A program made the translations under genes and the position numbers. A DNA stretch of 64,000 nt from an uncultured Bacteroidales bacterium. GTDB taxonomy: Bacteria > Bacteroidota > Bacteroidia > Bacteroidales > Bacteroidaceae. The stretch lies in the NCBI GenBank assembly GCA_945833885.1, contig CAMAFY010000005.1:1-64000 (forward strand), given 5' to 3'. Of this stretch, positions 1-64,000 are shown piece after piece; the first letter of the stretch is position 1; each line of letters begins with the position of its first letter. The notes beneath the pieces were generated by a model. The model did no database searches, was not told where the DNA came from, and saw only the letters and a program-made list of their open reading frames with translations.

Positions 1-37
1 ATTTTATATATATTTGCCATGACGATTATTTTTCGTT

Positions 38-80
38 TCCCCCAAAACAGGCCTTCCACAGCAGTTTGGGGGATTTTTTT
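38..80 (+). terminator. Rho-independent terminator of an upstream gene outside the window
   Basis: A TCCCCCAAA arm (38-46) pairs with TTTGGGGGA (65-73) across an 18-nt loop and is followed by a run of T (74-80). It would end a plus-strand transcript that begins left of the window. Confidence 0.75.
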
Positions 81-340
81 GTTGTTTTATGCAAAGAAAT
101 TATATGACACTGGCAATCAAATCGTTAGATTTGTTTTGACTAATTTACGAGCATCCCTACTTTATAGATAGCCATGATATCCTCGCCAGAGATATAGTCA
201 AGAGGTTCGGAAAACCTCATACCTATTTCCGGTATGTGGCTATTGTCTTTCTGTGATGAAAGGGAAGAAGGAGAGCCGATACTGACAATTTATGATACAA
301 AACGAACATCTCCTCTCCCTAAAATATTTTTGCAATTTTC

Positions 341-446
341 TCCTACATTTTCTACACTCTTAGGAGAAAATGCCACTATACATTGATAATTTCGGGTGTA
401 GGATAGTGTGTAGGATGGCCTGAAAGGTGTAGGATAATTCTACACC
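341..446. repeat. Dispersed CCTACA/TGTAGGA repeat, copy 1
   Basis: CCTACA and CTACAC words on the left and several TGTAGGAT words on the right flank a TGATAATTTC centre. A second locus at 6228-6324 has the same centre and flanking words. The arms are inverted relative to each other, so the transcript could fold. The remainder of 81-830 holds no convincing gene. Confidence 0.6.
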
Positions 447-496
447 ATGGCGCAAAAGTGCGGCATAACAGGGAGGAATGGCTCTCTCTCTGTCTT

Positions 497-700
497 GGAT
501 ACTCGACGTTTTTCACGCTCGACAAAGAAAAAATTTTCTTTGCTCCCGCTTAATCAAAACGTTGAACTTCGTTCTTCGTTTTCTCGCCATGGCATACAGT
601 AAGCACGTTACCTTGCTTCCGTTCTGCCCATTTGGCTTATCGAAAACGTTGAACTTCGTTCTTCGTTTTCTCGCCATGGCAGAACAAAATCAAGTATTGT
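497..700. repeat. Dispersed repeat block with a 39-bp direct repeat
   Basis: An almost exact 39-bp sequence (AAAACGTTGAACTTCGTTCT onward) occurs at 556-594 and again at 643-681, 87 bp apart. The flanking segments (CACGCTCGACAAAGAAAA, CTGCCCATTTGGCTTA) recur in diverged form at 9600-9750, which makes this a repeat family. The open frame over it (478-759) is only the repeat read as protein. Confidence 0.65.
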
Positions 701-732
701 TTGCTTTCGCTTTACTCATCTGGCTAAACGAA

Positions 733-775
733 AACTCCCATTTTCTTGCAATAGTGTAACAAGAAAATGGGAGTT
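733..775 (-). terminator. Terminator hairpin after the GH20 gene
   Basis: AACTCCCATTTTCTTG (733-748) pairs perfectly with CAAGAAAATGGGAGTT (760-775) over an 11-nt loop. It lies 56 bp past the stop of the minus-strand hexosaminidase. The U tract beyond it is weak. Confidence 0.65.
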
Positions 776-830
776 GGAGGGTCTTATTTAGCAAAAACAG
801 GCTTTGGAATTCCGGTTCTGCGGTTGGACA

Positions 831-3239
831 TCAGCGCACCATGATTTCGTCGACAAAGATGAAACCGGGGTTGCCTTTGCCGCCATGCCATTCGGGAATG
901 CTGTGTTCCGAGGTGATTTTCACCTTCACATAGCGCGTGCTAACGCCGTCGAACGACAGGGAGTGCGGCAATATGCCGTCGGCGTCCTCGCGCTTCATGG
1001 CGGGATATTCGGCGTTTGCCACCGTTGTGAACGTGTTGCCGTCGTCAGAAACGCTCACTTCAAAGGCGCGGGCATCGAAAATCCAGTCGCCTTTCACCAC
1101 GCAGGTGTTGAAGGCAACGGAACTTACCTCCTTGTTCTCCCCGAGGTCGATGACGGCTTCCACATCGTTTCCGGCAAATCCCAGCCATTGCGCGCTCTGG
1201 AAGTTCGTCGATTCGCCCTGCACACCGTCCACCAATGTGGAGGCTCCTGCAAAGGTGTAGCGCTCGTTGGGCTGCTCTTTCAGGGTGATGGGGCGTGCTG
1301 TGGAGAGCGAGAAGCAGAAGTCGCGGCCGCCGATGTGGCTTCTTACCTGCTGGCGGACGGAGGAATGTACGTGAGCGTCGCCCAACCGTATGGCGGCATA
1401 GCGGAGTTTGCTGTCGGAATTGATGACGAACGGCTCGCTGTAGCGCACTGAACCGTTGGTGGGCGCGCTGCCGTCGAGGGTGTAATAGATGGGGGCTCCG
1501 TCGACTGTGGAGAGTTTTACCTCAATGCCGCCTTTGTCCTGCGATGTGGAATATGCGGCATGTACATCGTAGAGATGTCGCGCATAGTTGTAGTTTTGCT
1601 CATCGTAGATTTGCATCATGCGGATGGCGCGCTGCGAGAATTCGTCAAAATTCTTCGTTTTCCGCGGTGTCCACTGTATTTCTGCCAATGCTGCGAGTCG
1701 GGGGAGCGCCATATACTCCACCTGACGGTAGGTCGGCATGTATTCCGTCCAAAGATTTGCCTGCACGCCTACGATGAAACGTCCCAGGTTCTCCTGTTCG
1801 CCCTTCGCGTTGCGGTGCAGAATCATCTCGTCGGACACGGGTTCGTAACTGTAAACGCGGTCGAGTGGGAGGTAACCACCGATGGCATCGGGCTCGGTGC
1901 TCGTGTCAAGCGCCTGGTAATAGTCGAAGTAAAGGTAGGTGTTGGGCGTCATGATGACATCGTGGTGCTGCTTGGCAGCCTCGATACCACCGGCCTCTCC
2001 GCGCCACGACATGACGGTAGCGCCGTCGGCAAGGCCGCCTTCGAGGGTCTCGTCCCAGCCGATCATCTTGCGACCTAACTTGTTCAGATGGCTTTCAGCG
2101 TGGCGGATGACATAACTTTGCAGACGTTCTTCCGCCGAATGTCCGTCCTTTGCCTCCAGACCTTCGGCCTTTATGCGTTCCTGACACTTGGCACACTTCT
2201 GCCAAGCCGTCTTCGGACACTCGTCACCGCCCACATGGATGTACTCCGATGGGAAGATTTTCACGATTTCGTCAAGGACATCGTCGATGAACTTCAGCGT
2301 CTTGTCGTTTCCGGCACAGAGGACGTCCTCGCTGACACCCCAGATGCGCCATACATCGTACGGACCTCCCGTGCATCCCAGTTCGGGATATGCCGCGAGG
2401 GCTCCGAGCATGTGGCCCGGCATGTCAATCTCCGGGACGATGGTGATGTGTCGTTCCGCGGCGTATTTCACGATGTCGCGGCATTCCTTTTGCGTATAGA
2501 ACCCGCCGTAAGGCACGCCATCGTATTTCCCGCTGTTGTGTCCGATGACGGTTTCCGTGCGTTTTGAGCCCACGGATGTCAGGCGCGGATATTTCTTGAT
2601 CTCGATGCGCCACCCCTGGTCATCGGTAAGATGCCAGTGGAAACGGTTGATGTTGTGCAGCGCAAGCATGTCGATGAAGCGGCGGATGCTGTCGGGTGTG
2701 ACGTAATGTCGCGAAACATCGAGGTGCGTTCCACGGTAACTGAAGCGCGGAGCGTCGTTGATTTTCACGGCGGGTATGGTCACCTCTTCCAGTACGCGCG
2801 GCTCTTCGAGGCCTCTGATGCGCACCAGATGGGGCATGGACTTCCGCAGAGTCTGTACGGCATAGAAGGTTCCGGCGTCGCTTCCACCGCAGATGACGAT
2901 GCCCTTCTTCTTCACTTCGAGGGTGTAACCTTCGGCATTGTCGAGCGATGTGCTGCGGAGGGCGATGTAGCCTTCGGCGGGAGTTTTGGTGACAATCTTC
3001 AGACACATGCCCGTACGCTCCTGAATGTATTGTTGGAGGAATTGGGCATTGCGTCGGCAACTCTTGCTCTTTTCGGTGACGATGACGGTGTTTGGCGTCA
3101 TGATGAAGGCGCCCTCGTCGCTGGGAACAATCTGTTGTGGACGTGGAACGACGTTGAAATTGGCGGTTTGCGCGGTGGCATCGGCAAGCGAGCACCAGGC
3201 TGCCAGTGCCATCATGGCTTTCAAAAGGGTTCTTTTCAT
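831..3239 (-). CDS. Secreted beta-N-acetylhexosaminidase, GH20
   Basis: Glycoside hydrolase family 20 enzyme that removes terminal GlcNAc or GalNAc from glycans, probably host or dietary glycoproteins. I take the start at 3239 (802 aa) because it gives a clean signal peptide (about residues 1-24); the frame stays open upstream without coding character. Visible parts are a GH20b N-terminal domain (about 26-145), a catalytic barrel with HWHLTDDQGW at 201-210 and the Asp339-Glu340 pair in HVGGDE, a chitobiase-type C-terminal domain (about 590-660), and a discoidin/CBM32-like F5/8 domain to the end. Substrate-assisted catalysis by the D-E pair is established for the family. The exact substrate is not inferable. 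The gene stands alone with its own terminator. Confidence 0.93.
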   Translation of the reverse strand: MKRTLLKAMMALAAWCSLADATAQTANFNVVPRPQQIVPSDEGAFIMTPNTVIVTEKSKSCRRNAQFLQQYIQERTGMCLKIVTKTPAEGYIALRSTSLDNAEGYTLEVKKKGIVICGGSDAGTFYAVQTLRKSMPHLVRIRGLEEPRVLEEVTIPAVKINDAPRFSYRGTHLDVSRHYVTPDSIRRFIDMLALHNINRFHWHLTDDQGWRIEIKKYPRLTSVGSKRTETVIGHNSGKYDGVPYGGFYTQKECRDIVKYAAERHITIVPEIDMPGHMLGALAAYPELGCTGGPYDVWRIWGVSEDVLCAGNDKTLKFIDDVLDEIVKIFPSEYIHVGGDECPKTAWQKCAKCQERIKAEGLEAKDGHSAEERLQSYVIRHAESHLNKLGRKMIGWDETLEGGLADGATVMSWRGEAGGIEAAKQHHDVIMTPNTYLYFDYYQALDTSTEPDAIGGYLPLDRVYSYEPVSDEMILHRNAKGEQENLGRFIVGVQANLWTEYMPTYRQVEYMALPRLAALAEIQWTPRKTKNFDEFSQRAIRMMQIYDEQNYNYARHLYDVHAAYSTSQDKGGIEVKLSTVDGAPIYYTLDGSAPTNGSVRYSEPFVINSDSKLRYAAIRLGDAHVHSSVRQQVRSHIGGRDFCFSLSTARPITLKEQPNERYTFAGASTLVDGVQGESTNFQSAQWLGFAGNDVEAVIDLGENKEVSSVAFNTCVVKGDWIFDARAFEVSVSDDGNTFTTVANAEYPAMKREDADGILPHSLSFDGVSTRYVKVKITSEHSIPEWHGGKGNPGFIFVDEIMVR

Positions 3240-3263
3240 GGTGTTTGCTTTGGGTTTTGTCGG

Positions 3264-3271
3264 CAAAGATA
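3264..3271 (-). promoter_or_regulatory. Probable -7 promoter element of the GH20 gene
   Basis: On the minus strand this reads TATCTTTG, matching the Bacteroidota -7 box TAnnTTTG. It predicts a short leader before the ATG at 3239. I see no good TTTG -33 box at the usual 19-20 bp spacing. Confidence 0.45.
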
Positions 3272-3531
3272 TGGAAATTTTCCGTATTTCCCGCATTCCG
3301 CAGCCATAAGATGCAGGGCGGAAGGGGAAAATCCGTCTTCTTTTGCCGAAACCTGTGGCGGAAGCGGTCCGCGGAAAAGCGCCGGAGGCTTTGCCGTGCC
3401 GGCGGACGGAATGCGCGGCGGGCAACCGGAACTGCGGCATTCCGTGGGCGGGAGCGCAGGAAGACGCTGTGGACGGTGGGGGAGTGTCCTCTCCCGGAAA
3501 CCGTGCCTTGCCGGGGGAAGCGCAGAAAACA

Positions 3532-3574
3532 GACATCCGCAACGCCATCGGTGGTGATGCGCATTGCGGATGTC
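3532..3574 (-). terminator. Terminator of the T9SS cargo gene at 3636-5249
   Basis: GACATCCGCAA (3532-3542) pairs with TTGCGGATGTC (3564-3574) over a 21-nt loop, 62 bp past the stop at 3636. On the minus strand it is followed by a short T tract. The rest of the spacer 3240-3635 is GC-rich and shows no gene. Confidence 0.6.
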
Positions 3575-3635
3575 GGGATGCCGCCTTATGGCGGAAGATG
3601 TTCGGGAATGTGGTTAGACGGGGGTTAATCCTGCA

Positions 3636-5249
3636 TTAGAAGATAACCTTCTTGCCGTCAACGATGTAGATTCCCTTGGTGGCACGGCTGATGCGACGGC
3701 CTTGCATGTCATAAATCTTCTGGGAAGTGGCGACGGTGATGTTGTCGATTCCCGTGATCTCGCCGTTGAGTGAGTAGATCTTGCTGCCCTTGTTGAACTC
3801 GTGAACGTCATTGTAGACGGTGAGAGTTCCGTAAACGATCACTTCGTCGCCGGGCTTCAGGTAGTCTTCTGTGGTGATGTCCTCGCCACCGATGCCATAA
3901 CCCTGGTAGATTTCGAGTTCATCGGTCTCGGTACCATCGTCGCTGATGAAGTAAATGGCGTTGTTGTTCTTGACAGACTGCACTCTGCTGACCTTACCCT
4001 TTACGTAAACCGTCTTGCTGAGGTCGTTGTTTGTGTCCTCGATGATGGCGTGCGCCTCTGCCACAGTGTAGGCGGTTTCGGGTGTGTTCGAGATGTCTTT
4101 CTTCTCGACAATCTCACCAACGGGCTTGACTTCTGTGACAACGATGTTGACATATTTTGAACCGCTGACATACATGGCGAAGCCTGTGAAGTCGTAAGTG
4201 TTGCCGTTTGCAAGTTGTTCCATGAGTGCTGCGTTGGGATATACTATGGAACCGATGGCGGTGGTTGCGCCTTCTACGGTGATATTGTAGTAGGTTCCGG
4301 AGACGTTAAGGACACCGCGAATCTGGATGTAGTCGATTTCGGGTTCGGCAATCCAATCGTCGAGGTCGGCGCCGGTCATGACTGTTGGGTCGGGATAGGA
4401 CACTTCTTCGGTGCCGAGTTTGGTGATTGTGGCAGAAGTCAACTGGTTGAAGCCTCCGTATGCGGAGATTGTAGCCTCGGCACTCACCTTGTCGCCGACG
4501 GCGGCTGTGGTGTTGTCGGCATAAGCGTTCACTCCGTAGCAGAAGATGTATCCGGTGTTGTCACCGATGACGCAACTGTTGGTGCTGAGCGCCATGACGG
4601 TTCCTTCAACGATGACTGCGGATTTTGCGGCAGCGGCATGGGCTTCTGCCACAGTCATCTTCACGGCTTCGGGCTTTTCGCCTCCACCTTCGCCTTCGCC
4701 GGTTTCGACGATTCCGCCGTTTTCGGTCGTCAGCGAGGCGTCGTCAATCACAAGATTGGCGGTGGTATAGTCGCTTTTTGCAGGCATCATCACCAAGAGA
4801 GAGAGGCGGGTTTCTTCTTCAAGGGTGAAGGTGTCTGTGACCTCTGTCCAGTCAACGATGTTATATACATAGGCGCCATACTTGTATCCGTTTTTGTTGG
4901 CATTGTTCTCGCTGTCGACACTCACGTATCCTACGCGGCAGGAGGTGATGTCTCCCGTGGCGCTTTTTGCCCAGCATTTGAAGATGTACTTTCCTGCTTT
5001 CAGGGTCGTTTCCTTGTATCCGAGACGCTTGTTGTTTTTGTCTTTCATGCTGAGTTCTATGGCAGACGTTCCGGTACGTGCGTCAGTGCTTTGTGCATAG
5101 GTCACGTTTCCAGCGCTGGAAGCGGTGGTCCAGGAGTCGGGCTTGCCGTTGGTCCAGTTCTCGAAACTGGCGTTTTCGAGCAGGTTGGTCTGTGCGCTCA
5201 TGGTGAGGGCGCTGACGGCTGCGAAAAGAAAGAGTAAAATTTTCTTCAT
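3636..5249 (-). CDS. Secreted protein with two OB-fold-like domains and a T9SS tail
   Basis: 537 aa, start 5249, signal peptide about residues 1-19 (MKKILLFLFAAVSALTMSAQ). The first 180 residues resemble a carbohydrate-binding-module-like beta-sandwich (LLENASFENW opening, VIDDASL close). Two related modules follow, each starting with a TVAEAHA-type helix and then VxVxGxV strands (about 195-375 and 395-490), typical of Bacteroidota OB-fold lipoprotein or secreted domains. The tail YDMQGRRISRATKGIYIVDG fits a short Por-secretion (type IX) sorting signal. An acidic Gly-Glu linker separates the first and second parts. Function is unknown; surface binding or hydrolysis of a polymer is a guess. 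Confidence 0.82.
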   Translation of the reverse strand: MKKILLFLFAAVSALTMSAQTNLLENASFENWTNGKPDSWTTASSAGNVTYAQSTDARTGTSAIELSMKDKNNKRLGYKETTLKAGKYIFKCWAKSATGDITSCRVGYVSVDSENNANKNGYKYGAYVYNIVDWTEVTDTFTLEEETRLSLLVMMPAKSDYTTANLVIDDASLTTENGGIVETGEGEGGGEKPEAVKMTVAEAHAAAAKSAVIVEGTVMALSTNSCVIGDNTGYIFCYGVNAYADNTTAAVGDKVSAEATISAYGGFNQLTSATITKLGTEEVSYPDPTVMTGADLDDWIAEPEIDYIQIRGVLNVSGTYYNITVEGATTAIGSIVYPNAALMEQLANGNTYDFTGFAMYVSGSKYVNIVVTEVKPVGEIVEKKDISNTPETAYTVAEAHAIIEDTNNDLSKTVYVKGKVSRVQSVKNNNAIYFISDDGTETDELEIYQGYGIGGEDITTEDYLKPGDEVIVYGTLTVYNDVHEFNKGSKIYSLNGEITGIDNITVATSQKIYDMQGRRISRATKGIYIVDGKKVIF

Positions 5250-5599
5250 GGTGATTGTATTGATGTTGTGTTTTTTTGGATGTCGGGAATAAGGCCTTCC
5301 TTGAAAGGACGTTGAAAATGCGCCGTCAGCCGGTGGCTTGAAACGCGATGACCAGCCGTCTCTACAGCCCCCGTTGACTGAATATGCCTTGAAAGAAGAT
5401 TCCGTTCGTTTGTCATGCCGGATGCAGAACCATCGTTTTGGCGGAAAAAAGTCAGCAAGTAAAGGCGGATTCCGGGTTGTATGGTTTGATCCTTTTGGCG
5501 TTTTTTTGCCGAAGAAAGTCCGAAGTGAGGCAAGGCAATGGGCGCAAATGCGGAACGAAATCCGTTGGCAGAGGATGAAACCATCCGTAGAATCGTTGG

Positions 5600-5607
5600 C
5601 AAAATTA
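5600..5607 (-). promoter_or_regulatory. Possible -7 element for the gene at 3636-5249
   Basis: Reads TAATTTTG on the minus strand, a TAnnTTTG match. If used, the leader would be about 340 nt. There is no clear -33 box, so support is modest. Confidence 0.3.
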
Positions 5608-5706
5608 CGCTTTTCTTTTGAAAAAATACCGATTCTGTCGTGTAGAAATGGTGAAAAACATTTATTGCCTCGCGTAAATTATTTTATCTCCCCTCGTTTC
5701 GTGTCC

Positions 5707-5932
5707 TAATTTTGTGGGGGAAAATGCGCTGAGGCCTCGCCGAGCGAGGAAAGAACATCGGCATGCGGGCAGTGGCGATGACTGTGGCGGGACGGGTGAA
5801 CTCCCGGTGCTGGATGCTCCGGAAAATGGTGGTAGGCAAGGCTTTGGCGGCGGTGGACGACGGGCTTTCCTGACGTTGCGGAGGAGGGTAGCGGAGGGTG
5901 TGGACAGACGCTGTTGTAATGGCGTAAAATGA
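5707..5932 (+). other. GC-rich block behind a -7 box: candidate non-coding RNA
   Basis: TAATTTTG at 5707-5714 is followed directly by about 215 bp that are much richer in G+C than the AT-rich spacer around them. The block contains a strong hairpin (CCTCGC-CGA-GCGAGG near 5735-5750) and a CGGGA/TCCCG pairing near 5788-5805. No frame across it looks like a protein. I could not match it to RNase P RNA, tmRNA, SRP RNA or 6S RNA conserved boxes. The rest of 5250-6790 has no gene. Confidence 0.3.
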
Positions 5933-6227
5933 TGAAATGAAAAATCGCTGGAAACCAGCAAAATAGTCTGAAATATTGGCCACGAAATGATACGAAACTG
6001 TCCGAAAATGACACAAATTGTATTTTGCAAAGTTGTGATGTTTTTTGACAATTAAAATGCAGACACCCAACATTTTAGTTCTTCATCACAACGCGTTTGT
6101 CAGCCGTTTTTCGGTCGAAAAATGGCGGTTTTCTCCGATTTTTACGCGCTTTTGATGCAAAAACATAAAAAATGATGAAGATTCTTCCCACTCTGTTTCC
6201 GCGCATTTTTGCGGAAAATGCCGTTTC

Positions 6228-6324
6228 ATCCTACACTCCTACATCTATCCTACACGCCATCCTACACACAGAAACCGCTAATATAGACTGATAATTTCCC
6301 TTATAAGTGTAGGATGTGTAGGAA
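6228..6324. repeat. Dispersed CCTACA/TGTAGGA repeat, copy 2
   Basis: Several CCTACA words are followed by TGATAATTTC and two TGTAGGA words, as at 341-446. Order and centre are conserved while the flanks differ. Confidence 0.6.
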
Positions 6325-6414
6325 AAAAACGCAAAAAAAATCTCTGGGAGAGAAGTGTTTGTTTTTTTCTTTTTGCCGTTTTTCGCCTCAAAGTGCCTTT
6401 TATACACGCTTCAG

Positions 6415-6570
6415 AAAATACCGCAGTTTATGGTGTTAAGTTCCGTACTTTACGGTGGAAAGTTCCGATGTCTATGACAGAAAGTGCGGCACTTTTGAAG
6501 GTCATGTTCTGCTGATTTCCATACAGATGCACAGACTGAAAATGCCGGGTTGCGGAATTTAGGAAGCAGG
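6415..6570. repeat. 22-bp tandem array (palindromic-core type)
   Basis: Seven or so units with boundaries at 6437, 6459, 6481, 6503, 6525 and 6547. Unit cores include AAGTTCCGTACTTT and AAAGTGCGGCACTTTT; the latter is a perfect dyad around AAAGTGCGGCACTTT. There are no spacers. The array lies about 220 bp upstream of the antitoxin-like gene. Confidence 0.8.
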
Positions 6571-6742
6571 ATTGTTGATGTGCAGGTCGGATTTTTGGCG
6601 GAAATACTGAAATGACTTCCAGATATCTCCTGCGATTCCTTTACCCGTTGTATTTTGATGGTTGGAAATCAAAAAGAGGCTTTCTCGTCGCTTCTTTGAT
6701 AAAGAAAATCATAAATCGTTGTTTTTTCTCGGATTTTCTGAG

Positions 6743-6750
6743 TAATTTTG
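6743..6750 (+). promoter_or_regulatory. Promoter -7 box of the 6791-7737 operon
   Basis: TAATTTTG, 40 bp before the ATG at 6791, leaving a leader of about 34 nt. A TTG at 6719-6721 may serve as a weak -33 element (21-bp spacing). Confidence 0.5.
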
Positions 6751-6790
6751 CAGAATAAAATATGAACTTGTTGAGAAAAAGAGATAAGAT

Positions 6791-6985
6791 ATGGCATTAC
6801 CGATAGCATCCATACCAGTATTGACTGGTGAAGTGGCTCAGAGATTTGAAGAGCAGGCACAGGCAAACTACCAGCGCTATCTTAGTCGTACAGAAGAGCA
6901 GAAGAAGGCAGACGAGGCAATTCTTGAAAAGAAATTTGCCGAGTTGTACAGTATGTTGTCAAAGGCTCATTTGGGAAGAAGATGA
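6791..6985 (+). CDS. Small antitoxin-like protein upstream of a GNAT gene
   Basis: 64 aa, mostly helical and charged (EEQAQANYQRYL, EEQKKADEAILEKKFAEL), with no signal peptide. Its stop overlaps the start of the following GNAT acetyltransferase frame by ATGA, so the two were translationally coupled. Small helical genes directly in front of GNAT toxins are commonly antitoxins (TacAT/AtaRT-like arrangement). I infer that role from position and size only, since the sequence lacks an obvious RHH motif. The gene itself is intact although its partner is broken. Confidence 0.6.
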   Translation: MALPIASIPVLTGEVAQRFEEQAQANYQRYLSRTEEQKKADEAILEKKFAELYSMLSKAHLGRR

Positions 6986-7578
6986 GTTTTTTGAAAGAAC
7001 ATTGCTCGCTTTTTTCTGTCAATGAGCCCAAAGAACTTGAAGGTTTCAACTGTGGAGACCTTGACATTGACGAATTTTTTGCCAATGATTGTTTTGGATT
7101 CACCAAGCAATTATTGTGAAAGACCTATTGTTACAGGTTAAATGACAGCCCCGATAAGGTCGTTTGTGCTTTTACTCTTGCCAATGCTGGGGTCAGAGTA
7201 AGCGATTTGCCCAATGCTCGCAGAAAGAAGATTGAGGCTGGGATACCGCATGTCAAAGCATTGAAAGACTATCCTGCGGTATTGGTGGCGAGGTTGGGAG
7301 TATCTTCCGAATTTCGTTCCAAACATATCGGCAGCGATGTTCTTGAATTTATAAAGATTTGGTTCATCGAACCTCTAAACAAGACGGGATGCCGATTTGT
7401 GATTGTCGATGCATATAATACACCATCAACAATGGCGTTTTATGAGAAAAATGGCTTCACGACGGTGTTCAGTACGGAGCAGCAGGAGAAAGAATACCGA
7501 CATCTCTCCTCAGAAACATCGTTGAATACCCGCTTGATGTTCTACGACTTGATGCTGGCAGCAGAGGAATATCGGTAG
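6982..7578 (+). pseudogene. GNAT-family N-acetyltransferase interrupted by an in-frame TGA
   Basis: The frame starts at 6982 (overlapping the antitoxin stop), runs 45 codons to TGA at 7117-7119, then continues in the same frame for 153 codons to TAG at 7576-7578. Across the stop the protein reads like one GNAT domain: CGDLDIDEFF before it; VCAFTLANAG, VLVARLGVSSEFRSKHIGSD (acetyl-CoA binding loop) and FYEKNGF after it. At the stop the family usually has a Gly codon before KTYCY, so GGA to TGA is the simplest change. Either the gene is dead, or the downstream part (first ATG 7207) is made as a truncated protein lacking strand 1. It would have acetylated an amine, as toxins of this type acetylate aminoacyl-tRNA. 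Confidence 0.82.
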
Positions 7579-7608
7579 GAGGTTGTGTGAATAATAGAGA
7601 ATGACTGG

Positions 7609-7737
7609 ATGACGAGTGATTCGGAGTTGCAGTTATTATCTGAATTTCCAGCAACAGACGGTCTCGTATTCCGGACTTCCAACGTGGTTATTCACGGAAA
7701 GAAAGCCAAATTGATGAAGTTTTTGAAGGAAATATAA
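7609..7737 (+). CDS. Very small hypothetical ORF at the end of the GNAT operon
   Basis: 42 codons from ATG 7609 to TAA 7735-7737 (MTSDSELQLL...KLMKFLKEI). An AGGAGG lies at 7577-7582, too far from this ATG but 8 nt from an in-frame ATA at 7591, so the original start may have been there and mutated. The ORF sits before a strong terminator, in the operon's orientation. The peptide has a plausible globular composition but I do not recognise it. It could be a remnant of a third operon gene. Confidence 0.35.
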   Translation: MTSDSELQLLSEFPATDGLVFRTSNVVIHGKKAKLMKFLKEI

Positions 7738-7761
7738 AACCTTCATCCTGACAATACTAAG

Positions 7762-7808
7762 CATGCAGGCAAATGAATCTCAACCATTCATTTGCCTGCA
7801 TGTTTTAT
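7762..7808 (+). terminator. Strong terminator of the antitoxin/GNAT operon
   Basis: A perfect 17-bp stem: CATGCAGGCAAATGAAT (7762-7778) with ATTCATTTGCCTGCATG (7786-7802), 7-nt loop, then TTTTATTT. It closes the 6791-7737 unit. Confidence 0.85.
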
Positions 7809-7859
7809 TTTCTAATGTTCTGTGCTGCAGTCTTGATCAGACGGATAAGGAAATGTGGC

Positions 7860-7905
7860 GGATTATTCCGATGTCTATGTCCCGAAGTGCGGCCCTTCTT
7901 TTCCC
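7860..7905. repeat. Two-unit copy of the 22-bp element at 6459-6502
   Basis: TTCCGATGTCTATG followed at 22-bp spacing by AAGTGCGGCCCTT, mirroring two consecutive units of the array at 6415-6570. The rest of 7803-8139 shows scattered similar words but no gene. Confidence 0.5.
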
Positions 7906-8139
7906 CTTTTCAGCGCAACTTTTTCAGGCTGCGGAAGGCTGCGGGAGACAGGCCGGGACTTCCGCTTCTGAAGGGGCGAAAGAAAGAGAGGCAGATGTCG
8001 GAATTGCGGAGAACGGATGCGGCACTTTGACCATGAATCTGCCAAGGAGAGGAGAACGGGGACAGGCTTCTGGGTTTGCGATTTCCGGACAAACTGTGCG
8101 CGGAATTCTGAAGGCCATGTGCTGCAGAACGACAAAAAT

Positions 8140-8180
8140 ATCCCCGCAGACAGGAATCGGAAAAATTGGTCTGCGGGGAT
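8140..8180 (-). terminator. Terminator of kbl
   Basis: ATCCCCGCAGAC (8140-8151) pairs with GTCTGCGGGGAT (8169-8180). The minus strand continues into a T tract (TTTTTG). It lies 46 bp past the kbl stop and also has T's on the plus side, so it may work both ways. Confidence 0.75.
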
Positions 8181-8226
8181 TTTTGGGAGTAAATGCCGAC
8201 GTTCTCTCAGTCGGCTTCTGCAAGGC

Positions 8227-9414
8227 TTATTTCAGCACACCGAGTTCCTTGCCGACTTTGATGAATGCGGCGATGCACTTGTCGAGGTGTTCGCGCTCGT
8301 GTGCTGCGGAAATCTGTACGCGGATGCGGGCCTGACCCTGGGGAACGACGGGATAGAAAAATCCGGTGACATAGATGCCTTCCTCCTGAAGTGCGGCGGC
8401 GAAACGCTGCGAGAGGGGAGCGTCGTAGAGCATGACGGCGCAGATGGCGCTCTGTGTGGGCTTGATGTCGAATCCGGCCTCCAGCATCTTGTCGCGGAAA
8501 TAGTTGACGTTTTCAACGAGTTTATCGTGGAGGGCGTTGCTCTCGCGGAGGATATTGAAGGTCTCGATGGCGGCACCGACAACCGAAGGCGGGATGCTGT
8601 TGGAGAAAAGATACGGACGACTGCGCTGGCGAAGCATGTCGATGATCTCCTTTCGACCGGTGGTGAAGCCTCCGACAGCGCCGCCGAATGCCTTGCCAAG
8701 TGTGCCGGTATAGATGTCGACACGCCCGTAAGTGTTGTAGAATTCGCTTACACCGTGGCCCGTTGCTCCGACCACTCCGGCGGAATGGCTCTCGTCGACC
8801 ATGACGAGTGCGTCATATTTCTCGGCAAGTTCGCAGATCTTGTCCATAGGAGCGACGTTTCCGTCCATGGAGAACACGCCATCGGTGACGACAATGCGGA
8901 AGCGTTGTGCCTGCGCGGCTTGAAGTTGGCGCTCAAGGTCTTCCATGTCGGCGTTGGCATAACGGTAGCGGACGGCCTTGCAGAGGCGTACACCGTCGAT
9001 GATGGAGGCGTGGTTGAGGGCGTCGCTGATGATGGCGTCGTCCTTGGTGAGCAAGGGTTCGAACACACCACCGTTGGCATCGAAGCAGGCAGCATAGAGG
9101 ATGGTGTCCTCAGTGTGGAAGTATTCGCTGATGGCTGCTTCGAGTTGCTTGTGCAGGTCCTGGCATCCGCAGATGAAACGTACGCTCGACATACCGTAAC
9201 CGCGGCGGTCCATGGCGTCCTTTGCGGCCTGGATGAGGCGGGGATTATTGGAAAGGCCAAGATAATTGTTGGCACAGAAGTTGAGAACTGTCTTCCCGCC
9301 GACGCTGATTGCGGCTTGCTGGGGGCCTTCGATGAGACGTTCGTTCTTGTAAAGGCCGGCTTCGCGGATGGAAGCAAGTTCATCCTGGAGATACTTTTGG
9401 AAGTTTCCGTACAT
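8227..9414 (-). CDS. kbl: Glycine C-acetyltransferase (2-amino-3-ketobutyrate CoA ligase)
   Basis: PLP-dependent alpha-oxoamine synthase fold, 395 aa, full family length. It cleaves 2-amino-3-ketobutyrate with CoA to glycine and acetyl-CoA in threonine breakdown. The PLP lysine is K241 in TGTLGKAFGG; D207 and H210 in VDESHSAG and the FCANNYLGL substrate segment are present. No threonine dehydrogenase (tdh) lies next to it in the window, so the pathway partner must be elsewhere, or the enzyme acts with a related substrate; a paralogous serine palmitoyltransferase is less likely given the very close kbl motifs. Cytoplasmic. It stands as a single gene with its own terminator. Confidence 0.95.
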   Translation of the reverse strand: MYGNFQKYLQDELASIREAGLYKNERLIEGPQQAAISVGGKTVLNFCANNYLGLSNNPRLIQAAKDAMDRRGYGMSSVRFICGCQDLHKQLEAAISEYFHTEDTILYAACFDANGGVFEPLLTKDDAIISDALNHASIIDGVRLCKAVRYRYANADMEDLERQLQAAQAQRFRIVVTDGVFSMDGNVAPMDKICELAEKYDALVMVDESHSAGVVGATGHGVSEFYNTYGRVDIYTGTLGKAFGGAVGGFTTGRKEIIDMLRQRSRPYLFSNSIPPSVVGAAIETFNILRESNALHDKLVENVNYFRDKMLEAGFDIKPTQSAICAVMLYDAPLSQRFAAALQEEGIYVTGFFYPVVPQGQARIRVQISAAHEREHLDKCIAAFIKVGKELGVLK

Positions 9415-9445
9415 GGTGAGTGAGATTTTTAGGTAATTACGGAGG

Positions 9446-9453
9446 CAAAATTA
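9446..9453 (-). promoter_or_regulatory. Probable -7 box of kbl
   Basis: Reads TAATTTTG on the minus strand, 32 bp ahead of the ATG at 9414. No TTTG at 19-20 bp spacing. Confidence 0.45.
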
Positions 9454-9504
9454 CGGTGTTTTTTTCAAATTCCTCCCTCATTGTACAAAAAAATAAAGAA
9501 AAAT

Positions 9505-9535
9505 TTTGCGAAAAATTCATCTTGATGTATCTTTG
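9505..9535 (+). promoter_or_regulatory. Full-consensus Bacteroidota promoter facing a gene-free stretch
   Basis: TTTG (9505-9508), exactly 19 bp, then TATCTTTG (9528-9535). The predicted start is near 9542. The next plus-strand gene begins only at 10847, so it may drive an untranslated RNA. A hairpin AACGTCGG-ATTC-CCGGCGTT with a short T tract at 9679-9701 could end a transcript of about 160 nt. Confidence 0.6.
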
Positions 9536-9599
9536 CCAACATCGGAAGGTGCAAAGGATAAGGTGAAGTTCTGCAAAAGACCTCCGTAAAATCCGTGGA

Positions 9600-9750
9600 A
9601 TTCTTCCTTCGTTTTCCCGTCATGGCATAACGTGAACAGTTTTCACTTGTTTCCGTCCTGCCCATCTGGCTTAACGGAAACGTCGGATTCCCGGCGTTTT
9701 TCACGCTCGACAAAGAAAAGATTTCCTTTGCTCTCGCTGGTGGGTGTCGC
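9600..9750. repeat. Diverged copy of the dispersed repeat at 497-700
   Basis: CTTCGTTTTCCCGTCATGGC, CTGCCCATCTGGCTTAACG and CACGCTCGACAAAGAAAAGA match segments of 497-700, though in a different order. The rest of 9760-10440 shows no gene I can support; short ORFs on both strands lack coding character. Near 10150-10230 there is a weak direct repeat (CTACTTTYTTAC). Confidence 0.5.
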
Positions 9751-10535
9751 CCCCATCGCGACCGCATCTTTCCGCATATCTTGAAAAACACATTCGGACA
9801 ATTCTTGTTTGAAGGCGGCAGGTATGCCGGGTTTTTCCGGCAACTCCGGCAGATCGCAGACACATGGTTGCGTGGGATGTGCCGCTGTTCGTGTGCCTGT
9901 ATCGGCACAAATACGTCTTGAAGCGGGAACCGTCTGCAGCGTAGAGCCCTTTTCTTTTTCGCCCTCGCCTATGCTTGGACGCTGTATCCTGCACGGCCAT
10001 GGCGGCTTTCAGCCCCAAACGTTGCCTGAGTCTTTTGCCTCTGCCCGTTTCCGGAACTGTAGTTCCCGTGCGGTCAGATGGAAATCCGTAGTTCCGCACA
10101 AAGGTCTTCCCCTTGTTCTTCATTACTCTCCCTTCCTTTTCCCGGCGCCGTTCTCTGAATATTTATACGCTACTTTTTTACGTACTACCGCTACTTTCTT
10201 ACAAATTACCGCCACGGAAAAGCAAGGATGCAGGTTTTTGACGACCCTCGGGTTGACGTTTCAGCCCGTTTGTGCGCACCGCCTTTCACTGACCTTCCCG
10301 ACATGCAGTAGGAAGTGTTTCAGCACTTTACACCTTTTACTCTCCTCACTACTACCAACCCCGTGCAAAAGTCTGCCCCCGCAAGCGTGCGAGAGGCAGG
10401 ATTATGCAGTTTCTCCATACCAAAGTTCCGTAAAGTGAGTGTATGGAGCACGTTCAAAGAAATAAGCACTTTGGGATTTCAAAAAAGCAAATAGCGACAA
10501 AATGTCAATAAATTATGCGAAAAAGACAATATTTG

Positions 10536-10567
10536 TTGGGAATTCTTTCCGAAAACCCCTAATTTTG
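10536..10567 (+). promoter_or_regulatory. Promoter of the SusC/SusD operon
   Basis: TAATTTTG at 10560-10567 matches the -7 box; TTG at 10536-10538 is a weak -33 element (21-bp spacing). It implies a leader of about 270 nt before the SusC start. Confidence 0.5.
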
Positions 10568-10627
10568 CAAATTGTAGCGCAAAGTATTTTGAACAGAACG
10601 AAGTCCCGAAAGAACAAAAACAGGAGC

Positions 10628-10716
10628 AGAAAACAGTTGTGATGCCGTTCACAGGCTGTAAAAAAGGGATTTTATACGTCAAAAAAGCCCCCATTCCCAT
10701 ACTTGGGAGACGGGGG
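10628..10716 (+). other. Two hairpins in the SusC leader
   Basis: One hairpin pairs ACAG/CTGT and TGTGA/TCACA at about 10628-10652. A second pairs CCCCC and TCCCA (10688-10699) with TGGGA and GGGGG (10704-10716) around a small internal loop. No T run follows the second, so it is more likely a folded leader than a plain terminator; attenuation is an inference. Confidence 0.4.
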
Positions 10717-10846
10717 TCGAATGTACGGAACGCTGCAAGTATTCCGTCTGAAACGCATATATGGCACCGCGCAACCGGAATGCCCGGGTCATAATAGCAG
10801 TATAAAATATCAGCAACAAGCATAAAATTAGCAAAACAGGTATAAT

Positions 10847-13800
10847 ATGTCAAAAAAAATGACGCTTCTGCTGGCCGGAATGGCGGTTTCCGCCGGTACA
10901 GCCTTTGCCCAGAAGCAAGTCACAGGTACCGTCGTCGACACAGACGGCGAGCCCGTCATCGGTGCGAATGTCATCGTTGAAGGTACGGGTATCGGTGTGA
11001 CGACAGACAACAATGGCCATTTCGTGATCAAAAATGTTCCTGCCAAGGCCAAGCGACTTGTCGTCACATACATTGGTATGGAAAAGAAGACCGTCAGCGT
11101 TTCTGCCAACGTCAAGATTGTGATGTCCATGGCCGATAACACCTTCGGCGAAGTTGTCGTGACGGGTATGCAGAAGACTGACCGCCGTCTCTTTACCGGT
11201 GCTACCTCGAAAGTGGATGCTGAGAAGGTGAAACTCGATGGTGTGCCCGACATCAGCCGCGCCCTTGAAGGACGTGTGGCAGGTGTCAGCCTTCAGAACG
11301 TCTCCTCTACTTTCGGTACCGCCCCCAAAATCCGCGTACGTGGTGCAACCTCCATCTATGGTAGTTCAAGCCCGCTGTGGGTGGTAGACGGTGTGATTAT
11401 GGAAGACGCCGTCAGTGTCAGTGCCGATGACCTCTCGTCGGGAGACGCCGAGACCCTCATCTCGAACGCCATCGCCGGACTTAACCCTGACGATATCGAG
11501 AGTTTCCAGGTCCTCAAGGACGGTAGCGCCACCTCCATTTACGGAGCACGCGCCATGGCAGGTGTGATTGTCATCACCACAAAGAAGGGACGTGCCGGAC
11601 ATAGTTCCATCAACTACACCGGTGAATTCACCTATCGCCGTAAGCCCAGTTACAGCGAGTACAACATCTGTAACTCGCAGGAACAGATGGGTATCTACCG
11701 CGAAATGGAGAAGAAGGGATGGCTCGAACTGGCATCGCTTGCCAACAGTTCCACCTCCGGTCTCTACGGACAGATGTACACACTTATTGACCAGTACAAC
11801 AAGACGAACGGACAATTCGGCCTCCCCTATACGGAGTCTGCCATGAACGCTTACCTCCAACAGGCTGAATTCCGCAACACTGACTGGTTCGACCTCCTCT
11901 TTGATAATAATATTATGCACAACCATTCCGTCAGCATTTCTACGGGTGGTGACAAGGCAAGCCTCTATGCTTCGCTCTCCGCAATGCTCGATCCGGGATG
12001 GAGTAAGGACAGTGAAGTGGACCGTTATACCGCAAATGTGAACGCCACCTTCAAAATTTCGAAGTGGGTGTCTCTGACCATGCGTACCAATGCCAGTTAC
12101 CGTAAGCAGAAGGCTCCCGGTACTCTCAACAAGAGTGTGGACGTGGTAAGTGGTGAGGTGAGCCGCGATTTCGACATCAATCCCTTCAGTTACGCCCTCA
12201 ACACCTCGCGTACACTTGACCCCAACGCAACATATACGCGTAACTATGCTCCGTTCAATATCTTCCGCGAACTTGAAAACAACTTCATCGACATCAATGT
12301 GATGGACATCAAGTTCCAGGGTGAACTGTCCTGGAAGCCTATCCAGGGCCTGGAAATCAACGCCCTCGGAAGTTATCGTACCAACCAAAGTAACCGCGAA
12401 CACGATATTCTCAATGAGTCGAACCAGGCAGAGGCTTACCGTGCTGGTGTGGACAACCCCAACATCATGTACAGTAACCCCTATCTGTACCTAGACCCTG
12501 ACAAACCAAACTCGCTGCCTATCTCCGTCATGCCCACGGGTGGTATCTATATCCTCAACCGTAATGCCGTGACACAACTTGACTTCCGTGGCACTATCCA
12601 ATACAATAATGCCTGGAACAACACGCATATCTTCAATATCATGGGAGGTATGGAGGCTAACCGTGCCGACTACGATGCCAGCGAGCAGGGCGTTTATGGC
12701 GTAGACTTCAACAACAGCCGCCTGCAGACCATCACTCCCGAATTCTACAAACAACTTAAGGAGGAAGGAACCTCCATCAATTCCTTTGCAAAGAGTTGGA
12801 ACCGCCGTATGGCTTTCTTCGCCAACGCCGTTTACTCTTACAAGGGCCGCTACACCATCAACCTGACCGGACGCTACGACGGCTCCAACCAACTCGGCCG
12901 TTCCAGCAAGAGCCGCTGGCTGCCTACTTGGAACGTTTCCGGTTCTTGGAACGCACATGAGGAGGAATGGTTCCGCAACTGGTCCATGTCCACCAACAAT
13001 GCTTTCAGCCATGGTACAATCCGTCTCAGTTATTCTCTTGTAGGTGAGCAGAGCGCCGCCTCCAATGCCCTCGCCATCTTCCGTGCCGCCAACATCTGGC
13101 GTCCGCAAGGCGACCAGCAGGAGACCGCCATTTATCTCTCACAGTTGGCAAACAGCGAACTGACTTACGAAAAGAAGAACGAATTCAACGTAGGTGTGGA
13201 CCTCGGATTTGTGGACAACCGCATCAATCTTGTTGCAGACGTCTACTGGCGTGAGAACTTTGACCTCATGGGTTACCTCAATACTCAGGGCGCAGGCGGC
13301 GAAATCCGTAAGTTCGCCAACGTCGCTTCCATGAAATCCAAGGGTTTCGAGGCAACTCTCTCCACTCATAACATCCGCACACCGGAATGGCAGTGGTCGA
13401 CCGACTTCACCATCGCCTACTGTAAGACCGAGATTACCGACCTCCTTTCCCAAAGCCGTGTCATCGACCTCGTGTCCAGCAGCGGTTTCGCCCGCGTAGG
13501 CTATCCTCACCGTGCCCTCTTCTCCATTCCGTTTGTCGGCCTGAACGACGAGGGTATTCCCCAGGTTATCAACGAAAAGGGCGAGGTCACCACTTCCGAC
13601 ATCAACTTCCAGGAGTTCGAAAGCCTTGACTTCCTGAAATATGAAGGTCCGACCGACCCGACCTTCACCGGAGGTTTCAACAACGCCTTGAACTGGCGCA
13701 ACTGGCATTTGAACGTCTTCATCACCTACTCCTTCGGTAATAAGATTCGCCTTGAACCGGTCTTCTCGGCAGCATATTCCGACATGAGCGCCATGTCTAA

Positions 13801-14173
13801 GGAGTTCAAGAACCGTTGGGTGCTCCCCGGTGACGAGGATATCACGGACATTCCCGCTATCGCCAGCCGTCGTCAGTACTACAACGACAACTCTCTCTCC
13901 TACGCCTACAACGCTTACAACTACTCAACAGCGCGCGTTGCCGACGGTGGTTTCATCCGTCTCAAGGACATTTCGCTGACCTACGAGGTGCCCAAGACGT
14001 TCCTCGGAAAGATCGGACTCAGCACTGCTTCGTTCAAACTCGACGCCAGCAACATCTGTCTCCTCTATTCCGACAAGAAACTTAACGGACAAGACCCCGA
14101 ATTCGTCAACTCCGGTGGTGTGGCAACACCGCTCTCCAAGCAGTTCACCTTCACTATCCGTCTGGGTATCTAA
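10847..14173 (+). CDS. SusC/RagA-family TonB-dependent outer-membrane transporter
   Basis: 1108 aa with a signal peptide (residues 1-22, ending AGTAFAQ). A carboxypeptidase-regulatory-like domain (KQVTGTVVDTDGEPVIGANV, about 23-100) precedes the TonB box region EVVVTGMQK (about 103), a plug domain (RVRGATSIYGSSSPLWVVDG; ATSIYGARAMAGVIVITTKK) and a 22-strand type barrel ending FTFTIRLGI. It imports oligomers held by the SusD lipoprotein encoded next, using TonB energy. The neighbours (zinc metallohydrolase lipoprotein, DUF4302) are typical of SusCD loci tied to peptides rather than glycans, and no glycoside hydrolase lies in this operon. The substrate is therefore inferred to be peptide or protein fragments. 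Confidence 0.95.
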   Translation: MSKKMTLLLAGMAVSAGTAFAQKQVTGTVVDTDGEPVIGANVIVEGTGIGVTTDNNGHFVIKNVPAKAKRLVVTYIGMEKKTVSVSANVKIVMSMADNTFGEVVVTGMQKTDRRLFTGATSKVDAEKVKLDGVPDISRALEGRVAGVSLQNVSSTFGTAPKIRVRGATSIYGSSSPLWVVDGVIMEDAVSVSADDLSSGDAETLISNAIAGLNPDDIESFQVLKDGSATSIYGARAMAGVIVITTKKGRAGHSSINYTGEFTYRRKPSYSEYNICNSQEQMGIYREMEKKGWLELASLANSSTSGLYGQMYTLIDQYNKTNGQFGLPYTESAMNAYLQQAEFRNTDWFDLLFDNNIMHNHSVSISTGGDKASLYASLSAMLDPGWSKDSEVDRYTANVNATFKISKWVSLTMRTNASYRKQKAPGTLNKSVDVVSGEVSRDFDINPFSYALNTSRTLDPNATYTRNYAPFNIFRELENNFIDINVMDIKFQGELSWKPIQGLEINALGSYRTNQSNREHDILNESNQAEAYRAGVDNPNIMYSNPYLYLDPDKPNSLPISVMPTGGIYILNRNAVTQLDFRGTIQYNNAWNNTHIFNIMGGMEANRADYDASEQGVYGVDFNNSRLQTITPEFYKQLKEEGTSINSFAKSWNRRMAFFANAVYSYKGRYTINLTGRYDGSNQLGRSSKSRWLPTWNVSGSWNAHEEEWFRNWSMSTNNAFSHGTIRLSYSLVGEQSAASNALAIFRAANIWRPQGDQQETAIYLSQLANSELTYEKKNEFNVGVDLGFVDNRINLVADVYWRENFDLMGYLNTQGAGGEIRKFANVASMKSKGFEATLSTHNIRTPEWQWSTDFTIAYCKTEITDLLSQSRVIDLVSSSGFARVGYPHRALFSIPFVGLNDEGIPQVINEKGEVTTSDINFQEFESLDFLKYEGPTDPTFTGGFNNALNWRNWHLNVFITYSFGNKIRLEPVFSAAYSDMSAMSKEFKNRWVLPGDEDITDIPAIASRRQYYNDNSLSYAYNAYNYSTARVADGGFIRLKDISLTYEVPKTFLGKIGLSTASFKLDASNICLLYSDKKLNGQDPEFVNSGGVATPLSKQFTFTIRLGI

Positions 14174-14294
14174 TCAGGCTATTACGGTTTCTGTCAATCA
14201 TCTCTGTGGCATAGTGCCGCGGAAGACAGGGAAAAGCGTTGCGGTTGTGCCGGCCATTCGCTCCGGCACCGTGTAAAACTCCCGCTCATCCCTC

Positions 14295-14471
14295 CTTGCA
14301 GTGTTCCACTTCCTACCTTGCAGGTTTGAAATTACGCCTTGAAAGGATTGGAAACTTCCCTTGAAAAGTTTGAAATCACACCTTGAAAGGATTACAAACC
14401 ATCCCATATAGGGTCAGGCTTTCCTCTTTAAGGATTTTCACTTCCCTCCTTATGGTGTTTCACTTCCCTCC
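14295..14471. repeat. 22-bp tandem array between SusC and SusD
   Basis: Eight units: starts at 14295, 14317, 14338, 14360, 14382, 14405, 14428 and 14450 (21-23 bp each). Early units begin CTTGAAAGGATTGGAAAC; the last two share TTTCACTTCCCTCC exactly. The array lies inside the operon, ending 94 bp before the SusD start, in the 391-bp spacer 14174-14564. Confidence 0.82.
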
Positions 14472-14564
14472 TTATAATATTATATATAGGAGTGAAGACA
14501 ACGGAAGAACGGCACCCTGATGATGAATGATACAAACCAAAACCACAAAAAGAATTATCTGAAC

Positions 14565-16307
14565 ATGAAATATATCAAAACCCTGTTTATGGGCCTTTTG
14601 GCCATAACGGCAAGTTCGTGCTCCGATTTCCTCGACCATACGCCCGATGAGCGTACGGAAATCGACACCGAGGACAAGGTGGTCAGCCTTCTGATTGCAT
14701 CGTATCCGGCAGCGGCACCTTGCTGGCTCGGCGAGGTTTCGAGCGACAATCTTATCGATAACCAGTCGCCCCACCTCCCTTCAAGTTCAAACGACAAGCA
14801 GATTCTTTCGCACTACAATTACAGTCATTATGCGCGTTTCGATAATGAACTGTTTGCTTTCGAACCTGCTTCGAGCGCCACTTTCAACGACTATGACTCG
14901 CCCGGAATGGTGTGGAGTGAGTACTATGCCTCCACAGCAAGCGTGAACCATGCCCTCGCTGCCATTGCGGAAATGAAGGGCGCAGACGCCAATCCGGCAG
15001 AATTTTCCGAGAAGTTGAGATGCGCATGGGCGGAGGCTCACCTCATCCGTGCCTACAATCACTTCATGCTTGTCAACCTTTTCTCCAAGGCTTATAAGGA
15101 TGAAGAGGCAAGCAAACAGGACGTCGGCGTACCCTATGTTACGGAAGTTGAGGATGTCGTGTCGAAGGACTACGACCGTTCAAATGTGGCAGAAACCTAC
15201 AAGAAGATCGGTGCTGACCTTGAAGAAGGTCTGAAGTATGTCAGCGATTTCAACTATACGACCGCCCCGAAGTACCATTTCAACGTCAACGCAGCCCACG
15301 CTTTCGCAGCGCGTTATTACCTCTTCACCCATCAGTATGAGAAGGCTATCGAGCATGCCGACGCCGTTCTCACCACCGATTCTGCGACAATGCAGCGCAT
15401 GGTGATGGACTATTCCGTCTTCGGAGACTGCTCTACGAGCGATGACTATGCGAAGGCTTGGCAGCATCCCGACCGCAACAACAACCTCATGCTCCTCTGT
15501 ACGAGTTCGCTTCTCCAGCGCCGCTCGTGGGGTAGCCGCTATTCCGTAGCAGGTCCTGCCGCACGTGGAGCCATGATGATCCATAACTCACCGCTCTGGT
15601 CCGGCTACATCTGTCCGCCCCAAGCCGTGGTTTCCGGTATGCTCTTCAGCAGTTCCGCCAGCGACTATGGATTCATCAGTTCGAAAATCTTCGAGGAATT
15701 CGAGTATGCCGACAAGATTGCCGGAACGGGTTTTCCCCATATCATCTACCGTGCCTTCACCAGTATGAACCTCCTTCTCGAGCGTGCTGAGGCTGAAATC
15801 ATGCTCGGTCGCTATGAGGATGCCAAGCGTGACCTCAAGTTCTATTGGAACTCCAGCATCAGCAGCATGAGTCCTACCGACTACAAGCAGTTCGTTGAGG
15901 GTGGTTATCTTAAGGTGATGACGGACGCAGTGTTTGAATCTTACTACTCAAACGCCGACAATTACAACTGTTTTGCTGACTGGGATTTCACCCAGCAACT
16001 CAGCGGAAGTTTCGTCGTTCCTGCCGATGCCGTGCCCCTTATGAACTGTCTTAACGACTTCCGTCGTTTCGAGAATGTGTTCGAAGGTATGCGCTTCTTC
16101 GACATCAAGCGTTGGGGTCTGCCTCTCGTTCACGAGATTGGTCTCGACAGCGAGAAGGTAGAAGTCGAGATCAACTCCGACAAGCGTGCCATCGAAGTGC
16201 CCTGGGAGGCCCTCTCAGCTGGCATTGAAGGCGTACGTCAGCCCGTGACCAAGGACTCCAGAAGCCTGACCATTGATTACAATTCATTAAGAGTTAAAAG
16301 CGAGTAA
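14565..16307 (+). CDS. SusD/RagB-family surface lipoprotein
   Basis: 580 aa from ATG 14565; this start gives a lipoprotein signal with Cys19 in TASSCSDF, while upstream ATGs at 14520 would add a hydrophilic stretch before it. It has TPR-like helical organisation, the SusD early signature FLDHTPDERTEI and the C-terminal FEGMRFFDIKRWG motif of RagB/SusD. It works as the lid of the SusC pore, binding substrate at the cell surface. It is shorter than many SusD of glycan loci, as expected for this lineage. It belongs to the SusC operon despite the 391-bp spacer with its repeat array. Confidence 0.93.
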   Translation: MKYIKTLFMGLLAITASSCSDFLDHTPDERTEIDTEDKVVSLLIASYPAAAPCWLGEVSSDNLIDNQSPHLPSSSNDKQILSHYNYSHYARFDNELFAFEPASSATFNDYDSPGMVWSEYYASTASVNHALAAIAEMKGADANPAEFSEKLRCAWAEAHLIRAYNHFMLVNLFSKAYKDEEASKQDVGVPYVTEVEDVVSKDYDRSNVAETYKKIGADLEEGLKYVSDFNYTTAPKYHFNVNAAHAFAARYYLFTHQYEKAIEHADAVLTTDSATMQRMVMDYSVFGDCSTSDDYAKAWQHPDRNNNLMLLCTSSLLQRRSWGSRYSVAGPAARGAMMIHNSPLWSGYICPPQAVVSGMLFSSSASDYGFISSKIFEEFEYADKIAGTGFPHIIYRAFTSMNLLLERAEAEIMLGRYEDAKRDLKFYWNSSISSMSPTDYKQFVEGGYLKVMTDAVFESYYSNADNYNCFADWDFTQQLSGSFVVPADAVPLMNCLNDFRRFENVFEGMRFFDIKRWGLPLVHEIGLDSEKVEVEINSDKRAIEVPWEALSAGIEGVRQPVTKDSRSLTIDYNSLRVKSE

Positions 16308-16312
16308 ACACG

Positions 16313-17533
16313 ATGAAAAAGACTGTCAAACTTTGGTTCGCCGTAGTTGCCACGGCGCTCGGCATGGGCGTAACATCGTGCTCCGACGATGAATTCACCG
16401 CCTCCATCTTCGATACCAACAAGGCTATCGACATTTTGGACCGCTCTTCATATACCTTCCCCCTCGACACTTTCTGCAAGAAAGAGTTCCTTGAGCCCTA
16501 CAACCTCAAGTTTATCTACCGCTTCGAGGACAAGGGATCGGATATGAACAAGAACCTTACGCCTCCTGATTACGACAAGAGTGTAGACCTTGCCGTGCTC
16601 ACCAAGTATCTTTGGTACGATATTTACAAGGAACTTGCCGGCGAGGAGTTCCTGAAAATGTACAGCCCCCGTGTCATCCATGTTTGTGGTTCCAAGAACT
16701 ACAACCCCTCACAGGGAACGGAAACCCTGGGTGATGCCAGCAGCGGTATCAAGATTAACCTCTACAATGTCAATAATCTTAATCCCGCAGATGTGGACAA
16801 CATGAACCATTACTTCTTCAAGACGATGCACCATGAGTTCTCCCACATCCTCGACCAGACGTATCTTCACCCCACAGCATTCAATGTTATCTCCAACAGT
16901 CAGTACGATGCTTCCGGTTGGAGTGACTCTCCCGACTCCCTGAAGGCCGGCATGGGATTCACCAGTTCCTATGCTTCCAGTGCCAAAGATGAGGACTGGG
17001 CAGAGACAATGGCGAACTATATCACCGTCGACACCCTCAGATGGGTACAACTCCTCAACACCGCCACCTACGAATGGGAGGAAGTGGACTGCGATAGCGA
17101 GAGTGCCTACAACAAACTCATCAAACCCGGCTGCAACAAGGACACGATCGGCTACTACAAGGAGAGCGACAATGGCGAGAACAAGATCTATCGTCGTAAG
17201 TGCGTTCGCGATGAAAACGACCACGTTGTCCTCGATGCCGACGGAAATGTCCAGTGGATTCATGAGACAGGTGTCGATGGTCGTGCCGTCATCCTCCAGA
17301 AAGTTCAGATGGTGCGCGACTATCTCCGCACGTATTTCGGCATTTCGCTCGACGATCTCCGCAAGGCCGTACAGCAGCGTACGTATGTTACTGACGCTGA
17401 AGGCAACTTCGTGGTTGACCGTTACGGATATCTTCAGAATCGTCTGATGCAGGTTCAAGACGGACAGACGTTGATGGACCAACTCCGTAACGAGGTTTAT
17501 CAGTTCAAACCATTGCAGGAAACATCTAATTAA
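16313..17533 (+). CDS. Substrate import-associated zinc metallohydrolase lipoprotein
   Basis: 406 aa, five bases after the SusD stop. Lipoprotein signal with Cys23 (GVTSCSDD). A zincin motif is visible as HHEFSHILDQ, with zinc ligands H174 and H178 and catalytic E175, followed by a likely third ligand in DEDWAETMANY. This is the family found next to SusC/SusD pairs (TIGR04549-type). It should trim or bind the imported substrate at the surface, most simply a peptide. The specificity cannot be read from the sequence. Cotranscribed with the following DUF4302 gene. Confidence 0.9.
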   Translation: MKKTVKLWFAVVATALGMGVTSCSDDEFTASIFDTNKAIDILDRSSYTFPLDTFCKKEFLEPYNLKFIYRFEDKGSDMNKNLTPPDYDKSVDLAVLTKYLWYDIYKELAGEEFLKMYSPRVIHVCGSKNYNPSQGTETLGDASSGIKINLYNVNNLNPADVDNMNHYFFKTMHHEFSHILDQTYLHPTAFNVISNSQYDASGWSDSPDSLKAGMGFTSSYASSAKDEDWAETMANYITVDTLRWVQLLNTATYEWEEVDCDSESAYNKLIKPGCNKDTIGYYKESDNGENKIYRRKCVRDENDHVVLDADGNVQWIHETGVDGRAVILQKVQMVRDYLRTYFGISLDDLRKAVQQRTYVTDAEGNFVVDRYGYLQNRLMQVQDGQTLMDQLRNEVYQFKPLQETSN

Positions 17534-17553
17534 TGCCCGAAAAAACAGATAAT

Positions 17554-18942
17554 ATGAAGAAGAATATCATATTTTTAGCCATACTGGGCGTCGGAATGGC
17601 CTTCACTTCCTGCTCCACTGAGGAAGATCTTCTCTTCGACGAGAGCGCGGCAGAGCGCCTCAATGGTGCCAGTGACCTCTACTCCAAACGCCTCACGGCA
17701 CAACCTAATGGTTGGGCAATGCAACTCTATCCCACGACGAAGAACGAGTCGCCCTTCGGCAACGGATATCTCGTACTGATGGATTTCAACGAGGACAATT
17801 CCGTGACCTGCGCCATGAACAACATCCTTACCAATGGTGTTTACCGCAGCGACGTTTCGGCGTGGGAGGTTATCACCGACAATGGTCCGGTGTTGACCTT
17901 CAATACCTACAACGATGTCCTCCACACCTTCACCAATCCTGAGGACGTCAGCATCACTACCGGCTACGGAAACGACGAAACCGGTACGGGTATCGGCGGT
18001 GATTACGAGTTCGTCATCGTAGATGCTCCCGAAGATGCCAGTTACATGATGCTCAAAGGTAAGAAGCGTGGTACGTACAACCTGCTCACCCCCATCGAGG
18101 AAGGCGTGAACTATGAGGACTACCTCGTAGAGGTCAAGGCGTTCCAGAAGGCCATGTTCCCCGAGAATGCCGCTTCCAACGACTACATCCACTATGGCGA
18201 CAGCGTCTGCATCTTTGAGGATGCCGGCGACGGTATCCCCGCCATTTACCCTGTAGACGGCGATGCTGTGACGCAATCCAGTTTCAATCCCTTCCTCATC
18301 ACCAAGCGTGGCGACACCTTCTATCTGCGTTTCCGTGATGAGAAGACCTTCGGAGAGTCCACCGTTCAGGACTATCGCTACGATGTTGAGCGCGACATCT
18401 TCGAGAGCATCGACGATCCCGCATTCTACATCTGCGGTGACAATCCCTACCGTTTCTTCACAGAGGCCATCGCTTCCAACACGTTTATCCTCAAGCGTGG
18501 AACACATACCGGTAACGACACCTATGCTGTTGTCAACGAAGCCCTGGACGAGGTCTTCAATACTTACCGTAAGGCGAACAGCAACTACGGACCTGTCAAC
18601 TACAATATCATGCTCACCTCCGACGGACGTCTCCGTCTTACCGTGGCATACAACCCGAAGTCCGAGTCCACCACCACGCTCACCTATTACTACGAATACA
18701 GCGCAGAGGGTGACAAGGTTACCTTCAAGTATTCTGAACCTGCCAGCGATAAGAACGGCATCAGCAAGAATCACTATGAGCGTGTGAAGCCTGTGCTTGA
18801 CGGCATCTTCAACGATACGTTCACGATCGAGAAGCATATCACCGCCTTCGACCTGTCGTATCTCCGCTTTACCTCCACCACGAACAGCGCAAAGACGTTT
18901 GTCCTGGAGATGAAAGCCCGCGAGAATGTCGACATGAACTAA
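17554..18942 (+). CDS. DUF4302-type lipoprotein with an in-frame extension after the stop
   Basis: 462 aa from ATG 17554 (lipobox Cys20 in FTSCSTEED); an earlier in-frame ATG at 17533 overlaps the previous stop and puts extra residues before the signal. Resembles DUF4302 proteins of SusCD loci with the zinc metallohydrolase; their function is unknown, probably substrate binding at the surface. The stop TAA (18940-18942) is followed in the same frame by 32 sense codons (GVPFYPSDTIPEGVLYILNL...) to TAG at 19039-19041, which read like a natural protein end. Either the protein has lost its last 33 residues recently or the stop is read through. The spacer 18943-19245 holds this tail and nothing else clear. 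Confidence 0.8.
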   Translation: MKKNIIFLAILGVGMAFTSCSTEEDLLFDESAAERLNGASDLYSKRLTAQPNGWAMQLYPTTKNESPFGNGYLVLMDFNEDNSVTCAMNNILTNGVYRSDVSAWEVITDNGPVLTFNTYNDVLHTFTNPEDVSITTGYGNDETGTGIGGDYEFVIVDAPEDASYMMLKGKKRGTYNLLTPIEEGVNYEDYLVEVKAFQKAMFPENAASNDYIHYGDSVCIFEDAGDGIPAIYPVDGDAVTQSSFNPFLITKRGDTFYLRFRDEKTFGESTVQDYRYDVERDIFESIDDPAFYICGDNPYRFFTEAIASNTFILKRGTHTGNDTYAVVNEALDEVFNTYRKANSNYGPVNYNIMLTSDGRLRLTVAYNPKSESTTTLTYYYEYSAEGDKVTFKYSEPASDKNGISKNHYERVKPVLDGIFNDTFTIEKHITAFDLSYLRFTSTTNSAKTFVLEMKARENVDMN

Positions 18943-19245
18943 GGTGTTCCATTCTATCCCAGCGATACTATCCCGGAGGGTGTTCTGTATATCCTCAATC
19001 TAAAGGGCATGGTCAACGGCATCCATGTCAGGAGTTTATAGGACACCCTCCTGCGTTTTAGGCAGGTTTTGCGGCTCCCCTTCCCCCGTCTTCGGAGCCT
19101 TATCCGGTTTTCCATTGTAGCGATGCTCCTATCGTGCCTTATGGAAACCGTGTGTCATCCGCAACGGCAGACATCGGATATCGCAAAATCCCCCTAAGAC
19201 AGCAATCACAAAAGAAACTGATTATTAACATAAACAAAAACGAGT

Positions 19246-20907
19246 ATGAAGAATTTTATCTTTCTCTCTGCAATGGCTGTAGCCTCGCTTTCCGCAAGTG
19301 CACAGGCTCAGCAAGTGACTCTCAAGGCAAATCCCGTTGATTTCACCAAGGGATTGAAGACCCTGAACGCTACAAGCGCCGAGGCCTTGAAGGCTGTTGC
19401 CCCCAAGCGTTCCGTAGAAGACGGTGTTCTCTACGGCCGTCCCGAAGGTGTTTACCACAGCGCCTATTCTTTCGGTGGCGATGGTTCGATACCCGCTCTC
19501 CTTGTTCCCGGTCTGAGCGCAGTGACTTACCCCAACTGGTGCCCCAACCCCGGTGCCGCCACTTGGAGTGTTGAGGGTTCTAACGGTCCCGTTGACCTTT
19601 CCGCCAACGCTGACCTCGACAACAACCTCGTCATGACTTGGGGTATCAACTCCTCCAACGACACTGAACAGTATTTCCTCACCGGTTATAACCAGCCCAC
19701 CATTACCGTAGGATCCTCTTCATTCACCGCACCTGAGGTGACGGCTGTTGCCAATGATGTTACTCCCGTCATGAACTGCTCTCCCGTTGCTTCGGGCATC
19801 TATGGTGGTTTCTCCGATGGTCCCGCTTTTGGTACCGGCAGTGTACTCGAGCAGTTTCTGTTGAGCCAGGATGACGTTGTTGAGATTACCGGTACCGTAG
19901 AGTTCTACGAGAAGCCCGCCGCTCCCATGTATACCACCGCTTTCGAGGTTCCTTTCATCTCTTATCAGGAAGATCCTCTGGGTGGAAAGTCCCTTACTAT
20001 GACCCTCCACACCTATGGTTATGCAGACGGAGTAGGTTATTACCTCGATGAGAAGAAGGAAGAACTCACCTGCAGCGTCGCAGACGTTCAGGGAAGTTTC
20101 GAGGACGAAACCGGTCAGACTTGCTGGTATGGTAGCCTTACTTTCTATAAGGAGACCCAGAATGAGTTTGGTGACCTCGTTGAGGACCCCTTCGTTATCG
20201 ACTACGCTTACGCCGCTAACATCTCCGGTTATGCCCAGGAAGGCGTGGATGTACGCTTCCGTCTTGCTGTCGTTGACGATGCTTATCAGATGGAAATCTC
20301 GCGTCCTACCCGCTTCGAGACCGTTGCCGCTGATGGTAGCAAGGTGTATTACTTCGTCGGAAATGACGAGCAGTTCTACAAGACCCTCATTTACACCTAC
20401 TGCTTCTTCGATGGTGTGGTGGCTGCCGATCCCGAGTTTGCCAGCCTCGAGTTCAGTGCTGACGGCCAGACATGCCTCACCGACCACCCCAATGTTTCCG
20501 GAGACGATGCCGTTAGTTTCATTCCTTTTGTTAGCGCCGCTCCCTACTACCAGTACGACGAGGCCGGTACTGCTGTAGGTGTCAACTACGAATTAGAAGG
20601 TCTTCCCGAATGGCTTACCGCTTCCGTTTCCGACGAGCCCCGTACCGACTACGGCTATAGCGCTCTTCTGTTCGAGTGCCAGCCCCTCCCCGAGGGCGTA
20701 GAAGGCCGCTATGCCGACATCTATCTCGTTGGTCGTGGCGCAAAGAACGCCAAGCCTTTCCGCGTACGTCAGGGTACCGTTGCCGGCATCAACAACATCA
20801 GTGTTGAGAACACCGGAAACGAAGTGCTGTACAACGTTGCAGGTCAGCGTGTAAACAACGCTAAGGGTATCGTTCTTTCCAAGAACGGCAAGAAGATTGT
20901 TAAGTAA
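19246..20907 (+). CDS. Secreted protein of unknown function with T9SS sorting tail
   Basis: 553 aa, signal peptide about residues 1-22 (ASLSASAQAQQ). The body is rich in aromatic and acidic residues and beta-strand patterns (GLYGRPEG-like VLYGRPEGVYHSAYSF, NPGAATWSVEG) with no recognised domain. The last 35 residues (EVLYNVAGQRVNN...GKKIVK) fit a short Por-secretion tail, so type IX export to the surface is likely. No promoter box is seen in front, so it is probably the last gene of the SusCD operon, and it has its own terminator behind it. It may bind or process the operon's substrate. Confidence 0.78.
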   Translation: MKNFIFLSAMAVASLSASAQAQQVTLKANPVDFTKGLKTLNATSAEALKAVAPKRSVEDGVLYGRPEGVYHSAYSFGGDGSIPALLVPGLSAVTYPNWCPNPGAATWSVEGSNGPVDLSANADLDNNLVMTWGINSSNDTEQYFLTGYNQPTITVGSSSFTAPEVTAVANDVTPVMNCSPVASGIYGGFSDGPAFGTGSVLEQFLLSQDDVVEITGTVEFYEKPAAPMYTTAFEVPFISYQEDPLGGKSLTMTLHTYGYADGVGYYLDEKKEELTCSVADVQGSFEDETGQTCWYGSLTFYKETQNEFGDLVEDPFVIDYAYAANISGYAQEGVDVRFRLAVVDDAYQMEISRPTRFETVAADGSKVYYFVGNDEQFYKTLIYTYCFFDGVVAADPEFASLEFSADGQTCLTDHPNVSGDDAVSFIPFVSAAPYYQYDEAGTAVGVNYELEGLPEWLTASVSDEPRTDYGYSALLFECQPLPEGVEGRYADIYLVGRGAKNAKPFRVRQGTVAGINNISVENTGNEVLYNVAGQRVNNAKGIVLSKNGKKIVK

Positions 20908-20924
20908 TTCTTACTGAACATCAA

Positions 20925-20988
20925 TTCTTGAAATTATGAAATTTGTTTCCGAAACTCTGAAATAGGGTTCCTGAAACGATGATATGCC
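20925..20988. repeat. Short 22-bp tandem array (three units)
   Basis: Units start at 20925, 20947 and 20969, each carrying a TGAAA word at the same phase. It lies between the stop at 20907 and the terminator at 20989. Confidence 0.55.
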
Positions 20989-21028
20989 GAGTGCCGAGGT
21001 CCGTAAAAAAGACCCCGGCACTCTTTTT
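20989..21028 (+). terminator. Terminator of the SusCD operon
   Basis: GAGTGCCGAGGTC (20989-21001) pairs with GACCCCGGCACTC (21011-21023), with a single mismatch, then TTTTT. Confidence 0.8.
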
Positions 21029-21120
21029 GTTTCGCCGTGTCCCATCAACGGATATTGCAAAAGACGACGGACGAGGCAACAGAAAATTATTGCGGTGCAG
21101 AATCATGCTTCCCGCACCTT

Positions 21121-21297
21121 ATAACCGTACAACCTCTTTAGCGAACCCGTACAAGCCATGTTTCGAACTCGCATCCCCCCTTGTCATGACCCCCCACGCC
21201 CCCTTTTGCGAACCCGTACAAGCCCTATTTTGAACTCGCATCCCCCCTTGTCATGAACCTACAACCCCGGTTTTTTAATCCTCACAATCCTGTCGCG
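21121..21297. repeat. 22-bp tandem array with a 67-bp higher-order repeat
   Basis: Units start at 21121, 21143, 21165, 21188, 21210, 21232, 21255 and 21277. Units 2 and 3 (GAACCCGTACAAGCC; GAACTCGCATCCCCCCTTGT) are repeated as units 5 and 6, so a three-unit block was copied. It is noncoding. Confidence 0.82.
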
Positions 21298-21369
21298 CGT
21301 TTTTTCTTCGTGGAAAGTTGAGCACAGGTTGCTTGTTGTCCTCCTCACTTTCCTCGGAACACTTCGTCA

Positions 21370-21435
21370 GAAAGTTCCGATGTTTCCGCTGCAAACTTCC
21401 GCATTTTCATGCTGAAAGTTCCGATGTTTTTCTGT
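21370..21435. repeat. 22-bp tandem array (GAAAGTTCCGATG type)
   Basis: Units start at 21370, 21392 and 21414: GAAAGTTCCGATGTTTCC, CAAACTTCCGCATTTTC, GAAAGTTCCGATGTTTTT. Same core as the arrays at 43124, 51129 and 32066. The remaining bases of 20908-22017 show no gene. Confidence 0.75.
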
Positions 21436-21681
21436 TGGTGTCCGATAGCGGGGCAGACCATGAGCCGGCATCGGAGCAACTGCGGGCAGGGAAGTGCGGT
21501 AAAGAATATAGTTTGCCGTGCTGCCTACCTTTCGGATTGTGGGCTTGCGGATCAGCGTCCGCTGCGGAAACCATTGGATATCCGCCGTGAATCGCTTGTC
21601 CGGAAAAACTCCGACATCGACTCCTTTTCCGCGTTAAAAAAGGTGAAAAACAAGAAAAAGCCGAACCTTTCTGCCTCCCTT

Positions 21682-21713
21682 TTTGCACACTTCATTGAAA
21701 TGTCGTAATTTTG
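21682..21713 (+). promoter_or_regulatory. Promoter of the M6 protease gene
   Basis: TTTG at 21682-21685, 20 bp, then TAATTTTG at 21706-21713. It predicts a leader of about 300 nt before the ATG at 22018. Confidence 0.6.
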
Positions 21714-22017
21714 TGCACCTCTACTGTGGTGCTTGTAATGCCTCGCATGGGATTTCCCGCATCGCCGGCACCAAAGTTCGTCCCCGCATTTCCCCCTCGT
21801 CTTTACAGCCCTGTAAAGGGTTCGGTGCCGCATCTGCCGCCGTTTCTTTAGGCGGGTTCTGTCGTGTTTCTCCCCCAAGCCCCTATAAAACAGGATTGTG
21901 ATTTGCGGTAGTGGCTTCGACGACCCGCCCTGACTCCGACATTATGCGTGGCATCGTCCGAAAAACCTTTGTAAAACCTTACTACTTACCCTATATTTAA
22001 TACCGTTTTCCCCATTC

Positions 22018-24255
22018 ATGAAGAAGATTCTCACCTTTGTTGCAGGCGCATTTCTGGCCCTTTCCGCCAGTGCTGTCCGCCCGTTACATGTCCCCTATGC
22101 CATCCCCGATGGCAATGGTTCCACGGTCATGCTCTATAAGCACGGAGATATGGGCTTAGAGTTCTACACCACGCTCGACGACCGCATCGTCATCCGTAAC
22201 GAGGAGGGCCGTCTGGTCTATGCCCTTTTCCAGAATGGCGGCCTTGTGGCTTCCGATGTTGCCGTCCACGACATTGCCCGCCGCTCTGCCGATGAACTGA
22301 AGTTCGCCCTCAGCGGAGCCCTCACCCCCGCAGCCTATGGCGAGGCGCGCAGTCTCGCACAGTCGGCCTCCGCCATGCAGCGTGCCGCATCCTCGCCCCA
22401 GCGTGTCCACTATGCCAGCACCACCGACGGACTGGGCAAGTACGGAACCTCCGCCCTCGGCTCGCTTCCCAGCATCGGAAAGTTCTCCATCCCCGTCATT
22501 ATGGTGGAATATGCCGACACGAAGTTCCAGGAAACCACCACCATTGACTACATGACGCGCTACTACAACGAGGAAGGGTTCACCGATATTTCCGGCATAA
22601 ACTACAAGGTTACGGGTTCCGTACGCGACTACTTCTACGACCAGAGCCGTGGACTTTTCGAGCCCAACTTCGACATTGTCGCCAAGGTGACGCTCAGTAA
22701 GGAGTACGCCTATTACGGACAAAACAGTACCAAAGGTGGCGACATGAGGGCTGGAGAAATGGTGAAGGAGGCCGTACAACTCGCACAGGCGCAGGGCATT
22801 GACTTCTCAAAGTACATCAATACCACCAAACAAAACGTGCCCCTCGTCTGCATCCTCTATGCCGGAGAGGGCGAGGCCACCGGTGGAGATGAGAACACCA
22901 TCTGGCCACATCAGTGCGATATCCCCTATTCCAGCAGCAACATCGGCGGCACACGCTTCGGTTCGTACTTCGTCGGTAACGAACTCTGCAGTACGAAACT
23001 GATGGGTATGGGCGTATTCGTCCATGAATTCTGCCACGCCCTCGGACTTCCCGACTTCTATGATTCGACCTACAGTTATCAGGGTAACCAGCCTTTCGGC
23101 CTGTGGTCCGTGATGGACGTCGGTCCGTACAACGAAAGCACCTACACTCCCGCGCGGATGACCGCCTATGAGCGCAGTTATCTGGGTTGGCTCACCATTC
23201 CCGAATACTCGGAAAAGGAGGCTGTCACCCTTGCCGCCCCCGATGCGGACTACGATTCCTCCGTGTTCCTCTATCGTCTTCCCAATTCCGAGAAGGACTA
23301 TTTCATCTTCGAAAACGTCAACGAAGGCAAGTGGTCGCCGTCGAATTCCGGCTCCGGACTGCTCGTGACCCGCTTCCATTACGACATTGATGCCTGGGCT
23401 TACAACACCGTCAACGTGTCGGAGCATAAGAAAAAGGCAATGGTCGTGACCGCCAGTGGCGAGGAAATCAATTCTACGGCACGCGCCTCTCACCTCTATG
23501 GCACCAATGTCTTCGACATTCCCAGCCTGACCAAATGGAACGGAACCACCGACGAGGATCACCCCATCTACCAGATTTCGCGCCACCAGGACGGCAGTCT
23601 GACGCTGAATTTCCTCGAGCGCAACATCTATAAGACCGAGGCTACCGACGGACGTCTCTACCAGCGTGTGGACGATATGGCGCAACTTGTTTCCGGCGAC
23701 ACCATCATTCTCGTCAGCAACGACGAGCCGATGGCGCTCAGTGTATTCTCCGCCACCAGCGGACGTGCCGTCACCCCCGTCAAGATGTCCGGTGTTTCCA
23801 CCGCTGAGGGCAACGAAGACGTGCTGATGCTCCGTGCCATCATGACGAAGGACGGCACAAAGTGGGGCTTGCAGTTCAAGCAGAACGGTGCGAATGCCTA
23901 TCTTTGCGCCACCACCACGGGTGTCCTCTCCAGCAACACCAAGACCGACGCCAACAGTCTCGCCACAATCGACATCGTCGACGGCAATGCTGTCATCAGA
24001 TTCGGCACGGGTGCACGCGGATACGTCACCTATATGACCGACAATACGCGCGTTTCCTGCTCCGACGGCAGCACGCCTTCCGGCATTTCCATCTATCGCC
24101 TTGCCGGTGTTGTCGAGGGCATTCAGGAGGTCAATGCCGATGTTCCGGCAACTTCCACGGAGGTCTTCACGGTTTCCGGCCGCTATGTGGGCAACGATCT
24201 CGAGGCCCTGCCCGCCGGCATCTACGTGGTCAACGGTAAGAAGGTGCTGCGTTAA
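22018..24255 (+). CDS. Secreted M6-family metalloprotease with T9SS tail
   Basis: 745 aa, signal peptide about residues 1-19. The M6 domain (about 150-400) holds the zincin motif HEFCHALGLPDFYD: ligands H336, H340 and D346 and catalytic E337. A C-terminal region with TDGRLYQRVDD and LVSGDTIILVSN follows, then the Por-type tail EVFTVSGRYVGNDL...GIYVVNGKKVLR. It hydrolyses proteins outside the cell. It lies just after the SusCD-zinc-metallohydrolase operon, which suits feeding peptides to that transporter, although it has its own promoter. The start is the first ATG with a good signal. Confidence 0.92.
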   Translation: MKKILTFVAGAFLALSASAVRPLHVPYAIPDGNGSTVMLYKHGDMGLEFYTTLDDRIVIRNEEGRLVYALFQNGGLVASDVAVHDIARRSADELKFALSGALTPAAYGEARSLAQSASAMQRAASSPQRVHYASTTDGLGKYGTSALGSLPSIGKFSIPVIMVEYADTKFQETTTIDYMTRYYNEEGFTDISGINYKVTGSVRDYFYDQSRGLFEPNFDIVAKVTLSKEYAYYGQNSTKGGDMRAGEMVKEAVQLAQAQGIDFSKYINTTKQNVPLVCILYAGEGEATGGDENTIWPHQCDIPYSSSNIGGTRFGSYFVGNELCSTKLMGMGVFVHEFCHALGLPDFYDSTYSYQGNQPFGLWSVMDVGPYNESTYTPARMTAYERSYLGWLTIPEYSEKEAVTLAAPDADYDSSVFLYRLPNSEKDYFIFENVNEGKWSPSNSGSGLLVTRFHYDIDAWAYNTVNVSEHKKKAMVVTASGEEINSTARASHLYGTNVFDIPSLTKWNGTTDEDHPIYQISRHQDGSLTLNFLERNIYKTEATDGRLYQRVDDMAQLVSGDTIILVSNDEPMALSVFSATSGRAVTPVKMSGVSTAEGNEDVLMLRAIMTKDGTKWGLQFKQNGANAYLCATTTGVLSSNTKTDANSLATIDIVDGNAVIRFGTGARGYVTYMTDNTRVSCSDGSTPSGISIYRLAGVVEGIQEVNADVPATSTEVFTVSGRYVGNDLEALPAGIYVVNGKKVLR

Positions 24256-24304
24256 GGCGGGAAATACCGTCCTTACCGTTTGCTGACAACGGTAGAAAAC
24301 ATAA

Positions 24305-24345
24305 AAAGAGGATGTGCCTGTTTTGACACATCCTCTTCCTTTTTA
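24305..24345 (+). terminator. Terminator of the M6 protease gene
   Basis: AAGAGGATGTG (about 24306-24316) pairs with CACATCCTCTT (24327-24337), followed by CCTTTTTA. Confidence 0.75.
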
Positions 24346-24360
24346 TGGAGAATTGCAATG

Positions 24361-24398
24361 AAAGACGGCACAGGAAGGTGTTTTCCTGTGCCGTCTTT
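24361..24398 (-). terminator. Terminator of the glyS-FKBP operon
   Basis: AAAGACGGCACAGGAA (24361-24376) and TTCCTGTGCCGTCTTT (24383-24398) form a perfect 16-bp stem with a 6-nt loop. The transcribed strand downstream is A/T rich. Confidence 0.75.
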
Positions 24399-24446
24399 TA
24401 CGTGATTTTCACCGGGAAGCCCCGGCCGGTAGGGTGGGCGGAAACG

Positions 24447-25109
24447 TCAGTTCCATGCCGGAGGATTGGTGCCCACGCGGTAAAAAGCCTTCAACCGCAT
24501 GTCGAATACCAGTGTGGAGTTGGCGGGAATGCCGCCCGATGAACTTCCGGTCTCGCCGTACGCCATATTTGCAGGGATGAAAACGCGCCAATAGTCGCCG
24601 ATACGCATGTGGAAGAGCGCGGTGCTCCAACCTTCGATTACGCCCATCGCCAGGAAAGTGGTGGTGACTTCGAAGCGTTTGTCCATGATATCCTCGATGG
24701 TCGTCCCCATTCCTGTGTGGTCGAAGATGTATCCGTTGGCATAAGACTTGCTGGGTATCAGTCGTCCTGCGTAACTTACGCGTACGGAGTCTGTGGCCAA
24801 CGGGTATCCGCTTCCGGTTCCGCGTTCAATAACCTTCACGGCAATACTGTCTTTCCACGTTGTCACGCCGCCCGTGGTGTTCTGGAAACTGGGGAAAACG
24901 CGCCATTCGCAGTGTTCTTCCCAGGCATCGCCCCATTGAGACTTCGCGGCAGCGATGGCGCTTTTGGCGTGTGCCAGGGTGTCGAGCATGAAGGTCGTGT
25001 TGCGGGCTTCCCAGTTTTCAAACTCCGTATTCTCCTCCGATGTTTCGGAACAGGCGCAGAATCCTGCGGCAACGGCCAGGAGCAGTAGTAAGTGGATGAT
25101 ATTTTTCAT
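24447..25109 (-). CDS. FKBP-type peptidyl-prolyl isomerase lipoprotein
   Basis: 220 aa with start at 25109 (the ATG at 25136 would precede the signal by nine residues). Lipobox FCACSE puts the lipid on Cys20 or Cys18. The C-terminal FKBP fold is seen in RVSYAGRLIPS, FDHTGMG, VIEGWSTALFHM, WRVFIPANMAYGETG and STLVFDMRL. It isomerises prolyl bonds in exported proteins, so it acts in the envelope. It lies 96 bp after glyS on the same strand and shares its terminator, so the two are probably one transcript. Confidence 0.9.
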   Translation of the reverse strand: MKNIIHLLLLLAVAAGFCACSETSEENTEFENWEARNTTFMLDTLAHAKSAIAAAKSQWGDAWEEHCEWRVFPSFQNTTGGVTTWKDSIAVKVIERGTGSGYPLATDSVRVSYAGRLIPSKSYANGYIFDHTGMGTTIEDIMDKRFEVTTTFLAMGVIEGWSTALFHMRIGDYWRVFIPANMAYGETGSSSGGIPANSTLVFDMRLKAFYRVGTNPPAWN

Positions 25110-25205
25110 TGTCGTTGTCTGTGGTTTTCCGTCCACATCGCCTTTCCGCTGCCAGAGAGTGCGGGCGTTCCGACGCGGTGGACGGGAATGCTGTGGCGTA
25201 ATTTC

Positions 25206-26747
25206 TTACTTAAGTTTCTTGAGAAGGCTGACGATGCTCACCTTATCTTCAATGATTCCTCGCAGGTCTTCGATGCGTACACGTTGCTGTTCCATGGTGT
25301 CGCGGTCGCGGAGAGTGACGCATCCGTCGGTCAAAGTGTCGGGGTCTACGGTCACGCAGAACGGTGTTCCGATGGCATCCTGGCGGCGGTAGCGCTTGCC
25401 AATCTGGTCCTTTTCCTCATAGATGCAGCGGAAATGGTATTGCAGACTGTCGATGATTTCGCGTGCCTTTTCGGGCAGACCGTCCTTCTTTGTGAGGGGG
25501 AACACGGCAAGTTTCACGGGTGCGAGGGCTGCGGGAAGGTGCAGAACGGTGCGCGTCTGCCCGTCCGGAAGTTGCTGCTCCTCGTAACTGTGGCACATGA
25601 CGCTGAGGAACATGCGGTCCACTCCGATGGATGTCTCGATGACGTACGGGGTATAACTTTCGTTTATTTCGGGGTCGAAGTATTCAATCTTCTTGCCTGA
25701 GAACTTGGCATGCTGGCCGAGGTCGAAGTTTGTGCGGCTGTGGATGCCTTCAACTTCCTTGAAACCGAACGGCATGTGGAACTCAATGTCCGATGCGGCA
25801 TTGGCATAGTGTGCCAGTTTCTCGTGGTCGTGGAAGCGGTAGTTCTCCGCTCCGAAGCCCAAAGCCTGGTGCCATGCCATGCGGGTTGCCTTCCATTTCT
25901 CGAACCATTCGAGTTCTGTGCCGGGCTTTACGAAGAACTGCATCTCCATTTGTTCAAACTCTCTCATGCGGAAGATGAACTGTCGTGCCACGATTTCGTT
26001 GCGGAATGCCTTTCCGATTTGCGCGATTCCGAAGGGAACCTTCATACGTCCGGTCTTCTGAACGTTGAGATAGTTGACGAAAATGCCCTGCGCGGTCTCA
26101 GGACGTAGGTAAACTTTCAGCGCACCATCGGCAGTGCTTCCCATTTCTGTGGAGAACATGAGGTTGAACTGCCGCACATCGGTCCAGTTTCGCGTGCCAC
26201 TGATAGGGCAAACGATTTCCTCGTCGATGATAATCTGGCGGAGTTCTTCCAGATTTGTGGCGTTCATGGCGTCGGAGAAGCGCTGATGCAGGGCGTCGCG
26301 TTTGGTCTGGTTTTCCAGAACACGGGCGTTTGTGGCGCGGAACTGCGCTTCATCGAAGGCATCTCCGAAACGTTTCCGGGCCTTTGCTATTTCCTTTTCG
26401 ATCTTTTCGTCGTACTTCGCAATCTGATCTTCAATCAGAACGTCGGCACGATAGCGCTTTTTGCTGTCGCGGTTGTCGATGAGGGGGTCGTTAAATGCGT
26501 CAACGTGTCCGCTGGCCTTCCAAATGGTGGGGTGCATAAAGATGGCACTGTCGATGCCAACGATGTTCTCATGGAGCAGAGTCATCGCCTGCCACCAGTA
26601 CTGTTTGATATTGTTTTTCAACTCAACACCGTTCTGACCGTAGTCATACACGGCACCGAGTCCGTCGTAAATGTCGCTGGATGGGAACACAAAACCGTAT
26701 TCCTTGCAGTGTGATACGATTTTCTTGAAGACGTCTTCTTGAGCCAT
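25206..26747 (-). CDS. glyS: Glycyl-tRNA synthetase, class II dimeric type
   Basis: 513 aa, the alpha2-type enzyme found in Bacteroidota, archaea and eukaryotes, not the alpha2beta2 type. It charges tRNA-Gly. Visible parts are the N-terminal GLGAVYDYG motif, class II motif 1 around FMHPTIWKASGHVDAF, motif 2 (FNLMFSTEMGS, FRNEIVARQFIFRMREF) and motif 3 (ETSIGVDRMFLSV), then an anticodon-binding C-terminal domain (PVKLAVFPLTKKDGL). Essential and cytoplasmic. A 22-bp array and a -7 box lie directly upstream. Confidence 0.97.
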   Translation of the reverse strand: MAQEDVFKKIVSHCKEYGFVFPSSDIYDGLGAVYDYGQNGVELKNNIKQYWWQAMTLLHENIVGIDSAIFMHPTIWKASGHVDAFNDPLIDNRDSKKRYRADVLIEDQIAKYDEKIEKEIAKARKRFGDAFDEAQFRATNARVLENQTKRDALHQRFSDAMNATNLEELRQIIIDEEIVCPISGTRNWTDVRQFNLMFSTEMGSTADGALKVYLRPETAQGIFVNYLNVQKTGRMKVPFGIAQIGKAFRNEIVARQFIFRMREFEQMEMQFFVKPGTELEWFEKWKATRMAWHQALGFGAENYRFHDHEKLAHYANAASDIEFHMPFGFKEVEGIHSRTNFDLGQHAKFSGKKIEYFDPEINESYTPYVIETSIGVDRMFLSVMCHSYEEQQLPDGQTRTVLHLPAALAPVKLAVFPLTKKDGLPEKAREIIDSLQYHFRCIYEEKDQIGKRYRRQDAIGTPFCVTVDPDTLTDGCVTLRDRDTMEQQRVRIEDLRGIIEDKVSIVSLLKKLK

Positions 26748-26771
26748 AATGTTTGAAATATGTTTCTTTTT

Positions 26772-26904
26772 TGTGAATATCGTGGGAATGGTCGGCGAAT
26801 ATCAGGGATGTTTCCTGCGGATATCGGGGGAGTTCTCAGTACGTTTCGGGGAAATTTCCTGCGGGTTTTAGGGAAAAATCCGGGGAGTTCCAAGGATGAT
26901 ATTC
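26772..26904. repeat. 22-bp tandem array upstream of glyS
   Basis: Six units start at 26772, 26794, 26816, 26838, 26860 and 26882, five of them exactly 22 bp. Conserved positions include GATATCGGGG and TTTCC at the unit end. It begins 25 bp before the glyS start, so it lies in the leader or promoter region. Confidence 0.85.
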
Positions 26905-26950
26905 GGGTATTCTTTTGGATAACGTGCTGTAAGAACCCTATTTATCGGAG

Positions 26951-26958
26951 CAAATATA
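26951..26958 (-). promoter_or_regulatory. Probable -7 box of glyS
   Basis: Reads TATATTTG on the minus strand. The 22-bp array lies between it and the start codon, so it would be transcribed. Confidence 0.4.
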
Positions 26959-27001
26959 AGCATTTTCTTCCTATTTCACGGCATCTCCCTGTCGATAGTG
27001 C

Positions 27002-27043
27002 AAAAAAAAGTTGGCCCAACGAGTCACATCGTCAGGCCAACTT
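27002..27043 (-). terminator. Terminator of the sigma/anti-sigma operon
   Basis: AAGTTGGCC (27008-27016) pairs with GGCCAACTT (27035-27043); the minus strand then runs into eight T's. Between it and the gene, 27110-27183 has three loose units of about 22 bp (GTGAATGRGTGTGG). Confidence 0.75.
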
Positions 27044-27179
27044 GCGTTTTAATCGTATGAAGCAAAGATTGTTTTCTCTTAATTTTCCTTGTTTTTCCGT
27101 TCTCTTTTCTTGTGATTTATGTGAATGAGTGTGGATTTGTTCGTGAATGGGTGTGGGATTACTCGCGAAAGATTGCGGA

Positions 27180-27698
27180 TTATTCCGCGCCTTTCGCCTG
27201 TGCCAGCGTGTCGACGTTGATGGCGATTCTGCGGTTTTCGTCCGCCAAACGTGTCGGAGTCATCGGAGCGGACTCTATTTTTGCCGGGTCATTGACGTTT
27301 TCTGTGGCGGTGGCGTATTCGGCACGTTCAATGGGTTCGATGATGTTCGTCATATAGGCGCGGTACATACTGCTGCCGACGAGCGCCACGACCGCCACAG
27401 CGGCAGCGGCGCGTCCCAATGGTTGCAGGCGTTGGCTCAGCGTCATCTTGCGGGCCTTCACGTGCTTCGGATCGCTTTCCACGGTCATTCCGATGCGCTG
27501 CATCAGAAGTTCGTCGAAACCGTTGCTGGTCTTTTCCTCCTTTTCGGCGTCTGCGAGCATGAAAATGTCGGCAAACGGTGCCAGATGGGCGGGAATTTCA
27601 TCTTGTGAGAAGAATATCCTCAGGATATTTTCCTCGGCCTTGCTGGTAGTGGCATCAAAGTATTTGTCCAGCAACTGTTCGATGTATTTATAATCCAT
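27180..27698 (-). CDS. Putative anti-sigma-type membrane protein
   Basis: 172 aa from MDYKYIEQLL at 27698, or two residues longer from 27704. The N-terminal helices (YIEQLLDKYFDATTSKAEEN) are cytosolic; one membrane helix (AAAAVAVVALVGSSMY, about 95-115) is followed by a short outer segment. The start overlaps the end of the ECF sigma gene by about 11 bp, so translation is coupled. Size, topology and coupling fit a partner of the sigma factor, but the usual anti-sigma zinc motif is absent, so the role is inferred. Confidence 0.72.
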   Translation of the reverse strand: MDYKYIEQLLDKYFDATTSKAEENILRIFFSQDEIPAHLAPFADIFMLADAEKEEKTSNGFDELLMQRIGMTVESDPKHVKARKMTLSQRLQPLGRAAAAVAVVALVGSSMYRAYMTNIIEPIERAEYATATENVNDPAKIESAPMTPTRLADENRRIAINVDTLAQAKGAE

Positions 27699-28242
27699 TT
27701 GCATGTCGTTCCAAAATGATTTTCTTTAAGGCTTGCCGAGCGCGGTGAAGTGTCACCTTGACGTCCGACTCGCCGATGTCCATGATCTCGCCTATTTCCT
27801 GGTAAGAATGCTCCTCGATGTCCCGGAGTTGCAACACGGTCCGTTGTTTTTCCGGCAGAAGGTTGAGCATATCTCTGAGCCATTGCAGCCTTTCGTTGCG
27901 TTCCATCATCTGGTCGGGGCGTTCGTCGCTGTCGGCAATTTGTCGTTCCGGCATCTTTTCTCCGTCCTGGTCGGCTACGAGTCCGGCGTTTTCCAGTGTG
28001 ATGTGCCGTCCTTGCCGTTGGTTTTGCCGGTCGAGCGCGAGATTCCGCACCATTGTCAGGGCGTAAGTCTCGATGTTTTTGATTTCAAGGAAGGCTGGTG
28101 TGGCGCGCATCTCCCATATTTTCACGAGCACGTCCTGCACAATATCCTCCGCCTCCGGGCGGTCGAGGACAATGCGTAGGGCAAGCCTGAAGAGATTGTC
28201 CTTCAGGGGCAGCAGGTCGCGTTGTATGTCGAGATGTATCAT
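27688..28242 (-). CDS. ECF-type RNA polymerase sigma factor
   Basis: 184 aa, sigma-70 family. Region 2 carries RPEAEDIVQDVLVKIWE and the following helix TYALTMVRNLALDR; region 4 carries LLPEKQRTVLQLRDIEEHSY and the HTH DIGESDVKVTLHRARQAL. It would direct core polymerase to an extracytoplasmic-response promoter set. The downstream overlapping gene probably restrains it. No promoter box of the housekeeping type is evident, which would suit self-regulation. The regulon is unknown. Confidence 0.92.
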   Translation of the reverse strand: MIHLDIQRDLLPLKDNLFRLALRIVLDRPEAEDIVQDVLVKIWEMRATPAFLEIKNIETYALTMVRNLALDRQNQRQGRHITLENAGLVADQDGEKMPERQIADSDERPDQMMERNERLQWLRDMLNLLPEKQRTVLQLRDIEEHSYQEIGEIMDIGESDVKVTLHRARQALKKIILERHANGL

Positions 28243-28311
28243 GCTGTTATTTTGTAGACGTTCGCGGGAGGTTAAAAGTTACACCTTCCGCGATATTTTT
28301 TTCGTTTTCCG

Positions 28312-29553
28312 TCAATTTCCGGTTATTTTTCTGCAGGCGATGATGTTTTTCGCGCCGTCGGCGAGGGTGGTTGCAAAGAGATAGACCTGTCCGCCCTCGC
28401 GGATTTTCAGCCGGCTGCGGAGTTCCGCTACGCTGGCGGGGAAGTTTCTTACTGCCAGATGCGCTGCCGGCTGGCCTTTGTCCTGTCCTCCGGCTTCGGA
28501 TTTCAGCAGTTGCGACAGTCTTTTAAGGTCGTTTTTTGAAAAACCGTAGCGCTCGATGATTTGGAATGCCCTGCCAGGAAAGCCTTCCACCGCTGTTTGC
28601 GAGGTGTAGAGATGCGAGTTGGCATGCAGTTTCCTCAATCCGTAGCGTCGGGCAACGGTCTTGAACGCCCCCGCTTTCATCACTCCCGGGCCCGGTTCGT
28701 AGAGGAACGCCTCGGTCTCTGCGGTGAACGCGCAGTTTTCCGCCGCCTCTTCCGACATGTTGAAGGCGAAAGTCAGCCCTTCCTCGCGGCAGAATATCCT
28801 CGGTTCCCCGCTGTTTCCGTCCTGTCCCAGCACCAGTAGCAGTTCCTTGCATTCGCCTCCTGTTGCCGTGACATGCACTTCCTTGACGCAGCCTTTGCGC
28901 TTTCTCTCCAGGGTTGCCACGGCCCGGTGGATGTCGAGCATGGGAGAAAGTTTCACCATGGTCAGCCGGCTGCGTTCCAACAGCAGGTCGAGATGTGCGG
29001 CGATGTCGGGTTCGCAGTCCTCGATGAGCACGGTTTTTCCCCCATGTGCGTCGCGTCGTGCGGGGTCGATGAAGAGCAAATCGAGGTGTTCCTTCAGGTC
29101 TTTCAGCGTTTCTAGTCCGTCCCCCTCGATGAATTCCGCGTTGTCCACCCCCATCAGCGGCAGGTTGTGCCGTGCCGTTTCCACGATTTCCGCTTTCCGC
29201 TCCACGTATACCGCACCTTCGAACAATGGCGCTATGGCGCAGAAGTCCACACCCATTCCTGCTGTAATGTCCGCCATGCGGTGGCGTTCGCCGTCCTTCA
29301 GCAGGCGTTTCACCGTCTCCGCCTTGTAGTCTGCCGCTGCCTGTCCGCTGCATTGCTCCAATGCCAGTCGGGGAGGATAGATGATACCCTCCGTCTCCGC
29401 CCATTTCGGCACCTTGTGCGCCATGCGTTGCCACCCCTCAATCTGGCGTAGCACGTATGAGGAGTCGAGGTCTTTCCGCCCGGCTATCTGCAATGCCACA
29501 TCCTCGATGCGGCGATGTCGGTTCTTTACGATGAAATCGTCGTTTTCTGTCAT
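28312..29553 (-). CDS. SAM-dependent methyltransferase with THUMP-like C-terminal domain
   Basis: 413 aa. The Rossmann methyltransferase core is seen in DITAGMGVDFCAIA (SAM binding, about 95-110), then YVERKAEIVETARHNL and LLFIDPARRD (catalytic/acidic loop). The C-terminal part (RLKIREGGQVYLFATTL) resembles the THUMP-like domain family of Bacteroidota. The substrate is presumably RNA by analogy, but it is not identified. It precedes no overlapping gene; the sigma factor lies downstream on the same strand, 70 bp on. Confidence 0.85.
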   Translation of the reverse strand: MTENDDFIVKNRHRRIEDVALQIAGRKDLDSSYVLRQIEGWQRMAHKVPKWAETEGIIYPPRLALEQCSGQAAADYKAETVKRLLKDGERHRMADITAGMGVDFCAIAPLFEGAVYVERKAEIVETARHNLPLMGVDNAEFIEGDGLETLKDLKEHLDLLFIDPARRDAHGGKTVLIEDCEPDIAAHLDLLLERSRLTMVKLSPMLDIHRAVATLERKRKGCVKEVHVTATGGECKELLLVLGQDGNSGEPRIFCREEGLTFAFNMSEEAAENCAFTAETEAFLYEPGPGVMKAGAFKTVARRYGLRKLHANSHLYTSQTAVEGFPGRAFQIIERYGFSKNDLKRLSQLLKSEAGGQDKGQPAAHLAVRNFPASVAELRSRLKIREGGQVYLFATTLADGAKNIIACRKITGN

Positions 29554-29698
29554 GGAATAAAGGTGAGGGGGATATCTGTCTCCACCGTTGGGGATGATTG
29601 TTGTTCCACAGTCCGGGACCCGCCGGAAAAATTTCCGCGCCGCGTTGCAGAGGCATTGTTTTTCAGATGCTTCCGCAGCGTGGCGCGGTATACGTGTG

Positions 29699-30802
29699 TT
29701 AAGCGTTCAGTTGTTTCTGGATGAAAGTCTCCATCTCCGCCTCGTGTTTCTCAATGGAAAGGAGGAGGTGGAACTGGTTGTTTGCCCGCACGAAATTGTG
29801 GTCGGGATACTGGCATTTCCAGTATTTGTCGCCGTTGAGATAGTCCCAAAGGAAGCGTACACACTGCATATAGGGGAAGAGTTTCACGGCGTATGGCAGG
29901 TTTTCAATCTCCGTTTCGGTAAGGAAGCACTTGGCGCTTGCCAGATAACCTTCGGTGAAAGCCTTGAAGATTTCCACGTTGAAGCATACTGCATCCATGT
30001 CGGGGCAGTCCTCAGCCACGACGTTTGCACCCGTGCGCAGGAAGTCTCCGTAGTCAGAGAATATGAAGTTGGGCATCACGGTGTCGAGGTCGATGACGCA
30101 AAGCACGCGGTCCTGGTCGTCGAACATCATGTTGTTCACCTTCGTATCGCAGTGGCATACGCGCTTGGGGAGCACACCTTCGCGTCCCATGCGTTCGGCC
30201 TTGCACATGTAGTCGGCGCGCTTGTCGATTTCCGCCAGCAGGTGTTGCACCTTCTCTTCGCCGACGCGTCCCATGGAATCCTTTGCCACCACCTCGCGGA
30301 GTTGTTGCAGGCGGAACTCCATGTTGTGGAAGTCCTTGATGGTTTCACCCAGTTCTACGGGGATGTCTGCCAGCATGGCCTGGAACCGGCCGAAGGCTTC
30401 TCCGGCGGCGCGGCTTGACTCGGCGTTGACAGCCTGCTTGGTAATGGCACCGGCGATGAAGACCATCACGCGCCAATATTCGCCGTCGACGATGGCAAAG
30501 AGTTGCTCGGCGTTCTCCTTGGCGGGGATGAAAGTGAGCACCTTGCGGTCGATGTCCGTCTCATTGGCGACCTCCAGTTTGCCGCGGATGTGTGAAGTCA
30601 CGGCGTGGATGTTGCGCATCACCATTTCCACATCGGGGAAAACGTTGCGGTTTACGCGTTGCATCACATAGTCGGGGGCGTCGTCCTCAGCGGTTTTCAC
30701 CAGCAGAGTGTCGTTGATAAGTCCTTCGCCGAGGGGCTTGATGTCGCATACTGTGCCGCGGATGGCAAAGTGCGAAACAATTTCAAGGTGTTTTGGATTC
30801 AT
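29699..30802 (-). CDS. APH-family kinase (aminoglycoside phosphotransferase fold)
   Basis: 367 aa. The Brenner motif HCDTKVNNMM (about 194-203) and the metal-binding VIDLDTVMP (about 215-223) are present; the N-terminal lobe has LGEGLINDTLLVK in place of a Gly-rich loop. Enzymes of this subgroup in gut Bacteroidota and bifidobacteria include N-acetylhexosamine kinases, so sugar phosphorylation is more likely than drug resistance. That is inference; I see no sugar-pathway neighbours. Confidence 0.82.
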   Translation of the reverse strand: MNPKHLEIVSHFAIRGTVCDIKPLGEGLINDTLLVKTAEDDAPDYVMQRVNRNVFPDVEMVMRNIHAVTSHIRGKLEVANETDIDRKVLTFIPAKENAEQLFAIVDGEYWRVMVFIAGAITKQAVNAESSRAAGEAFGRFQAMLADIPVELGETIKDFHNMEFRLQQLREVVAKDSMGRVGEEKVQHLLAEIDKRADYMCKAERMGREGVLPKRVCHCDTKVNNMMFDDQDRVLCVIDLDTVMPNFIFSDYGDFLRTGANVVAEDCPDMDAVCFNVEIFKAFTEGYLASAKCFLTETEIENLPYAVKLFPYMQCVRFLWDYLNGDKYWKCQYPDHNFVRANNQFHLLLSIEKHEAEMETFIQKQLNA

Positions 30803-31082
30803 GTTTTTCTATGGTATTTTTATTCAAAGTCCAAAAGGAGGGTGAAACGTGTCGCGCAAAAACGCTTGTGATTTTCGTTGGTGCTATGCTGAAGCCGCAT
30901 CGTGTGTGGCGGCGATGTCCGACGGTGTGCATGCGGAATGCCGGTACGCCTTGTAAGGAGTTCCGGTGAAAGTGCTTCGAAACATACGGCAAAAATAGTG
31001 CAAAAACGCGGATTTTCCAAATCCTTGCCGCCAAATGTTCCGTTTTTTTCCGTCAATCCTCCCTTATGGGCGGGCATTGGCG

Positions 31083-31658
31083 TTATTCCGCATCGCTTTC
31101 GCGGTGTCGGCGTTCCGGCGGAGTGGTGTTCCAAGCCTCGGTGTCGAAGCGTTTTCCGAAACTCAAATCCATGCCGCTTTCCAGCAGTTGGCGTGCCAGT
31201 GTGGCGTTCCCGCGGAATCCGTGTACGGTCCATCTCTGCTGCGGCCGCAGTTGTTTCCGCATCGCCAGCAGGACATCGAAGGCGCGCACGCAATGGATGG
31301 TCATCGGGCGTCCGTACTCCTCGCTCATCTCCACCATCACCTCCATCACTTTCCGTTGGCATTCCAGCGCCGCGCCGCGCAGGCGGTCGATGCCGCATTC
31401 CCCCACCTGCACCACTTCCGGCAGCCGCAGCAGCGTTTCCAATCCGCCGATGTGCGCCGCAAGGTCAAAGTCTTCCGCCGCCGTCCACCAAGGATGCACG
31501 CCCGCAGCATAGAGCCCACCCTCGCGCGGACGCCATGTTCCCCCGCCGATGTTGAGGATGATGTCCTGCGAGAGGCACACAATCCCCCTCCCCGGCGCGA
31601 TGTCGTGGCGGTGGGTGTGGAAGTCGAAGTCGGGGATGTCGTTTTCTGACAGCGTCAT
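31083..31658 (-). CDS. TatD-family hydrolase
   Basis: 191 aa from ATG 31658, which overlaps the yidD stop as ATGA; a start at 31685 would intrude into yidD. Metal-dependent hydrolase of the amidohydrolase fold: FDFHTHRHD supplies the first HxH pair, GVHPWW the next segment, and GECGID with HCVRAFDV and HGF later ligands. It is short compared with TatD (about 260 aa) and is the reduced Bacteroidota form. Likely a nuclease or deoxyribonuclease. Translationally coupled to yidD. Confidence 0.85.
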
Positions 31659-31912
31659 TTCCGGTCTTTCTGTCTCGATGTCCAATGAAATTCGTCAGGA
31701 ACGGGGTCATAGCCGTGTCCGCCCCAGGGGTGGCAGCGCAGTATGCGGCGGATGCCCAGGTAAAGCCCCTTGACGGTCCCGTGCTTTTGCAGGGCTTCCA
31801 CCATGTATTGCGAACATGTGGGGGTGAATCGGCACGATGGCGGCAGCAGGGGCGAGATGCCCCGTTGGTAGAAACGCACCAGATTTATCAGTGATTTTGC
31901 GAGAAAGTTCAT
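31655..31912 (-). CDS. yidD: Membrane protein insertion efficiency factor
   Basis: 85 aa from ATG 31912 (upstream ATGs lie in the repeat array). YidD has the hallmark [20 protein letters not shown]-like segment ([20 protein letters not shown]) and [13 protein letters not shown]. It helps YidC insert inner-membrane proteins. The neighbourhood rnpA-yidD is conserved across bacteria; here a 411-bp spacer with a terminator and a repeat array separates the two. Confidence 0.95.
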
Positions 31913-32040
31913 GGTTGGTGTTGAGGGGTTAAACTTGGTTTCCGGAAGTTTTCCGGGGCGGTTGCGGTGTGTGTGGCGGCGGTCTTTTGGCGCCGTTTCC
32001 CGCCTGTCAGGTGTTTTGCGTGCCGTCGTCCGTCCGTTGC

Positions 32041-32197
32041 GTGCCGAAGTGCCGCATTTTGGCTTGAAAAGTTCCGTATTTTCGCCTTGAAAGCGCCGCA
32101 TTTTCGCCTTGAAAGTTCCGCATTTTGGTTTGAAAAGTGCCGCATTTCATCGAAGAGAGTGCCGCACTTTCTCCTGGGAAGTTCCGTATGCTTTTAC
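32041..32197. repeat. 22-bp tandem array upstream of yidD
   Basis: About seven units: 32041, 32066, 32089, 32111, 32132, 32154 and 32176, mostly 22 bp. Cores are GAAAGTTCCGCATTTT, AAAAGTGCCGCATTTC and GAGAGTGCCGCACTTTCTC; the last is close to a palindrome. It begins 129 bp before the yidD start. Nothing else is seen in 31913-32240. Confidence 0.85.
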
Positions 32198-32240
32198 AGG
32201 GCTATCCGTATTTTCCTGCAGCGTCGTTTGCGGTAAGAAC

Positions 32241-32314
32241 CAAAAAGGGCTACACAAGCCATGTCTGTGCAGCGTTTCCTTTGTGGTTGGCTGCTATGGT
32301 TTGTGTAGCCCTTT
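32241..32314 (-). terminator. Long-stem terminator of the hemD-rnpA transcript
   Basis: AAAGGGCTACACAA (32244-32257) pairs with TTGTGTAGCCCTTT (32301-32314) around a 43-nt loop, 10 bp after the rnpA stop; the minus strand then reads TTTTTGG. Confidence 0.7.
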
Positions 32315-32323
32315 GGGGATATA

Positions 32324-32725
32324 TCAATGTCTTTGCTCCACCTTTTCCTTGATGCGTTGCAGCAGGCAGGTCATCTTGTGCTGTATGATTCTGGTCGTCT
32401 GTTGGGCATCGCTGGTCCAGATGAAAGCCACGTGCAGGGCTTTGTCCTGCGGAATGGCTCCGCTATCGGTGAGGATTTGCTTGTTCAGTCTGTACGCTTC
32501 GCGTATCTGACGTTTGGCACGGTTGCGGTCAACCGCGTGCTTGAACTTCCTTTTCGACACACTTACCATCACCTTCACCCGTGGTGAGTGTCCGTCCCAT
32601 GCCGTGGTATGCCATACGGCCCGCAGGGGAAATGCCGCTGTACTGCTTGTGCCAGCGGCGAAGATAGCCTCGATGTCGCGTTTCAGCACGAGATGTTCGG
32701 CTTTCGGGAATCCGTAGGTGCTCAT
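32324..32725 (-). CDS. rnpA: Ribonuclease P protein component
   Basis: 133 aa. Carries the RNR box HAVDRNRAKRQIREAYR (about 63-79) and the SVSKRKFKHA lead-in typical of RnpA. It joins the catalytic RNase P RNA to trim the 5' leaders of tRNA precursors. It lies 64 bp after hemD on the same strand, in the conserved Bacteroidota order DUF4271-hemD-rnpA-yidD-tatD. Confidence 0.95.
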   Translation of the reverse strand: MSTYGFPKAEHLVLKRDIEAIFAAGTSSTAAFPLRAVWHTTAWDGHSPRVKVMVSVSKRKFKHAVDRNRAKRQIREAYRLNKQILTDSGAIPQDKALHVAFIWTSDAQQTTRIIQHKMTCLLQRIKEKVEQRH

Positions 32726-32789
32726 CGTTATGGTGGTTTGTCGTGGTCGTTCCGCCGCCGTTATTGGCGGGAAAGTGCCGTAAGGCGCG

Positions 32790-33524
32790 TCACGCTTGGT
32801 TTTGTTCGCGGATGTATTGTTCCAGACTTCCGGTGATGGATCCCGTACCCTTGAGGTCGACTCTCAGTCCGGCCTCTTCCATGGCTTTGGCGGTAGCCTC
32901 GCCGAAGCACGCCAACCGGAGGTCGCCCTGCTCGAAATCGGGGAAGTTCTGTTTGAGGCTTGCCACTCCGGTGGGGGTGAAAAGCAGAATCATATCGTAG
33001 TTCTTGTACTCGTCCTGCTCGAAATGGCTGGGAACAGTGCGGTACATGACGCATTCAGTATGTGTGAGTTTCTTCTGGTCCAGCATGTCTGCAATCTCAT
33101 TGCTGTGGACATCGGACAGCGGAATCAGATATTTTTCCTGTTTGTGGCGTGTCATGACGCTGATAAGTTCGGGCCAGCGTCCTGTAGAGCCGAAGAACAC
33201 CTTGCGTTTGCGGTACTGAACGTACTTTTGAATGTAGAGAACAATCTTTTCTGACAGCCCAAAGTATTTCATATCTTCGGGGAGTGTCACTCGAAGTTCC
33301 TTGCAAAGTGTGAAGAAGTGGTCTATGGCGTTCGTCGAATTGAAGACTATTGCTGTGTGGTCCAGGATATTCACCCGTTGGTCGCGGAACTCTCTGGTGC
33401 TGATGCCCTCGATTTTGATGAAAGGCTTGAAGGTCAGTTCCAGGCCATTGCGCTCTGCAAGGTCGAAATAGGGTGATTTTTCTGTGGAGGGTGCGGGTTG
33501 TGAAACGAGAATCTTCTTGATCAT
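32790..33524 (-). CDS. hemD: Uroporphyrinogen-III synthase
   Basis: 244 aa from ATG 33524 (MIKKILVSQP); an ATG four codons earlier is possible. HemD-like two-domain protein: VSQPAPSTEKSPY opening, VFNSTNAIDHFF, KVFFGSTG, ILLFTPTGVASL and LACFGEATAKAMEEAG. It closes hydroxymethylbilane with ring inversion in tetrapyrrole synthesis. HemD diverges strongly between phyla, but the LFTPTGVASL and FGEATA motifs and the position between DUF4271 and rnpA support the call. The spacer 33525-33664 has a weak 22-bp-like pattern. Confidence 0.88.
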   Translation of the reverse strand: MIKKILVSQPAPSTEKSPYFDLAERNGLELTFKPFIKIEGISTREFRDQRVNILDHTAIVFNSTNAIDHFFTLCKELRVTLPEDMKYFGLSEKIVLYIQKYVQYRKRKVFFGSTGRWPELISVMTRHKQEKYLIPLSDVHSNEIADMLDQKKLTHTECVMYRTVPSHFEQDEYKNYDMILLFTPTGVASLKQNFPDFEQGDLRLACFGEATAKAMEEAGLRVDLKGTGSITGSLEQYIREQNQA

Positions 33525-33664
33525 TTCTGTTAGCAAACTAATTCAGTTCGTTCGGTGCGTTGATGCCTTGGTGTTGTGGTGCCGTGGAAAGTGGTGGGCG
33601 GTGCGGCACTTTTCCAGGTGTTTCCTGTGGCGTTCCGTGAAATTCCACCGCGGATTTCCGGCGT

Positions 33665-34657
33665 TTATATCATGCCAAAATTGTTGCCCATCCAATAAAG
33701 TATACCCAATAACAGGATGAAGGGACTGATTTCCAGGGCGCAAAAGTACAAAATTAAATGCGTTATGCTACTTGTGCTTTTGAAAAATATGTGATGACTC
33801 TTGTAGAGAAGCAAACTTTTGACAAGTGTCAGCAACAAAAGACCGACAATCGGGGTGTCGGTTGCCGCGATTTCGAAGAAAACCATGGCAAGAACGATGG
33901 GAAGCAGGCCACATCCGGTGGCAAGTATCGATATTAGGAAGGTGAGACTCCATTGATCGCACTTCTCCGATGGGAAGAATGTGGTGTTGACGATGCGGTA
34001 GAGGAGGATTTTCACCGTATAATAGATGGCGGCGACGGCAATTCCGGCGCCGAGGATGGCGTATGGCGACGACTGTGTGAAGACATCGGTGTGGAAAGTG
34101 CGGACATATCCGAAGAAGAGCATGCCGATCATCAGACAAGTCTGCAACACGAGGAAGAAACGCCCCTGCAAAACGTTGTCCTCGCGGTTGTTGAACAGGT
34201 TCGGACGTTCGCGGGTATGGAAGAAATCTTCCAGTTGGATTTTGAGGAACCTCCATGAACGTGCCACGACAAGTGCGATGAGCAGGAAGTTGAGCACAAG
34301 TCCCCCCGTCACGTAGTCGTCGTTTTGGAAGCGGTAGTCCAGCGGATCTCCGGCGATGCCCTGCGGTTTCCAGGGTACGGATTCGTATTTCCAGGCGATT
34401 TCGCGGACTTCGGGGTTCCACAGTGTTCGGAATCCTGCCAGGAAAACGCTGTCCTTCGGCAGCGGAAACAGGCCTTGCGCCAGTTCCGGCACCGGACTTT
34501 CAGCGGGTTGGTATGGTGCGCTTTGCCCCACGAAGTACGCCCCCAGCACGGAGTCGGGTACGGCGTCGAACGTCAGATGCTCCACATTGTGGTTGCCGGC
34601 AGCGGCACTGTCGGCTGGTAGCATCGCGTTCAGGGTGTCAATGTTTTCGAGGGGCAT
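33665..34657 (-). CDS. DUF4271 integral membrane protein
   Basis: 330 aa. The first 115 residues are soluble with Pro-rich stretches (PAESPVPELAQGLFPLP); six or seven membrane helices follow (GGLVLNFLLIALVVA, LVLQTCLMIGMLFFGYV, AILGAGIAVAAIYYTVKILL, LTFLISILATGCGLLPIVLA, and others). The family is Bacteroidota-specific and always near hemD, but its role is unknown. It is the first gene of the DUF4271-hemD-rnpA cluster. Upstream lies a 22-bp array that ends 24 bp from the start codon. Confidence 0.88.
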   Translation of the reverse strand: MPLENIDTLNAMLPADSAAAGNHNVEHLTFDAVPDSVLGAYFVGQSAPYQPAESPVPELAQGLFPLPKDSVFLAGFRTLWNPEVREIAWKYESVPWKPQGIAGDPLDYRFQNDDYVTGGLVLNFLLIALVVARSWRFLKIQLEDFFHTRERPNLFNNREDNVLQGRFFLVLQTCLMIGMLFFGYVRTFHTDVFTQSSPYAILGAGIAVAAIYYTVKILLYRIVNTTFFPSEKCDQWSLTFLISILATGCGLLPIVLAMVFFEIAATDTPIVGLLLLTLVKSLLLYKSHHIFFKSTSSITHLILYFCALEISPFILLLGILYWMGNNFGMI

Positions 34658-34680
34658 GGTGTGGATGTCGGCGGATGCCG

Positions 34681-34902
34681 GTGTATTCTATGAATGTTTT
34701 TGGTAGGATTTCCGGATGCTTATAGTAGAATTTCCTGATGCTTATAGCAGGATTTCGGGATGTCCATAATCGGTTTTCCGGATGCTTATCTTTGAATCTC
34801 CGGATTATGATGTCCGGATTTCCGGATGCTTATAGCAGGATTGCTGGAAAACTTATGGCCAGCGTAGGGGAGAATATGGGGAATTATCCGGAAGAGTTTG
34901 TA
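34681..34902. repeat. 22-bp tandem array upstream of the DUF4271 gene
   Basis: Units start at 34703, 34725, 34747, 34769, 34791, 34812, 34835, 34857 and 34880. The shared word is GGATTTCCGGATGCTTATA. Two units are 21 or 23 bp. It fills the space between the LOG gene and DUF4271. Confidence 0.85.
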
Positions 34903-34959
34903 GGGGAATGGCGGATGGAACCGGGGAAAATTCGGGTGTCTTCCGTCCCGTCGGGCGTC

Positions 34960-35535
34960 CTACAATGCGGCGAATCGGCGTACCGAGACGTCCCAGAGCG
35001 GGGTCTCCTCACACAGACGGACGGCCTCTTCGGGTGTTTCCGCCACTTTCCAGCAGTCGAGGTGCTGGGGGCGCATGAAGTTTCCCTCCACGCAGCGTTG
35101 CAACTGTTGCAGCAGGGGGGTGAAATAGCCGTCGGTGTTGAGGATGACGATGGGTTTCAGATACAGACCCAGTTGCTTCCAGGTGATGATTTCCAACAGT
35201 TCCTCCAACGTTCCCACGCCTCCGGGACAGGCGATGCAGGCGTCGCTCATCGCAGCCATGCGTTCCTTGCGCTCATGCATGTCGTTTGTGACGATAAGTT
35301 CCGACATTCCCGTGTGTTGCCATTGCTGTTCGATCATGAATTGCGGAATGACGCCGATGGTTTTCCCGCCTTCCGCCATGACGGCATCGGTGGTTGCCGC
35401 CATAAGTCCGGTCCTTCCGGCTCCGTTGACGAGCGTATGTCCGCGTTGTGCCATGCTTTTGCCGAGCAATGCCGCAGCCTCGCGGTAGATTTCCGGCACT
35501 TGTCCGCTTGATGCGGCGTAGACGGTGATGTTCAT
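34960..35535 (-). CDS. LOG-family protein (nucleotide phosphoribohydrolase)
   Basis: 191 aa, TIGR00730/LOG family. The PGGVGTLEELLEIITWKQLG motif (about 107-126) holds the catalytic GGxGTxxE; the opening GRTGLMAATTDAVM is also family-typical. The family hydrolyses nucleoside 5'-monophosphates (AMP, cytokinin ribotides) to base and ribose phosphate; in bacteria the natural substrate is not settled. The downstream neighbour is DUF4271, and metK lies upstream but in the opposite order, with a hairpin between. Confidence 0.92.
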   Translation of the reverse strand: MNITVYAASSGQVPEIYREAAALLGKSMAQRGHTLVNGAGRTGLMAATTDAVMAEGGKTIGVIPQFMIEQQWQHTGMSELIVTNDMHERKERMAAMSDACIACPGGVGTLEELLEIITWKQLGLYLKPIVILNTDGYFTPLLQQLQRCVEGNFMRPQHLDCWKVAETPEEAVRLCEETPLWDVSVRRFAAL

Positions 35536-35559
35536 GGTGAGTATTGTAGATGCGTAATG

Positions 35560-35594
35560 GCGGGCACGTCAGCCGGATGTTCTGACGTGCCCGC
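35560..35594 (-). terminator. Hairpin after metK
   Basis: GCGGGCACGTCA (35560-35571) pairs perfectly with TGACGTGCCCGC (35583-35594). It lies 36 bp past the metK stop. No T run follows, so it may be a weak terminator. Confidence 0.5.
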
Positions 35595-35629
35595 TGGAAA
35601 ATGGGGATTTCAGTTATGCGTTCGTCCCA

Positions 35630-36925
35630 TCAAAGGCCGAAAGCCTTGCGGATGGTGTCGATGTAATCGAGGCGTTCCCAGGTGAAGATTTCCACGTCCT
35701 CCATGGTGAGTGCCGGCTTTCCGGGGATGGTGTCGAAGGTCTTCGTGATGGTACGGTTTGTACGTCCCATGTGTCCGTAGCGTGCTGTCTCCTCGTAAAT
35801 GGGGCGACGGAGGTTCAGGCGTTCCTCAATCGCGCGCGGACGCAGGTCGAAAATCTCCTTGATCTTCGCAGCAATCTCCCCGTCAGTCATGTTGACGTGG
35901 CTCCGTCCGTACGTCTCCACGCACACGCTTACCGGCTCTGCCACACCGATAGCATAGGCCAACTGCACGAGCATCTCGTCAGCGACGCCTGCCGCCACCA
36001 TGTTTTTGGCGATGTGACGTGCGGCGTATGCGGCGCTGCGGTCCACCTTTGAGGGGTCCTTTCCCGAGAATGCGCCTCCGCCGTGTGCGCCTTTTCCGCC
36101 ATAAGTGTCGACGATGATCTTGCGGCCGGTCAGACCTGTGTCGCCGTGAGGACCGCCGATGACGAACTTTCCGGTGGGATTGACGTGGTATTTGATGGCA
36201 CCTTTCTCAAAGAGGGCCTTCACTTCGGGGGTGTTCACGCGCTCCTTTATCACTCGGGGAATGAGGATTGTGGTGACATCACGGTAGATTTGGTCGAGCA
36301 TCATCTCGTCAGCCTTCTCCTGACTTCCCGCCTGTTCCGCGGTGATGAACTCGTCGTGCTGGGTGGAGACAACGATGGTGTCGATGCGTTGTGCGCGGCC
36401 ATTGTCGTCGTATTCGATGGTCACCTGGCTCTTGGAGTCGGGACGCAGGTAGCGCATCACCTGACCTTCGCGGCGGATTTCCGCGAGGACGATCATGATA
36501 TCATGGGCCAGCGAGAGGGGCAGGGGCATGTATCGGTCGGTCTCGTTGTTGGCATATCCGAACATCATTCCCTGGTCGCCGGCCCCCTGGTCCATAGGAT
36601 TGGCGCGTTCCACGCCGCGGTTGATGTCGGGACTTTGGGAGTGCAGTGCCGAGAAGATGCCGCAACTTTCAGCGTCGAACTTGTATTCCGACTTGGTGTA
36701 TCCGATGCGTGAGATGGTGTTGCGCACCACTTTCTGCAGGTCGAAGTTGGCGGTTGTGTTGAGTTCTCCCGCCAAAACCACCTGACCGGTTGTTACTAAT
36801 GTCTCGCAAGCCACCTTTGCGTTGGGGTCTTGTGCAAGGATTACGTCGAGGATGGCGTCAGAAATCTGGTCCGCCACTTTGTCGGGATGACCTTCCGACA
36901 CGGATTCTGAGGTGAAAAGATACAT
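35630..36925 (-). CDS. metK: S-adenosylmethionine synthetase
   Basis: 431 aa, full length. Carries [16 protein letters not shown] (ATP/methionine site), the [12 protein letters not shown] flexible-loop hexapeptide (GDQG), and GGHG-type phosphate loop [21 protein letters not shown], plus the Bacteroidota insertion regions. Makes SAM from methionine and ATP and is essential. The leader is long (see 36926-37306). Confidence 0.98.
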
Positions 36926-37306
36926 AAAACAGAATAAGTTTTTTGGGGTGGGATGCCACCTTTCAGGTTACAAACTGCGAGGACGCTGCGTTGTATACCA
37001 GTTTCCTTGCCTGACTTTCTGTGTGCGTCGTGGGCGCTTCCGGATGTATTCCTCCGATGTCGCTGCCTTACCGCAAAGCGGTACTCACTGCAAACGTACA
37101 CAAAAAAACTGTCCGCCCTGGCATCTTCGACGGCTCTTTTTGCGGAGAGTCCGCCGTGCGGGGGAGAACAGCAACGTGAAACTTGCCGGCCTTGCGGGCC
37201 TGTTGGACGGAACTCTGTGGAGAGTGGCGTCCGGCGTTTTAGCATTTTTTTGCGAGGTTGCAAGCAGTCAAATCTGTCCTCTATGTGGGTTGTGCATGCA
37301 AAATTA
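36926..37306 (-). promoter_or_regulatory. Long metK leader with a -7 box
   Basis: A minus-strand TAATTTTG box sits at 37299-37306, implying a leader of about 365 nt. Near the start codon the RNA can form GGTGG-CATC-CCACC (36948-36961 region). I could not match the SAM-I, SAM-II, SAM-III or SAM-IV consensus, so regulation by SAM is only a possibility. Nothing else is seen here. Confidence 0.35.
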
Positions 37307-37351
37307 GTCTTTTTTTCTGCAACTTACGGCACAAATTACTGAAAATTTACA

Positions 37352-37359
37352 TATCTTTG
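37352..37359 (+). promoter_or_regulatory. -7 box touching the tsaE start (possibly leaderless)
   Basis: TATCTTTG ends 4 bp before the ATG at 37364. With the usual 7-nt offset, transcription would begin at about the ATG. No TTTG -33 box is seen. Confidence 0.4.
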
Positions 37360-37363
37360 CAGC

Positions 37364-37780
37364 ATGAAAATCGAAATATCATCTCTAAATGACATTCAAC
37401 GTGCGGCACGGGAGTTCATTTCTGCCGTGGACGTGAACCGTGTCTTTGCATTTTATGGCAAGATGGGCGCTGGAAAAACCACATTCGTCAAGGCTTTGTG
37501 CGAGGAACTCGGCGTCGACGACGTCGTCAACAGTCCAACCTTCGCCATTGTCAACGAATATCACTCCGAAGTGTTGCGGTCTCCGGTCTTTCACTTTGAC
37601 TTTTACCGCATCAAACGCCTTGAAGAGGCCTACGACATCGGCATCGACGACTATTTCTACTCCGGTTCGCCTTGTTTTGTGGAGTGGCCCGAGATGGTGG
37701 AGCCCCTCCTTCCCGAGGACGCTGTCCGCGTGGACATCGAGGAACTTCCCGACGGCCGGCGCCAAATCACCATTGCCTGA
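37364..37780 (+). CDS. tsaE: tRNA threonylcarbamoyladenosine biosynthesis ATPase
   Basis: 138 aa. P-loop GKMGAGKTTFVKAL (about residues 30-43), then NSPTFAIVNEY, FHFDFYRI and CFVEWPEMVEPLLP, all family-typical. ATPase partner of TsaB/TsaD in making t6A37 on ANN-decoding tRNAs. The start is the first ATG, close behind a -7 box. It heads a plus-strand stretch; the next gene is 382 bp on, past a repeat array. Confidence 0.95.
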   Translation: MKIEISSLNDIQRAAREFISAVDVNRVFAFYGKMGAGKTTFVKALCEELGVDDVVNSPTFAIVNEYHSEVLRSPVFHFDFYRIKRLEEAYDIGIDDYFYSGSPCFVEWPEMVEPLLPEDAVRVDIEELPDGRRQITIA

Positions 37781-37903
37781 ATGCCGCATCGGGGCATCCG
37801 TCAGCAGACTTGTCGGGATGTCCTTCTCTCCGGTCCAGGGTTTTCTGCGCGGGAGTCCGGTAAAACGGCGAGGTGTTCCCAGACTTCCGGATGGAGTTTC
37901 TAT

Positions 37904-38080
37904 GATGCTTTCAAAGAAATCCTCAGTCGTTTTCAAAGAAATCCTCAGTCGTTTTCAAGGAAATCCTCAGTCGTTTTCAAGGAAATCCTCAATCACTTTC
38001 AAAGAAATCTCAGTCGTTTTCAAGGACTTCTTCGAGTGCTTTTACGGGATTCCTCAGATGCTTTCTGGGCATTCCTCTTG
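37904..38080. repeat. 22-bp tandem array between tsaE and the next gene
   Basis: Very regular units start at 37904, 37926, 37948, 37970 and 37992 (all 22 bp bar one of 21), each with TTTCAAGGAAATCCTCA or one change from it. It then decays through units around 38013, 38035 and 38056. The 82 bases to the next start code show only weak continuation. Confidence 0.9.
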
Positions 38081-38162
38081 AGTTTTCAGGGGGAAATATT
38101 GTTCTTTCAGGAGATTCCATACAATCTTTTCAAGAGATGCTTTATAATATTAATATTGTAAG

Positions 38163-39959
38163 ATGAACAGATTCATTCTTTTTCTTGCGTTCATGGCATG
38201 CAGTCTTGCAGGTGACGCACAAATGGCGCGTTGGTTGATCCATCCCCAATATGACGCTTTGCAGATGTTGGAGAACGTTGATTTGCTGGTGGCAGATTCG
38301 GCAAAGACAAAAATATTGTGGACCTTCGACGGCGAGCGCGTGGCAACGGTCGAGGGCGACCTCCAACCTTTCAGCGACGACATTGCGGTGGTGCTCCGTC
38401 CGGAGACCGATGAAATCACGATGCTCCTCGGCACCGACGGCAAGACAACCGAACTCCGCGGTTGCCGCGTTGCCGGAAGACCCGCGCTGTTCTCCTCAAA
38501 ACGCCTGCTGGTAAAGAAGGGCGAATTCTTCCGTTTCGCCGACCCCAGAGGCTGGTTGACGAGCGAAAAATACCTTAAAGCCTATCCGTTCTTCCATGGT
38601 TATGCCGTATGCAACACCTATGAGGACTTTGAGAAGCCCAAGGATACCTATACCTTTCTGACCGATACTACCGGTGTTCATGTTGAATTCTCCTTCAACG
38701 GAAAGGTCTTCAAACCCACGGATGTCGACTTTATCTCCTCGGTCAATGACGAGCAGATGGCGGTGGTTGTCATCAAAAAACGCCTCTATATCTTCGACAC
38801 CGAGCAGCAGATGCTCACCCCTCTCATGAGGGATTCCGAGGAAAGCAACCTGAAATATCAGGCCAAGATTGACGGAAACATCACGGAAGCCTTCCAGGAG
38901 AATCCCGACGGTACGGGTATTCTGTCGGCACGTTGCGGCAAGGAAGACCTCGTGACCGTGCATCTCGACGCCTATCTGCGGCCTCTCTCCATCGTCCGCG
39001 GCATGGATACCACCACTTACAGCCTTGAAACTTCCGAGCCACGTAAGCAGAGTTCGCCCCTCACCGCCGTCACCGAGGGAAAATTGTGCGGCATCGCATG
39101 GGACGGCACGACGATGTTGCCGCCACAGTTCACGGAATTTCCCCTTGCCTATGGCGACCATGCCATCGTCCGTCAAGGCGAAAAATACGGATTGTTGCAG
39201 GTGTTCAAGGATGAGAGTTTCAAGGTGCGCATGAACAAGGGCGCCGACATCGCCTTCCGTCATCAGAAGTTCGAGACCACCCTCCGCGTGGATTTCCCCA
39301 CCATCGTCCCCGCTCCCCTCACGACAGTCGAGATGGTGGACGTCGAAGGTTGCGAACTTGACAAGACTTCCAAGACATATCGTGAGACGGAGAGCGGCAA
39401 TTTCGTCCAGTATCATTGTGTATTGAGCATTCCGCCATCGCTCCCCGACGAGTTGACCGAGGTGAATTACCCCCTGCACATCGTCTATGACGGCATCCGT
39501 TCGTGCGTCATTCCCTTCAAGGTCAACGCCTGGCATTACAAATACTTTGTGGTCGACATCGACGACGCTCAGACGTCGCTGGTGGACAATGCCCTTTCCT
39601 TTGTCTTCAACATCAAGGCCGACCGCATCGATTCCGACGACATCTACCCCACAGAGGTGACGGTGTTGACACAAAATGTGGAGAGTATGCTCGAAAAACT
39701 CTCCGAGACGCGCTACAAATGCACCATTCCCTACCTCCCGGAGGGGCTCACGGCCTTCGATATCCAGGTGGTTGAGCAGGGATGTCCCCCGGCCCTCTTC
39801 CCCCATGAGGTGGAATTCTGCGCTGAGAAGCCCAAGACGCGCACCACGCCTGCCGTGCCCCAGAGCCTCGTTGTCCGCAAGCGCGCATCGGAACCGCTGG
39901 TGGAGCCCTATGATGTCGACGCCGAAAACGGGCCAGAAGGCGAGTCTTCCTGCGAATGA
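38163..39959 (+). CDS. Secreted protein of unknown function
   Basis: 598 aa with signal peptide (residues 1-19, ending AGDAQ). Many repeated beta-strand segments: EITMLLGTDGK, GEFFRFADPRGW, KKRLYIFDTEQQ, GEKYGLLQVFKDE. This may be a WG- or propeller-like N-terminal half (about 20-390), followed by an immunoglobulin-like half (VEMVDVEGCELDK, VRVSF-type strands, 400-560) and a charged end. I do not recognise a family. It lies in the same strand and region as a GH35 gene but is separated from it by a terminator. Confidence 0.8.
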   Translation: MNRFILFLAFMACSLAGDAQMARWLIHPQYDALQMLENVDLLVADSAKTKILWTFDGERVATVEGDLQPFSDDIAVVLRPETDEITMLLGTDGKTTELRGCRVAGRPALFSSKRLLVKKGEFFRFADPRGWLTSEKYLKAYPFFHGYAVCNTYEDFEKPKDTYTFLTDTTGVHVEFSFNGKVFKPTDVDFISSVNDEQMAVVVIKKRLYIFDTEQQMLTPLMRDSEESNLKYQAKIDGNITEAFQENPDGTGILSARCGKEDLVTVHLDAYLRPLSIVRGMDTTTYSLETSEPRKQSSPLTAVTEGKLCGIAWDGTTMLPPQFTEFPLAYGDHAIVRQGEKYGLLQVFKDESFKVRMNKGADIAFRHQKFETTLRVDFPTIVPAPLTTVEMVDVEGCELDKTSKTYRETESGNFVQYHCVLSIPPSLPDELTEVNYPLHIVYDGIRSCVIPFKVNAWHYKYFVVDIDDAQTSLVDNALSFVFNIKADRIDSDDIYPTEVTVLTQNVESMLEKLSETRYKCTIPYLPEGLTAFDIQVVEQGCPPALFPHEVEFCAEKPKTRTTPAVPQSLVVRKRASEPLVEPYDVDAENGPEGESSCE

Positions 39960-40005
39960 CACCGGCAGAGCCCCATAGAGACAGGCGTCTGTTACGGTAA
40001 CATAT

Positions 40006-40047
40006 AGCCTGCATTGCCGGAGATTTTCCGAAAGTGCAGGCTTTTTT
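40006..40047 (+). terminator. Terminator of the 38163-39959 gene
   Basis: AGCCTGCA (40006-40013) pairs with TGCAGGCT (40035-40042), an inner CGGA-GATT-TCCG hairpin lies within, and TTTTTT follows. Confidence 0.75.
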
Positions 40048-40088
40048 ACCCCTTAAAGCCTATAAGATTTACCTTAAAATCATATACT

Positions 40089-42080
40089 ATGAAGAGAATT
40101 TTTGCAAGTCTTTTCCTTGCCTTCCTTTGCGGAAATGCCGTTGCCGCTCCCGCCGGCCAGCATACTTTCGCCATCAAGGACGGGCATTTCATCTACGATG
40201 GCCAGCCTACTCCCATCTATTCCGGCGAGATGCACTATGAGCGTGTCCCGGCTTCTTACTGGCGACATCGCCTGAAAATGATGAAGGCCATGGGACTTAA
40301 TGCCGTGGCGACCTACGTTTTCTGGAACTTCCATGAGGTGGCTCCGGGCAAATGGGACTGGAGTACCGACGAGCATAACCTGCGGAAATTCGTGCAGACT
40401 GCGGCGGAAGAGGACATGATGGTCATCCTCCGTCCCGGACCTTACTGCTGTGCCGAGTGGGAATTCGGCGGATATCCCTGGTGGTTGCAACAGCAGGAGG
40501 GGCTCGTTATCCGCTCCTTCAACCAGCCTTTCCTTGATGCTTGCCGCACCTACATCAACCAACTTGCCGCGCAGGTCGGCGATTTGCAGGTCACCCACGG
40601 AGGTCCCGTCGTCATGGTGCAGGCGGAAAACGAGTTCGGTTCCTATGTCAGCCAGCGGCAGGACATACCTTTGGAGGAGCATAAGCGCTACAGTTCGGCC
40701 ATCCGTCAGATCCTGATCGACGCCGGTTTTGACATTCCCATGTTCACCAGCGATGGTTCGTGGCTTTTTGAGGGCGGTGCCATCGAAGGAGCGTTGCCTA
40801 CTGCCAACGGAGAGGACAATGTTGAGAACCTGAAAAAGGTGGTCGACGCCTATCATGGTGGCGAAGGCCCGTACATGGTGGCGGAGTTTTATCCCGGATG
40901 GCTCGACCATTGGAATGAACCCTTTGTGAGGATTCCGGCGGAAAAGATTGTACGCCAGACGCAGAAGTACCTCGACAACGGCGTGAACTTCAACTTCTAT
41001 ATGGTCCACGGCGGCACGAATTTCGGTTTTTGGGCGGGTGCGAACTACAACAACGACACCAATATCCAGCCCGACATCACGTCTTACGACTACGATGCTC
41101 CCATCAGCGAGGCGGGATGGGCGACGGAAAAATATATGGGTGTGCGTGAACTGATGAAGAAGTACGTGCCTTATGAGGTCCCCGACGTGCCCGAGCGCAT
41201 TCCCGTTGTGGAACTTCCCGAGATTTTCTTTGAGAAATCCGTCGATGTCCTCAGCGTTCTCGAAGGCCAGACACCGGTCATTGCCGACGAACCGCTGACC
41301 TTTGAGGAACTTGGGCAGGGATTCGGCTACGTCCTTTACCGCCGTCACTTCAACCAACCCATATCCGGTATGATGCGGGTGCCGGGGATTGCTGACTTCG
41401 CCACCGTCTATGTCGACGGAAAGAAGGTGGGTGAACTCAACCGCCTGTTGGATTCCGACAGCCTGAAGGTTGACATTCCGTTCAACAGCACGCTGGATAT
41501 CCTTGTGGAGAACGTAGGCCGCATCAACTATGGTGCGCGCATTGTGGAGAATCATAAGGGCATCACGCAGCCGATAACCATCGATGGCAGCCGAATTTCC
41601 GGTTCTTGGAGCATGTATGGCCTGTCCCTTTCCGAAATGCCCGACGTGAAATCCATGCCCGAGGGCTACAAAACTGGCCGCCCGGTCTACTATGCCGCTT
41701 CCTTTACTTTGGACAAGGTGGGCGACACCTTCCTCGATATGGAGAAATGGGGCAAGGGAATCGTCTATGTCAACGGGCATCATCTGGGACGTTATTGGAA
41801 GGTCGGACCGCAGCAGACGCTCTATCTTCCCGGATGTTGGCTGAAGGAGGGCAGGAATGACATTGTCGTCTTCGAGCAACTCAACGACCAGCGCAAGTAT
41901 TCTCTCACGTCGGTGACGGAGCCCGTCTTGGACAAACTCCAGGCGGATGCCGCGGAATCGGAGTCGGCGGAAGAGGTCATCGCACGCCTTTTGCGCGAGA
42001 ATGCCGCCCTCCGCGAGCAGATTTCCACCCTCGAAAAGCAGATGGAGGAGTTGAAAGCGCCCAAGAAACGCCGCAAATAA
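40089..42080 (+). CDS. Beta-galactosidase, GH35, with a C-terminal coiled coil
   Basis: 663 aa from ATG 40089 (an ATG at 40014 lies in the preceding terminator). Signal peptide about residues 1-20. TIM-barrel GH35 domain: RLKMMKAMGLNAVATYVFWN, general acid Glu182 in QAENEFGSY, nucleophile Glu266 in AEFYPGW, HGGTNFGFW. Two beta-sandwich domains follow (VDGKKVGELNR; NGHHLGRYWKVGPQQTLYLP). The last 35 residues (about 628-663) form a Leu/Glu-rich coiled coil ending in basic KRRK, unusual for this family. Removes terminal beta-galactose outside the cytoplasm; the substrate is probably a plant or host galactoside. Confidence 0.94.
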   Translation: MKRIFASLFLAFLCGNAVAAPAGQHTFAIKDGHFIYDGQPTPIYSGEMHYERVPASYWRHRLKMMKAMGLNAVATYVFWNFHEVAPGKWDWSTDEHNLRKFVQTAAEEDMMVILRPGPYCCAEWEFGGYPWWLQQQEGLVIRSFNQPFLDACRTYINQLAAQVGDLQVTHGGPVVMVQAENEFGSYVSQRQDIPLEEHKRYSSAIRQILIDAGFDIPMFTSDGSWLFEGGAIEGALPTANGEDNVENLKKVVDAYHGGEGPYMVAEFYPGWLDHWNEPFVRIPAEKIVRQTQKYLDNGVNFNFYMVHGGTNFGFWAGANYNNDTNIQPDITSYDYDAPISEAGWATEKYMGVRELMKKYVPYEVPDVPERIPVVELPEIFFEKSVDVLSVLEGQTPVIADEPLTFEELGQGFGYVLYRRHFNQPISGMMRVPGIADFATVYVDGKKVGELNRLLDSDSLKVDIPFNSTLDILVENVGRINYGARIVENHKGITQPITIDGSRISGSWSMYGLSLSEMPDVKSMPEGYKTGRPVYYAASFTLDKVGDTFLDMEKWGKGIVYVNGHHLGRYWKVGPQQTLYLPGCWLKEGRNDIVVFEQLNDQRKYSLTSVTEPVLDKLQADAAESESAEEVIARLLRENAALREQISTLEKQMEELKAPKKRRK

Positions 42081-42164
42081 TCCTGCAGAAAGCCCCTCGG
42101 AATTCCGCTTCCGTCACCGGCATTGACCGCGGAAAGGCGAGGGGAATTCCGTAAAACCATAAAA

Positions 42165-42210
42165 AATGTCCCCCGTACACCATTGTGCTGTACGGGGGAC
42201 ATTGTGTTTC
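42165..42210 (+). terminator. Terminator of the GH35 gene
   Basis: AATGTCCCCCGTACA (42165-42179) pairs perfectly with TGTACGGGGGACATT (42189-42203). Confidence 0.75.
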
Positions 42211-42241
42211 CGTGTGGCAAATCCGTTCGCTTTTGTCGTTG

Positions 42242-42475
42242 GTTTTCAAGTGCTTATCCTTGAATTTGCCTCAAATGTGTTTGTGCTTCCAGTCAGTCGT
42301 TCTTGTGTTTCTTGTCGGTTCTCCTTGCACTTTCCATCGTGTTTCCCTGTGCTTGCAAACAATCATCCTTGCGTTTTCAATCCATCTTTCTTCTGCTTTC
42401 AGCGGAATCCTGTTGCATTTTCTGCAGAATGTCTCAGCGTTTTCAGCGGAACGTGTTGCGTTTTCGGGAGAAGTC
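42242..42475. repeat. 22-bp degenerate tandem array at the 3' side of msrC
   Basis: About ten units with CGTTTTCA or TGCTTTCAGCGGAAT starts and a CTTG-type end. The last ones are clearest (TGCTTTCAGCGGAATCCTG and CGTTTTCAGCGGAACGTG). The period is 22 or 21. It abuts the msrC stop and lies between two converging genes, not upstream of one. Confidence 0.7.
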
Positions 42476-42962
42476 ATTTGGCATCGTCGGTGACGAGTGC
42501 GGCGATTTCCTCAAGATGGCGGGCATCGGTGGCGTCGAATGTCGCAAGGTCGGCACTGTCGATGTCGAGCACGCCAACGATTTCACCATCTTTCCACAGG
42601 GGAACCACGATTTCGCTCCGTGAAGACGACGAGCATGCGATGTGTCCGGGAAAGGCTTCCACGTCGGGAACCACCAGGGTTCGGCCCTCAGACCACGCCT
42701 TGCCGCAGACTCCGCGCCCATGTTTGATGCGCGTACAGGCCATCGGACCCTGAAAAGGTCCGAGAATCAGTTGGCCGCCGGCGGACTCCACGCGGTAGAA
42801 GCCCGTCCAGAGGAAGCCGAAAGTTTCGTGAATCATTGCCGCCACATTTGCCATTCGGGCGATGAGGTCCGTCTCCACTTCCACCACAGCGGCAATCTGT
42901 GGCAGCAGGGTCGCATATTTTTCGCTCTTTGTGCCGTTGGAAATGTCGAGATGTTCTGCCAT
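42474..42962 (-). CDS. msrC: Free methionine-(R)-sulfoxide reductase, GAF fold
   Basis: 162 aa from ATG 42962 (MAEHLDISNG); the longer frame upstream is only repeat DNA. GAF-fold enzyme that reduces free L-methionine (R)-sulfoxide. All three family cysteines are present: C76 (GPMACTRI), C86 (GRGVCGKAW) and C110 (GHIACSSSS). LWTGFYRVE and VPLWKDGEIVGVLDIDS complete the fold. Cytoplasmic oxidative-damage repair. Confidence 0.93.
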   Translation of the reverse strand: MAEHLDISNGTKSEKYATLLPQIAAVVEVETDLIARMANVAAMIHETFGFLWTGFYRVESAGGQLILGPFQGPMACTRIKHGRGVCGKAWSEGRTLVVPDVEAFPGHIACSSSSRSEIVVPLWKDGEIVGVLDIDSADLATFDATDARHLEEIAALVTDDAK

Positions 42963-43034
42963 AGTCTTGATAATCGGGTAAAAAATGGGGTGGGATGTGC
43001 CGTTGTTTTGTTCTGGAAGAGCCGTGAATGGATG

Positions 43035-43211
43035 ATGGAATTTCCGCACTTTTCGGTATGGAGTGTTGCGCTCTGCGATGTCGGGTGCCATACTTTTGCC
43101 CCAAAAGAGCCGTGGTTTGAGGTGGAAAGTTCCGCACTTCCGTCCCGAAAGTGCCGCATTTTGTGCTGTAAAGTTCCGCACTTTGTGCTGGAAAGTTCCG
43201 ATGTTTCCGAT
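43035..43211. repeat. 22-bp tandem array upstream of msrC
   Basis: The four clearest units start at 43124, 43146, 43168 and 43190: GGAAAGTTCCGCACTTCC, CGAAAGTGCCGCATTTTG, GTAAAGTTCCGCACTTTG, GGAAAGTTCCGATGTTTC. Looser units extend left to about 43035. Same core as at 6415, 21370, 32041, 51129 and 62347. Lies in 42963-43275. Confidence 0.87.
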
Positions 43212-43275
43212 GCTTTTTGCGACGCATCGGTTGCAGCGTCCGTGCCGGCGGACATCGGTTGTCCGGCAGTTCACG

Positions 43276-44319
43276 TCATTGTCCGTCGGCCGTCCGGCAT
43301 TTTTCTGCCAGATATTGCAGCGCCGTTTCCAGAATCGTGTCGATGCCGCGGTTGTAGTCCTCGCTGCTGATGTCGACGTTGATGTCGGGATCGATGCCGA
43401 ATTCCGTGTGTTCTCCCGTGATGTCCGTCATCGGGCACGCTGAAAACCGCACCGACCATCCGCGCGGGAGTTCGCTACTGAAGGGCATTCCGCTACCACC
43501 TCCCGTACGGTCGCCGATAAGTGTGACACTTTCGAGGGATTTTACAAACATCACGAAGGCATTTGCCGCACTATACGTGCGACGGTTCGTAAGAATCACC
43601 GTCGGTTTCTGCCATCGCAGGCCTGAAGCGGGGGAGACGCGGATGGGTTGTGGCGCGGAAAAATCCTCATGTCCCGGTCCCGTCTTGTGCGACATAAAGC
43701 CCATGACGGTCGATTCGTTGACAAATATCCCCGCCAGAGCCTGTGCCGAGGTGAGCATGCCGCCACCATTGTTGCGGACATCAATGATCAGTCCGTCGCA
43801 CGTCGCAAGATACTCCATCATATAATGGAGGTTTCCGTCGCCGATGCTGTTCTCGAACGACGGACAACGGATGTATCCGATGTTATTTGCCATGACTTTG
43901 TACTTCATCCCCGCCGTTGTGCGGTAGTCATCGCTGCTTCCGAGGTAGCGACGTAGGATGGAATCGTTGAAATTCTCGGGAAAAGCGTCGTACCACTGCG
44001 TATAATAGGAGGTGTTTCCCGCGTATGCCAGGTTCACATGTCCGTCGCGCAGTTCGTAAGTCATGCGGCTCAGTACCTGAAACAGCGCCTCGTCCGACAT
44101 CTTTTCCTCCACTTGAGGCGAATAACGCCGGTAGACTTCGTCCCAATCCAGCCCGTAAGCCTGTTTCTTGTACGAGAAAAAACAATAATGACGGTCGATG
44201 ACATTCCACAACGCTTCAAAGTTGTCGCGTCGGGTGTCTTCGAAACCGTCACTGGAAATGCAACTCATGGGCAACACGAGCAGCACAATAACCGATATGA
44301 TGTGGAGGAGGCGGCACAT
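43276..44319 (-). CDS. S41-family peptidase lipoprotein
   Basis: 347 aa with lipoprotein signal MCRLLHIISVIVLLVLPMSC (Cys20). C-terminal-processing-protease fold: LRDGHVNLAY, GYIRCPSFENS, LIIDVRNNGGGML, VILTNRRTYSAANAFV (nucleophile Ser, about 247), GDRTGGGSGMP. An S41 tricorn/CtpA-type serine protease; the PDZ domain seen in CtpA is not obvious here, so it may be the shorter S41 type of Bacteroidota. Envelope-located. Cotranscribed with the DUF3316 gene upstream (36-bp gap). Confidence 0.9.
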   Translation of the reverse strand: MCRLLHIISVIVLLVLPMSCISSDGFEDTRRDNFEALWNVIDRHYCFFSYKKQAYGLDWDEVYRRYSPQVEEKMSDEALFQVLSRMTYELRDGHVNLAYAGNTSYYTQWYDAFPENFNDSILRRYLGSSDDYRTTAGMKYKVMANNIGYIRCPSFENSIGDGNLHYMMEYLATCDGLIIDVRNNGGGMLTSAQALAGIFVNESTVMGFMSHKTGPGHEDFSAPQPIRVSPASGLRWQKPTVILTNRRTYSAANAFVMFVKSLESVTLIGDRTGGGSGMPFSSELPRGWSVRFSACPMTDITGEHTEFGIDPDINVDISSEDYNRGIDTILETALQYLAEKCRTADGQ

Positions 44320-44355
44320 AGGTGAGTGGAGGAAAGGGGTGGGGATGGCGGAGGA

Positions 44356-45432
44356 TTAGAATGAGAGCCGGCGCGTGAAACCGATGAGAAAGCAATGGTT
44401 CCAGGCGTGACGGTCGAGGTGGTTGACGCGGCTTTGGCGGATATCGGCGCCGTAACCTGCCACAATGTAGGCCTTACGGACGGGAAAACGCAGGGTGGCG
44501 TCCAAACGTAGGGAGGGAACATTCCCGGGATAGGTGAAACGGACATTGCCGTCGTAGTGCCCTAACGAGAAGATTTCGTAGTACGACTGCCCATATTGTG
44601 GCGAAAACATCAGTCCTGCCAGCGGAGACTCTGCGGAAATGCGGGCGGAACATCCCTTCCCGAACATCCGGAATGCGTAGTCTGCCACCACCATGGCGCG
44701 GACATCGAAGGCGGCGCGCCCCTGTGCCGGGTTGTTTCCGTTGCGTGTGGAATACGTTCCTCCGGTGTTGATGCCGGCAATTCCCCCGGCGCGCAGCCGC
44801 CAGTTCGGAGAAAGTTGCCAATTATACTGCCATCCGAAGTGGAATTCAACGTTTCCATCGTAGAAATCGGCGTTCTTCGCCTGGTTTTCCGCCCATGTTC
44901 CGTCCACGTCGAGGCGCAGGAATGTGATGACGTTTCCGTTTCCCCAGCGTGCCGTGCCCTCGTTCTCCATGGAAAGTCCGGCAGAGGGACCGTTGTAGTC
45001 GAGCGGTGAGAGGTAGGAATCGTAGAGGGCGTTGCCGCCGATGCGGAAAATCCAGGTGCGTCCTACCGTCCTTCTCTGCGCGTTTTCCGTGCTTTTCCCA
45101 TGTGCATTTGCCGTGCTTTCCAGCGTGTTTGCCACACTTTTCTGCGCGTTTTCAGCGTTTCCTCTCATGTTTTCCGCGCTTTTCCCATGTGCATTTGCCG
45201 TGTTTCCTGGCGTTTTTGCCGCACTTCCCAACGCATTTACTGCATTTTCCATCGCATTTGTGGCACTTTCCAACACATTTACTGCATTTTCCATCGCATT
45301 TGTCGTGCCTTTTTCCTGTGGACAGGCAGCATCCGCCAGTAAATACTTTGCATTTTCCTGCGCGTGCGCCGTGCTTGCCGGCCCGAAGAAGGGCAGGAAG
45401 AGTAGCGGAAGGGGGAGGATGCGGTGGAACAT
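44356..45432 (-). CDS. DUF3316-type outer-membrane-like protein with a heptapeptide repeat insertion
   Basis: 358 aa, signal peptide about residues 1-24. Residues 43-119 are an Ala/Asn/Glu-rich stretch of 7-residue units (NAMENAV, NALGSAA, ANAHGKS, ENAQKSV) made from a 21-bp DNA repeat. After RTVGRTWIFRIGGNALYDSY the rest (about 125-358) is a beta-barrel-like DUF3316 domain with alternating aromatic strands ending FLIGFTRRLSF. Function unknown. The insertion looks like the intergenic arrays of this chromosome carried into a frame; the 21-bp period preserves it. Confidence 0.82.
   Translation of the reverse strand: MFHRILPLPLLFLPFFGPASTAHAQENAKYLLADAACPQEKGTTNAMENAVNVLESATNAMENAVNALGSAAKTPGNTANAHGKSAENMRGNAENAQKSVANTLESTANAHGKSTENAQRRTVGRTWIFRIGGNALYDSYLSPLDYNGPSAGLSMENEGTARWGNGNVITFLRLDVDGTWAENQAKNADFYDGNVEFHFGWQYNWQLSPNWRLRAGGIAGINTGGTYSTRNGNNPAQGRAAFDVRAMVVADYAFRMFGKGCSARISAESPLAGLMFSPQYGQSYYEIFSLGHYDGNVRFTYPGNVPSLRLDATLRFPVRKAYIVAGYGADIRQSRVNHLDRHAWNHCFLIGFTRRLSF
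45076..45306. repeat. 21-bp tandem array inside the DUF3316 gene
   Basis: Plus-strand units such as GCATTTTCCATCGCATTTGT (twice, 42 bp apart), GTGCTTTCCAGCGTGTTTGC and GCGCTTTTCCCATGTGCATT, mostly 21 bp. The words resemble the 22-bp array at 42242-42475. It encodes residues 43-119. Confidence 0.85.
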
Positions 45433-45476
45433 GCGGAGGTTGGAGGGGAAAAGAATGGGGAAACTGGGGAGAAACG

Positions 45477-46919
45477 TCAGAGACTTTCGTTGCCGAAAGC
45501 GTCCATCGCCTTGACGATGATCTTATCGTTGAGGCGCTGGGGCAGGCTCGGGACGTAGAGATAGTGGAGCGTCTTCAAATGATGTGCCAATATCTCCACC
45601 GTACCGTCCTTCTCTTCGCGGTAGATGTTGTAGACCACGGGGGTGGCATCCTTCACGGCTTCCCATGTGATGAACAGGCAATAGTCGTCGCGGCGTTGCA
45701 TTTTCACCTTCGGAGTGCTGGGCGGCGTGCTGTCAATCCAGGTCATTGGCGGTGTAAGTGCCGGCTGGGCGTTGAATTCGCGGCAGAAGTCGTATATGCC
45801 TTTATGGTCATCGAGCAGGAAACGTGCGCGGAAGAAAGCCTGTCCACCGGTACGTATTTGCCGGAGAAAGTTCATTTGGCGGGTCAGGGCGTCGAGGTTC
45901 CAGTCCTTTTCCTGCGGTGAAAGCAGGTAGACTCCCAGTCCCGGCACCACAGGATGTCCGTAACTTTCCTGCTGCCAGTTGGCGGCGAAGGGGTAAAAAT
46001 GTTGTCCATCGAAATACATCATCGGAAAAAGCCAGTCCATATAGCCCTCTTTCAGCCAAAGTTGGGCGTCCTGTGCTACGGCATCACGGGCATTCCAGCC
46101 CCGACTTGACGCTCTTGGCAGGTCAGAGTACTTACCTACGGGCGAGCAACTCAGTTTTATCCATGGCCGAATGGCGCGGACGGCGTCGTGAACTGCCTTG
46201 ACGGTGCGCGTCACTTGCTCGCGTCGCCACTGGGTTTTCGGCGTTCCCTTGCCCCATTTCCGGTATGACACGTCGTCATTGAAGTCCATTTCGCGCTCGG
46301 GATACCGGATATAGTCGAGGTGGATGCCGTCCACGTCGTAGTTTTGTACGATCTCCTGGCATAGATTTGCAATGTATGGCGCTGTGCCCGGCGCTCCCGG
46401 GTCCATAAACCACCGGTTTCCGGCACGCTGACACAGGTCAGGATAGCGTGCGCTGACGGCTTTTTTACCCAACTGCCGCGCCTGCGAGGTGCTGCAAATG
46501 GGGTATGCCACCACGTAAGCATGGAGTTCCATGCCCCGGCGATGCGCCTCGTCGATGGCGAAGGCCAGAGGATCGTAGGGTGGAGCAACGCCGGGTGTGC
46601 CGGAAAACGCGCCGTCCCAGGGTTCGTATTCCGAAGGGTACGCCACGGTTCCGCGGATGCGGGTCTGGAAAAGCACGACATTGATGCCGGCAGCCTTCAG
46701 ACGATCGAAGTCTTTACAAAGGAGTTCTTTCTGCAGTTCTGCCTTGTATTCTGTCTGGGCATATTGGCGGCCGGGCCAGTCGATGCCGCCCAACGTGCAG
46801 TACCATACGGCACGGATTTCCCGTTCGTACGGCATCAGTTGGAAAGGCTGCGGCCACATTTGGGCGGAACCTCGGAGGGAGGTCAGCAGAAAGACGAGGA
46901 GGATGAGGAAATTTTTCAA
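45477..46919 (-). CDS. Family 10-like glycosyl hydrolase (GHL10, DUF187)
   Basis: 480 aa if started at the TTG codon at 46919, which gives the signal peptide (M)KNFLILLVFLLTSLRGSAQ; the in-frame ATG at 47060 would place 47 residues encoded by a 22-bp repeat array in front of it. GHL10 barrel: EIRAVWYCTLGGIDWP, GINVVLFQTRIRGTVAYPS, YDPLAFAIDEAHRRGMELHAY, DGIHLDYIRYP (catalytic acid region), LFPMMYFDGQ. A C-terminal Fn3-like domain (STPKVKMQRRDDYCLFITW) follows. Likely cleaves an exopolysaccharide or peptidoglycan-like glycan; not proven. Minus-strand neighbour of the DUF3316 gene, 44-bp gap. Confidence 0.85.
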   Translation of the reverse strand: MKNFLILLVFLLTSLRGSAQMWPQPFQLMPYEREIRAVWYCTLGGIDWPGRQYAQTEYKAELQKELLCKDFDRLKAAGINVVLFQTRIRGTVAYPSEYEPWDGAFSGTPGVAPPYDPLAFAIDEAHRRGMELHAYVVAYPICSTSQARQLGKKAVSARYPDLCQRAGNRWFMDPGAPGTAPYIANLCQEIVQNYDVDGIHLDYIRYPEREMDFNDDVSYRKWGKGTPKTQWRREQVTRTVKAVHDAVRAIRPWIKLSCSPVGKYSDLPRASSRGWNARDAVAQDAQLWLKEGYMDWLFPMMYFDGQHFYPFAANWQQESYGHPVVPGLGVYLLSPQEKDWNLDALTRQMNFLRQIRTGGQAFFRARFLLDDHKGIYDFCREFNAQPALTPPMTWIDSTPPSTPKVKMQRRDDYCLFITWEAVKDATPVVYNIYREEKDGTVEILAHHLKTLHYLYVPSLPQRLNDKIIVKAMDAFGNESL

Positions 46920-46948
46920 GGGAAAGGAGGGGAATGTGTGGCGGTTGG

Positions 46949-47170
46949 GGATGATTTCCGCCGGAGAATTCGCGAAAACTATGGTGAAAACCGATAGGAT
47001 ATGGGGATGGTTCCAAGAAGGAACAGAGATGTCTCTAATGTGAATTTGGGGTGGCTCCAACGGAAAACTGCATTGTTCCGAAGGGTAAATGCGATGATTG
47101 CGATACGAAGTCGCGGTGATTCCGATGTGAAACCGGGGTGAATTCGATGGAAAGTGATGAACGAAGACGG
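46949..47170. repeat. 22-bp tandem array upstream of the GHL10 gene
   Basis: Exact 22-bp units start at 46971, 46993, 47015, 47037, 47059, 47081, 47103, 47125 and 47147. The shared words are GTGATTCCGAT and GGTGGCTCC. It begins 30 bp before the TTG start of the GHL10 gene and runs to the end of the TPR gene. Confidence 0.88.
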
Positions 47171-47182
47171 ACGAAAGACGGC

Positions 47183-47920
47183 CTAATCCTCTTTGAGGCG
47201 TTGCATGAAGTGCTGGACCTCGTTGTCCGGAAGCCCGTGTTTTTCCGCAAGTTTGATGTCGCGGCGCGCATATCCGTGCTGTCCAAGCATGAGGTATGTC
47301 TCGGCTCTCAGCAGGTATGCCTCGGCATTTTCCGGATGTTGCGCGATGAGACTGTCGAGGATGTCGAGTGAATCGTAGACGGCACCGGAACGGTTCAGCG
47401 CGATGGCTTTGAGCAGGAGCAGATGTTCGTCGTCGGGATGTTGGAGCAACAGGTTGTCATAGTCGCGCAGGGCGAGGTCGAACATTTGCAGTTGCAGGTA
47501 GCAGGTGGCGCGGTCTTCGCGGGCTTCGCCCATGTTTGGCTGTCGTTGCAGCACCTTGTTGAGGAAATTCACGGCTTCTTTCCATCTGTTCCGCGCCATT
47601 GCGATGCGTCCAAGATTGTGTTCCACCACATAATTCCCCGGAGCGTCTGGGCGCAGACGCAGGGCACGCTCCAGCAAGTCCTGGGCTTGCAGCAGCGAAT
47701 CGGCGTGAAGATAGTTGAAAGCGCGCGTCAGACAATCGATATATTCCAGGGAATCCTGCTCCAACTGCCATTTTTCGCGGGCGGCAATGTCGTAGTCCTC
47801 CTTCGTTTTGCCGCTGACCCGCCCCGTATGCATGTCGATTACGGTCTGCGCATGCAGACTTTCGGGCAGCATACACAGTAGCATCAGCAGTGAAAGGGTG
47901 GTGAACGGGCGGTGGATCAT
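47183..47920 (-). CDS. Exported TPR protein
   Basis: 245 aa, signal peptide about residues 1-24 (ESLHAQ). Five tetratricopeptide-like repeats over 65-240, e.g. NYVVEHNLGRIAMARNRWKE, AREDRATCYLQLQMFDLALRDYDN, EHLLLLKAIALNRSGAVYDS, AEAYLLRAETYLMLGQHGYA. TPRs bind peptides or partner proteins; the partner is unknown. It precedes the GHL10 gene on the same strand across the array, so a linked role is possible. Confidence 0.87.
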   Translation of the reverse strand: MIHRPFTTLSLLMLLCMLPESLHAQTVIDMHTGRVSGKTKEDYDIAAREKWQLEQDSLEYIDCLTRAFNYLHADSLLQAQDLLERALRLRPDAPGNYVVEHNLGRIAMARNRWKEAVNFLNKVLQRQPNMGEAREDRATCYLQLQMFDLALRDYDNLLLQHPDDEHLLLLKAIALNRSGAVYDSLDILDSLIAQHPENAEAYLLRAETYLMLGQHGYARRDIKLAEKHGLPDNEVQHFMQRLKED

Positions 47921-47958
47921 GGGAGATGGAGGGATGGGAATGTTGGGGGAAAGGGAGG

Positions 47959-48145
47959 AAATCCTCGGAGGAAAGCCTGGAAACAGCGGAGGATGCTAAG
48001 GGTAAACGCGGGAAAGATGCGTTGAAAACGCGACAGGTGGCGGGTAAACGTCCGGAAGACCGTGGGTGATTATTCTGCAGGTGGCGGGTAAATATACCGT
48101 CAATGGTGGGTAAACGTCCGGAAGGCAGCGGGTGGAAATGCTGGG
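47959..48145. repeat. 22-bp tandem array upstream of the TPR gene
   Basis: Units start at 47959, 47981, 48003, 48025 (20 bp), 48045, 48067, 48089, 48111 and 48133. The best units share TAAACGTCCGGAAG and end GGCGGG or GTGGG. It starts 39 bp before the TPR start and ends at the recX stop. Confidence 0.87.
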
Positions 48146-48147
48146 AA

Positions 48148-48630
48148 TCAGAGGTTCTTCAGCCGTTCGATGATGCGGAAAACCTCGTCGGCCTCGAAGC
48201 CTTTTGAGGCGGCAAAGCGCAGGAGTTTTTGTGTTGCCTTGTAGGTTTCGCCCTCGTCTTCGGGGTTGAAATCCAATGTCCGGAACTTCGCCATCAACAC
48301 ATTTCGCATCATTTCGCGGTAAGTCCCGTCATCGGCATCGGTCAGCGCCGCCTCGATGTCGGAGTTTCCGATGCCCTTCATCCGCAGTGCGGCGCGTATT
48401 TTCATCTTTCCCCAATGGTCGTATGCCAGTTTGTCGTGGACGAAGGCCCGTGCATAGCGTGCCTCGTTGAGGTAACCGTCCTCTTCAAGCCGGGCGATAA
48501 TCGGTGCGATGCTTTGCTCCGGGAGTTGTCCCTCGCGGAGTTTTTTGATGATTTCCTGCCGGCAACATTCCCGTAGGGAGCATCTTCTTGTAGCCCAGGA
48601 AAGGGCGGTTTCATCGGTAAAAGGCTTCAT
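48148..48630 (-). CDS. recX: RecX regulatory protein
   Basis: 160 aa from ATG 48630 (MKPFTDETALS). Three-helix repeats of RecX: RCSLRECCRQEIIKKLREGQ, DGYLNEARYARAFVHDKLAYDHWGKMKIRAALRMKGI, and KLLRFAASKGFEADEVFRII. Binds inside the RecA-DNA groove and limits recombination. It lies alone; no recA is in the window. Confidence 0.92.
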   Translation of the reverse strand: MKPFTDETALSWATRRCSLRECCRQEIIKKLREGQLPEQSIAPIIARLEEDGYLNEARYARAFVHDKLAYDHWGKMKIRAALRMKGIGNSDIEAALTDADDGTYREMMRNVLMAKFRTLDFNPEDEGETYKATQKLLRFAASKGFEADEVFRIIERLKNL

Positions 48631-48679
48631 TTTCTGTGGATGAGGATGCAGGTTTTCTGTGGAGAGGACGGACACTTTT

Positions 48680-48940
48680 GGGTGTGTGATCCGATGTCTA
48701 CGTATCCGCGTTGCGAATATTCCGTCTCACCGCCACACATTCTATGTCGGACCGTCCCGCGTTTTTGTTTGACCATACCGCAGTTTCTGTCCGACCATCC
48801 CGCTTTTTCTGTTTGACCGTCCTGCAGTTTATACATAGCCGTCCCGCACCTTATATATAATTAAGACACGGTTTCATGTAAAAACGTTACGGCTTTATGG
48901 ATGAAAGTTGCGTGTTTTGTCGATGAAAACGCGGAAAATC
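48680..48940. repeat. 22-bp tandem array upstream of recX
   Basis: Units start at 48746, 48768, 48790, 48812, 48834, 48856, 48879 and 48900; most are 22 bp. Shared words: TTTGACCATACCGCAGTTTC and TCCGACCATCCCGC. Earlier units with ATCCGATGTCTACG fit the same phase back to about 48680. It begins 50 bp before the recX start and reaches the stop of the next gene. Confidence 0.87.
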
Positions 48941-49724
48941 ATTTGATGACGCTACGGATTACAAACCAGCAATGTTGGAAAAAGGTGCTGATTTTACCGT
49001 AATGGTGGCACATGATGTTGTAGCGTTCGAGTAGCGATTCCTTGTGGCGCTGCACGCTGACGCCGCCTTCGAGGTAGTCCGTCACGATGATATGGGTGTT
49101 CAGGAGCGGCAGTTTCAGCCGTTCCACCTCCTTCATGATGCGGATACACCAGTCGAAATCGGCGCTCAGACAATAGTTCTCACGGTCATAAGGGAACTTT
49201 CGGGCAATGTCGAGGCGCGCGAAGAATGCCTGATGACAGACGAGCATTCCCGATTTGAAGGATTTCCATGACAATTTTTCCGGAGGAGTGAGGCGGCGGT
49301 GCGCGAGAAAGTTGCCGTCGCGGTCCACGATATCGGTGTGTCCGTAGAGCACAGCCGGACGGCTTTTCCGTTCTTTCGCATCCTCCATTTGGGAGGCGAT
49401 GTCGCTAAGCACGGTGGAATTGTGGAATTTGTCGCCGGCGTTGAGAAAAAGTATGTAGTCGCCGGTGGCAAGTTGCAGGGCTTTGTTCATCGCATCGTAG
49501 ATACCTTCGTCGGGTTCTGAGCGACAAACGATTTCATGTTGCACACTTGCCAGGGAGTTTCGCTGCTGATAGAAGTGGATAAGCGCGAGCGTCTCGTCCT
49601 GACTGTTGCCATCGATAATCAGATGTTCCACGCCGGGATAGTCCTGTGTCTCGACGCTTTTGATGGTGCGTCCGATAAGATGGCCCGCATTGTAGCAGAC
49701 TGTGGCGATGGTGAAACGGATCAT
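48939..49724 (-). CDS. Glycosyltransferase family 2
   Basis: 261 aa from ATG 49724. GT-A fold: FTIATVCYNAGHLIGRTIKSV opening, EHLIIDGNSQDETL (UDP-sugar-binding Asp), DEGIYDAMNKALQLATGDYILFLNAGD (DxD-like, NAGD). WcaA/colanic-acid-type GT2, the TupA-like group that follows GT4 genes. Adds one sugar in a surface polysaccharide. Companion of the GT4 gene 101 bp upstream. Confidence 0.92.
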   Translation of the reverse strand: MIRFTIATVCYNAGHLIGRTIKSVETQDYPGVEHLIIDGNSQDETLALIHFYQQRNSLASVQHEIVCRSEPDEGIYDAMNKALQLATGDYILFLNAGDKFHNSTVLSDIASQMEDAKERKSRPAVLYGHTDIVDRDGNFLAHRRLTPPEKLSWKSFKSGMLVCHQAFFARLDIARKFPYDRENYCLSADFDWCIRIMKEVERLKLPLLNTHIIVTDYLEGGVSVQRHKESLLERYNIMCHHYGKISTFFQHCWFVIRSVIK

Positions 49725-49825
49725 AGCGGAAGGTTTCGTGAGCGTTTTTTTATCGTTTAGCAGGAAATGCCTTGTGTTAGCCGTTGGGAAACACCGGTAG
49801 GTTCCGGTATGTTCCCCTCCGTCTG

Positions 49826-51097
49826 TCAGGGTGTCCTGCGGTAAAGTTCCATGTAGCGTTGCGCCACCTTGGCGGTGCTGTAAGTCTCCGTCGCGTCTTT
49901 TCGGGCAGCGATGGCAAAATCCTGGCGTCGGGGGTGCAGGATGATGTCCTCCAAAGCCTGGCAGAACGCCTCGCTGTCGGCGGGCGGTACGAGGTAGCCG
50001 TCCGTGCCGTGGCTGACCATTTGTCCGATTCCGCCCACAGCGGTGGCGACAACCGGAAGCCCGCATGCCTTGGCTTCGACAATCGTGTTGGGGAGGTTTT
50101 CCATCATCGATGCCATGTTGAAGATGTCGGAGGCGCGGAAAATGTCGCGCATTGTGCCGCGGTCGGCGACGTATTCAAAGGGAATCATCTCGCATTCACA
50201 GCATTCGCGGTGGGCGGTGGCGTTCTTTCCAACGGCAACCACGCAAAGTTCCTCGCGGAATTGCGGATGTCGGGCGATGAGGCGACGGACCGCCTCGGCG
50301 AAAATTCCGAAACCTTTATTGGCGTCGTTGATGTTGTAGGCCACAAAGAGTAGGATGGTCTTCCCGAGGGGCAGCGAAAGCCGTTTGCGGAGCCCGTCCT
50401 TTTCGTCGCCGGTGCCGCATGGCGAGAAGAAATCCGTGTCAAGCGGGTTGGCAATGTCCGTGACATGCTGTCCCTGCATCAGGGGAGAGCGGCGCACCAT
50501 GTCCGCCAAGTATCTGCTGCATGCCACGAAGGCGATGCCGCCTTGCCGGAAAATCCGCTGTTTGCGTTGGAAGACACGCCGTGAAATGTCGTTCGCGGAA
50601 CGTCCGCAGAGCGGCAACATCCGTGTGAGTACGCTGGACTTGAGTTTCGGACATTCGCCGCATCCCGTCTTCCAACGTTGGCATTCCTCCGGAAGATGAC
50701 AGACTCCCAGGGCCGGCCATGCGTCGTGGAGGGTCCATACCAGCCGCTTCTGCCGTTCCTTGCAGCGCAGAACGAGGCGTTCAAGCCCGTCCATGCTGAG
50801 CATGGCTTGGTTCACCCAGTGGAGATGGACGACGTCCGCCCACTCGAAATCCGGCAGTTGCGTGATGTCCGTGCCGCATCCGCCGTGGTCGATGCTGAAA
50901 ACATTGGGGTAGTCGAAGCCGTTGTGGTAGAGTGCTTCCAGACGTTCCCACACGAATTTTAGGCGCTGGCGCGGACGGTTGCCGCGTGTCAGCATCCTGA
51001 CTTCGCATCCTGCACCGCGCAAAGCCTCGGCAAGACGCCCGGCAGCGATGGAGGCACCGCCGGTGTGGAGCGTAGTGTTGACAATGAGGATGTTCAT
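49826..51097 (-). CDS. Glycosyltransferase family 4
   Basis: 423 aa from ATG 51097 (MNILIVNTTLHTGGASIAAGRLAE); the longer frame starts inside a repeat array. GT-B fold: HTGGASIAAG donor loop, RLVWTLHDAWPALGVCHLP with the C(6-20)C pairs CRWKTGCGECPKL typical of this subgroup, then ILLFVAYNINDANKGFGIF, FRASDIFNMASMMENLPNTIVEAKACGLPVVAT (EX7E). Transfers a sugar to a lipid-linked glycan. Forms a two-gene unit with the GT2 gene. Confidence 0.93.
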   Translation of the reverse strand: MNILIVNTTLHTGGASIAAGRLAEALRGAGCEVRMLTRGNRPRQRLKFVWERLEALYHNGFDYPNVFSIDHGGCGTDITQLPDFEWADVVHLHWVNQAMLSMDGLERLVLRCKERQKRLVWTLHDAWPALGVCHLPEECQRWKTGCGECPKLKSSVLTRMLPLCGRSANDISRRVFQRKQRIFRQGGIAFVACSRYLADMVRRSPLMQGQHVTDIANPLDTDFFSPCGTGDEKDGLRKRLSLPLGKTILLFVAYNINDANKGFGIFAEAVRRLIARHPQFREELCVVAVGKNATAHRECCECEMIPFEYVADRGTMRDIFRASDIFNMASMMENLPNTIVEAKACGLPVVATAVGGIGQMVSHGTDGYLVPPADSEAFCQALEDIILHPRRQDFAIAARKDATETYSTAKVAQRYMELYRRTP

Positions 51098-51128
51098 AGA
51101 TGCGATGATGGGTGTGGATGGGCGGGGG

Positions 51129-51304
51129 AGAAAGTTCCGATGTTCCGATTGAAAAGTTCCGATGTTTCGGGCGGAAAGTTCCGATGTTTCCAGTCCGTTT
51201 TGCGGAGGTTTCCAGAAGGCTTTGCAAGCCCTGGGGAACACGCTGCAAAGATTTGCAAAGCGTGTGCAACGATTTTCAAAACACGCTGCAGAAACTTGAG
51301 GGCC
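51129..51304. repeat. 22-bp tandem array upstream of the GT4 gene
   Basis: Eight units in exact 22-bp phase: 51129, 51151, 51173, 51195, 51217, 51239, 51261 and 51283. The first three carry AAAGTTCCGATGTTTC; later ones drift to GCAAAGATTTGCAAAG. It starts 32 bp before the GT4 start. Nothing else is seen to 51416. Confidence 0.87.
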
Positions 51305-51416
51305 GTGCCTCGGACTCTGGATGTGAATCCCGCAGGCAGAGGTGGGCTGGTGGGCAGTTGTCCAGAAAACGTCTGCCGGCGTCCGACATCCGCCTTACGG
51401 CTTTTCCACTCCGCCT

Positions 51417-52454
51417 TTACGCCTGTTCGGCGTGTTCCCTTACGATGGGGCGTATCTGTTCAAGGATGTCGTAGAGGTGTTCTTCCGTCTCCGCCTGCAA
51501 CATGGCAATGCGTGTGTCGCGGAAATTGGGGATGCCTTTGAAAAGAGGTGACGCTGCCAGATGGCGGCGGATATGCAGAATGCCGCGATATTCATCGATT
51601 CTCTCGATGGATTCGTGGATTTGTTCTTTCAGAATGTCCAGTTTCCAGTCGGCAGACATGTCGGTGGTCGTGCCGTCGAGCACGTCGCGGATTTCGCGGA
51701 ATATCCACGGTCGGCCAAAGGTGGCGCGGCCCACCATGACGGCGTCGACGCCAAAATCGTCAAAAGCACGCTTGGCTTGCTCGCCGTTTGTGATGTCTCC
51801 GTTGCCGATGATTGGGATTTTCATGCGCGGATTGCGCTTCACCTCGCCGATAAGTGTCCAATCCGCCTGTCCGGTGTACATTTGACTGCGCGTGCGACCG
51901 TGGATGGTCAGGGCTTCGGCGCCGGCATCCTGGATGTGTTCTGCAAGGTCCACGATGAAAGGAGTGCGCTTTCCGCCGTCGGGGGCATCGATGTAGAGTC
52001 CGGGAACGTCCCATCCGAGGCGCGTTTTCACGGTGACGGGCACGCGGTCTCCCACACGTCTTACCACACGTTGTATGATGTCGAGCATGAGTTCCGGCGT
52101 TTGCAGCATTCCGGCTCCCGCACCTTTGCCCGCCACACGCTTGACGGGGCATCCGAAATTCAGGTCGAGGATGTCGGGATGTGCGGTTTCGACGATGATT
52201 TCTGCCGCATCTTCCACGGCATCCGGGAAGCGTCCGTAGGTCTGGATGGCGACGGGACGCTCGTCATCGCTGACTTTCAGTTTCTGAAACGTCTTGTTTA
52301 CGCTGCGAACCAGCGCATCGGCGGCCACAAACTCGGAATAAACCATCGAGGCGCCCAAGCGTCGGCAGAGCAGACGGAAGCCGATGTCGGTGACATCTTC
52401 CATAGGGGCGAGGAGCACGGGACGGGGACCGAGTTGGATGTTGCGGATGTTCAT
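51417..52454 (-). CDS. dusB: tRNA-dihydrouridine synthase
   Basis: 345 aa, Dus family (DusB-like). FMN-binding TIM barrel: LLAPMEDVTDIGFRLLCRRLGA, IQTYGRFPDA, LDLNFGCPVKRVAGKGAGAGM (catalytic Cys in FGCP), VTVKTRLGWD, LTIHGRTRSQMYTG, IPIIGNGDITN, GVDAVMVGRATFGRPWIF. Reduces uridine in the D-loop of tRNA. It overlaps no neighbour. A 22-bp array lies upstream. Confidence 0.95.
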   Translation of the reverse strand: MNIRNIQLGPRPVLLAPMEDVTDIGFRLLCRRLGASMVYSEFVAADALVRSVNKTFQKLKVSDDERPVAIQTYGRFPDAVEDAAEIIVETAHPDILDLNFGCPVKRVAGKGAGAGMLQTPELMLDIIQRVVRRVGDRVPVTVKTRLGWDVPGLYIDAPDGGKRTPFIVDLAEHIQDAGAEALTIHGRTRSQMYTGQADWTLIGEVKRNPRMKIPIIGNGDITNGEQAKRAFDDFGVDAVMVGRATFGRPWIFREIRDVLDGTTTDMSADWKLDILKEQIHESIERIDEYRGILHIRRHLAASPLFKGIPNFRDTRIAMLQAETEEHLYDILEQIRPIVREHAEQA

Positions 52455-52500
52455 GCGGAGGAGGGTGGAGGATTCGGATGTTAAATCGGGTAAAATCCAA

Positions 52501-52525
52501 AAAAAATCCCCACGTCAGGGATTTT
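52501..52525. terminator. Bidirectional hairpin upstream of dusB
   Basis: AAAAATCCC (52501-52509) pairs with GGGATTTTT (52517-52525), loop 7 nt, with A/T runs on both sides. Confidence 0.5.
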
Positions 52526-52541
52526 TAATGGGGGTGATGTC

Positions 52542-52717
52542 TTGTTTGGTGTGTTGCAATCCTTTATCCAGTGTGTTGTGACACCCTGTTTAATGCGTGG
52601 CAACATTTTACATGAATGGATGCTGCCCGGTGTATAAAGGATGGCGGTATCTTGTTTGAAGGATGGCGGAATCTTATGCCTGAGGCGGTAAGACTTTATG
52701 CCCATGTCCGCCGTTTA
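52542..52717. repeat. 22-bp tandem array upstream of dusB (eight exact units)
   Basis: Units start at 52542, 52564, 52586, 52608, 52630, 52652, 52674 and 52696, all 22 bp. They share TGTTT or TAT at the start and a TGG word near the centre; the fifth and sixth share AAGGATGGCGG. It starts 88 bp before the dusB start. This is the most regular array in the window; nothing else is seen in 52455-52757. Confidence 0.9.
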
Positions 52718-52757
52718 CGGGTGGAAAACGCTTTCAGGGATACGGAAAATGGCGGTT

Positions 52758-53543
52758 TCATCGGGGATTTCTGATGTTCAACGGCATCATTTTCAGCATC
52801 CATAGCCCGCAGATGACCAGACATCCGCCAACGAAGGGCAGGACGTATGGCGGCCATTGTCCGGAACATTCCGTCAGTTCATGTTGGCGGAGTTCCCAGA
52901 AGCCCAGCGCATTGTTGAGGATATGTGCGGGAAGGCAGAGCCTGAGGTCGCCAGTCTGGAGATAAAGCAGGGCAAGAACGACGCCCATCACAAAGGCTGG
53001 GATGCCCTGCATCAGGTTTCCGTGGATGCAAGCAAAGGCAAAAGAACTGATGATTACGGCCCACCAACGTCCGGCGGGCAACATTCCGCGGATGATACAG
53101 TCGCGGAATACCAGTTCTTCCGCCAGGGGACCGGCAAAAATAATCAACATCGCGCACCATACACTGTGCTGCATTCCGGAGAAAATGGCGCTTACTCCAG
53201 GATTTTCTATGTCAAACGGGCTGAGAATGCCGTTCACTCCGAGACTGATGACGATGAAACCACCGATGCCCCACGCCCAATTTCGTGGTAATCCCCGCGA
53301 AAATGCCGTCAAAGCGCCCTTCCAGGAAAGGCGGGTGAGGAGCATGATGCCGATAAATGCAATGGTCGTGAACAGAAGTGCCGTGCCATAGTGTACGGCG
53401 TCAATGTTGCTCAGGACGGAGTTCAGGTCTTCGAGGGAGGCGCTTCTGATGTTTCCTGCCCGGAGTTCGTAGAGCAGGGTGAAGATGAAGGCGAGAACCT
53501 GGTTCAGAAAGAAGAGCAACAGGGATAGGATTGGGCGCCACAT
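52758..53543 (-). CDS. CPBP-family intramembrane metalloprotease
   Basis: 261 aa with about seven membrane helices. CPBP/Abi family motif 1 EELVFRDCIIRG (glutamate pair and arginine), motif 2 FAFACIHGNLMQG and motif 3 (VMGVVLALLYLQTGDL). Intramembrane proteolysis of a prenyl-type substrate or a self-immunity role is inferred from the family. First segment WRPILSLLLFFLNQVLAF. It lies 133 bp past ribF on the same strand. Confidence 0.92.
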   Translation of the reverse strand: MWRPILSLLLFFLNQVLAFIFTLLYELRAGNIRSASLEDLNSVLSNIDAVHYGTALLFTTIAFIGIMLLTRLSWKGALTAFSRGLPRNWAWGIGGFIVISLGVNGILSPFDIENPGVSAIFSGMQHSVWCAMLIIFAGPLAEELVFRDCIIRGMLPAGRWWAVIISSFAFACIHGNLMQGIPAFVMGVVLALLYLQTGDLRLCLPAHILNNALGFWELRQHELTECSGQWPPYVLPFVGGCLVICGLWMLKMMPLNIRNPR

Positions 53544-53676
53544 GGAGGTTCGGAAGGGAATTCCGGCAGGGATGCTGCCGATGTTCGGTGGGAGGAGTGT
53601 GGAGGATGGTTGCAGAAAAGGCGGTATGTTGGTGCGGCATCATCGGGACATGGTGCCCCTGACGTCTGCTCCTTGC

Positions 53677-54594
53677 TTAAAAAGTGTCCTCGATGGAGAA
53701 GTTGATTTCGCGGTGTTGCTCTTTGGCAATTTCGGTGTCGGCGTTGATTTGTGCGAGAAGAGCCTCGGCATTGTCAAAATCCTGCTCGTCGCGGAGCCGC
53801 TTATGGAAATAGACTTCCACGTCTTTGTCGTAGAGTGACGGGAAGTTTTCGTCAAGAAGATGCGATTCCACCGATATCTTGTCCGCTTTTTTCAGCGTCG
53901 GACAATGGCCGATATTCGTCACGGCAGGGTAGAGAACGCCGTCAAACTTCACGGATGTGACGTAGACTCCCGGCGTTGGTATCATCTTTTGCGGGTCGTC
54001 TACGGCAATGTTTGCGGTAGGAATGCCAAGTTTTTTTCCGATGCCTTGACCCTTTACCACCTTTCCGCTGAGCATGAAGGTGTGGCCAAGCAGGTTGTTG
54101 GCCTCGTCGATTTCGCCAGCGACAATGAGTTTCCGGATGCGGGACGACGAGATCTTTATCTCCGGAAGTTGCTTGGCGGCAATCACTTCTATACCGATTT
54201 CCTTACCGTATTCGCGGTAGTTGTCGATGCTTTCTCCCCAGCGTGGTCTTCCAAAATGGTGGTCATATCCCACAAGAAGATGGGTGATGCCGAAAGTACT
54301 GTGGAGATAATGGTTCATGAAGTCCTCTGCTGTCAGTCCCGCCATCCGTTGGTCGAACTCCAAAACTTCGATACGGTCGATATGACACAGCGACTTCATC
54401 AGCCGCATCTTCTCATCTGCTGTGGTAAGCAATGGGGGAGGATCCTGACGACCAAGCACTCTTTGGGGGTGTTTGGCAAAGGTCAGCACAATGGCTGTCC
54501 CATCTTCGCCAGTCACTTCGCGCAGTTGCTGACAAAGGTATTGGTGTCCGCGGTGAACACCGTCAAAGAATCCGATGGTTGCTACTCGTTTCAT
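53677..54594 (-). CDS. ribF: Bifunctional riboflavin kinase / FMN adenylyltransferase
   Basis: 305 aa. N-terminal FAD synthetase domain with GFFDGVHRGHQYL (HxGH-type nucleotidyltransferase motif) and the ISSSRIRKLI signature; C-terminal riboflavin kinase domain from about 185 with GKKLGIPTANI and GVYVTSVKF. Makes FMN and then FAD from riboflavin. Essential; cytoplasmic. Starts at 54594; a 22-bp array lies 69 bp upstream. Confidence 0.97.
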   Translation of the reverse strand: MKRVATIGFFDGVHRGHQYLCQQLREVTGEDGTAIVLTFAKHPQRVLGRQDPPPLLTTADEKMRLMKSLCHIDRIEVLEFDQRMAGLTAEDFMNHYLHSTFGITHLLVGYDHHFGRPRWGESIDNYREYGKEIGIEVIAAKQLPEIKISSSRIRKLIVAGEIDEANNLLGHTFMLSGKVVKGQGIGKKLGIPTANIAVDDPQKMIPTPGVYVTSVKFDGVLYPAVTNIGHCPTLKKADKISVESHLLDENFPSLYDKDVEVYFHKRLRDEQDFDNAEALLAQINADTEIAKEQHREINFSIEDTF

Positions 54595-54662
54595 TTGTAT
54601 GGTATATACTAAGGTTTTTATGGGAAATTCGGGATGTCCTGCCGGTATCCGTTGTCATTTTG

Positions 54663-54790
54663 CATCGTTAATGCAGCCCATGCGCATCGTTAATACTGCC
54701 CATGCGTAACGTTAATGCAGTCCATGCGCATCGTTAATGCTGCTTCTTTTACATCGTTAATGCAGCCCCATGTGCGCCAGGTTCGCGTCG
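54663..54790. repeat. 22-bp tandem array upstream of ribF
   Basis: Units start at 54663, 54685, 54707, 54729 and 54752 (the last two 23 bp). Each has ATCGTTAATGCAGCCCATGC or a variant. It lies between ribF and the U32 gene, both minus. Confidence 0.9.
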
Positions 54791-54817
54791 TGCATGCGGA
54801 AACCTTTGATGAAAAGG

Positions 54818-56077
54818 TCAGAATTCGCTGGGGACAAGTTTATAGAGTTTGTCGGAAGGCCTTACTTTTTCCGGTACGGGGATGGCTACGCACATACCTT
54901 TCCGTGCCACTTCAACGGGGCCGTTGCTGCCATGCACGCTTTCGGGGGTGACATAGAGCGCACCTGTCGTAGGGCCGATGATGAGCAATTTGTCGCCGGC
55001 ACGGAATTCTCCGGTCTCGATGTAGAACTCTGCCACACCAATCTTCGAAAAATACTTCTGCCCTTTGCCGATGTATACCTTCTTTTCCGTGGCACTGCTG
55101 CCATATTGCTTGCTCCATTCACCCAGACGTTGCCCAAGATAGTAGCCGTCCCAGAAGCCTCTGTTGAAGACAGTGGCGAGCCTTTTGTCCCATTCCTCAA
55201 TCTTTTCAGCCGAGAATGTTGCGTTTTCGACGCTGGCAATGGCTTCTTTGTAGCATTTCACGACAGTATAGACGTATTCTGCACTGCGTGCGCGGCCCTC
55301 AATCTTGAAGACTTTGACGCCGGCACGCATCATTTTGTCGATGAAACCGATGGTTTTCAGGTCTTTCGGCGACATAATGTATTTGCCGTCAATGTCAAGT
55401 TCGGTGCCGGTCTCGCGGTCTCGGACGGTGTAACCCCGTCGGCAGATCTGCATACATTCGCCCCGATTGGCGGAGCGTCCCGTATTGTCGAGGGAAAGGT
55501 AGCACTTTCCGCTCACCGCCATACAGAGTGCGCCATGGCAGAACATCTCGATCCGGACACGGTTTCCCGAAGGTCCGCAAATGTTTTCGCGCTCGATGAC
55601 ATCGGCGATATCGCGTACCTGTTGCAGTTTCAGTTCGCGTGCGAGTACCACGACGTCGGCATATTCGGCATAGAATTTCAGCGCTTCGGCATTGGAAATG
55701 TTGAGTTGTGTGGAAAGATGTACCTCTTGTCCGATCTTTTTGCAGTATGCCAGCACGGCAACGTCCGCAGCAATGACAGCGGTGATGCCGGCCTCTTTGG
55801 CAGCATCACAGATGTCGCGCATCTGATCGAGGTCCTCTCCGTAGATGATTGTGTTGACCGTCAGGTAGGTTTTTACGCCTTGTTCGCTACATGTAGCAGC
55901 GATTTCGCGTAGGTCGGCCTTTGTAAAACGGCTGGCGGAGTGCGCGCGCATGTTCAGACTTTCGATGCCGAAATACACCGAATCCGCCCCGGCTTTGAGC
56001 GCGGCTGCCAGACATTCGCGCGAGCCTACGGGGGCCATTACTTCATATTGCTGTGCTGTTTGATGCTCTGCTGCCAT
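54818..56077 (-). CDS. Peptidase U32-family protein (tRNA/rRNA hydroxylation type)
   Basis: 419 aa. U32 domain: VMAPVGSRECLAAALKAGADSVYFG, MRAHSASRFTKADL, YLTVNTIIYGEDL, LSTQLNISNAEALKFYAE, and the cysteine set IEMFCHGALCMAVSGKCYLS with GECMQICRRGY (four Fe-S or metal cysteines). C-terminal beta domain (KVYIGKGQKYFSKIGVAEFYIE). Members called YegQ/TrhP take part in prephenate-dependent hydroxylation of uridine 34 in tRNA; length and the cysteine pattern fit. Formerly annotated as collagenase. It has no operon partner. Confidence 0.9.
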   Translation of the reverse strand: MAAEHQTAQQYEVMAPVGSRECLAAALKAGADSVYFGIESLNMRAHSASRFTKADLREIAATCSEQGVKTYLTVNTIIYGEDLDQMRDICDAAKEAGITAVIAADVAVLAYCKKIGQEVHLSTQLNISNAEALKFYAEYADVVVLARELKLQQVRDIADVIERENICGPSGNRVRIEMFCHGALCMAVSGKCYLSLDNTGRSANRGECMQICRRGYTVRDRETGTELDIDGKYIMSPKDLKTIGFIDKMMRAGVKVFKIEGRARSAEYVYTVVKCYKEAIASVENATFSAEKIEEWDKRLATVFNRGFWDGYYLGQRLGEWSKQYGSSATEKKVYIGKGQKYFSKIGVAEFYIETGEFRAGDKLLIIGPTTGALYVTPESVHGSNGPVEVARKGMCVAIPVPEKVRPSDKLYKLVPSEF

Positions 56078-56458
56078 GGTTCCTTATGATTCTTTGTGGA
56101 CCTTTTCCTGCCATTATGCGGAAGACGGTGGAGGGAATAACCGTCCGCATGAGGGCTGTTCTCCGGGTGTTTATGGTTTTTTGCCAACGTGTTTTGGGGC
56201 CGCCTCGGCACAATTATGTGTTGTCAGCGGCACGTTTGCGTGGTAATTCCGGTCCGTTTATATTGCAAAAAGGTAACGGCAGGCAAGCAAGTGCTGATTA
56301 AATGAAACCCGTTCCAGTTCTCCGTACTCGCTGACATCGGCGTGTTTACCCTCGAAGGGTAGCGCACGGTATGGCCAGGACCGGTGTTTTTTGTCGTGGA
56401 ATCGCGGGGGGACAGTTTAATCATCACTGACAACCAGCAGTTACCTCAAAGAAAAGGG
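56078..56458. other. Gene-free spacer between U32 and tRNA-Leu
   Basis: No supported ORF, array or clear terminator. A weak palindromic TACCCTCGAAGGGTA lies near 56347-56361. I see nothing else. Confidence 0.5.
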
Positions 56459-56540
56459 TGCGCTTGAGGGGACTCGAACCCCTACGTCGCAAGACACTAG
56501 ATCCTAAGTCTAGCGCGTCTACCAATTTCGCCACAAGCGC
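56459..56540 (-). tRNA. tRNA-Leu (anticodon UAG)
   Basis: 82 nt. On the minus strand: acceptor GCGCTTG pairs with CAAGCGC, A discriminator, D-loop with AAATTGGTAGACGC (the long class II D-arm motif), anticodon stem CTAGA/TCTAG with loop CTTAGGA (anticodon UAG), long variable arm (TGTCTTGCGACG) and T-arm GGGGTTCGAGTCCCC. No CCA is encoded. A perfect promoter lies directly upstream. Confidence 0.96.
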
Positions 56541-56550
56541 ATTTCGGGTG

Positions 56551-56581
56551 CAAATTTAACAATAAGGTGCCAAAAACCAAA
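56551..56581 (-). promoter_or_regulatory. Consensus promoter of tRNA-Leu
   Basis: On the minus strand TTTG (56578-56581), 19 bp, TAAATTTG (56551-56558), 11 bp before the tRNA 5' end. Confidence 0.8.
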
Positions 56582-56598
56582 GAAATTACTATATAATT

Positions 56599-56629
56599 TT
56601 TGTTTTTAGGGGGTAATGTTGTATTTTTG
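56599..56629 (+). promoter_or_regulatory. Consensus promoter of the CHU_C-type gene
   Basis: TTTG (56599-56602), 19 bp, TATTTTTG (56622-56629). Transcription should start near 56636, which rules out the ATG at 56600 as the start codon. Confidence 0.8.
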
Positions 56630-56710
56630 CGGCTTGAAATTGCGCGCACTTTTGCTTTTTCTCCGCACGTCCTAAGGCTGTTTGTCCGCATTTCCCTCAA
56701 TGAATATAAG

Positions 56711-57457
56711 ATGTTTGTTCCAAAGAATAAAGATATGTCACCACGTTTTCTCTTCGTTGCTTTACTGTTTTCCCTGTGTTCCGCTGTCGGTGCGCTGACC
56801 GTTGACGACGAATATCCCAGTGTTTCGCCTGTGATGGTCTACATTGACGATGACGGACAGGAGGTCAGTGATGCCGAAAGTTACTCCGGAGGCGCTCCGT
56901 TCACGGCACGTTTCGAGGCACATCCCGAAAATTTGGGACGCTATCAGGCGCTTTACGAGTGGCGTTTCCTGGAAGACGGCAGCGAAACTCCCATCCTGAC
57001 GCGCTTTGAAGAGGACACCGAGTACCGATTCATCAAGAGTGGCACCACGTATGTCACGCTCCTTGTTTCGTTTGTTGCCGACGGTGACACCTTGGAGTAC
57101 GAGATGGAGACCCCCTTTACCATCAATATCGCCGAGAGCAAACTTGAGGTTCCCAACGCTTTCACCCCCAACGGCGACGGCATCAACGATGTTTTCAAGG
57201 TGAAGGAGGGGTACGAGAGCATCGTGGAATTCAAGGCTTCCGTCTTCAGCCGCAGCGGAAAGAAGATTTATGAATGGACCGATCCTGCCGATGGATGGGA
57301 CGGTACGATGAACGGACAGGGAGGTCACGACGCTCCTGACGGCGCTTATTACCTTGTCATCAAGGCCCGCGGTGCTGATGGGCTGAAATACAACTACAAG
57401 AAGACCATCAATTTGCTGCGAGGCTACAAGGAGGGCGTCAACAGCGGCGGACTTTAA
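56711..57457 (+). CDS. Secreted CHU_C-type protein (gliding-motility-associated C-terminal domain)
   Basis: 248 aa from ATG 56711, or 240 from 56735, which begins the signal peptide MSPRFLFVALLFSLCSAVGA. The first ATG of the frame (56600) is upstream of the promoter's start site. A PKD/Ig-like domain (YPSVSPVMVYIDDDG...ITLLVSF-type strands, about 25-160) is followed by the type B gliding-motility C-terminal domain from about 165: VPNAFTPNGDGINDVFKV, VFSRSGKKIYEW, GWDGT, PDGAYYLVIKARGADG. This domain is a type IX sorting signal. The protein is probably surface-anchored; no partner is near it. Confidence 0.9.
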   Translation: MFVPKNKDMSPRFLFVALLFSLCSAVGALTVDDEYPSVSPVMVYIDDDGQEVSDAESYSGGAPFTARFEAHPENLGRYQALYEWRFLEDGSETPILTRFEEDTEYRFIKSGTTYVTLLVSFVADGDTLEYEMETPFTINIAESKLEVPNAFTPNGDGINDVFKVKEGYESIVEFKASVFSRSGKKIYEWTDPADGWDGTMNGQGGHDAPDGAYYLVIKARGADGLKYNYKKTINLLRGYKEGVNSGGL

Positions 57458-57565
57458 TGTCCGACGGTACGGCGGAGCGTTCCCCCGGTGTCGGTATTCC
57501 TCTTCGGAAGCGATGCTCTTTTATATGAAAATATTCGATGAAACCGCGAGTTTTAATGTAATTTT

Positions 57566-60442
<2,877 letters not shown>

Positions 60443-60588
60443 AACTTTTTAGCACCATCCTTGAGAATGCCGTCGCTTCCCCGGCGTTCCATGGCATCGG
60501 GCATCCGAAAATCCCCGGGGCCAGGATAAAATCCCCCAAATCGGAATATATTTTTTACTAACCTTTATATAATAATCACCAAAATTCT

Positions 60589-62139
60589 ATGTTTGAAGGA
60601 CAACCAAAAGGCCTTTGGGCTCTTGCGCTTGCCAACACCGGTGAGCGCTTCGGCTACTACACGATGTTGGCCGTCTTCCTCCTCTATCTCCAAGCAAACT
60701 TCGGATGGGAGCCGGGAGTTGCCACTATAGTCTACTCCACTTTCCTGATGATGGTCTACTTCCTCCCCGTCATCGGCGGTGTCGCCGCCGACAGATTCGG
60801 CTTCGGCAAGATGGTCACCACTGGTATCATCATCATGTTCCTCGGATATCTGCTGCTCTCCCTCCCCCTTGGTAGCGACGTCACTGCTGTAGCGGCCATG
60901 GGAATTGCCCTGCTTCTCGTCAGCCTTGGCACGGGATTGTTCAAGGGAAACCTGCAGGTGATGGTCGGTCGTCTGTATGACGAGGAGAAATTCTCCGACA
61001 AACGCGACAGCGGTTTCTCGCTTTTCTATATGGCCATCAACATCGGTGCCATGTTCGCTCCCACCGCTGCCATCGAAATCATGCGTTATGCCCAGGAGGA
61101 ACTCCAAATCAGCGTAGCCGATTCTTACCACTTCGCCTTCGCTGTGGCGTGTGTCAGCCTGATTTTCTCCATCTTCATCTACTACATCTTCCAGAGTACG
61201 TACAAGCATGTGCTCGCGTCTGAAAAGAAGACCGTAGCGAAGGACGAGGACTCTGCCAAGGTTGCCGCCCCCGCCGCCCCCGAACTTTCCAAGGAGGAGA
61301 CCAAGGAACGCATCGTTTGCCTCTGCCTTGTCTTCGCCGTTGTCATCTTCTTCTGGATGGCTTTCCACCAGAACGGCAACACTTTGACGCTCTTCGCCCG
61401 CGACTACACCCAGACCACTTCCGAGGGTATACAGAGCATGGCGTTCGACGTCACCAACCTTGTTGCGTGCATCTTCATCGTTTACGGCCTCTTTGGTCTG
61501 TTCCAGAGCACTACCGGTAGCGGCAAATCCGTGTCCGGACTCGTGATTCTGCTTGCCGCAGCCTTCCTCGGTTACAAGTATTATACCCTTGATGGCGCCG
61601 TAAACATCGAGGCTCCCATCTTCCAGCAGTTCAATCCCTGCTACGTCGTTGCCCTTACTCCTGTGAGCGTTGCCCTATTCTCGTGGCTCGGAAAGAAGGG
61701 TAAAGAGCCTTCAAGCCCCAAGAAGATAGGCCTTGGAATGCTCGTTGCCGCCTTGGCATTCTGCCTGATGGCAGCGGGTTCCATGGGACTTCTCCAGCCT
61801 ATGGATCAGGCTGAGGCCATCAAGGGTGCCGCCGATCCCGCCCGCGTGAGCGCCAACTGGCTCATCAGCACCTATCTTGTCCTCACCTTTGCCGAACTCC
61901 TTCTCTCGCCCATCGGCATCAGTTTCGTCAGCAAGGTGGCTCCTCCCAAGTATGCAGGTCTGATGATGGGCCTCTGGTTTGCCGCCACCGCCATCGGAAA
62001 CCAACTCGTGATGGTGCCTGGAATCCTGTGGGGTGCAAACGTAAACCTTGTCGTCATCTGGGGCGTGCTTGCCGCCATCTGCCTCGTTTCGGCACTCTTC
62101 ATCTTCAGCATCCTCAAGAAACTCGAGAAGGTGGCTTAA
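60589..62139 (+). CDS. POT/PTR-family proton-dependent oligopeptide transporter
   Basis: 516 aa, 12-14 membrane helices (MFS fold). The N-terminal ExxERFxYY motif is present as NTGERFGYYTML (residues about 15-26); GTGLFKGNLQVMVG and DSGFSLFYMAINIGAM are POT family motifs. A long loop with acidic EETKERIVCLC splits the halves. Imports di- and tripeptides with protons; fits with the proteolytic SusCD and M6 genes in function, though it is not linked to them. Terminator behind it at 62252. Confidence 0.94.
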   Translation: MFEGQPKGLWALALANTGERFGYYTMLAVFLLYLQANFGWEPGVATIVYSTFLMMVYFLPVIGGVAADRFGFGKMVTTGIIIMFLGYLLLSLPLGSDVTAVAAMGIALLLVSLGTGLFKGNLQVMVGRLYDEEKFSDKRDSGFSLFYMAINIGAMFAPTAAIEIMRYAQEELQISVADSYHFAFAVACVSLIFSIFIYYIFQSTYKHVLASEKKTVAKDEDSAKVAAPAAPELSKEETKERIVCLCLVFAVVIFFWMAFHQNGNTLTLFARDYTQTTSEGIQSMAFDVTNLVACIFIVYGLFGLFQSTTGSGKSVSGLVILLAAAFLGYKYYTLDGAVNIEAPIFQQFNPCYVVALTPVSVALFSWLGKKGKEPSSPKKIGLGMLVAALAFCLMAAGSMGLLQPMDQAEAIKGAADPARVSANWLISTYLVLTFAELLLSPIGISFVSKVAPPKYAGLMMGLWFAATAIGNQLVMVPGILWGANVNLVVIWGVLAAICLVSALFIFSILKKLEKVA

Positions 62140-62251
62140 GCCTTTCATGGCATTCCGTTGATGGAATGCGTTGGAATAAGGTGAAAAGCCCCCGCGAAAA
62201 CCGATGAAACATATTTGCTGTGGCGACATGTGAATGCCACTGTGACAAATC

Positions 62252-62290
62252 ATCCCCCGAATGGCCTGACGCTCATTCGGGGGATTTTTT
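62252..62290 (+). terminator. Terminator of the POT gene
   Basis: ATCCCCCGAATG (62252-62263) pairs with CATTCGGGGGAT (62274-62285), then TTTTT. Confidence 0.85.
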
Positions 62291-62346
62291 CGCTCCCTGC
62301 CTGCCAGGCTTCCGGTATCTTGGCAGGAATGTACCAGCGTCTCGCT

Positions 62347-62434
62347 GGGAAAGTGCGGATGTTCAGGGTGGAAACCTCCGATGTTACGACTGAAAAGTGC
62401 GGCACTTTGCGGCGGGAAATGCCGATGTTCCTGA
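62347..62434. repeat. 22-bp tandem array between two converging genes
   Basis: Four exact units start at 62347, 62369, 62391 and 62413. The third, TGAAAAGTGCGGCACTTTGC, contains a perfect palindrome AAAGTGCGGCACTTT. This is 3' of both flanking genes, an exception to the upstream rule. Confidence 0.85.
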
Positions 62435-62499
62435 GGCATTCTCCGTTGTGCGGACCCCTGCAGCCAGGTCCGCTGCGCTGTCTTATCCGCATAAAACGA

Positions 62500-62535
62500 C
62501 AAAAAAAACGGCAGACACGTTGTCGGTGTCTGCCG
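62500..62535 (-). terminator. Terminator of the ftsZ-yqeY transcript
   Basis: CGGCAGACAC (62509-62518) pairs with GTGTCTGCCG (62526-62535) and eight T's follow on the minus strand. It lies 58 bp past the yqeY stop. Confidence 0.85.
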
Positions 62536-62593
62536 GATTATGGTAGGTTTTATGGCTGTTCCGATGTGGAACTGCCGTGAATGTCGTGTGGAA

Positions 62594-63043
62594 TTACTGG
62601 TTGAGCAGTTCCTTCACCTTGGCACTGATGGCGCGTCCGTCGGCCTTTCCTGCAAGAGCCTTCGAGGCGGTTCCCATCACGCGTCCCATATCTTTGGGTG
62701 ATGTTGCGCCAAGTTCGGTGATGATGTTTTGCAGAGCGGCGGTCAGTTCCTCGTCGGTGAGGGGCTGGGGCAGGTAGGTTTCAATGACTTTCACCTCAGC
62801 CATTTCATTCTCGGCAAGGTCAGGACGACCCTGTTCGCGGTAAAGTTGTGCGGTGTCGCGCCCTTGTTTCGCCAGTTTTGAAAGAATCTTCAAGGCGGCA
62901 TCGTCCGAGAGTTCTCCGTTGCTTCCCGGAGCGGTCTTGGCCTCGATGAAGTATTTCTTGATGTTTCGTAGGGCTTGGAGACGTACGGTCTCCCGGGCTT
63001 TCATGGCCGACATGATGTCAGCGCTGATTTGTTCAAAAAGCAT
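62594..63043 (-). CDS. GatB/YqeY-domain protein
   Basis: 149 aa. The all-helical YqeY domain: LFEQISADIMSAMKARETVRLQALRNIKKYFIEAK, LSKLAKQGRDTAQLYREQGRPDLAENEMAEVKVIETYLPQ (QGRPDLAENE is very typical), GATSPKDMGRVMGTASKALAGKADGRAISAKVKELL. The same domain occurs at the end of GatB, where it helps recognise tRNA; the free protein's role is unsettled. It follows ftsZ by 73 bp on the same strand, a common order in Bacteroidota. Confidence 0.94.
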   Translation of the reverse strand: MLFEQISADIMSAMKARETVRLQALRNIKKYFIEAKTAPGSNGELSDDAALKILSKLAKQGRDTAQLYREQGRPDLAENEMAEVKVIETYLPQPLTDEELTAALQNIITELGATSPKDMGRVMGTASKALAGKADGRAISAKVKELLNQ

Positions 63044-63116
63044 TTTTTCGTCTTTTGAGTGAAGTTTTGTGCGTAAAAATCTGTGGTGAATTCCCGTGAT
63101 GTCGGGAACGGCGACG

Positions 63117-64000
63117 TCAGAATCCGTTTCTTCTGGCTTTTGACGTCTCGCGGAATCTCACCATGTCGTGTTCTGTGCGTCTAAACACATCGTTGTTTTC
63201 AAGCATCGCCACGAGTTCTTCATTATCCAAATCTTCGTCGTTGAAGATGTAAGTTCTGCGGTGTGGTTTGTGTTTCTTCAGGTTTCCATAGGCCATGTCG
63301 CGGCGCATTTCGCGTTGGCGTACCTCATCCATCTGGTCGCCGGTCAGAGGAACGGCCACGGGTTCCTCGTCTTCCATGCCCGGCATCACCTTGAATCCTG
63401 ACGCCAATATGGTCACCTTTATCTCGTCCTTCAGACTTGCATCCTCAGCCATTCCCCATTTCGTGTCGACATCCTTGTGGAAGTTTTCCATGAATTTGTT
63501 CACTTGTCCGAACTCTTCCATGAGCATGGCGTCGCCAATTTCCTCGGGCGGTATGAAAAACACCATTCTCAGCGACTTGCTTTTGAAGATGTCGCGGTCG
63601 TTGAGCAGGGGGGAATTGAGGGCGTCTTCGATGGCTTTCGTCACACGGTTTGCGCCTTTTCCGTAACCGGACGACATGATTGCCACGCCTCCACCCCGCA
63701 GACAGGTCTCGACGTCGCAGAAGTCGAGGTTCATTGTGCCGTGCATGGTGATGATTTCCGCAATGGAACGTGCGGCTTTTGTCAGCGTATCGTCGGCTTT
63801 CTTGAAGGCATTCATGATGGTGAGCGTGGGATAAATCTGGCGCAGACGTTCGTTGTTGACGACGAGGAGCGCGTCCACTTCGTTTGCCATTGTCTCGACA
63901 CCGTCGAGCGCAAGGTCGATGCGTTTCCACATTTCGAAGAGGAAAGGTATGGTGACAATGCCGATGGTGAGGATGTTTCGCTTCATGGCTTCCCGTGCAA
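63117..64000 (-). CDS. ftsZ: Cell division protein FtsZ, C-terminal part (cut by window end)
   Basis: Tubulin-like GTPase; its 5' end lies beyond 64000. The frame is open at the window edge, and an internal Met at 63986 (AREAMKRNILTIG) is not the start. Seen are VVTIPFLFE, VETMANEVDALLVVNNERL, the T7-loop region FCDVETCLRGGGVAIMSSGY, and EIKVTILASGF. The C-terminal tail is long and charged (RREMRRDMAYGNLKKHKPHR, residues 225-245 of the visible part) and ends RFRETSKARRNGF, the expected divergent anchor for partners. Forms the Z-ring. Confidence 0.95.
   Translation of the reverse strand, partial: AREAMKRNILTIGIVTIPFLFEMWKRIDLALDGVETMANEVDALLVVNNERLRQIYPTLTIMNAFKKADDTLTKAARSIAEIITMHGTMNLDFCDVETCLRGGGVAIMSSGYGKGANRVTKAIEDALNSPLLNDRDIFKSKSLRMVFFIPPEEIGDAMLMEEFGQVNKFMENFHKDVDTKWGMAEDASLKDEIKVTILASGFKVMPGMEDEEPVAVPLTGDQMDEVRQREMRRDMAYGNLKKHKPHRRTYIFNDEDLDNEELVAMLENNDVFRRTEHDMVRFRETSKARRNGF

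Follow-up and report, generated by a model that had tools for sequence, protein, structure and literature searches.

Evenly spaced intergenic arrays of phased dyads, private to one Bacteroidales species, look like chromosomal docking sites for a protein

Intergenic DNA of an uncultured Bacteroidales bacterium carries short arrays of a 15-bp dyad repeated in 22-bp steps, and these arrays stand at fairly even distances along the chromosome. Together with the arrays of related species, they have the look of protein landing sites of a kind not yet described.

A preliminary description of the window (the whole stretch of 64,000 nucleotides that was analysed) had listed 18 positions in gene spacers where repeats step by 22 bp, and the signal held at every one. 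When a 300-base stretch at each position was compared with 1000 dinucleotide-preserving shuffles over lags 8 to 39, all 18 stood above their local shuffles at P ≤ 0.003 (P = 0.001 at 15 of them; P = 0.003 at 21121, 47959 and 62347). Lag 22 ranked top at 17 positions and tied with lag 21 at 47959. The best repeat of the stretch listed at 20925 lay at 21125, which is the next listed place, and that of 46949 lay at 47084. Across the window, 349 segments of 22 bases with at least 16 matches were counted at lag 22, followed by lags 44, 66 and 87.

The same periodicity was found in a 464-kb sample, consisting of the window and 20 stretches of 20 kb from the same genome, in which coding and intergenic DNA were split with a home-made hexamer gene caller rather than a standard one. 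The autocorrelation of intergenic DNA against shuffles, proposed earlier as a check, gave lag 22 as the top intergenic lag (2117 segments), with peaks at lag 44 (1957), lag 66 (954) and lag 88 (853). Shuffled intergenic DNA yielded 0.4 segments at lag 22 (mean of five shuffles) and coding DNA only three; lags 6 to 20, where they appeared among the 30 best intergenic lags, had at most 14 each. Lag 22, 44 or 66 was present in 80 of the 225 spacers of at least 100 bp, and in none of the 225 after one shuffle. TRF at its threshold picks up only part of the arrays in the window.

The arrays had been described as one family whose sequences differ from locus to locus. Two kinds were found: class A, represented by six arrays in the window, whose units share a motif, and class B, locus-specific 22-bp arrays that lack it (Table 1). 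The class A unit is a 15-bp dyad, AAASWNCSGNWSTTT, in which two 7-bp half-sites of the AAAGTNC or AAACATC type flank a central C or G, and it is repeated at 22 bp with poorly conserved 7-bp linkers. Differences between loci are genuine in half-sites and linkers, and because these vary, the common degenerate core had been missed by eye. The register is strict, with 167 core-to-core distances of 22 bp, three of 23 bp and none of any other length from 15 to 43 bp. In the unit adjoining an exact match, identity was 0.70-0.71 in the core and 0.38-0.40 in the linker, compared to 0.25-0.40 and 0.24-0.29 at control offsets of 20, 21, 23 and 24 bp. All 69 exact core matches in the 464 kb were intergenic and none was coding; genome-wide there were 400 exact sites, versus 4 for the reversed control pattern. 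When one array (32047-32186) served as a DNA query, 41 matches were returned from the genome, counting its own locus. Among half-site pairs, CAT/GTT is the most frequent and joins unlike arms (20 observed versus 8.3 expected). The idea that all array units are palindromic was rejected, as P < 0.05 was reached by only 10 of the 73 consensus units from TRF, a set that also covers class A.

Table 1. Repeat features located in the window.
Feature	Position	Strand	Evidence
Class A array, 4 units at 22 bp	6415..6495	.	motif scan + shuffle test
Class B 22-bp arrays, two unit types (14315-14393; 14419-14474)	14284..14501	.	
Weak repeat pair near listed 20925	20929..20972	.	no separate shuffle-test confirmation
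Class B 22-bp repeat	21125..21242	.	lag count, shuffle test
Class A array, 3 units	21371..21429	.	TRF, motif scan, shuffle test
Class B 22-bp repeat	26767..26908	.	lag count, shuffle test
Class B 22-bp repeat, absent from earlier list	27104..27191	.	lag count
Class A array, 6 units	32046..32170	.	TRF, motif scan, shuffle test
Class B 22-bp array, ~6 units	34673..34854	.	
Class B 22-bp array, ~5 units, 90% matches	37881..38095	.	
Class B 22-bp repeat, weak	42277..42464	.	
Class A array, 5 units	43104..43206	.	motif scan, shuffle test
Class B 22-bp repeat	47059..47162	.	lag count, shuffle test
Class B 22-bp repeat, weak, lag 21 as good	48049..48122	.	
Class B 22-bp array, ~4 units	48738..48864	.	
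Class A array, 3 units	51131..51189	.	motif scan, shuffle test
Class B 22-bp repeat	52607..52704	.	lag count, shuffle test
Class B 22-bp array, ~5 units, upstream of ribF	54640..54768	.	
Class A array, 4 units	62350..62430	.	motif scan, shuffle test

Class A arrays have a characteristic size and distinct ends. Four units are usual (47 of the 73 non-coding chains of at least two units). Over 837 kb, the non-coding loci with one to eight units numbered 19, 4, 5, 47, 9, 5, 2 and 1, respectively, and the sites in coding DNA were 14 singletons; scaling 73 arrays per 837 kb gives roughly 270 loci genome-wide. GTT half-sites made up 4 of 94 outermost but 71 of 282 inner half-sites (P = 2.1e-6).

The arrays are also evenly placed. 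Pooled over C1, C2 and the window, 49 gaps had a mean of 11.6 kb and a CV of 0.45, compared to null CVs of 0.71-0.88, and 0 of 5000 null placements were as even. On C1, 35 arrays of at least two units gave a CV of 0.43 with a minimum gap of 4.3 kb, an evenness reached by 0 of 5000 intergenic placements and 0 of 4000 placements under four one-per-spacer nulls. Arrays of at least three units gave a CV of 0.59 (P = 0.0004). C2 alone, with 11 arrays, differed from intergenic placement (P = 0.024) and not significantly from the one-per-spacer nulls (P 0.07-0.18). The spacing tests used no single-site loci unless both variants were computed. Among spacers of at least 400 bp, arrays were present in 16 of 24 convergent versus 10 of 32 divergent ones (P = 0.014), and the median distance to a gene was 486 bp from its 5′ side and 245 bp from its 3′ side. 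The 248-bp flanks of 37 arrays held nothing common to all, and five flank pairs match locally. No gene family adjoining arrays was enriched among 877 genes (best raw P 0.038).

Class B behaves differently in several respects. Its segments are unevenly spaced (CV 1.95 for 20 on C1, 0.89 for 10 on C2), several of the 18 arrays inspected are homogenised, some carry 44- or 66-bp higher-order repeats, and diverged units at array edges are still in phase. Our guess is that class B arose where 22-bp units, perhaps once sites themselves, were amplified locally in tandem. The fixed-length amplification suggested previously is conceivable for class B, where several arrays are homogenised with higher-order repeats, and superfluous for class A. 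The arrays could instead be minisatellites from replication slippage, having inherited their 22-bp period from a small number of founders, with homogenisation at each locus preserving it. Several class B arrays, unevenly spaced, homogenised and with units that resemble their neighbours from end to end, would suit such an origin. As a general account we regard it as unlikely: slippage alone would not hold the period at 22 across unlike sequences, and class A units, whose linkers are lost while cores and register are kept, show no whole-length likeness between neighbours. The four-unit peak, special ends and even spacing of class A likewise argue against slippage. Neighbouring linkers are nevertheless more alike than expected in G000, the host genome (0.38-0.44 versus 0.28), and therefore tandem duplication took part.

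These results favour a model in which class A arrays probably serve as cooperative platforms for a putative sequence-specific, dimeric DNA-binding protein. One unit would be the site of one dimer. With 22 bp close to two helical turns, neighbouring dimers would stand on nearly the same face and be able to touch, and four dimers would usually complete the complex; the outermost half-sites, having no further dimer beyond them, would for that reason differ from those inside. A binding array, as the preliminary description had proposed, is thus supported for class A by the contrast of core and linker, the strict register, the four-unit peak, the ends and the even spacing. It does not extend to class B, whose 22-bp period without motif or spacing counts against the proposal. 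Platforms would recur in gene spacers at intervals of about 11 kb, standing clear of one another, and this interval and mutual distance make a chromosome-wide role the most likely one. We infer as a candidate role that they anchor, bridge or insulate stretches of ~10 kb; that the arrays are platforms and also organise the chromosome is, in our judgement, an evenly balanced proposition. No candidate binding protein was singled out by ParB_N copy number or by the gene families adjoining arrays. An extra ParB-family protein was considered and rejected, as one ParB_N match was found in G000 and in most relatives, whether or not they belong to the genus (2-3 in G006, G009, G019 and G020; none found in G002, G014, G017 and G035).

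The class A motif is private to its species, with 2, 0 and 1 sites in the relatives G041, G042 and G043 versus 400 in G000. Several same-genus relatives have arrays of their own at 21, 22 or 23 bp with quite different sequences, in which, by eye, cores are kept and linkers vary. No clear 21-23-bp signal was found in 14 of 26 same-genus genomes sampled, and such arrays were almost absent from samples of 16 other families. Across species of the genus, arrays comprise three to five units and recur every 7-40 kb, depending on the species. Units in G008 have matched arms, and G010 has several motif types. Spacing in G002 had a CV of 0.43 (P = 0.04-0.05). In G007 (CV 0.39) and G008 (CV 0.43), P was 0.0046 and 0.0086 at looser detection, and 0.18 and 0.28 at stricter detection, respectively; in G010 spacing was not significant at either setting. 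The G007 motif is missing from 1 of 10 segments, and the last 139 kb of contig C15 in G002 are array-free. Conservation of array position was rejected: among 33 pairs of syntenic spacers of at least 60 bp, both species had an array in one pair, one species in 17 and neither in 15, where some spacers enter several species pairs and a further 98 pairs, in which a spacer fell below 60 bp, were left out. Loci L086, L088, L091 and L096 (pieces below 6 kb) and L094 (the initial 20 kb of G067 C1, which by its length is the contig already present as G041 C1) were left out, and L097 (5.6 kb) was kept in the analysis.

Under the protein-platform model, the specificity of the protein would have changed between species of the genus along with its sites, their register (21, 22 or 23 bp) and their number (3 to 5). 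We tentatively extend this to a picture that is possible but somewhat doubtful, in which members of the genus mark their chromosome every 7-40 kb, depending on the species, with ordered clusters at a built-in distance, each holding three to five dimer sites in phase, and the putative protein's specificity and its sites are replaced together between species. Such a system would be the bacterial equivalent of chromosome organisers that evolve fast.

Even, intergenic and private arrays without generally common flanks could also be uptake (self-recognition) sequences. A receptor would prefer array DNA, and biased uptake with recombination would keep one array per fragment, leaving sites about one transforming-fragment length apart and each species with its own dialect. 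Part of one source describes Haemophilus uptake sequences as fairly even, rarer in coding DNA, spaced at ~1 kb and able to build up by molecular drive without fitness benefit (PMC7811141); even spacing (PMC1939737) and dialects in the Neisseriaceae (PMC3630211) are likewise described in parts of two others. The class A motif is similarly over-represented, species-specific and evenly distributed, and a ComEC-type competence protein was found in G000 and 38 of 41 genomes. ComEC is, however, equally common in other families and so does not discriminate, and it was not found in array-bearing G007 (a genome 80% complete). Moreover, known uptake sequences are single short motifs, whereas class A arrays are strictly phased dyads, three to five every 7 to 40 kb in the genus, far sparser and nearly confined to spacers. 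We consider uptake an unlikely explanation.

Slightly less likely again are dispersed palindromes of the REP/BIME type, which a RAYT (Y1) transposase or some other selfish process would spread or maintain and which would take the form of tandem units locally. REPs are described in part of one source as extragenic, palindromic, high-copy, in some cases species-specific, and mostly downstream of coding regions between tandem or convergent genes (PMC3733652). The arrays share the palindromes, extragenic position, many copies and several types per genome, and like REPs they favour the 3′ sides of genes and spacers of convergent or tandem orientation. The arms of a REP hairpin are complementary; here they are unlike in the CAT/GTT pair and matched in G008 units. 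G010 has four Y1 genes and several motif types, and linkers in G002 are partly common between loci, which suggests that the element was copied there. Y1 genes were sought with PF01797 in 41 genomes, among which drafts may lack some genes. None was found in array-bearing G002, G011 and G016, whereas they are present in 13 of the 16 genomes from other families. G000 has a sole Y1_Tnp match, which covers only 39-121 of 121 and lies in a frame of 352 aa. Fifteen Y1 loci were inspected for arrays; among the 11 from the same genus, a 21-22-bp array lay within ~700 bp at two (L151 and L165) and a 19-bp array at L160. RAYT presence and arrays are uncorrelated. The consensus of the 69 exact class A matches carries no GTAG/CGTC tag and its linker columns hold little information (G000 only). 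REP dispersal predicts neither the strict 22-bp register (21-23 bp across the genus, with three to five units) nor the even spacing.

Porphyromonas gingivalis is a member of the Bacteroidales, and the W83 genome paper reportedly mentions direct repeats of about such size. BrickBuilt of P. gingivalis is described, in part of its source, as a minisatellite-MITE that lies between genes and is built of 23-nt units joined head to tail, one half of each better conserved than the other; 19 such elements of 1 to 22.8 repeats are dispersed through the genome, with a leader and a tail bearing inverted ends (PMC4596501). Class A arrays are likewise intergenic, head-to-tail, part-conserved and genome-scattered, but have no leader or tail (flanks of 37 arrays), mostly four units and about one locus per 11 kb. 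The suspicion that the arrays are a known published element was not borne out by testing REP/RAYT and comparing BrickBuilt, neither of which fits well.

The sites parS (ParB), NBS (Noc), matS (MatP) and the KorB operator are 13-16-bp dyads spread over a replicon, the last with a central S as in class A. They are single sites conserved among relatives, whereas class A dyads form in-phase clusters and are species-private. Plasmid iterons are few direct repeats at ~22 bp on one helix face, as class A units would be, but they occupy one locus per replicon and are not known to be dyads, unlike the roughly 270 class A loci. The layout of a CRISPR array, with near-identical repeats and ~30-bp spacers, is not seen: the units are heterogeneous and the linker is 7 bp. 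A literature search, which was not exhaustive, found no description of such arrays, and the bacterial chromosome-organising and self-marking sequences known to us are single motifs. If the model is correct, even, species-private clusters of phased dyads would represent a layout not seen before, and a protein's DNA-binding specificity would be changing in step with hundreds of its sites. It would then be possible to test directly what spaces the domains of bacterial chromosomes and how a binding code that spans a genome gets replaced.

Carriage by phage was rejected, the one IMG/VR stretch with a match to two tandem cores being an unrelated ACCGAAC repeat with two exact sites in a 37-kb record. 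Rfam matched the window only twice, at one tRNA and one SAM-II riboswitch. As RNA, the four-unit arrays fold below their shuffles (mean z -2.89, n = 47); a role as RNA is conceivable, and the palindromes alone may cause this signal.

Within the window, lag 22 ranked first among all lags. The preliminary description had listed 18 places as 22-bp arrays, and testing a 300-base stretch at each against 1000 local shuffles recovered a lag-22 repeat above shuffles in every stretch (P=0.001 at 15, P=0.003 at 3); the place at 20925 was not separately confirmed, as the strongest repeat in its stretch is the one at 21125. The autocorrelation anticipated for intergenic DNA was borne out in 464 kb of the source genome (G000; 3.11 Mb, 89 contigs), with peaks at lags 22, 44, 66, 88 and 110 far over shuffles. 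Intergenic DNA held 2117 lag-22 windows versus 0.4 in shuffled sequence, and genes, delimited by our own hexamer-based gene caller, held just 3.

From TRF units and a motif scan, much of the array set proved to be one element (class A). Its consensus, AAASWNCSGNWSTTT, consists of a 15-bp dyad core centred on C or G and then a 7-bp linker that carries little information. Exact matches numbered 69 in intergenic and 0 in coding DNA (464 kb of G000), and the whole genome contained 400 matches to the class A pattern versus 4 to a reversed control. Six multi-unit arrays in the window are class A; the remaining listed places are class B, arrays with 22-bp units particular to each locus. Among 18 class B arrays inspected, several were homogenised; higher-order repeats (44 or 66 bp) occurred in some, and at the edges of some the units had diverged but kept the phase. 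In contrast to the intergenic arrays, the period of an intragenic repeat in the window is a multiple of three (see table).

Coordinates of individual features in the window and on contig C1 of the source genome
Location	Strand	Feature
Window 37229-37287	minus	SAM-II riboswitch
Window 44356-45432		DUF3316 gene
Window 45221-45303		21/42-bp tandem repeat within the DUF3316 gene
G000:C1:372700-380571 (L048, L178)		7.9 kb without called genes, within the longest array-free gap of C1

Neighbouring units were read from an exact class A site without requiring a second match. Sequence 22 bp away had a core identity of 0.70-0.71 and a linker identity of 0.38-0.40, versus 0.25-0.40 and 0.24-0.29 at offsets of 20, 21, 23 and 24 bp. 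Across loci, linker agreement was 0.28, close to background (cross-locus core identities are inflated by site definition). Thus the core has been kept and the linkers mostly lost. The register was strict: pairs lay at 22 bp (167) or 23 bp (3), and the range 15-43 bp was otherwise empty. Chains, which required a site with no more than 1 mismatch and allowed up to 3 in each unit around it, were counted in 837 kb: non-coding chains of one to eight units numbered 19, 4, 5, 47, 9, 5, 2 and 1, respectively, and coding DNA held 14 singletons. In the 47 four-unit arrays, GTT half-sites occupied 4/94 outermost versus 71/282 inner positions (P=2.1e-6). Beyond the 81-bp array, the flanks of 37 arrays had no common sequence; five flank pairs matched one another, one over 200 bp.

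On C1 (complete contig, 391 kb), 35 arrays of at least two units had a mean gap of 11.3 kb, a minimum of 4.3 kb and a coefficient of variation (CV) of 0.43, whereas random intergenic placement gave a CV of 1.11 with 12.8 gaps below 4 kb and was equally even in 0/5000 trials. Nulls with one array per spacer, including spacers of at least 500 bp only, gave CVs of 0.72-0.90 (0/4000 as even), and arrays of at least three units had a CV of 0.59 (P=0.0004). Contig C2 pointed in the same direction (n=11; P=0.024 versus intergenic placement, 0.07-0.18 versus one-per-spacer nulls). Pooling C1, C2 and the window gave 49 gaps (mean 11.6 kb, CV 0.45, one below 4 kb), an evenness reached in 0/5000 under four nulls. 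As a descriptive figure, array counts over twelve 20-kb stretches had a variance/mean of 0.69. Class B arrays were not evenly spaced. The 7.9-kb stretch of C1 without called genes may hold ribosomal RNA genes.

Median spacer length on C1 was 814 bp with arrays versus 288 bp. Arrays occupied 16/24 convergent, 39/95 tandem and 10/32 divergent spacers of at least 400 bp, at median distances of 486 bp to gene starts versus 245 bp to gene ends. This placement, including the avoidance of gene starts, speaks against promoter operators.

The kept dyads, lost linkers, base-exact register, preferred unit number with special ends, and inter-array distance support a model in which putative protein dimers would form a complex along one helix side of a class A array, such complexes occupying the chromosome at intervals. 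ParB copy number among genomes gave no lead to an array-binding protein. Chromosome organisation is our first choice for the role of the arrays because of the even spacing and the avoidance of gene starts. The main rival is that they are uptake marking sequences: in Haemophilus, uptake-driven accumulation is expected to give a relatively even spread (PMC7811141), whereas others have read even spacing as pointing to functions in compaction, repair or replication (PMC1939737). Either chromosome organisation or uptake marking would produce private dialects, and neither explains class B. The class A core of G000 contains AAAGTGCGG, similar to the Haemophilus uptake core; this likeness is probably coincidence, since the motifs elsewhere in the genus are unrelated.

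Among known systems, REP elements resemble the arrays in placement and, partly, species specificity (PMC3733652), but tag, register and evenness are not in common, and REP transposase presence does not track arrays across genomes. The 23-nt units of BrickBuilt elements combine conserved sites with non-conserved ones, which lie mainly in one half; unlike class A, these elements have a leader, a tail and 1 to 22.8 repeats (PMC4596501). Searches of the literature, mostly outside subscription journals, listed no account of arrays with such phasing and even spacing.

The stricter core AAAGTNCSGNACTTT occurred 160 times in G000; of 57 other same-genus genomes, 2 had it once each and the remaining 55 lacked it. 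The wider class A motif was present 2 and 0 times in two near relatives, whose RibF is 76 and 78% identical. Read by eye, the layout recurs in relatives with different sequences. G002 has TTTCACASTGTGAAA at 21 bp, with three units in 8/9 chains and 104 exact TTCACASTGTGAA sites versus 0 for the control; G007 has TAACCCTASGGTTA at 22 bp, mostly four units; G008 has a 21-bp register with dyads around GCAAGC/GCAGTG, some entire arrays being inverted-symmetric; and G010 has several dyads at 21, 22 and 23 bp. Further motifs were found in G009, G011, G050, G051, G016 and G022, some known from one array only. Units of 22 bp also occur in G041, but they do not form clear dyads. Array positions were not conserved between species (both occupied in 1/18 occupied syntenic spacer pairs).

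Of the 26 same-genus genomes that yielded usable stretches, we count 12 with at least 5 intergenic windows per kb at one of the lags 21, 22 and 23; sample sizes were low and uneven (5 to 153 kb for each genome versus 464 kb for G000). G012 falls among the remaining 14, its heptamers yielding lag 21 as a multiple; its sampled spacers (L084) were rich in 7- and 8-bp tandem repeats, not 21-23-bp arrays. G042, outside the 26, had 6 windows per kb at lag 21, possibly likewise a heptamer multiple. Across 16 other families in the order, sampled by 16 genomes, no genome reached the threshold (92.8 kb of intergenic DNA; the highest, G029, had 16 windows). Looser detection showed even spacing in G007 and G008 (P=0.0046 and 0.0086, respectively), but at stricter detection it was not significant (P 0.18 and 0.28); it was marginal on contig C15 of G002 (seven arrays, P 0.04-0.05) and not detected in G010.

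In G068 (L095) and G004 (L079), dyads around CCGG (TCCGGATTATCCGGATAC, CCGGAAGTTCCGGCAACA) recur every 18 bp, perhaps the same layout in a shorter register. Dyads in G008 (L109-L113), G023 (L165) and G020 (L101) had a common central AGCAC/GTGCT, with outer arms that change in matched pairs (TCTGCA/TGCAGA, TGGCA/TGCCA, TCA/TGA), which could reflect a hairpin constraint or several related proteins.
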